Below are positions 1 to 23,330 of a DNA stretch of 23,330 bases, piece after piece. The first letter of the stretch is position 1, and every line of letters starts with the position of its first letter. This stretch comes from a virus. The position numbers and the translations under genes are program-made. The notes below the pieces were generated by a model that was not told where the DNA came from, searched no databases, and saw nothing but the letters and a program-made list of their open reading frames with translations. Location: the IMG/VR virus record IMGVR_UViG_3300047440_000577, positions 1-23,330 of that record; one strand, 5' to 3'.

Positions 1-78
1 CGACCTTCCGAACCCACCCCGGAGGCAACTTTTGATATGGATGAAATTGGGCGTCAATTTTTTGGAGGTTGATTTCGG
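1..78 (+). other. Left edge: possible 3' end of an upstream gene
   Basis: These leading bases hold the ribosome binding site for the small terminase and perhaps the tail of a preceding gene. Frame 1 is open from the edge to a TGA at 70-72 and would encode a C-terminus ending DEIGRQFFGG. Frame 2 is open to a TGA at 80-82, which overlaps the GTG start at 79 in the GTGA pattern seen elsewhere in this operon, and has the higher third-position GC. I cannot decide between them from so few codons. No cos or pac signal is recognisable. Confidence 0.3.
64..69 (+). promoter_or_regulatory. Ribosome binding site of the small terminase gene
   Basis: GGAGGT at 64-69 lies 9 bases before the GTG at 79. It supports that non-ATG start, which also gives the canonical N-terminus of the family. 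Confidence 0.75.
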
Positions 79-618
79 GTGAAAGGTCGAAAACCGAAAC
101 CGGCCGGGGTTCGGGCGCTTCATGGGTCGCGGACGCGGCCGCATCACCACGATGTACTGCCGTCCGGAGATGAGGACACCTCGTCAAGTCAGGTGCCAGC
201 TGTGGCCGAGGTCATCGAGCCGCCGGTTGGCCTGGTGAAATCGGAGCGAGCGTATTGGCATCGGTTTGCGCCACTGCTGTCTGGCGCCAAGGTCTTGACG
301 CCGGCGGATGTCGAAACGCTCGCGGATTACTGCCGGGCGTGCGTGGCCGTGGATGACCGCGGCCGTCGTCTGCGCACCGAGCTGCGGCGCCGCGTGCTCG
401 ATAACCAGACGGTCCGGATGCTCGACAGCCAGCTGCGAGGATGGGTGGAGAAGAAAACCAAGATCGCGGGGGAGCTCGGGTTGACGGCCATTGCGAGGAC
501 GCGTGTGAACTGGTCCGGCCATCACCAGGTGCTCAATGAGATCACGAAGCCGGCCTCGAAGCTTGCGCAATTGCAGGCGCAGGCCACGGCGCTCAGGCGC
601 CCTGTGAGCCTCAAATGA
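79..618 (+). CDS. terS: Terminase small subunit, P27 family
   Basis: This 179-residue protein is the DNA-recognition subunit of the packaging motor; it should bind the packaging site and hand the genome to the large subunit. The N-terminus KGRKPKP followed by a short basic, disordered stretch is the signature of the P27 (Terminase_4) family. A helical region follows, with a pattern of the type LTPADVETLADYCRACVAV (residues about 73-91), as in relatives. The GTG start is backed by a GGAGGT site 9 bases upstream. The stop overlaps the large terminase start in ATGA, the usual arrangement for the pair. Confidence 0.9.
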   Translation: MKGRKPKPAGVRALHGSRTRPHHHDVLPSGDEDTSSSQVPAVAEVIEPPVGLVKSERAYWHRFAPLLSGAKVLTPADVETLADYCRACVAVDDRGRRLRTELRRRVLDNQTVRMLDSQLRGWVEKKTKIAGELGLTAIARTRVNWSGHHQVLNEITKPASKLAQLQAQATALRRPVSLK

Positions 619-2312
619 CCTTCACCCACAGGGTTGACCAATACGCCGTGCGCGTGCACGAGAGCGACATCGTGGCGGGCCCGCTCGTCCGTCTGGCATG
701 TCAGCGCCACCTCGAGGATCGACGCCAGGCGGCGAAGAAATCTGGCCATAAGGCTGGGATCTGGTTTCACGAGGCGGCCGCCAACCACGTCATCGAATTC
801 TTTGAAGGGGTGCTGCGCTTGCCGGACACGCTGGACGAGGATGGCGATCCCGTGCCGTTCGGGCTGACGCCGGCCAACACGTTCATCGTTGGCTCGATTT
901 TCGGCTGGAAGATGACTGACGGCTGGCGCCGGTTCCGTGAAGCCTACGTCGAGGAAGGGAAGGGCAACGCCAAAACGCCGCTCGGCGCCGGCATCGGACT
1001 GTATGGGCTCACCATGGACGGTGAGCAGGCCGCCGAGATCTATTCGGTGGCGTCCGGCATCGAGCAAGCCCGCATCTGCTGGCGCGACGCCGATCGGATG
1101 GTCGGCGCCTCGCCGGACTTGCGCGAGCTCGTCTACCGCGGCGCCGACAACCTGGCCTATGCGGCGACCTACTCCTGGTTTCGCCCGCTCTCGAAGGAAA
1201 AGCGCGGCAAGTCCGGCCCGCGGCCGCACATCGTGATCTTCGACGAGATGCACGAGTATGCCGATGCGGTCGTCGTCAACAAGATGCGCGCCGGCACGAA
1301 GCGGCGCAAGCAACCGCTGTCGCTGGGCATCACGAACAGTGGGTATGACCGGACGTCGATCTGTTGGCAGCATCATGAGCACAGCCGCCGCGTGCTCGAG
1401 GGGATCGTTGACGACCCGCGGCACTTCGCCTTCGTCTGCGGCCTCGACGAGGGGGACGATCCGATGACCGATTCGCGCTGTCACGCGAAAGCGAATCCGA
1501 ACCTCGGGTACATCATCCAGCAGGAGTATCTCGATCGCCAGGTCGCGAACGCGCAGCACATTCCGAGTGAAACGAACACGGTCTTGCGCCTGAATTTCTG
1601 CGTCTGGACGCAGGCCCATACGCCCGCCTGGGCGATGGCGAAGTGGCTCGACGCCGGCAAGCGACTCGTCATCAAGGACGAAGACCTGATCGGCCATCCC
1701 TGTTACGGCGGACTCGATCTCGGTCAGACCGATGACTTCGCGTCATGGGTGCGTCTCTGGGATCTCGGTCATTTGTGTGCGATCAAGGTGCGGTTCTGGC
1801 TGCCGCGTGCCGCGCTCGAGAAGTATCCGGACCGACCGTACGCCGAATGGGAACGGGCCACCATCGATGGCCATCCGCTGCTCGAGGTGACGGAAGGGAA
1901 TACGACGGACGTCGATCTGATTGAAGAGGCCGTGCTGCAGGATGCGCGGAATGACGGCGTCCTCGAGATCGCCTACGACAAGCGCTTCGCGCAGCAGCTC
2001 GCGCTCCATCTGCAGGGCGGCGGCATCACGATGGTCGACACGCCACAAGGGTATGCGCTCAACGAACCGATCCGGTCCGTCTCCAAGCTGATTGCCGACG
2101 GCGAGCTCGCGCACGGCAACAACCTGATCATGACGTGGCAGATGGATAACACGGTGCTGCGCCCTGGTCGCAACAAGGAAGTGCGGCTCGACAAAGAGGC
2201 GTCGAAAGAGAAGATCGACGGACCGTCCGCGCTGGTCATGGCGAACGCGCGGCGGATTGCGCAGGCAAAACCCAAAGATTACCAGTTGATCATTCTCGGG
2301 AGCCGCGTATGA
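615..2312 (+). CDS. terL: Terminase large subunit, Terminase_1 (HK97-like) type
   Basis: This 565-residue protein is the ATPase-nuclease that drives DNA into the prohead and cuts it. The N-terminal ATPase half shows a Walker-A-like loop EGKGNAKT (114-121; this family uses a degenerate version), Walker B IVIFDE (206-211) and a coupling motif around GITNSG (238-243). The C-terminal nuclease half has acidic residues in the expected places: D368 in GGLDLGQTDD, D455 in IAYDKRF and D535 in KIDGPSALVMA. Length is normal for the family. It overlaps terS by four bases (ATGA) and is itself overlapped by the first sugar-enzyme-island gene, so terminase and island are probably translated from one message. 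Confidence 0.95.
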   Translation: MTFTHRVDQYAVRVHESDIVAGPLVRLACQRHLEDRRQAAKKSGHKAGIWFHEAAANHVIEFFEGVLRLPDTLDEDGDPVPFGLTPANTFIVGSIFGWKMTDGWRRFREAYVEEGKGNAKTPLGAGIGLYGLTMDGEQAAEIYSVASGIEQARICWRDADRMVGASPDLRELVYRGADNLAYAATYSWFRPLSKEKRGKSGPRPHIVIFDEMHEYADAVVVNKMRAGTKRRKQPLSLGITNSGYDRTSICWQHHEHSRRVLEGIVDDPRHFAFVCGLDEGDDPMTDSRCHAKANPNLGYIIQQEYLDRQVANAQHIPSETNTVLRLNFCVWTQAHTPAWAMAKWLDAGKRLVIKDEDLIGHPCYGGLDLGQTDDFASWVRLWDLGHLCAIKVRFWLPRAALEKYPDRPYAEWERATIDGHPLLEVTEGNTTDVDLIEEAVLQDARNDGVLEIAYDKRFAQQLALHLQGGGITMVDTPQGYALNEPIRSVSKLIADGELAHGNNLIMTWQMDNTVLRPGRNKEVRLDKEASKEKIDGPSALVMANARRIAQAKPKDYQLIILGSRV

Positions 2313-2878
2313 ACCTCACCGCCGCGCTCGCCACTGAGGGATGGATGGCCGAAGACGAATTGATCTGGCTCGCTGAGCAGGCGCAGTCGTGCCAGGAGAT
2401 TATCGAAGTCGGCTGTTGGAAGGGCCGCTCCACACTGGCGCTCGCCGACAACACACCGGGCCATGTCTGGGCCGTCGATCATTGGCGCGGGACCGCAGGC
2501 GATCCTCATCTCGCCGAAGTGGAAAGGCTTGGTGGTCCCGACGGCCTCTATCAAGAGTTTTGTCGCAACATGGGCGACCAGGTGAGAGGGCGCATGAGAG
2601 ACAACATCAGCATATTGCGGATGGATGCCTCCGAGGCGGCGAGCTATTTTCGACCGGCCTCGGTTGATCTGATCTTTATCGATGCGAGCCACATCTACGC
2701 CGACGTCAAGCGAGACCTCGAGACCTACAGGCCGTTCGTGAAGCCCGGCGGGATTCTCTGTGGCCACGATTACGCCTGCCCGGTGCACATCGGCGTGCAA
2801 CACGCGGTCGATGCACTCTTCCCGACCGTCAACCGCGCCGCGATGTCGATCTGGTGGATCAGAAAAGATGCCGCGTAA
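2309..2878 (+). CDS. Class I SAM-dependent methyltransferase, Methyltransf_24-like (first copy)
   Basis: This 189-residue protein has a Rossmann-fold methyltransferase core. Motif I is IIEVGCWKGRST (31-42). The acidic end of strand 2 is AVDHW (55-59). A later strand carries FIDASHIY (123-130), followed by FVKPGG (143-148) and GHDY (152-155). This layout matches PF13578 (Methyltransf_24), whose members are often found beside glycosyltransferases and often act on sugars. The substrate cannot be read from sequence. The ATG overlaps the terL stop (ATGA). It resembles the enzyme at 3032-3610, suggesting an old duplication. No signal peptide or membrane segment is evident, so it should be cytosolic. 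Confidence 0.85.
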   Translation: MNLTAALATEGWMAEDELIWLAEQAQSCQEIIEVGCWKGRSTLALADNTPGHVWAVDHWRGTAGDPHLAEVERLGGPDGLYQEFCRNMGDQVRGRMRDNISILRMDASEAASYFRPASVDLIFIDASHIYADVKRDLETYRPFVKPGGILCGHDYACPVHIGVQHAVDALFPTVNRAAMSIWWIRKDAA

Positions 2879-3035
2879 AGGCCAACGTCAACCGAAGACG
2901 CCCCAGCAAATTGAACGCTGGAAAGCCACGATGAACGATCCGCTGCGGCGGGCGCTCTGGCGGGCGAAGATTTCGCAGACGATCCGCGCGAAGGGCATTA
3001 CCCCGCAGTTATATGCGCGGCGGGAGACCTCATGA
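2868..3035 (+). CDS. Small basic protein, NUMOD3-like
   Basis: This 55-residue, strongly basic protein begins MPRKGQRQPKTPQQIERWK and contains WRAKISQTIRAKG. The pattern of a basic start, an ERWK/M stretch and a KIS..I+.KG end recalls NUMOD3-type DNA-binding segments associated with phage homing endonucleases, but no nuclease domain is present. The ATG at 2868 overlaps the end of the preceding methyltransferase by 11 bases, and its stop overlaps the next start in ATGA, which supports it as a real gene. It may be a remnant of a homing element or a small DNA- or RNA-binding protein. The function is not established. Confidence 0.6.
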   Translation: MPRKGQRQPKTPQQIERWKATMNDPLRRALWRAKISQTIRAKGITPQLYARRETS

Positions 3036-3610
3036 GGCCTGAACTGGACAACCTTCCGTCTCCGAACTGGTTTCATCATGGCGAGGAGATCCTGACGTTG
3101 CTGGAGCTCAACCAGGCGAAGATCTGCGTGGAGCTCGGGTCCAATCGGGGTTGCTCGGCGATCGCGATGGCGAGACTCATCCGGAAGTGGGGCGGGAAAT
3201 TGACGTGCGTGGATACCTGGTCGCAGAGCCAGCCAGGCTACGTCGATCTGGCGGACTTCGTCGCGAATGTCGCGGCGGCCGGTGTCACGGAGACGGTGGA
3301 TGCCATCCGCCGTACGACGCTCGAGGCCGCGGCGGACTGGGATCGCGGGCCCATCGATGCGCTCTATGTGGATGCGGGGCACACCAAGGAAGAGTGTCTG
3401 GCGGACCTCAAGGCGTGGTGGCCGCACATCCGCGTCGGCGGCCTCGTCATTGGCGATGACTATGATGACCCGCATGGGATTCCCGCCCTCGGCGTGACCG
3501 CGGCGTGGGATGCCTTCGAGCAGACTTACGCGCAGCCCTTCACGCGGGTCACGACGGCCGGCGGTCAGCTGGCCGGTGGCAGTCGTCTGATCTGGGGGCT
3601 CAAGCGATGA
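3032..3610 (+). CDS. Class I SAM-dependent methyltransferase, Methyltransf_24-like (second copy)
   Basis: This 192-residue protein has the same motif order as the enzyme at 2309-2878: CVELGSNRGCS (32-42), VDTW (60-63), YVDAGHTKE (112-120) and GDDY (141-144). It differs enough in sequence to be a diverged paralogue or a separate acquisition. The D-W pair after strand 2 and the D-x-x-H motif are conserved in both, so both probably bind SAM in the same way but may act on different acceptors. It is coupled by ATGA overlaps at both ends. It sits among glycosyltransferases, so O-methylation of a sugar is a reasonable guess; the acceptor is unknown. Confidence 0.85.
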   Translation: MRPELDNLPSPNWFHHGEEILTLLELNQAKICVELGSNRGCSAIAMARLIRKWGGKLTCVDTWSQSQPGYVDLADFVANVAAAGVTETVDAIRRTTLEAAADWDRGPIDALYVDAGHTKEECLADLKAWWPHIRVGGLVIGDDYDDPHGIPALGVTAAWDAFEQTYAQPFTRVTTAGGQLAGGSRLIWGLKR

Positions 3611-4383
3611 CGATCGTCGTGTTCTCCAAGGATCGCGCGCTGCAGCTCGACGCGTTCCTGCGATCATATGAACGGTGGGTCTGGCCTCAGTGCAATATCG
3701 ATGTCGTGTACTTGGCGACTTCCGATCGGCACCGCGCAGCCTATCAGCAGGTCTTTGCCCGCCATCGCTGTGCCTTCCCCCGCGAACAAGCGGACTTCAA
3801 AGCGACGCTGTTGTCGATCTTCCCGCCGGAAGGATTCGTCGTGTTCTTTGTGGATGACCAGGTATTCATTCGTCCCTGGCGGGTCGAGCAGATCGGAGGC
3901 CTCAGCTTACGACTCGCCCCGCATTTGACGCGGTGCTACCCGATGAATGCCGAGCAGGCCGTGCCCTCGTTCTTGCCGCTGACCGAGACCTTGCAATGCT
4001 GGCGATGGGCGGATGGCCAGGGCGACTGGGGTTATCCGCTCTCGCTTGACGGCCATGTCTTCGACCTGGAGGAATTCGGGCCGATTCTGGAAGGCTTGGA
4101 GTTTCATTCCCCGAACACCTTGGAAGCGGCACTCTTCCGGCAGGCCTTGCCGAGGTATCGCGATCGCTCAGGGATCTGCTACCGAGAATCGCGCGTCGTG
4201 AATGTGCCCTGGAACACGGTGCAGCGCTGCCAAACGCCGAATCGTTGCGCCGAGGCCATGAGCCCGGACGCGATGCTCGAGCGCTGGGAAGCCGGCGAGC
4301 AGATTGCGCTCGAGGCGCTCTACGGCATCGTGAACGAAAGCTGCCACCAGGAATTCCCCTTGGTCCTCGAACGGCGGGTATGA
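3607..4383 (+). CDS. Putative GT-A-type glycosyltransferase
   Basis: This 258-residue protein begins MTIVVFSKDRALQLDAFLRS, the beta-strand plus helix start common to GT-A glycosyltransferases. It has an acidic metal-binding-like motif FFVDDQVF (80-87) at the position expected for a DxD. The rest (for example DGHVFDLEEFGPILEGLEF) matches no family I can name, so the GT assignment rests on the N-terminus, the acidic motif and the neighbours. No membrane helix is seen. The ATG at 3607 overlaps the previous stop; a longer upstream start at 3505 would overlap the methyltransferase by about 100 bases and is unlikely. Confidence 0.65.
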   Translation: MTIVVFSKDRALQLDAFLRSYERWVWPQCNIDVVYLATSDRHRAAYQQVFARHRCAFPREQADFKATLLSIFPPEGFVVFFVDDQVFIRPWRVEQIGGLSLRLAPHLTRCYPMNAEQAVPSFLPLTETLQCWRWADGQGDWGYPLSLDGHVFDLEEFGPILEGLEFHSPNTLEAALFRQALPRYRDRSGICYRESRVVNVPWNTVQRCQTPNRCAEAMSPDAMLERWEAGEQIALEALYGIVNESCHQEFPLVLERRV

Positions 4384-5240
4384 AGCGGATCTACATCACG
4401 TTCAGCGGCGCTCCGTACGAGGCGACGACCAAGTTGATCGTCGAGCGCGGCCGGTCGCTCGGGGTTGATGACGTGGTCGTCTACGATGATCGCTGGCTCG
4501 TCAAGCAGGAGTTCTACGCGCAGAATCGTTGGCTCTGGGATCACCCCCACAAGCGAGGCTTTGGCTGGTATGCGTGGAAACCGTTCATCATCTGGGACGC
4601 GCTCTCCAAACTGCAAAATGGCGACATCGTCCTCTATACGGATGCCGACACCGAGCCGATCGCCGATCTGAGTCCGCTCTTTGCTCAGTGTCTCGCCCAG
4701 GGCGGCATCATGCTCTTTGCCTCTGAGAACCATTTGCAGTTCGAATGGTGCAAGAGAGATTGCTATCTGACGATGGGACAAAGGATTGACTATGGCGCGC
4801 CCGCCGGCGTGGCGCGATTTGCGCTCTTTCAAAAAGGGCCGTGGAAGGTGACGCAGTTCCTGATGGAGTGGTTGACCTATTGCGTGAACCCCACCACCAC
4901 TACCTTTGATCGGTCCGTGCTTGGCGCTGAAGTGCCGGGATTCATCGAACACCGCACCGAACAGGCGATCATGTCGAACCTCGCGCACAAGTACCAGATT
5001 GAGCTGCATCGTGAGGCCTGCCAGTCAGGAAACGGGTCGTCACGAGACCGTCATCTCTATCAGCAACTGTTCGTCCAGCATGATGACGACGTCGAACATG
5101 TGACCGCGCCAGTGCAGGGGAGTGCCTTCGCGAATATCGAATCGACAGATTGTCTCTGCGTAGAGACGGTCCAAGGCGACCGCTTTTTGGCGCGCCATCT
5201 GGATTGTCCCCTTCATGGTCGTGTGTCTGCGGACCGATGA
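4380..5240 (+). CDS. Putative glycosyltransferase (RGFGWYAWKP/DAD type)
   Basis: This 286-residue protein carries RGFGWYAWKPFII (59-71) followed by GDIVLYTDADTEPI (81-94). Proteins with this R-G-[FY]-G-[YW]-W-K-P block and a DxD in the next strand are found in polysaccharide clusters as GT-A-like transferases. The DAD (88-90) is the likely nucleotide-sugar and metal site. The C-terminal third, with D/E/H-rich segments such as QHDDDVEHV, is less typical. No membrane anchor is visible. The ATG at 4380 overlaps the upstream stop (ATGA); longer starts would run deep into the previous gene. Donor and acceptor are unknown. Confidence 0.75.
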   Translation: MKRIYITFSGAPYEATTKLIVERGRSLGVDDVVVYDDRWLVKQEFYAQNRWLWDHPHKRGFGWYAWKPFIIWDALSKLQNGDIVLYTDADTEPIADLSPLFAQCLAQGGIMLFASENHLQFEWCKRDCYLTMGQRIDYGAPAGVARFALFQKGPWKVTQFLMEWLTYCVNPTTTTFDRSVLGAEVPGFIEHRTEQAIMSNLAHKYQIELHREACQSGNGSSRDRHLYQQLFVQHDDDVEHVTAPVQGSAFANIESTDCLCVETVQGDRFLARHLDCPLHGRVSADR

Positions 5241-5250
5241 AAGGATCTGT

Positions 5251-5985
5251 GTGCACATATCGGATCTGACTGGGCTCTCCATGTGGCAGGACTGGCAGCG
5301 CATCGTCGAGCAAGCGTTGCCGTTCTACGCGCGCAGTCCGATTTACGTGAATCAGGATGTCACCCTCGAGGAGATGGAACGGATCGTCGCGGCCTTACCG
5401 CACGTCTACGATGTCTCAGGCATGGTGCGCGACGCAACGCATGGGGCACGGGTCTTTGAGACGAGCCGCGGGGCGATGACGCGTCAATGGGTGGACGGGA
5501 ACGTTGAGATCAACTTTCTCGTCCGGGCGCTGCCCTCCCTGCGAGACATGCATGTGCTGGACATTGGCGCCGGGTACGGTCGACTCGCGGTGATGCTCGC
5601 GCCGCTCGTGCAGTCCTATACCTGCGTGGATCCGGTCCCGGTCTCGACGATGGTCTCTCGCGAATACACGCGTCAGTACGCCCCAGCGGTGACGATTCTG
5701 GACCTGGCGGAATTTTGCGCGGCGACCGTGCACCCAACGCTCGCCATCAATATTCATAGCTGGAATGAATGCTCGTATCAGCAGATTGCGAACTGGCTCG
5801 AGGCGCTGGCCACGTTGAATGTCCGCTATCTCTTCACGGTCACGCATGAGCCCGACAGGGACATCTATCTGACCTGGGACGGACGGCAGAACTTCAAGAC
5901 GCTGCTCACTGAGCGCTATACCGTCATCGCGGAAGAGTGCCTGGGCTTCAGAGGGTGTCCGCACGTCCTCTGGGAACGACGATGA
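5251..5985 (+). CDS. SAM-dependent methyltransferase, sugar O-methyltransferase-like
   Basis: With the GTG at 5251 this is a 244-residue protein. Motif I is VLDIGAGYGRLA (102-113) and the strand 2 acid is in CVDP (about 125-128). A central NIHSWNECS...WLEAL segment recalls the SxSEM/W-L region of putative sugar O-methyltransferases. An O-methyltransferase capping a glycan would fit the neighbouring genes. The start is uncertain. GTG 5251 has AGGA at 5242-5245 and lies just after the previous stop, so I prefer it. ATG 5281 would give 234 residues and lacks a clear site; ATG 5215 would overlap the previous gene by 26 bases. The end overlaps the next start in ATGA. Confidence 0.75.
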   Translation: MHISDLTGLSMWQDWQRIVEQALPFYARSPIYVNQDVTLEEMERIVAALPHVYDVSGMVRDATHGARVFETSRGAMTRQWVDGNVEINFLVRALPSLRDMHVLDIGAGYGRLAVMLAPLVQSYTCVDPVPVSTMVSREYTRQYAPAVTILDLAEFCAATVHPTLAINIHSWNECSYQQIANWLEALATLNVRYLFTVTHEPDRDIYLTWDGRQNFKTLLTERYTVIAEECLGFRGCPHVLWERR

Positions 5986-6584
5986 AGAGCGTGATCATCT
6001 ACTGCCCGCATCTGAATCGCGATCTGCGCGGGCTCTTGAATGTGGTGCCCTTCCCTGGGATTTGGACCGGTGAGAAAACCGAAAGGGGGGAGGATGGCTG
6101 CCTGCAATGCCACCAGGCGATCGTCGCCTACGCCAAGGCGCACCGATGGCCGTCCGTTTTCGTGATGGAAGACGATTGCGCCTTTACGCCTCATTACTCG
6201 ATGGCGTCTTGGGTCACCGCCGGTCAGTGGGCTCAGATGCACGGGTACGATGTGGTGGTCGGTGGCTCCACGCGGACCACGGGTGAGCGGGTGGTCAGCG
6301 ATGGCAAGATCGCCGTCGAGACCTTCACCAGCGCGCATTGCGTGATCTATCTGGAATCAGGCTATGACCGGATCCTGAAGACCACACAACCGCATGATGT
6401 CTCGATTGGGTTGAACGGCGCGAGGTGTTTGCTGCTCTGGCCCTTTGTCGCGGTGCAGCGTGCCGTCTTTTCTGGGATCGTCAGGCAGGAAGTGGATTAC
6501 ACGCTGCTGTACGAAGCCCATGAGAAGCGCCTCGGCCACGCGCTGGGCCTCCTGCAACCGCAGATTCCAATGCCGGTGTATTGA
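5982..6584 (+). CDS. GT25-like glycosyltransferase
   Basis: This 200-residue protein has the hallmark pair of GT family 25: GCLQCHQAIVAYAK (39-52), corresponding to the family's G-C-x-x-S-H-x-x-[IL] block, and shortly after it VFVMEDDCAFT (59-69) with the EDD metal-binding motif. GT25 includes bacterial lipooligosaccharide galactosyltransferases and the collagen hydroxylysine galactosyltransferases of animals. This copy is compact and carries Cys where the family usually has Ser before the His. No membrane segment is visible. It is coupled by ATGA upstream and TTGA downstream. GT25 membership is likely; the sugar and acceptor are unknown. Confidence 0.75.
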   Translation: MKSVIIYCPHLNRDLRGLLNVVPFPGIWTGEKTERGEDGCLQCHQAIVAYAKAHRWPSVFVMEDDCAFTPHYSMASWVTAGQWAQMHGYDVVVGGSTRTTGERVVSDGKIAVETFTSAHCVIYLESGYDRILKTTQPHDVSIGLNGARCLLLWPFVAVQRAVFSGIVRQEVDYTLLYEAHEKRLGHALGLLQPQIPMPVY

Positions 6585-6775
6585 CGGCTGATAAAACATT
6601 GCAAGAACGACTTGCCGATGCTGCACGTCGAGAAGATGAGTATCGTGAGCAGATGGCAGACATCGATTGCAAACATTGTGGGCATAGATGGGCCGCTCAT
6701 TTCGTGGCAGTCGATGGCATTGGTAATCTCGTGCGGCTGTGTCCTAACTGCACATTTGAAGCTAAAAACTCATGA
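6581..6775 (+). CDS. Small zinc-ribbon-like protein
   Basis: This 64-residue protein has an acidic/basic helical N-half (LQERLADAARREDEYREQMAD) followed by C30-x2-C33 and C54-x2-C57, a treble-clef or zinc-ribbon spacing. The TTG at 6581 overlaps the previous stop as TTGA, mirroring the ATGA junctions around it, and its own stop overlaps the next ATG; this decides the rare start. By hand count it has 94 G+C in 195 bases (48%), visibly lower than the genes on either side, which suggests a separate origin. Function is unknown; a nucleic-acid or protein-binding adaptor is possible. Confidence 0.65.
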   Translation: MTADKTLQERLADAARREDEYREQMADIDCKHCGHRWAAHFVAVDGIGNLVRLCPNCTFEAKNS

Positions 6776-7332
6776 TTAGCTTCGTGCTTCCGACGCTTGG
6801 TCGGCCTGGTCTCCTGCAGGCGCTCGACTCGATTGAAGTCTGGCCAGGCGACGAAGTGCTCGTCATTGGAGAAATGGCGAACCTGAATCCCTATATCCGA
6901 TCTTCTGATGTGCAGCGAGGGGTGCGATTCCTGCATTGCCCGCGCGGGAATGATTGGGGTCATACCGAGCGGAACTTCGCCAAGCCGTTTGCGAAAGGGC
7001 GCTACATCGCCAACCTTGACGATGACGACGTCTTTGCCCCGGGCACGCGAGCATTGATGGCGGACGCGATGGAGACGACGCCAGACCAGCCGGTGATCTT
7101 TCGGATGCGCTACCCGAATGGGATGACGCTTTGGTATCGATCCCATTTTCTCGGGGTGGGAAACGTCGGCACGCCGCAGATGTTTTTCCCAAACGATCTG
7201 GGCAAGCTCGGCACCTGGGGCAACTGCTATACCGGTGATTTTTCCTTCCTCGAAAGCTGTCGATGGAAGCCGGAGGAGTACGTATGGCGTGGAGAAATCA
7301 TCGCGCTGATTGGGCGAGACCAGAACACCTGA
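6772..7332 (+). CDS. GT2-family glycosyltransferase
   Basis: This 186-residue protein has a minimal GT-A domain: FVLPTLGRPGLLQALDSI at residues 4-21 (strand plus helix), a middle GNDWGHTERNFAKPFAKGRYI segment around 59-79, then NLDDDDVF (81-88) as the DxD-type metal and nucleotide-sugar site. It is shorter than most GT2 enzymes and lacks transmembrane segments, so it should be soluble. It closes the first island; 11 bases separate it from the ribbon-helix-helix gene. It shares the NDWG-to-acidic-motif layout with the GT2 at 14304-14924 in the second island. Confidence 0.85.
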   Translation: MISFVLPTLGRPGLLQALDSIEVWPGDEVLVIGEMANLNPYIRSSDVQRGVRFLHCPRGNDWGHTERNFAKPFAKGRYIANLDDDDVFAPGTRALMADAMETTPDQPVIFRMRYPNGMTLWYRSHFLGVGNVGTPQMFFPNDLGKLGTWGNCYTGDFSFLESCRWKPEEYVWRGEIIALIGRDQNT

Positions 7333-7343
7333 AAGGACACACG

Positions 7344-7535
7344 ATGCATAACGGCAGTCCTCCAGATGATTCGCCGCGGCGGCCGCGAGGTCGACCGAGG
7401 GTCGAAGAGCCCTCAAAGGAATTCTCGATTCGCTTGCCGCCACAGACGTACGACCGGTTGATCGACCTAGCGAAGCGGGAGGAGCAGAGCGTGAGCGCCA
7501 CCGTGCGGCAGCTCCTGATTCTTCGGCTGAAGTGA
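7344..7535 (+). CDS. Ribbon-helix-helix DNA-binding protein
   Basis: This 63-residue protein has an AT-hook-like basic arm, RRPRGRPR, followed by a CopG/Arc-type ribbon-helix-helix: strand EFSIRLPPQTYDRLIDLAK and second helix SVSATVRQLLILRLK. Such proteins dimerise and insert a two-stranded sheet into the DNA major groove, commonly as autorepressors or late-gene regulators. The ATG at 7344 has AAAGGA at 7332-7337, 6 bases upstream. It is the only clear transcription-factor-like gene here. It sits immediately before the capsid gene and an inverted repeat, so control of the head block or of its own operon is an obvious possibility, unproven from sequence. Confidence 0.85.
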   Translation: MHNGSPPDDSPRRPRGRPRVEEPSKEFSIRLPPQTYDRLIDLAKREEQSVSATVRQLLILRLK

Positions 7536-7551
7536 ATTTTCGTATCTGAAC

Positions 7552-7593
7552 AAATCCATCCCATCGCGAAAATGCATAGGATGGACGCCATCC
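7552..7593 (+). promoter_or_regulatory. Candidate operator/translational hairpin before the capsid gene
   Basis: The 58-base gap after the ribbon-helix-helix gene holds a perfect inverted repeat, GGATGG-ACG-CCATCC, at 7579-7593. It ends directly against the ATG of the protease-capsid gene. The likely ribosome binding bases (AGGA, 7578-7581) lie at the edge of and inside its left arm. A related CCATCCCATC stretch occurs at 7556-7565. This could be an operator for the upstream regulator, an RNA hairpin limiting capsid translation, or both. No convincing -35/-10 pair is seen. Confidence 0.5.
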
Positions 7594-9543
7594 ATGCTGA
7601 AGAGGGCCTATAGCCTTCTCACGATCAAAAGCGTCGACGCCGAACAGCGCATCCTGACGGGCATTGCGACGACGCCCTCAACCGATTCCTACGGTGATGT
7701 CGTCGAGCCCGACGGCGCCGAATACAAGCTCCCGCTTCCGTTGCTCTGGCAGCACGACTCCCGATCGCCCATTGGCGAGGTCTTCGCGGCGAAGACGACC
7801 AGCGAGGGGATCGAAGTCAAAGCGCGGATCATGAAGACCGATACGCCTGGCACGGTCAAAACGCGCCTGGATGATGCGTGGGAAAGCCTCAAGCTCGGCC
7901 TGGTCAAGGGTCTGTCGATTGGCTTTCGTTCCATTGAAGAGAGCTACGACAAGACGACCGGCGGCTTCCATTTCATCAAATGGGCGTGGCACGAACTGAG
8001 CTGCGTCACGATTCCCGCCAACAGCGACTGCACGATTCAAATGATCCGCGCCGCGTCAGGCGCGCCACCCATCAACCCTGCCGGCGTTTCGGCTTCATCG
8101 CGTGGCGTCAAGCTGCGCACGGAACGCCCCATGAAGAAAAGTTACGCGGACATGATTGCCGACTGCGTCGCGGCGCGGAAGGAAAAGACCGACAAGATCG
8201 ATGCGCTCCTGACAAAGTCCGGCGACGCCGGCGTCACCCTCGATGAAACCGAAGCCGAACAGCACGACACCCTCGCGGCCGAAGTAACCGAGATCGACAA
8301 GCAGCTCGTTCGGTATCGGGCCGCCGAAGCGCGTGACAAGTCCGCCAGCCTGGCGGCGCGACCCGGTGGAGGATTGGAAGCCTCCCATGGCGCCTCGATC
8401 ACCATCGCCGATCCGATCAAGCAGCTCCCGCCCGGCATCATGTTCGCGCGCTATGCGATGTGCATGGCGATGGGTCGAGGGAACGAGTACACCGCCATCC
8501 AGATCGCCAAAGACAACTACGGCGATAACGCCAACGCGATCGTGAAGTTGATCGAACTGCAGCAGAAAACCGCTGTGGGCGCGGCGAACGCTCAGACAGC
8601 TGGATGGGCCTCGGAACTCGTCCCGTACAACCTGATGGACGACTTCATCACGTATCTCCGGCCGCGGACGATTCTTGGCAAGTTTGGGACGACCATGAAC
8701 GGCGTGACCTACCCGAGTTTGCGCCGGGTGCCGTTCAACACCCGCGTCTCCGGCTTCAACGCGGGGACGACGGCGAACTGGGTGGGAGAAGGGTTGCCGA
8801 TCCTGCTCTCCAAGGCGACCAGCTTCACGACCTCTCTGACGTGGTCGAAGATCGGTGCGTTGGTCGGGTTGACCAAAGAAGAGATGCGGTTCAGCAATCC
8901 GAGTGCTGAATCCAAGGTCCGCGACGACATTTCCGCATCCGTGGTCACGAAGCAGGACAAGGACTTCATCGACCCCTCGAAGGCGGCTTCAGCCAACGTC
9001 TCGCCGGCCTCGGTCACATATCAGACCGTCCCGGTTCTGACCACGGGCACGACCGCGACGCAGTTCCGCACAGATTTCGCCACGCTGCTGGCGACCTTTG
9101 CGACGGCGCTGCTCTCGCCCGAAGACATTGTGATCATCATGTCGACGGGGCAGGCGCTCAACATTTCGTTGATGCTGAGTTCGCTCGGTGTGCCGTTCTT
9201 CCCGGCGCTCACGATGCAAGGCGGCTACTTGCTCGGGTTCCCCGTGATTACCACGACGGCGATGACTTCGATCGGATCGCCGGTCAGCGAAATCATGGTC
9301 GCCGTGAAAGCGGGAGAAATCTACCTCGCGGATGACGGCGTGGTCACGATTGACGCCAGCGATCAGGCGTCGGTCGAAATGGTGGACAGCTCGTCGCAGA
9401 CCGGCATCGTCGGCACAGGCGCCAGCCTGGTGTCGGCCTTTCAGTCGGGTCTGTTGTTCCTGAAGGCGACGCGCGAGATCAACTGGAAGCTCCGCCGCAC
9501 AGGCGCGGCGCGCTACATCTACAACGTCGCCTATAAGGCGTAG
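7594..9543 (+). CDS. Prohead protease-major capsid protein fusion (S78 protease plus HK97 fold)
   Basis: This 649-residue open frame combines two head proteins. Residues 1 to about 160 are an S78-type prohead protease: LLWQHDSRSPIGEV with H54, GLSIGF with S108, and HELSCVTIPAN (133-143). From about residue 180, MKKSYADMIADC starts a charged helical segment like the capsid delta domain. The HK97-fold capsid follows, with TAGWASELVP, the YLRPRTILGKFG region, SWxKIGAL-like strands, FPVITTTAMT and a C-terminal LKATREINWKLRR. In most HK97-like phages these are separate genes. An in-frame ATG at 8131 (residue 180) preceded by GGA could also make capsid protein alone (470 residues). The ATG at 7594 abuts the inverted repeat. 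Confidence 0.9.
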   Translation: MLKRAYSLLTIKSVDAEQRILTGIATTPSTDSYGDVVEPDGAEYKLPLPLLWQHDSRSPIGEVFAAKTTSEGIEVKARIMKTDTPGTVKTRLDDAWESLKLGLVKGLSIGFRSIEESYDKTTGGFHFIKWAWHELSCVTIPANSDCTIQMIRAASGAPPINPAGVSASSRGVKLRTERPMKKSYADMIADCVAARKEKTDKIDALLTKSGDAGVTLDETEAEQHDTLAAEVTEIDKQLVRYRAAEARDKSASLAARPGGGLEASHGASITIADPIKQLPPGIMFARYAMCMAMGRGNEYTAIQIAKDNYGDNANAIVKLIELQQKTAVGAANAQTAGWASELVPYNLMDDFITYLRPRTILGKFGTTMNGVTYPSLRRVPFNTRVSGFNAGTTANWVGEGLPILLSKATSFTTSLTWSKIGALVGLTKEEMRFSNPSAESKVRDDISASVVTKQDKDFIDPSKAASANVSPASVTYQTVPVLTTGTTATQFRTDFATLLATFATALLSPEDIVIIMSTGQALNISLMLSSLGVPFFPALTMQGGYLLGFPVITTTAMTSIGSPVSEIMVAVKAGEIYLADDGVVTIDASDQASVEMVDSSSQTGIVGTGASLVSAFQSGLLFLKATREINWKLRRTGAARYIYNVAYKA

Positions 9544-9558
9544 TTCGGTTCTCCACAT

Positions 9559-9595
9559 GGAGGCGAGCTCGGCCGCGTTCGGCTGGGCCGCCTCC
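9559..9595 (+). terminator. Stem-loop after the capsid gene
   Basis: GGAGGC (9559-9564) can pair with GCCTCC (9590-9595) around a GC-rich loop with further internal pairing potential. No T-run follows, so it is not a textbook intrinsic terminator. It lies in the 81-base gap after the capsid stop and before a gene with its own ribosome binding site, a place where an attenuator or 3'-end stabiliser would separate high capsid output from lower portal output. Confidence 0.4.
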
Positions 9596-9624
9596 GTCAC
9601 TCGTCCCTGCGTTAAGGGAGTCCG

Positions 9625-9828
9625 ATGGCCTTCGACAATTTCACGATTCATCACTACCGCGTCCTCACCGATACGCCTGATGGGCATCGTCCTGGCGCCA
9701 TCATCGAACTGACCGAAGACGCCGGCAATATTCTGGCGTCGGTCGGTTGTGTGGAACGCCTGCCTGACGATGCAAACCCACAGAAAGGCACCTATAAACG
9801 CCGCGATCTGACGGCTGAGAAGCGATGA
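9625..9828 (+). CDS. Small phage protein between capsid and portal
   Basis: This 67-residue protein includes the stretch PGAIIELTEDAGNILASVGCVERL. The pattern G-x-hydrophobic-E-L-x-x-x-x-A-x-x-hydrophobic-G-x-V-E occurs in many short phage proteins of unknown function encoded in structural modules; they resemble small beta-alpha domains. AAGGGAG at 9614-9620 precedes the ATG at 9625 by 4 bases. Its stop overlaps the portal start in ATGA, so it is translated with the portal. Possible roles are head decoration or assembly; nothing in the sequence proves either. Confidence 0.75.
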   Translation: MAFDNFTIHHYRVLTDTPDGHRPGAIIELTEDAGNILASVGCVERLPDDANPQKGTYKRRDLTAEKR

Positions 9829-11255
9829 AGATTCAGATCGGTCGGTTCGTGCTCGACACCAAAGGCAGCGCATCGGCGGCGCTCGGTGACGGGATTACCC
9901 ACATTCCGGCGAGTAGTGCAGGGTGGTGGCCGATCCTGCGCGAGAGTTTCGCCGGCGCGTGGCAGCGAGGAGTCGCTGTACCCGTGGAAGACGCCCTGGC
10001 CCATCCCACCTATTGGGCCTGCGTCACCTTGATCGCGGGCGACGTGGCGAAGATCCGCCCGAAGCTCGTCGAGGAAGTTGACGGGATCGATGTCGAAGTC
10101 GAGCGCGCGTCACCGTATGCGCCTGTGCTCGATCGACCGAACCACTATCAGAACCGCATTCAGTTTTTTACCTACTGGATGATGTCCAAATTGATGCGCG
10201 GGAATGCGTACGCGCTGAAGGCGCGCGACAGCCGCGGCATCGTGACGGATCTCTATCTGCTCGATCCGTTGCGCGTGCGTCCGCTCGTCGGGCCGAGCGG
10301 CCAGGTGTACTACGCCTGCCAACAGGATCTGCTCGCGGATCTCACCGAAGCCTCGATCGTCATTCCGGCGCGAGAGATTATTCACGACATCGGCTTTGCG
10401 CCCTATCACCCTCTCTGTGGCTTCTCACCCGTCTATGCCTGCGGGCATGCCGCGATGCAAGCGCTGACGATCAATAGGAACGCCACGAAGCTTTTTAATA
10501 ACGGATTCCATCCCGGCGGCATTCTCAGCGCGCCTGGCCAAATCAGCGAGACGACCGTCACGCGATTGGAGAAGTACTGGAACGAAAACTATGGCGGTCC
10601 CGAAAACGCGGGCAAGTTGGCGGTCGTCGGCGACGGGATGAAGTTCGATCAGCCGGCCGTGATGTCAGCCGTCGACGCGGAAATCATCGACCAGTTGAAG
10701 TGGGACGACGAAAAGATCTGCGCGGTCCACCATGTCCCGCCCTACAAAGTCGCGGTTGGTCCGCTGCCGTCCTATAACAACGTCGAAGCCTTGGGCCAGG
10801 ACTATTACGGCCAAGCGCTCCAGTACTACTTTGAATCGATCGAGCTCTGTCTGACGGAAGGGCTCGAACTCGGGAGCGTGAAACGACCTGATGGTGGCGT
10901 CGGCTACGAGGTGGAGTTCTGCATCGAAGAACTCGATCGCATGGATTCCGTGCAGCGGATGGACGTGGCCACCAAGAGCGTCGTCGGCGGCGTGCGCAAA
11001 CCGAATGAGGCCCGCGCGATGTTCAACCTGCCGCCGGTCCCTGGCGGTGACCAGGTGTATCTGCAGAAGCAGAACTGGCCACTCGAAAAATTGGGCAGCG
11101 ACAACGTGAAGCCCGCGAAGACGGCGACAGCGCCACAACCGCCCGCAGCGCTTCCTGAACCTGCCAAGGCGATCGATTTCGATTTCGATCTCTTCGATTT
11201 GGCGCTTGATTTTGACCACGACTTTTTCGATCGGGCCGTTGAAGCATCTTTATGA
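9825..11255 (+). CDS. Portal protein, HK97 gp3-like
   Basis: This 476-residue protein should form the twelve-subunit ring at one capsid vertex through which DNA passes and onto which the connector docks. Family features include an early PTYWACVTLIAGDVAKI (61-77), MRGNAYALKARD (124-135), a KWDDEKICAVHHVPPY block (292-307) and KPNEARAMFNLPPVPGGDQ (392-410), which is strongly diagnostic for phage_portal (PF04860). An odd tail follows: a proline/alanine linker, then a run of alternating acidic and aromatic residues (450-470). The gene starts in ATGA overlap with the small upstream gene and ends overlapping the collagen-like gene. It lies downstream of the capsid gene, the reverse of the usual order. 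Confidence 0.93.
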   Translation: MKIQIGRFVLDTKGSASAALGDGITHIPASSAGWWPILRESFAGAWQRGVAVPVEDALAHPTYWACVTLIAGDVAKIRPKLVEEVDGIDVEVERASPYAPVLDRPNHYQNRIQFFTYWMMSKLMRGNAYALKARDSRGIVTDLYLLDPLRVRPLVGPSGQVYYACQQDLLADLTEASIVIPAREIIHDIGFAPYHPLCGFSPVYACGHAAMQALTINRNATKLFNNGFHPGGILSAPGQISETTVTRLEKYWNENYGGPENAGKLAVVGDGMKFDQPAVMSAVDAEIIDQLKWDDEKICAVHHVPPYKVAVGPLPSYNNVEALGQDYYGQALQYYFESIELCLTEGLELGSVKRPDGGVGYEVEFCIEELDRMDSVQRMDVATKSVVGGVRKPNEARAMFNLPPVPGGDQVYLQKQNWPLEKLGSDNVKPAKTATAPQPPAALPEPAKAIDFDFDLFDLALDFDHDFFDRAVEASL

Positions 11256-12064
11256 AAGTTGAATCCGCAAAGGATCGATTCGAGCTTCAGCTTGCTGAAA
11301 CGGTATTGCGTGCGATCAAGCGAGCGACCGCGCCTTTACTCGAGCGCATCGCGGTACTCGAGGCGCGTGCGCCCATTCCGGGGCCAGCTGGCAAGGACGG
11401 TCAGGATGCGACGTCCATTGATAGGGAACAACTGAAATTCGAGATCGATCAATGGATTGCGCCGAAGGTCATGAGGGAAATCGAGGCCGCCATCGCCGCC
11501 ATTGATAAACCCAAAGATGGTCGCGACGGCATCGATGGCAAAGATGCGCCGGTGGTGGATCTCGACGATCTCGCGATCCGCGCCGCGGCGCTCGTGCCGG
11601 GAGCGAAGGATGGGGCCGACGGGAAAGATGGCCGTGATGGACAACAAGGCGTGCCAGGGGTGCCTGGCCGAGACGGCGCGGCCGGCGAGCGTGGCGAGAA
11701 AGGTCTCGATGGGTCCGCTGGCCGAGATGGCACGTTGCAAGGTGCGAGCCTCAAGCAACTCGACGATCGGACTTGGCAGATCCTCAGAACAGACGGGTCG
11801 ATTTTAGGCGAGATGAAATCGTCGGCAATGGTCTACCGAGGCATCTATCGATCAGGGGATGCCTACGAAAAAGGCGACGTCGTCACGCGCGATGGGTCGC
11901 TCTGGGTTGCTCGCGAAGACACGCTGATGACGCCTGGCCAAGGCGCAACACCATGGCAATTGGCGGCAAAAGCAGGCCGAGATGGACGCGAAGGAAAGCC
12001 AGGTGCGCAAGGGTTGAACGGCGCGAAGGGTGAGCGCGGCGAGGCCGGGAGGAACTTTTCGTGA
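11252..12064 (+). CDS. Collagen-like structural protein with carbohydrate-binding-like module
   Basis: This 270-residue protein starts with a helical segment (1-40, likely coiled coil). It has short Gly-X-Y pieces near 45-52, a longer collagen-like block (about 120-164, GRDG/GERG/GEKG triplets), a middle module (194-240) and a second Gly-X-Y block (242-267). The middle module has the spacing of CBM5/12-like folds: YRGIYRSGDAYEKGDVV, then GSLWVA, then PGQGATPWQLA. Similar portal-adjacent proteins occur in other phages. A trimeric fibre or head appendage that binds a surface glycan is likely. It overlaps portal and the second island by four bases at each end. It is a prime candidate substrate for the adjacent sugar enzymes. 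Confidence 0.85.
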   Translation: MKVESAKDRFELQLAETVLRAIKRATAPLLERIAVLEARAPIPGPAGKDGQDATSIDREQLKFEIDQWIAPKVMREIEAAIAAIDKPKDGRDGIDGKDAPVVDLDDLAIRAAALVPGAKDGADGKDGRDGQQGVPGVPGRDGAAGERGEKGLDGSAGRDGTLQGASLKQLDDRTWQILRTDGSILGEMKSSAMVYRGIYRSGDAYEKGDVVTRDGSLWVAREDTLMTPGQGATPWQLAAKAGRDGREGKPGAQGLNGAKGERGEAGRNFS

Positions 12065-12678
12065 TCTCAGTGCCGAAGCTCTGGCCCGGCGAGACATTCG
12101 TCCTCATCGGTGGCGGGCCCAGTCTCACGCCGGCCGATGTCGACGCCGTCCGTGGCCTGGCGCGCGTGATTGCGATCAACGACGCCTACCGACTGGCGCC
12201 GTGGGCCGACGTGCTCTATGCCTGCGATCAGAAATGGTGGACCTGGCATAAGGGCGTGCCAAGTTTCACGGGTCCGAAATATTCAGTCGCCGCATCCGAT
12301 CCGGTGACATGGCCCGGGGTTCAGGTTCTGGAGAACACCGGCTTTGACGGGTTGGAGCTCGAGCCGACTGGCCTGCGGACTGGCAGGAACAGCGGGTTTC
12401 AGGCAATCAACTTGGCCGTGCATTTGGGCGCCAGTCGAATCCTCTTACTCGGGTACGACATGTGTCCTGACGGCACGCAGGAGCATTGGTTCGGTGAGCA
12501 TCCAGATTGCCAGCCATCGCCATACCCGGAGATGCGCGAGCTGCTAGAGACGCTCGTCGCCCCATTGGCCGAACTCGGCATCACGGTGATCAACTGTTCC
12601 AGGCGGACGGCACTGACCGCGTTTCCCTGCGTCCCACTCGAGCAGGAACTCGCGCGCCTACAGGAGCGTGCCGCGTGA
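12061..12678 (+). CDS. DUF115/MptE-like Rossmann-fold protein
   Basis: This 205-residue protein has FVLIGGGPSLTPADVDA near the start (13-29), a NDAYRLAPWADVLYACDQKWW segment (40-60) and LLLGYDM (128-134). These match the DUF115 group, which includes the MAF-type flagellin glycosylation proteins and archaeal MptE. Phage copies are common and are sometimes labelled norphogenetic protein. A role in transferring or activating a sugar is plausible but not proven, and only the core domain is present. It begins with GTG overlapping the collagen-like stop (GTGA) and opens the second island. No membrane segment is visible. Confidence 0.75.
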   Translation: MISVPKLWPGETFVLIGGGPSLTPADVDAVRGLARVIAINDAYRLAPWADVLYACDQKWWTWHKGVPSFTGPKYSVAASDPVTWPGVQVLENTGFDGLELEPTGLRTGRNSGFQAINLAVHLGASRILLLGYDMCPDGTQEHWFGEHPDCQPSPYPEMRELLETLVAPLAELGITVINCSRRTALTAFPCVPLEQELARLQERAA

Positions 12679-13409
12679 TCAAACTGTTCTGCTGCTTCTA
12701 CAACGAAGCGGTCTTGATCCCGTTCTTTCTGAGTCACTACCACTACGTCGACACGATTCTCGCGTTCGTGACGCCATCGACCGACGCGACGCGCGAGTTG
12801 CTGGCGGCCGACGCCCGCGTGACGATTGTGGATTGCGAGATGCCGAGCGGGATCGATGACGATCTGAAGGCAAGCGCCCTGAACGAGGCGATCAAGCTGA
12901 CTGATCGGATGCACGACTGGCACATTGTCGTGGATGCGGACGAGTTCATCTGGCCACCCGATGATCCCACCGGCGCGACGGCGAAATCGTATCTCGAGAC
13001 CGTGCCGCCGCAGGACGTCGCGCTGCCAGGCTGGTTGAACCAAATTTATCGACATGCGGATGACGCAGATCTGGATATCACGCAAACGCCTGTTGTGCTG
13101 CAACGTCGTCATGGCCATCTGTTTGGCTCGAAGCCGAGTGTGATGCGCTCAAATCGCGGCCTGCAGCTCGTGCCTGGGAATCACTACTTCATCAACCGCG
13201 AGGCCTGTTCGGAGACCCATCGGTTCGATGGCGCGCACTGGCAGAACGCCGATCCGTCGTTTGCCGTGACGCGCCGCGTCCGCGATCGGGCCCAACGGAT
13301 CAGCCCATCGAATCGGCTCCGTCACCACGGCACGCATCATTGGGGCGCCACAGCGGCTGTCGTGGAAGAGGAGCTGGCGAGTCATCGCTATGACCCCGTT
13401 GTCTTCTAA
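12675..13409 (+). CDS. Glycosyltransferase, GT2/GT92-like (Glyco_tranf_2_4)
   Basis: This 244-residue protein opens IKLFCCFYNEAVLIPFFLSH. The YNEA-x-x-[IL]-x-x-F block (9-18) is typical of PF13704-like transferases. STDAT (35-39) follows, and the acidic active-site motif is HIVVDADEFIW (83-93). The later HHGTHHWG region is histidine-rich and may help bind the acceptor. The GTG start overlaps the previous stop (GTGA). Its end overlaps the next gene by 20 bases. It is soluble by appearance. The family assignment is good; the sugar is unknown. Confidence 0.85.
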   Translation: MIKLFCCFYNEAVLIPFFLSHYHYVDTILAFVTPSTDATRELLAADARVTIVDCEMPSGIDDDLKASALNEAIKLTDRMHDWHIVVDADEFIWPPDDPTGATAKSYLETVPPQDVALPGWLNQIYRHADDADLDITQTPVVLQRRHGHLFGSKPSVMRSNRGLQLVPGNHYFINREACSETHRFDGAHWQNADPSFAVTRRVRDRAQRISPSNRLRHHGTHHWGATAAVVEEELASHRYDPVVF

Positions 13410-14307
13410 GCCGCGCGTCTTCGGCATCGACTATCAATTCCTGTCGTGTGGGAATGTGTTTACGCAGGGCCTCGTCCATGCTGCGGCCGATCTCGGGATC
13501 GAGTACGTGCACGCGGATTGGAGCGAGCCGCGCCTGAACGATCGCATCGCGCAGTTCGCGCCGGACCTGATGTTCCTGGTGCATGGCCGTCGCTTCGCCT
13601 ATCAGTGGCGCCAGGTCGCGCGATCGGCCGTGTGGCTCTTGGATGAGCCGTACGAAGTGGACGATACGAGCGCCTGGTCCGGACGGTTCGACCATGTCTT
13701 TGTGAGCGATCCGTCGACGCTTGATCGGCACCAGCACGCCACGTACCTGCCGGTGTGTTACGACCCTCATGTGCACCGTCCAAGCGATGGCCCGCGCCCG
13801 CATGCGGTGGGGTTTATCGGAGGGGGGAACGGCACGCGTGATCGTTACCTGACCGGGTTAGCGCGTGCCGGACTCCTCAGTTATGTCGTCGGGGGTGCTT
13901 GGAACGATCCGGACGTCAATCGGCTCTGCCTGGCTGGCAACATCCAGCCCAGTCAAACGGCTGCGCTCTATCAGCAAACACGGATCGTGCTGAATGTCTT
14001 TCGAGAAGTCCATCACTTCAACCGTGACGGCATTCCTGCGACGTCGCTGAATCCTCGGGTCTATGAAGCGCTCGCCTGCGGGGCCCTGGTTGTCAGTGAA
14101 TGGCGGCCGGAGGTGGATCGCGTCGTCCCGGAGCTGCCAACGTTCCGATCCGAGCAGGAATGCATCGACTTGATCGCGGGCTTGATCGCCGAGCCGGATC
14201 GCGCCGAAGCCATCCGTTTGCAATGCGCGGCACGACTCAAGGATCACACGTACGCGAATCGATTGCAGACCGTCCTGGCCACAGTGGGATCGGCGGTGGC
14301 CGCATGA
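13390..14307 (+). CDS. CgeB-like GT-B glycosyltransferase
   Basis: This 305-residue protein has two Rossmann-like halves. The C-terminal half carries GFIGGGNGTRDRYL (141-154), LYQQTRIVLNVF (193-204) and LNPRVYEALACGALVVSEW (220-238), the donor-binding signature of Glyco_trans_1_2/CgeB-like enzymes. The E in the RVYEALACG motif is the conserved nucleotide-sugar contact in this class. It is the only clear GT-B enzyme in the window, so the two islands use both major glycosyltransferase folds. The ATG at 13390 overlaps the preceding gene by 20 bases, the longest overlap in the second island. Confidence 0.85.
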   Translation: MTPLSSKPRVFGIDYQFLSCGNVFTQGLVHAAADLGIEYVHADWSEPRLNDRIAQFAPDLMFLVHGRRFAYQWRQVARSAVWLLDEPYEVDDTSAWSGRFDHVFVSDPSTLDRHQHATYLPVCYDPHVHRPSDGPRPHAVGFIGGGNGTRDRYLTGLARAGLLSYVVGGAWNDPDVNRLCLAGNIQPSQTAALYQQTRIVLNVFREVHHFNRDGIPATSLNPRVYEALACGALVVSEWRPEVDRVVPELPTFRSEQECIDLIAGLIAEPDRAEAIRLQCAARLKDHTYANRLQTVLATVGSAVAA

Positions 14308-14924
14308 CCCCGCGCGTCTCCATCGTCACGACGGTGTACGACCGCGTCGCCTGTCTGCGCCGGTGCATACGCTCGGTCCAGAAACTGCAGTATCGCGACT
14401 TCGAACACCTGATCGTCTCAGATGCGCCGCCTGACCATGTGCTCTCAGAGATTGCCCAGGTGTGCGCCGACGCCGGAGTCCGGCATCTGAACTTGCCGGC
14501 CCGCACCAACGATTGGGGGATTTCTCCCGCGATGGCTGGCTTACGTGCCAGCGTCGGTGAATTCGTCTGCTTCCTCAGTGACGACAACGCTTACCTGCCG
14601 CATCACTTCGCGGCGTTGATCGCGGCCTACGATGCCGATCCCGATCTCGGCTTCGTCTACAGCTCGTGTCTCTATGCGGGCCGCCGCGAGCTCAGACACT
14701 GCCCGCCGGTCGGCGCCGGAATCGATCTTGGCCAGCCCCTCTTCCGTCGGTCCGTGCTCAAGGAACAGTTCGGAGACGAGCTGCCCTGTCGCGGTGTTTT
14801 CTCCTGGGATTGGGAATTGATCTGGCGGCTGATGGCCGCCAACGTTCGCTGGCAGCATATCGATGACCTGAGCTTTGTCTTTCGCCTCGAAGCGTATCCG
14901 ACGTTGATGGCGGTGCTGGCGTGA
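14304..14924 (+). CDS. GT2-family glycosyltransferase
   Basis: This 206-residue protein begins with a textbook GT2 start, RVSIVTTVYDRVACLRRCI (4-22), has TNDWGISPAM in the middle (68-77) and VCFLSDDNAYLP as the acidic motif (88-99). FSWDWELIWRLM near the C-terminus resembles the ED/WE-x-x-x-R helix of the family. It is soluble. Start and stop overlap its neighbours in ATGA and GTGA, so this last island gene is directly coupled to the head-tail connector gene. It shares the NDWG element with the GT2 at 6772-7332. Confidence 0.88.
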   Translation: MTPRVSIVTTVYDRVACLRRCIRSVQKLQYRDFEHLIVSDAPPDHVLSEIAQVCADAGVRHLNLPARTNDWGISPAMAGLRASVGEFVCFLSDDNAYLPHHFAALIAAYDADPDLGFVYSSCLYAGRRELRHCPPVGAGIDLGQPLFRRSVLKEQFGDELPCRGVFSWDWELIWRLMAANVRWQHIDDLSFVFRLEAYPTLMAVLA

Positions 14925-15634
14925 ACGAGCTCGAGCTCACCGACACGCTCATCAGCACCGTCGCCGGCGGCTCTCCGGCCGTCCAAGCATTGACGCTCGC
15001 GTATGCGAAGCAGCACATCCGAGCGCTCGGGACTGCTGACGATGCGCTGACGGCCGTGCGCATCGATGCCGCGGCGTCCTACTTTGAAGAACAAACCGGC
15101 CGGCAGCTCCTGACCGCCACGCGTGAGGTCTGGCTGGATGCCTTCCCATTTGTCGGCGCGAGTGGCTCAGCGGCCCGGATCGAACTGCCGCGTCCGCCCC
15201 TGCAATCGGTCGTCAGCGTCAAGTACATCGACAGCAACGGCGCCCTGCAGACGTTCGGCGGGTCGCCGGCCGTCTATCGCGCCTCAATTCCTGTGGGTGA
15301 CTACGCGCGCCGCGGCTGGGTCGAGCCGGTTTCTGGCCAGGTCTGGCCCATCGCGCGGTGCGAAACCGGTGCCGTGCGGATTCGTTATACCTGCGGTTAC
15401 GGCAGCACGCCCGCAGCGATGCCGTCTCTGGTGCGCGGGATCCTCTGTTTTCTGATCGGGCATTTCGACACTTTTCCGTCCGGTGTCTATGAACCGACCT
15501 CGCGTGCGGTGCCGATCGAGCTGCCGCTCGGCGTGAAAGAGATGTTGGCGGGCTTCAAATATTCGGCGCTGCCGTCGCAAGTCCTTCGAACGTACAGCCG
15601 ATGGCCGACGGCGCAGGTGTGGCCGTGGGTGTAA
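14921..15634 (+). CDS. Head-tail connector protein, HK97 gp6-like
   Basis: This 237-residue protein matches the connector ring that docks under the portal: AKQHIRALGTADDALTAVRI (29-48), a helix AASYFEEQTGRQLLTATREVW (51-71), LPRPPLQSVVSVKYIDSNG, a VRIRYTCGYG segment and a final helical part. It is somewhat longer than many gp6 proteins because of the C-terminal extension ending WPTAQVWPWV. The GTG start overlaps the GT2 stop (GTGA). This gene resumes the normal HK97-like order of connector, closure, gp10 and terminator after the second island. Confidence 0.88.
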   Translation: MNELELTDTLISTVAGGSPAVQALTLAYAKQHIRALGTADDALTAVRIDAAASYFEEQTGRQLLTATREVWLDAFPFVGASGSAARIELPRPPLQSVVSVKYIDSNGALQTFGGSPAVYRASIPVGDYARRGWVEPVSGQVWPIARCETGAVRIRYTCGYGSTPAAMPSLVRGILCFLIGHFDTFPSGVYEPTSRAVPIELPLGVKEMLAGFKYSALPSQVLRTYSRWPTAQVWPWV

Positions 15635-15987
15635 ACATCTCGATCGGCACGTTGCGGCAAGTCGTGACGTTGTCCAATCCCGGCCCGCCGGTCTCTGATG
15701 GTGATGGCGGATTCACACAAACCTATACGCCGCTCGATCCGGCAACCTGGCGTTGCGCCCTCGAGAAAGCGAGCGTGCGGAACGCCGAACGGCATTTCGC
15801 GGCGACGATCACTGCGCATGCGACGTACGTCATGACCGGTCGATTTCATGCCGGCATCACCACGCAGACGCGAATGGTCTGGACCGATCGATCGGGCGCC
15901 GTCCACACCGGCAATGTGCTGGACGTCTCCGATACCGAAGGGGCGGGGGTGCAAACCATTGCGCTCGTCGCGGAGGTCGTCGCGTAA
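15601..15987 (+). CDS. Head closure protein / head-tail adaptor
   Basis: This 128-residue protein shows the Phage_H_T_join pattern: IGTLRQVVTLSNPG, D-G-D-G-G-F, a WRCALEKAS strand, FHAGITTQTRMVW and a final GVQTIALVAEVV. This small beta-barrel closes the connector channel. The ATG at 15601 overlaps the connector gene by 34 bases. GTG at 15619 or 15625 would give a shorter N-terminus and less overlap; the conserved part starts at ISIGTLRQ, so the true start is uncertain by a few residues. Confidence 0.85.
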   Translation: MADGAGVAVGVNISIGTLRQVVTLSNPGPPVSDGDGGFTQTYTPLDPATWRCALEKASVRNAERHFAATITAHATYVMTGRFHAGITTQTRMVWTDRSGAVHTGNVLDVSDTEGAGVQTIALVAEVVA

Positions 15988-16421
15988 TGTCCGTCACGCT
16001 TCACTGGGATGGGTTGGCGGAGTTCAAGGTCGATCTGGAGCAGTTGCCAGAGTCGCTGGCCGTTGATGCCGACGCGATTGTCGATGCGGCCGCGAATGGA
16101 GCTGTCTCAGATATCAAGAAAGGCTATCCGCGGCGATCGGGGAGTCTGCAGGACCACGTCTTCGTCTCGCGTCTGGACAAAGGCAAATTCACGAGTGCGC
16201 GGCTCGTGAAGAATACGGCGCCGCTCGCCTTTATTTTCGAGAGAGGAACACGGGCTCGCCATTATTTTACGAAGCAGAAGGGCGTTTTGCATGCCACTGG
16301 CATGATGCCACCTGGGAATGTCTTCATCCCAGCTGTGATCAAGCGGCGCCGTGCGATGAACGTCCAGCTCAAAGCGTTGCTCGAGCGGCATGGGCTGGTT
16401 GTTCTTGGTGAAGCGGCATGA
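15987..16421 (+). CDS. HK97 gp10-like neck/tail protein
   Basis: This 144-residue protein has an N-terminal SVTLHWDGLAEFKVDLEQL, a basic helical segment with DIKKGYPRRSGSLQDHV (the P-x-R-x-G-x-L-x-x-x-[VI] signature of HK97-gp10_like proteins), LAFIFERGTRARHYF (the E-x-G-T-x-x-R-x segment) and a C-terminal FIPAVIKRRRAMNVQLKALLE. Members act at the head-tail interface or during tail completion. The ATG at 15987 overlaps the preceding TAA as TAATG, and its stop overlaps the next gene in ATGA. Confidence 0.88.
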   Translation: MSVTLHWDGLAEFKVDLEQLPESLAVDADAIVDAAANGAVSDIKKGYPRRSGSLQDHVFVSRLDKGKFTSARLVKNTAPLAFIFERGTRARHYFTKQKGVLHATGMMPPGNVFIPAVIKRRRAMNVQLKALLERHGLVVLGEAA

Positions 16422-16864
16422 GCCACGACTCGTCTGACATCGACGCGGCCATCGTGGCGAAGCTCGGAGCCGACGCGACGTTGTTGTCCTTGTGCCCTAA
16501 TGGCGTCTATGTCGACGAGGCGCCGCCCAATATGACGCGGTTCGTGATTGTGAGATTGATCGATGAAACCGATCAGTCCGTTTTTGGTAGGCGTGCCTTC
16601 GAAGATGCATTGTTCGGGGTAGAAGCGTGGATGCTGTCAACGGCTGGCGGCAATATCAAAGCGGCCGCGGCCAGGATAGATGCGCTTCTCGATGATCAGC
16701 CGCTCACGATCGGATCACCACCAGCACAAGTAGCTGGCTATACCCAGATGGCAATGTTTCGTGAATCGCGCACGCGGGGTACCGACATCGATGAAGTTGA
16801 CCCGTCGATTCGTTGGTTTATCCGCGGCGGGAATTATCGCGTCGTGATGGATGTGAATCCCTAG
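16418..16864 (+). CDS. Tail terminator / tail completion protein (DUF3168-like)
   Basis: This 148-residue protein has an N-terminal DIDAAIVAKLGADATLLSL, a loop CPNGVYVDEAPPN, FVIVRLI, then FGVEAWML with AARIDALLDD, and the C-terminal strands typical of tail terminator proteins that cap the tail tube. Position and length fit that role, directly after gp10-like and before the major tail protein. It ends 39 bases before the next gene, the first real gap in the connector group. The assignment rests on fold-level pattern and context. Confidence 0.75.
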   Translation: MSHDSSDIDAAIVAKLGADATLLSLCPNGVYVDEAPPNMTRFVIVRLIDETDQSVFGRRAFEDALFGVEAWMLSTAGGNIKAAAARIDALLDDQPLTIGSPPAQVAGYTQMAMFRESRTRGTDIDEVDPSIRWFIRGGNYRVVMDVNP

Positions 16865-16903
16865 GGGTTGGTCGGACACGAACAGCAGTAAAGGAGAACG
16901 CAG

Positions 16904-17311
16904 ATGGCACGCCTTCATGGAAAGACCGGACAGATTCTGATCGACACGACACCGGCGAGCCCGGTGACGCCTGTGGCTCTGGCCGACACGAATGCCTACA
17001 CGCTGGACATGTCGACCGACAAAGTCGATGTCACCTGCTTCGGGGACACGAACAAACAGAAGGTCGTCGGCCTCCCGGACTTCACCGGGACGATTGGCGG
17101 CTTCTGGAACAAGCTGTCCAGTCCGACGTTCTTCGCCGTCGTGCTGGCACAGGCCACCTGCTGGCTCCGTCTGCTGCCGAGCAGCGCCGAGCCGACCTTC
17201 ATGTTCGAAGGGCTGGCCTACGTCGACGGGTCGATCAACTGCAGTTCGACGGGCGCCGTCTCCTTCAGCGGCAAGTTCGACGCGGCCGGTAACTGGGTGA
17301 TGCGTCCGTAG
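16904..17311 (+). CDS. Major tail protein
   Basis: This 135-residue protein should be the tail tube subunit. It shows the usual pattern: GQILIDTTPASPV near the start, a LDMSTDKVDVTCFGDTNKQ strand-loop, then GLPDFTGTIGGFWN, and closing strands with a VSFSGKF segment like those of tube proteins. AAGGAG at 16891-16896, 7 bases before the ATG, is among the best ribosome binding sites in the window, fitting a highly expressed protein. It lies between the terminator and chaperone genes as expected. Confidence 0.88.
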   Translation: MARLHGKTGQILIDTTPASPVTPVALADTNAYTLDMSTDKVDVTCFGDTNKQKVVGLPDFTGTIGGFWNKLSSPTFFAVVLAQATCWLRLLPSSAEPTFMFEGLAYVDGSINCSSTGAVSFSGKFDAAGNWVMRP

Positions 17312-17313
17312 GT

Positions 17314-17664
17314 ATGGCTCTGGCTATTACCGGTGTGAAGGGCCTGATCAAATGGTCCTATTACACCGCGGCGCAGATTGAAGGGTACGCAATCTATCGC
17401 GACAAGGACGGGCACTGGACCATGACGGCCACGCTCGTCTTGTCGGATGCCTTCAAGATGAAGCAACGGCCGTTGATGTTCGTCGCGCCCTATCTGAAAG
17501 AAACGTGTGCGTCGTGTTCGAAGGTGCTTCAGGCCTGCGTCTGTCGCGAGCCACAACCGGTGCGAGAACCAGGGGAATGGCGCTGGCCGATTGAATCGCT
17601 TGAGATGGGCCCCGTCACTGGTCAGACGAAGATGCAGGCGGTCCTGGGGCAGCAGTTGCAATAG
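17314..17664 (+). CDS. Protein with Cys cluster between tail tube and chaperone genes
   Basis: This 116-residue protein is not recognised. Its first half (GVKGLIKWSYYTAAQIEGYAI, then GHWTMTATLVL) looks beta-rich. Residues 65-77 contain C65-x2-C68-x6-C75-x-C77, which could bind a metal or form disulfides. The C-terminal part has EWRWPIESLEMGPVTGQ. It starts 2 bases after the major tail protein stop and therefore should be translated with it. A tail accessory, tube decoration or assembly role is possible; position is the only evidence. Confidence 0.7.
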   Translation: MALAITGVKGLIKWSYYTAAQIEGYAIYRDKDGHWTMTATLVLSDAFKMKQRPLMFVAPYLKETCASCSKVLQACVCREPQPVREPGEWRWPIESLEMGPVTGQTKMQAVLGQQLQ

Positions 17665-17708
17665 TTCGACGGAAACGAGTCCAACGGGTTTCGACAGGAG
17701 TTTGAGTC

Positions 17709-18083
17709 ATGGGAAACGATGATTGTTTTGTCCAGCCAGAGATCGTCCGTCTGCCGCTCTCGGACGGGCGCTATATCGACATCAAAAAAGAACTGACAGC
17801 GTACGAGCAGCGACATTCCTTCGCCGGTCTGGTGAAGGAGATGCGCGCCGGCGAAAAGGTGATGCTCGATCCTGAAAAAGTCGGGTTTACCAAAGTGATG
17901 GCCTATCTACTCGGCTGGTCCTTCACCCAGCACGGACAGCCCGTCGAAGTGAACGAAGGCGCGGTGAACACGCTGCAACCCAAACTTTACAAAGAAATCG
18001 TCGACGCCATCAATGCGCACGAAGAGCAGATCGACGCGGAGCGGGAGGCGCGAAAAAACGAGACGGCTGGGACGCTGGCATAA
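17709..18083 (+). CDS. Tail assembly chaperone (lambda gpG-like)
   Basis: This 124-residue protein has a short beta N-terminus (VRLPLSDGRYIDIKKEL), then helical regions with FAGLVKEMRAGEKVMLDPEKV and a conserved-looking AYLLGWSF segment. It ends in a charged stretch, HEEQIDAEREARKNETAG. Size, position just before the tape measure and a frameshift site near its end identify it as the G-type chaperone that binds the tape measure during tail assembly. AGGAG at 17696-17700 precedes the ATG by 8 bases. A longer product arises if the ribosome slips at 18053-18059. Confidence 0.85.
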   Translation: MGNDDCFVQPEIVRLPLSDGRYIDIKKELTAYEQRHSFAGLVKEMRAGEKVMLDPEKVGFTKVMAYLLGWSFTQHGQPVEVNEGAVNTLQPKLYKEIVDAINAHEEQIDAEREARKNETAGTLA

Positions 18084-18211
18084 GAAGCGATCTCAGCATC
18101 GCCAAATTGATGCACTGGCGCGTGGAGTGGGTCCGCGCCTTAAGTCGTGACGATTATGAGGTGTTGCTCCAGATGATTACCGAGGAACAGCGGGCGCGCG
18201 AGCAGGACTAA
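17709..18211 (+). CDS. Tail assembly chaperone frameshift product (gpGT-like)
   Basis: A -1 slip at A AAA AAC (18053-18059) joins the chaperone to a downstream frame with no stop until TAA at 18209-18211. The join reads 17709-18059 then 18059-18211 and gives a 167-residue product. The extension includes LSIAKLMHWRVEWVRALSR and ends EEQRAREQD, a helical tail of the size seen in T-type extensions. In lambda the fusion recruits tail subunits to the tape measure. The downstream frame has no good independent start (one ATG at 18110 would give 33 residues), which favours frameshifting. Confidence 0.8.
18053..18059 (+). promoter_or_regulatory. -1 programmed frameshift site (A AAA AAC)
   Basis: In the chaperone frame the codons read CGA AAA AAC GAG, so A AAA AAC is an exact X XXY YYZ heptamer in the correct phase for a -1 shift. 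The zero-frame stop is at 18081-18083 and the -1 frame stays open to 18209. I see no strong hairpin at the usual short distance downstream; a weak GCGAT/ATCGC stem lies at 18087-18102. Confidence 0.8.
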
Positions 18212-18214
18212 CCA

Positions 18215-20311
18215 GTGGCCATAACCGGAAAATTTCAGGCCGATTTCAGCTCCTTTAACGCTGAAGTCACGAAGGCCGAGACGCAGCTCAAGAGCTTTGA
18301 AGTCCAAGCACAGGGCGCGGCCGCCTCAGCCGATCGCATTGGTGCGAGTTCATCGGTCGCGACGACCGGTGTCGCGGAACTGTCGGCAGCGACGACTGCA
18401 CTCACGACCAGCCAGAATCTCGCGACCCTCTCGACTGAGCAGCTCGACGCGATGATCGCCGGAGAAGTCGTCGCCATGGGCACGGCGGCGGCTGCTACGG
18501 AAACGGCCGCGGTCTCAGCTGGCGCCTATGGAAGCGTGCTGTTTACCATGGCAGAAGCCGAAGTCGTCGCGACCGAAGCTGCGGTCGGATTTGAAGCCTC
18601 ACTGGCCGCGGCTGCGGGTACTGTGACGGCGTTCGTGGCCTCGATTGCGCCATGGTTAGTGGCTATTGGGGTCGCCGTGGCCTTGATTAAGAAATATGTG
18701 GAGGCCCAACAGGAAGCCGACAAGGCTGATGCCGATCGCTTGAATAAAGGCGAACTCATGGCCCGCGCTACTGAGGAAGCCGGCCATGCCGTGACGACGC
18801 TCGCGGAAGCGGAGAAGATCCTCGAAGCCGCACAGCGGCATCGGTTATTACTCCAGCCGGAAGTCGCGGCGCAAGCCTATATCGACAAACTGACGGAGCA
18901 GGGCAAAAAGACAATTGAACTGGCTTCTGAAGAAGACGCGCGAGAAAAGGGTCTGGCTAATCTCGGGATCGTCATCGGCGAGACGGTCAACGTTGAAAAG
19001 TTGATGACCGAGGCGCGGAAGGCCGATGCCGACGCCACCAGAAAACATGCCGCTGAACTCAAGAAACTAGCGGATGAACAGGAGCGGTTTCGCAATAGCG
19101 CCAAGAATCTGACGACGGATGCGGTAGGGGCCGCGAAAGGATTGGGCATCTACGGCGCGTTAATCCCTGACCTCTCGGCCAATACGGCACAGTTTGCGGA
19201 CCAGACCATTCTGCTCGGATCAGCCGTCGATGCGACGAAGAAGGACGTTGAGGCCCTTGAGCGATCGGGACGGTTTCTCTCGGCTGCGCTCGTGGACGTG
19301 CGTAACAATTTGATTCTCTTGCCGAATGTCTCACCGCAAGCTGCCGCCGCGCTCAAGCAAATTAATGACGAAGCGATTAGGGGCCATAGCATTCTGACGG
19401 GGTTCGCCGATGGCCTGAACTCCATCTGGAAAGGTCTGAGTGGCGGCAATGGACTCGGTGGCGTCTTGGAAAACCTTGGCAAAGGCATCATCAATCAATT
19501 CGGGTCCATTCTCACGGGGGGTATTACCTCGCTGATCAATACCGGGATTGGCCTGCTCGAGAAGGGCATCAAGAAGCTCTTTTCGATTGGTGGTCCCTCG
19601 CAAAAAGAACTGTCAGGGCGAGAACTCGAAGCCACCTTCGAAGGGCAATTCAAGGATTTCTCAACCTTCGTCAATAGCATTGGTGAGGCCTATCGCAAGA
19701 TTGGGAAGACATCCGAGCAGGCCCAATCCGATGTGAAGTCTCTGCTTGATGCGGAGAAACAAGGGCCGGAAGCGGTGCAGGCATGGATCGATAAACTCCA
19801 GGCGGCTCTCGATGCGGCGGCGAAACTCGGGGAGCATGCGGCCGATGCCACTGGCGATTCCCAGACCGTCGCCGCCTCGGACACGGCAGATGCCTGGAAA
19901 CAATATACCGATGAGTGGACTGGTTACGTGCATGCCGAAGGCGATGCCGCTGCGACGAGCGTGAAAGATAGTTTCGATTTTGCCATCAATATCCCCGTGC
20001 ATTTCAATGTCGATTCGCTGCCGGTCGTGCCGATGGCCTCGGGCGGGTCTGGCGTCGTGACGAAACCGACGCTCTTTCTGGCAGGCGAAGCAGGGCCCGA
20101 ATCATTTTCATTTGCTCGAGCCGGTAATACCGTCGCGACTGGCGGTGATGCCCTCATCGCAGAGATTCGATCCTTACGCGCGGCGTTGATGCTGCGCCCG
20201 ACGATTGTCTCGGTCAGTGGACGAGAAATCGTGCGAGCGACCCATACGGTATATGACGGCAATGTTGATAGTGCGCGCACGGAGCTGCGCGAGCTCGCAG
20301 GGACGGCCTGA
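18215..20311 (+). CDS. Tape measure protein
   Basis: This 698-residue protein sets tail length and is probably ejected with the DNA. It is rich in alanine and helical heptads, with a hydrophobic segment at about 132-158 (VTAFVASIAPWLVAIGVAVAL), long charged coiled-coil-like stretches (about 180-300), a glycine-rich amphipathic region (about 410-460) and a C-terminal VTKPTLFLAGEAGPESFSF motif common in tape measures. At about 1.5 angstrom per residue it predicts a tail near 105 nm. The GTG start at 18215 has AGGA at 18204-18207, 7 bases upstream. The stop overlaps the next start (TGATG). Confidence 0.92.
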   Translation: MAITGKFQADFSSFNAEVTKAETQLKSFEVQAQGAAASADRIGASSSVATTGVAELSAATTALTTSQNLATLSTEQLDAMIAGEVVAMGTAAAATETAAVSAGAYGSVLFTMAEAEVVATEAAVGFEASLAAAAGTVTAFVASIAPWLVAIGVAVALIKKYVEAQQEADKADADRLNKGELMARATEEAGHAVTTLAEAEKILEAAQRHRLLLQPEVAAQAYIDKLTEQGKKTIELASEEDAREKGLANLGIVIGETVNVEKLMTEARKADADATRKHAAELKKLADEQERFRNSAKNLTTDAVGAAKGLGIYGALIPDLSANTAQFADQTILLGSAVDATKKDVEALERSGRFLSAALVDVRNNLILLPNVSPQAAAALKQINDEAIRGHSILTGFADGLNSIWKGLSGGNGLGGVLENLGKGIINQFGSILTGGITSLINTGIGLLEKGIKKLFSIGGPSQKELSGRELEATFEGQFKDFSTFVNSIGEAYRKIGKTSEQAQSDVKSLLDAEKQGPEAVQAWIDKLQAALDAAAKLGEHAADATGDSQTVAASDTADAWKQYTDEWTGYVHAEGDAAATSVKDSFDFAINIPVHFNVDSLPVVPMASGGSGVVTKPTLFLAGEAGPESFSFARAGNTVATGGDALIAEIRSLRAALMLRPTIVSVSGREIVRATHTVYDGNVDSARTELRELAGTA

Positions 20312-21159
20312 TGGCGGCTGCGATCTATCAACGGCCGAGTGATCATGTCCTGAAGAACGCCACGATCACGATCAACACGGGCGTCGATCCCGGCGATGCG
20401 ACCTACGGGCCGACCGCCTTAGTCGATGACAATCCCGCAAAGGTCGCGAAAATCAACTCGACGACGGCGGCATGGGTCGCGGATTTCGGTTCCGCGCAAC
20501 GCATCGATCTGGTGGCGCTCATCCATCACAATTTCGATGCGGGCGCGAACGTCAAAATTCAGGCGAACACGATCAACGGGAACTGGTCTGGGAGCCCTGG
20601 TCCAGCCTTTGAAGCCGCGATCACGATCCCGACCTGGTATGGCCGGACGGCGAATCCATGGCCGGTGAATCCGTGGCTCGATCTGACCACCTGTACGCCG
20701 ACGAAGGGCACCTACAACACAACGGGCTGGCGATATTGGCGGCTGGTGATCACGAGCAATTCGCAGAACATCCAGCTTGGTCAGTGGGTGATGGGTCCGG
20801 CGATTCGTCGGTTCGATCGCAATTACAAATGGCACCAGGTGCGTGAGGTCACCAGTCCAATCATTCGCTCGCGTACGGGCTTTGGGGTGCAGACGAAATA
20901 TGCGCGAGGGACGCATCTCGTCTCGTTCAAACTCACCGAACAACCCACCACCACCTTTGCCGGTGAACTGAGGACCACCTGGATTGAGAGCGGCGGCGCG
21001 GCGACGCCCTGGCTGTTCATCCCCGATCCGACGCTGAACGAAGCCTATTTTTCGACCTGGGGCGATGACATCCAAAGCCTCAGTTATGACCTCCAGAATG
21101 TATGGAGTCATCAGATCCAGATCGACGAGGTCGCGCGCGGATTGAGGCCTGGCACGTAA
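20311..21159 (+). CDS. Putative distal tail protein (Dit-like)
   Basis: This 282-residue protein directly follows the tape measure. The N-terminal 160 residues look like a discoidin/galactose-binding beta-sandwich: WVADFGSAQRIDLVALIHHN (with F-D-A-G-A-N after it), VKIQANTINGNW and GWRYWRLVITSNSQNIQLGQ. The C-terminal half (VSFKLTEQPTTTFAGEL, then WLFIPDP) resembles the closing domain of distal tail proteins. It would form the ring that joins the tube to the tip and may also bind host sugars. Assignment is by position plus fold-level resemblance. The stop is followed directly by the next ATG. Confidence 0.7.
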   Translation: MAAAIYQRPSDHVLKNATITINTGVDPGDATYGPTALVDDNPAKVAKINSTTAAWVADFGSAQRIDLVALIHHNFDAGANVKIQANTINGNWSGSPGPAFEAAITIPTWYGRTANPWPVNPWLDLTTCTPTKGTYNTTGWRYWRLVITSNSQNIQLGQWVMGPAIRRFDRNYKWHQVREVTSPIIRSRTGFGVQTKYARGTHLVSFKLTEQPTTTFAGELRTTWIESGGAATPWLFIPDPTLNEAYFSTWGDDIQSLSYDLQNVWSHQIQIDEVARGLRPGT

Positions 21160-23330
21160 ATGCCGGTTACGACCACGGTTCACAGCGGGAAGACCGCGCA
21201 CTCAACCGTCGCGAGCCTGACGATCGCGCATACCTCCGATGCGAATCCGCTCTACGTCTTACTGACCTGGTGGACGTCCGGCCTTCATCCTGAAGAGATC
21301 GTCTCCGGTATCACGTTCAGCGGCGTAGCGCTCGAGCGCGGCGGCCACGCGGCGGTCTATGGCGGCATCAATGAATGGTGGCGCCTGGCCGCACCGTCGG
21401 TCGGCTTGGCGAACGTCGTGATCACGCTCACGAGCGGTCGCCTGCTCTCGGCTGGCGTCGTCAATCTGAGCGGCTGGCCGTCGACGATTGTGGGCCATTC
21501 GTTCTCCTGCGCTGGCGGCTACGGCGTGACGGATGGCCCTCCGACGGTCACGGTGCCGAGTTATGCCGCCGCGGAGGTGATCGACTGGGTCGGCTTCAAT
21601 CATCGCTTACAGGACGTCACCGCCGGCGCGGGACAGTCACAGCTCTGGAACCAGGAAGGGACGGCGGTCATCTTCGCGCCGCCGTCAGAGCAGATGAGCG
21701 CGGGGAGCTCGAAGGCGGGCGCCGCACCCTCGGTGACGATGTCGTGGGCACTCTCCCATCTCGATGACGGCTGGAGTCACGCAGCGCTGTCATGGGAGGC
21801 GACCCCGCCGGATCCGACCGAAGTGTCCTTCGATCCAGGGGATGGGCAAGTCTCCCATCCGCTGACGTGGATCGAACACCACAACGAAGACGCGCACGCC
21901 TACGCCGAAGTCGATCTGAATGATCGCGCCAGCTACTACATGGGCTTCAAGGCTGCGATTGTGCTCAATTGGAAGCTCATCACGCGCGGGCTCTCAGATC
22001 GACAGGGGCAAATCGAACAACTGTCATTTGGCGCTACGTTCTCTGATACGGACCGCCGTTTCCGCGCGATGCTCGACACTGAGCTCACGCGCTACTTTCC
22101 GAACCGTCCCATGGTGGTCCGTCAGATCGATGACACCGATCGACGGCTTGAACGCGTGCCGCGTCTCGCCGCGAATGGATTCATCTCGACCTATTCGCCG
22201 GATCAGGATCTCAAGTTCTCGATCGAGTGCGTGGACTGGATGCGTCGCAAGTACACGCGGCAACGGAAGTCACAGCTGTCCTGGCAACCGTCGGTCTTGC
22301 CGCAAGATTTCGACATCAACGTCACGCCTCAGCAGGTCTTGAATCGTCCGGCGCCGTTTCCCTACGGGCAGTTTGACGACTCAGATGAACAGACGGTCGC
22401 GGATTCCAGCCGCGCGACGGGCTATCTCCCCGATCCAGTGGCGGGATCACCCAGCTTGACCGGCAGTCCGGCTAATCCCGTGACGAAGCGGTTCTACTTC
22501 ACCGCCATGAATGGGTTCTACGGTGATCCGGCGCTGCAGCGGATCAGCGACCATCGCGGGGAAACCTACTACGACTCCGTGGACCAGTCCGTTCCTGACG
22601 ACCAGCAGCTGCGCGACCAGGTCAACGGTGGCACGGCGATCGTCTACTGTGATTTCCCGATCACCGCCGACACCGCGGCCGCGGAAGTGCGCGTCTACGC
22701 CGGGGACACCAATGGCGCGAACATCAAATATCTCGGCCTCGCGACGAATCTCGGGGGAGGGTCGTTCAATTACAAATATGGCAAATCGCCGCTGTCAGGT
22801 GGGCCGTTCTATACAGCCGGCGAGGACGCGAAGCCGCCGGCACGAAATAACACCTACATTCCCGGCACATTGGGCGGTGGATTTGTCACGACCGACACCG
22901 GCAGCGGTGCCGTCGCCGGGACGTATACCGGCCTGAGTACGGGCCTGACGGACCTGATCACGCGCAGCCAGTTCCTCTTCGCCGGCTGCGCCGTGAAGGG
23001 AAATTTCAAGCTCTATCTCGGAGGGGTGAGGCTTTCCACAGCGGAAGTGGATGCGTACTTCGTCGTGCCTGGCAGGTCCAGTTGGACGTCGGCCTACGAT
23101 TCCAGGCAGTACCTCGAGCGGTTCGGGCGGCGGTACACCACGATCGACATTGATCGTGCGTATTCGACGACGAACAAGATCGTCGCGGCTGATGAACTGG
23201 CCTCTGGCGATAACGTGCTCACCGTGAACTTCGACGGGATCGAAGACGTCGGTGATGCGACTGGCACGGTCATTACGAACCTGTTTCTGCAGGCGCTCCA
23301 TTTCGCGGAAAACGCCGGACCTCCGGATCG
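21160..23330 (+). CDS. Large tail hub/tip protein, 3' end beyond the window
   Basis: The frame opens at ATG 21160, one base after the previous stop, and stays open for 723 codons to the right edge. Residues 1 to about 210 form a beta-sandwich domain of a type found in secreted and phage proteins, with elements such as GITFSGVAL, EWWRLAAPSVGLANVVITL and GAAPSVTMSWALS. The next part (EVDLNDRASYYMGFKAAI, then FRAMLDTELTRYFPNRPMVV and FSIECVDWMRRKY) looks like a baseplate-hub-like domain, as seen in siphovirus tail tips. The final part continues in beta-rich sequence. Likely a tail-tip structural protein, perhaps glycan-contacting through its N-terminal domain. The true C-terminus is not in the window. 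Confidence 0.7.
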   Translation, partial: MPVTTTVHSGKTAHSTVASLTIAHTSDANPLYVLLTWWTSGLHPEEIVSGITFSGVALERGGHAAVYGGINEWWRLAAPSVGLANVVITLTSGRLLSAGVVNLSGWPSTIVGHSFSCAGGYGVTDGPPTVTVPSYAAAEVIDWVGFNHRLQDVTAGAGQSQLWNQEGTAVIFAPPSEQMSAGSSKAGAAPSVTMSWALSHLDDGWSHAALSWEATPPDPTEVSFDPGDGQVSHPLTWIEHHNEDAHAYAEVDLNDRASYYMGFKAAIVLNWKLITRGLSDRQGQIEQLSFGATFSDTDRRFRAMLDTELTRYFPNRPMVVRQIDDTDRRLERVPRLAANGFISTYSPDQDLKFSIECVDWMRRKYTRQRKSQLSWQPSVLPQDFDINVTPQQVLNRPAPFPYGQFDDSDEQTVADSSRATGYLPDPVAGSPSLTGSPANPVTKRFYFTAMNGFYGDPALQRISDHRGETYYDSVDQSVPDDQQLRDQVNGGTAIVYCDFPITADTAAAEVRVYAGDTNGANIKYLGLATNLGGGSFNYKYGKSPLSGGPFYTAGEDAKPPARNNTYIPGTLGGGFVTTDTGSGAVAGTYTGLSTGLTDLITRSQFLFAGCAVKGNFKLYLGGVRLSTAEVDAYFVVPGRSSWTSAYDSRQYLERFGRRYTTIDIDRAYSTTNKIVAADELASGDNVLTVNFDGIEDVGDATGTVITNLFLQALHFAENAGPPD

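What the first reader, a model, noticed from the sequence alone, without database searches (positions are those of the whole stretch)
2309..14924. Two sugar-enzyme islands wired into a phage late operon
Thirteen non-structural genes (six likely glycosyltransferases, a DUF115-like protein, three methyltransferases and small accessory proteins) lie in two blocks, 2309-7332 and 12061-14924, flanking the capsid-portal-collagen block. They have no visible promoters or terminators of their own. The first gene of each island overlaps the preceding terminase or collagen-like stop, and the last overlaps the connector start. The enzymes lack evident membrane segments, so the acceptor is likely cytosolic. 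Phage-encoded virion glycosylation is known in some actinobacteriophages; here an assembly-coupled glycan pathway with methylation is inferred. Modification of DNA or of host surface glycans is not excluded.
Basis: partly seen in the sequence, partly recalled or inferred. Interest (0 to 1): 0.8.

Follow-up and report, generated by a model that had tools for sequence, protein, structure and literature searches.

The report
Phage virion-glycosylation gene cassette
This phage carries a swappable set of sugar-transferring and methyl-transferring enzyme genes inside its virus-assembly operon, anchored by an enzyme shaped like the bacterial one that sugar-coats flagella, so it most likely coats its own virus particles with sugars, as shown so far only for a few mycobacterial phages.

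Summary
The window is a whole 23.3-kb virus contig: a siphovirus late operon with 13 non-structural genes in two blocks (2309-7332 and 12061-14924). Four glycosyltransferases and two methyltransferases pass Pfam cut-offs; a third methyltransferase and three more glycosyltransferases are likely.

Relatives reframe it. Block 2 (DUF115-like D115, GT1_19, GT2_20) is the anchor: D115 sits between portal/capsid and connector in essentially every relative, in Pseudomonas D3/PAJU2 and in alphaproteobacterial prophages. Block 1 is a movable cassette; in two other contigs the same genes, in nearly the same order, join block 2 before the connector, and related cassettes occur in phages with unrelated capsids. 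The two islands are thus one pathway. Island genes elsewhere are overwhelmingly glycosyltransferases and methyltransferases.

D115's confident model best matches Maf, the cytosolic enzyme that O-glycosylates flagellin before assembly (Z 16.4, against 12 for sialyltransferases). Best explanation: cytosolic glycosylation, with sugar methylation, of virion subunits (0.62). Acceptor, donor and activity are not shown. Two 54-57-kb relatives lack hydroxymethylase-type genes, so glucosylated DNA is unlikely. P1's distant homologue pmgO is dispensable. New variant of a known kind.

The parts
2309..2878 (+). MT1, class I SAM methyltransferase (Methyltransf_24), block 1
   Evidence: Pfam PF13578 E 1.4e-20; homologue at the same place in L002 and L041; pN/pS 0.26 against L002
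2868..3035 (+). small basic ORF, 55 aa, function unknown; seen only here and in the identical contig L132
   Evidence: no Pfam or PHROG match
3032..3610 (+). MT2, Methyltransf_24 methyltransferase
   Evidence: PF13578 E 6.5e-24; homologue downstream of GT2_20 in L026, L140, L021-L024 and L060
3607..4383 (+). GTa6, predicted glycosyltransferase-like protein (hydrophobic strand then Asp-Asp)
   Evidence: no family match; homologues in L002, L026, L137, L140 inside GT cassettes; model unreliable (pLDDT 44)
4380..5240 (+). GTb7, predicted glycosyltransferase with LYTDADT (DXD-type) motif
   Evidence: 66% identical to the L026 protein, motif invariant; last 28 residues unmatched
5215..5985 (+). MT3, SAM methyltransferase-like (alternative start 5281)
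   Evidence: PF05175 E 2e-4, PF13649 E 4e-4, below cut-offs; conserved in L002, L026, L138
5982..6584 (+). GTc9, GT25-like predicted glycosyltransferase (VMEDDC motif)
   Evidence: phrog_2835 glucosyltransferase E 0.0066; weak GT25 match E 0.22; relatives in other contigs, those with readable context in late-gene cassettes
6581..6775 (+). small Cys-rich (zinc-ribbon-like) ORF, accessory
   Evidence: weak Zn-ribbon matches only; not found in relatives
6772..7332 (+). GT2_11, family-2 glycosyltransferase (DDDD motif), block 1 end
   Evidence: PF00535 34.9 bits against cut-off 23.3; 84% aa identity to L002, pN/pS 0.14
7344..7535 (+). ribbon-helix-helix protein; core gene beside the capsid gene, not part of the cassette
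   Evidence: PF01402; 33 loci
11252..12064 (+). collagen-like protein with CBM5/12-like C-terminal module, downstream of portal; candidate virion surface protein
   Evidence: PF01391 E 1.2e-9, PF02839 E 0.003; C-terminal module conserved in PAJU2 and JLK-2012, which have no long GXY run
12061..12678 (+). D115, Maf/GT42-fold putative initiating glycosyltransferase, anchor gene of block 2
   Evidence: phrog_4603 E 8.5e-45; AF2 pLDDT 97.3; Z 16.4 to Maf 5mu5 over 184 residues; 50/53 loci with portal/MCP upstream, 33/33 with connector/neck/tail tube downstream
12675..13409 (+). GT2_18, glycosyltransferase (Glyco_tranf_2_4, DADEF motif)
   Evidence: PF13704 46.7 bits against cut-off 27.5; found in L002, L009, L027, L041
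13390..14307 (+). GT1_19, CgeB-like glycosyltransferase (Glyco_trans_1_2)
   Evidence: PF13524 74.8 bits against cut-off 25; next to D115 in most close relatives
14304..14924 (+). GT2_20, family-2 glycosyltransferase
   Evidence: PF00535 54.4 bits against cut-off 23.3; next to GT1_19 in most close relatives

Best explanation
The two blocks together are one virion-glycosylation cassette of a siphovirus late operon. D115, a small soluble enzyme with the fold of the flagellin glycosyltransferase Maf, transfers a first sugar (by analogy an activated nonulosonic acid or similar host-made sugar) to Ser/Thr of a virion subunit in the cytosol. GT1_19, GT2_20 and the variable glycosyltransferases extend it, and the Methyltransf_24-type enzymes O-methylate sugars. 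Because the genes are arranged for co-transcription and translational coupling with capsid, portal and connector genes, subunits are modified during or just before assembly. The variable part is exchanged between phages, so related virions would carry different glycan coats. Shown here: gene content, operon overlaps, D115 fold (predicted model), conserved position, purifying selection, cassette mobility. Inferred: catalysis, donor, linkage, acceptor (head, neck or tail-tube protein, or the collagen-like protein) and benefit.
For: D115 model (pLDDT 97) matches Maf 5mu5 at Z 16.4 (184 of 205 residues), then CstI/CstII sialyltransferases at 11-12; Maf glycosylates flagellin in the cytoplasm before assembly (PMC4065374). 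D115 lies downstream of portal/MCP in 50 of 53 loci and upstream of connector/neck/tail tube in 33 of 33; same in D3, PAJU2 and S20 and in prophages, mostly proteobacterial. All seven portal- or capsid-fetched relatives long enough to tell carry it. Block 1 genes join block 2 before the connector in L026 and L140. Similar cassettes precede HK97-gp10-like/tail-tube genes in L134, L137 and L138, whose structural genes did not match the window's profiles. Of 125 island ORFs from relatives, the leading families are GT2, GT9, GT8, GT-D and FkbM/MT_24 methyltransferases. pN/pS 0.14-0.52, as for structural genes. Mycobacteriophages glycosylate capsid and tail tube with their own GTs (PMC12363180).
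Against: No biochemical or mass-spectrometric evidence. D115 occurs without the collagen gene (D3) and the collagen family without D115 (JLK-2012), so no acceptor stands out. P1's distant D115 homologue pmgO, with pmgP and the GT pmgQ, is dispensable for plaques (PMC9024508, PMC10695390) and PmgO is not mentioned in the text of the P1 virion-proteome paper. The Maf/GT42 fold is shared with 6-hydroxymethylpterin diphosphokinase (Z 11.4), so fold alone does not prove transferase activity. No sugar-nucleotide synthesis genes were found, so donors must come from the host.
Confidence: 0.62

Rival explanations
1. The enzymes modify a host surface glycan (O-antigen or capsule) late in infection or in lysogens, for example to block superinfection or re-adsorption to debris.
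For: GT2, GT9 and CgeB-type enzymes and sugar methyltransferases also build bacterial surface glycans; phrog_841 GtrB-like match E 0.004 for GT2_20; G002 carries an integrase.
Against: No flippase-like or multi-TM partner among the cassette proteins and no clear membrane segment; the genes are embedded among head-tail genes in several different phage backbones; D115 resembles a protein O-glycosyltransferase most.
Confidence: 0.14
2. The enzymes hypermodify phage DNA (glycosylated and methylated bases).
For: Phage DNA glycosylation exists (T4; general knowledge); G001 and G002 carry ordinary DNA methyltransferases.
Against: No thymidylate-synthase/hydroxymethylase family gene in the 54- and 57-kb relatives; no such family among their other ORFs or among 125 island ORFs; no T4-type glucosyltransferase match.
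Confidence: 0.05
3. Late-operon gaps are hot spots for accessory (moron) genes; the GT genes are a loose assortment with unrelated roles, not one pathway.
For: Block 1 is absent in most relatives and gene content varies strongly; non-sugar genes also occur in nearby gaps (an HNH-like ORF in L026, an ATPase fusion in L009).
Against: The same ordered set (MT2-GTa6-GTb7-GTc9-GT2_11) recurs in two distinct places and several contigs; recognisable families in the gap after D115 are almost all GTs and methyltransferases; selection is purifying.
Confidence: 0.12
4. D115 is an assembly factor or virion component that has kept a GT fold without catalysis, and the other enzymes act on it or on something else.
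For: PAJU2 ORF010, a D115 homologue, is deposited as 'structural protein'; its place beside the connector is very constant.
Against: Highly conserved GPS, N110, G131, D133, H142, H147 and N178 residues across 79 homologues look catalytic; D115 is absent from related phages and P1 pmgO is dispensable; the basis of the PAJU2 label could not be checked, and no proteomics stands behind the Eowyn label in the passages of that paper I read.
Confidence: 0.07

Closest known systems
Virion glycosylation of mycobacteriophages Che8, Corndog and Myrna (Freeman et al. 2023, as described in PMC12363180)
   Same: Phage-encoded glycosyltransferases modifying virion proteins (there capsid and tail tube)
   Different: There few GTs in actinobacteriophages, shown by experiment; here a larger cassette with methyltransferases and a Maf-fold enzyme, in a D3/PAJU2-like siphovirus lineage, not yet tested
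Maf flagellin glycosyltransferases (5mu5; Aeromonas caviae Maf1, PMC4065374)
   Same: D115 has the same fold over 184 residues; by inference a soluble enzyme glycosylating a structural subunit before assembly
   Different: D115 is 205 aa, about the size of the matched domain only (Maf chain 632 aa), encoded by a phage late operon with no flagellin nearby
Pseudomonas phages D3 and PAJU2 (Detrevirus), orf7/ORF010 and D3 orf12-13
   Same: D115 homologue between capsid or head-tail adaptor and the tail genes; D3 orf13 is a Methyltransf_23 protein
   Different: Much smaller island, no GT1_19/GT2_20 seen; no function shown in the records
Tetraselmis viridis virus S20
   Same: terS-terL-portal-protease-capsid followed by D115, GT-D, second D115, methyltransferase and GT2 genes before the head-closure gene
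   Different: Different enzyme set; separate protease
Phage P1 pmgO-pmgP-ppp-pmgQ
   Same: D115 homologue (30% identity) near a predicted glycosyltransferase (pmgQ) among late genes
   Different: Unrelated myovirus; dispensable; no glycan reported in the papers read

Membership tests
Phage-encoded virion glycosylation systems | phage genome encodes glycosyltransferases | tested here: met
   four GTs above Pfam cut-offs
Phage-encoded virion glycosylation systems | virion proteins carry the glycan (MS, staining) | not testable with these tools
   metagenomic contig; no virions
Phage-encoded virion glycosylation systems | loss of the GT removes the glycan | not testable with these tools
   needs mutants of a cultured relative
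Maf / DUF115 glycosyltransferases | fold of the Maf catalytic domain | tested here: met
   Z 16.4, rmsd 3.4, 184 residues to 5mu5, 4 units above the next family
Maf / DUF115 glycosyltransferases | Pfam PF01973 (MptE-like, which I understand to be the former DUF115) above its curated cut-off | tested here: not met
   23.5 bits against 34.6
Maf / DUF115 glycosyltransferases | transfers nonulosonic acid to protein Ser/Thr | not testable with these tools
   biochemistry needed
GT42 sialyltransferases (CstI/CstII) | GT42-like fold | tested here: met
   Z 11-12 to 2p2v and 1ro8
GT42 sialyltransferases (CstI/CstII) | detectable sequence homology to a GT42 chain | tested here: inconclusive
   profile of 79 D115s finds no GT42 chain at E<=1, though phrog_4603 bears the sialyltransferase name
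DNA hypermodification (T4-like glucosylation) | nucleotide hydroxymethylase or similar base-modifying enzyme in the genome | tested here: not met
   PF00303 absent from G001 and G002, with positive controls; none. The window itself and perhaps the relatives are fragments
O-antigen conversion (gtrABC) | membrane flippase GtrA, membrane-anchored GtrB and polytopic GtrC | tested here: not met
   no clear TM segment in any cassette protein
phrog_4603 (phage 'alpha-2,3-sialyltransferase') | profile match over the full length | tested here: met
   E 8.5e-45, positions 1-175 of 178

The most novel reading that the evidence does not exclude
A widespread, largely unremarked class of phages of proteobacteria has taken up the flagellum's trick: a minimal Maf-type enzyme, kept at the head-tail junction of the late operon, O-glycosylates virion subunits with a nonulosonic-type sugar, and exchangeable downstream GT/methyltransferase (even B12 radical-SAM) cassettes give each phage its own glycan 'serotype'.
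Probability: 0.3. Interest if true: 0.75.

Novelty: new variant of a known kind. Interest (0 to 1): 0.55.

Why it matters
If true, virion glycosylation is not an oddity of mycobacteriophages but a common, modular trait of siphoviruses of proteobacteria (D3, PAJU2 and prophage-like regions of Paracoccus, Ensifer and Phenylobacterium carry the anchor gene), with exchangeable glycan cassettes that could shape virion stability, adsorption or recognition. It gives genes now labelled 'alpha-2,3-sialyltransferase', 'hypothetical' or 'pmgO' a testable function, and the test can be started in E. coli K-12 with phage P1, for which single-gene knockouts already exist.

Tried and rejected
Megablast of the window against phage records: no match. 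Rfam and tRNA scans: nothing. A structure for GTa6 from 3 sequences failed (pLDDT 44; only the first ~70 residues reach moderate confidence), so its GT nature rests on motif and context. Sequence searches of the PDB with D115, GTa6 and GTb7 profiles gave nothing useful. Foldseek alone ranked an oxidoreductase first with TM about 0.3; the realignment placed Maf and Cst on top. I considered the collagen-like protein as the sole acceptor (GTc9 weakly resembles GT25, a family that includes collagen galactosyltransferases, from general knowledge) and dropped it as unproven: D3 has D115 without it and JLK-2012 has its family without D115. Distance correlations of D115 with coll 0.68, connector 0.51 and MCP 0.47 and none with terL show co-inheritance with the head module but do not single out an acceptor (few loci, relatedness not fully controlled). 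'Structural protein' labels for D115 homologues were not used as proof: no proteomics was found for Eowyn, the PAJU2 paper was not found in the library, and PmgO was not found in the text or the part of the virion-protein table seen of the P1 paper. The PHROG name 'DNA methyltransferase' for MT1/MT2 (phrog_2675) was rejected: only about positions 305-462 of a 599-position profile match, while Pfam calls the same stretch Methyltransf_24.
Full report
WHAT IS THERE. The window is an entire IMG/VR virus record of 23,330 bases: terS, terL, [block 1], RHH protein, fused prohead-protease/capsid protein (phrog_617), g14, portal, collagen-like protein, [block 2], connector, head-tail proteins, tail tube, tape measure and tail genes, all on the + strand. 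The thirteen non-structural genes are at the stated coordinates. Four glycosyltransferases (GT2_11, GT2_18, GT1_19, GT2_20) and two Methyltransf_24 proteins pass Pfam cut-offs; MT3 is just under; GTa6, GTb7 and GTc9 carry a hydrophobic strand followed by DD, DAD or EDD but lie in no Pfam family. The genes are tightly coupled: 15 of 29 junctions overlap by exactly 4 nt. The promoter and terminator scans are near chance level and say little.

RELATIVES: WHICH PARTS HOLD STILL. I fetched loci with portal, capsid, D115, GTb7, GTc9 and GTa6 and bacterial-genome loci with D115, called ORFs and searched them with profiles iterated from each window protein. The alignment query for D115 found 436 loci in viral contigs, of which the best 80 were returned. 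After removing duplicates, D115 has portal or capsid upstream on the same strand in 50 of 53 loci with enough upstream DNA (median 1.3 kb) and connector, neck or tail-tube genes downstream in 33 of 33. The seven portal- or capsid-fetched relatives with enough downstream sequence all have D115 (L002, L004, L005, L009, L036, L103, L104), so this is not only a product of fishing with D115. GT1_19 and GT2_20 follow D115 in most close relatives. Genome loci place D115 next to head-tail genes in prophage-like regions, for instance of Solimonas, Phenylobacterium, Filomicrobium, Paracoccus, Ensifer and Pseudomonas resinovorans, which points to proteobacterial hosts.

BLOCK 1 IS A MOVABLE CASSETTE. Most relatives have no block 1: terL is followed by RHH and capsid. 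In L002 part of it (MT1, GTa6, GTc9, GT2_11) is in the same gap, with MT3 instead between collagen and D115. In L026 and, independently, L140/L145 the genes MT2, (MT3), GTa6, GTb7, GTc9, GT2_11 stand in one run between GT2_20 and the connector, nearly the window's own order. In L137, whose capsid, adaptor and tail tube belong to other families (phrog_264, phrog_477, phrog_158), MT2, GTa6, a GT15-family enzyme, a further methyltransferase-like gene, GTc9 and GT2_11 sit between adaptor and tail tube; L138 and L134 have similar sets just before HK97-gp10-like genes. The two islands of the window are therefore best read as one pathway split by a rearrangement. Island genes evolve under purifying selection like their structural neighbours (pN/pS 0.14-0.52, against 0.10-0.52 for structural genes; synonymous sites are near saturation in some pairs).

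WHAT FILLS THE SAME GAP ELSEWHERE. I scanned 125 ORFs from the D115-connector gap of relatives. The leading families are Glycos_transf_2 (12), Methyltransf_24 (11), FkbM methyltransferases (10), Glyco_tranf_2_2 (8), GT9 (5), plus GT8, GT-D, GT29, TOD1, polysaccharide deacetylase and radical SAM/B12 proteins; no nucleotide-modifying family appears. Named phages with the same idea: D3 (D115, orf12, a Methyltransf_23 protein), PAJU2, Tetraselmis virus S20 (two D115s, GT-D, GT2, methyltransferase), the giant Caulobacter phage CcrBL9 (D115, methyltransferase and a GT9 protein right after tail genes) and P1 (pmgO, pmgQ).

D115. The AlphaFold2 model from 79 sequences is very confident (pLDDT 97.3). 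The best structural match by far is the Maf glycosyltransferase of Magnetospirillum (5mu5, Z 16.4, 184 residues), followed by the sialyltransferases CstI/CstII (Z 11-12) and archaeal 6-hydroxymethylpterin diphosphokinase (Z 11.4). GPS (19-21), D56, N110, G112, G131, D133, H142, H147 and N178 are conserved in 88-100% of homologues. [quoted passage not shown] That is the closest model for an enzyme encoded amid assembly genes: a soluble O-glycosyltransferase working on a subunit before polymerisation. D115 distances track those of capsid (0.47), connector (0.51) and collagen-like protein (0.68) but not terL: it travels with the head module.

ALTERNATIVES. DNA hypermodification: no thymidylate-synthase-type hydroxymethylase in two 54-57-kb relatives, with the search validated in control genomes, and none in Pfam scans of their remaining ORFs. 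Host-surface glycan: no membrane partner and no clear membrane segments. Mere hot spot: the ordered recurrence of the same set argues against it. Against the favoured reading: more distant kin lack D115 (EBPR siphovirus 3, JLK-2012), and P1 pmgO, pmgP and pmgQ can be deleted or knocked down without plaque defect (PMC9024508, PMC10695390). A decoration pathway would be expected to be dispensable in the laboratory, but nothing here shows a glycan.

VERDICT. Observation confirmed with small corrections. The interpretation (virion glycosylation) is plausible and strengthened (0.62), but its frame of two islands as a fixed design is replaced by an anchor gene with a movable cassette. Virion glycosylation by phages is known; the Maf-type anchor, the methylation arm, the modular exchange across capsid lineages and the breadth in phages of proteobacteria make it a new variant.

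Noticed in passing
L030:13097-14704; L039:14215-15813: Large proteins that look like B12-binding radical SAM enzymes (the L030 one was in the set where Pfam found B12-binding and Radical_SAM domains) lie inside the glycosyltransferase islands of two relatives; unusual in a phage late operon, possibly C-methylating a sugar or peptide.
   Followed up: partly
L004:7066-12820, L007:2539-7591, L026:6743-10004, L039:3753-9998: Between portal and D115 several relatives carry two collagen-like genes with a run of putative structural genes (repeat-rich and Ig-like looking proteins) between them: a variable virion-surface region next to the sugar cassette.
   Followed up: partly
window 11252-12064; PAJU2 ORF007; JLK-2012 gp62: The collagen-like protein's C-terminal CBM5/12-like module is conserved in phages whose version has no long collagen repeat; JLK-2012's copy is annotated 'portal protein'.
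   Followed up: partly
L129 (phage P1) 5944-6606: P1 pmgO, annotated as of putative morphogenetic function, is a distant D115 homologue (30% identity), with the predicted glycosyltransferase pmgQ three genes downstream; a ready laboratory test system.
   Followed up: partly
L011 (D3) 5691-6409: D3 orf7 appears annotated with a late start; the tblastn match in its frame begins at 5828, under the spurious-looking orf6.5.
   Followed up: no
window 9123-21252 and 882-6516: Two other IMG/VR contigs (L010, L132) are 99.98-100% identical to the window, so the assembly of both islands is supported by separate contigs.
   Followed up: yes
L015/L016 (rest of G001): The 54-kb relative carries OrfB_IS605 / Cas12f1-like TNB (TnpB-type) matches and several N6_N4 DNA methylase matches.
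   Followed up: no
L009:1010-4306: The capsid ORF of this relative reads through from an upstream AAA+ ATPase-like domain into the prohead protease-capsid protein (1098 aa).
   Followed up: no
window 2868-3035 and 6581-6775: Two tiny ORFs of block 1 (basic 55 aa; Cys-rich 64 aa) have no counterpart in relatives other than identical contigs; they may not be functional genes.
   Followed up: partly
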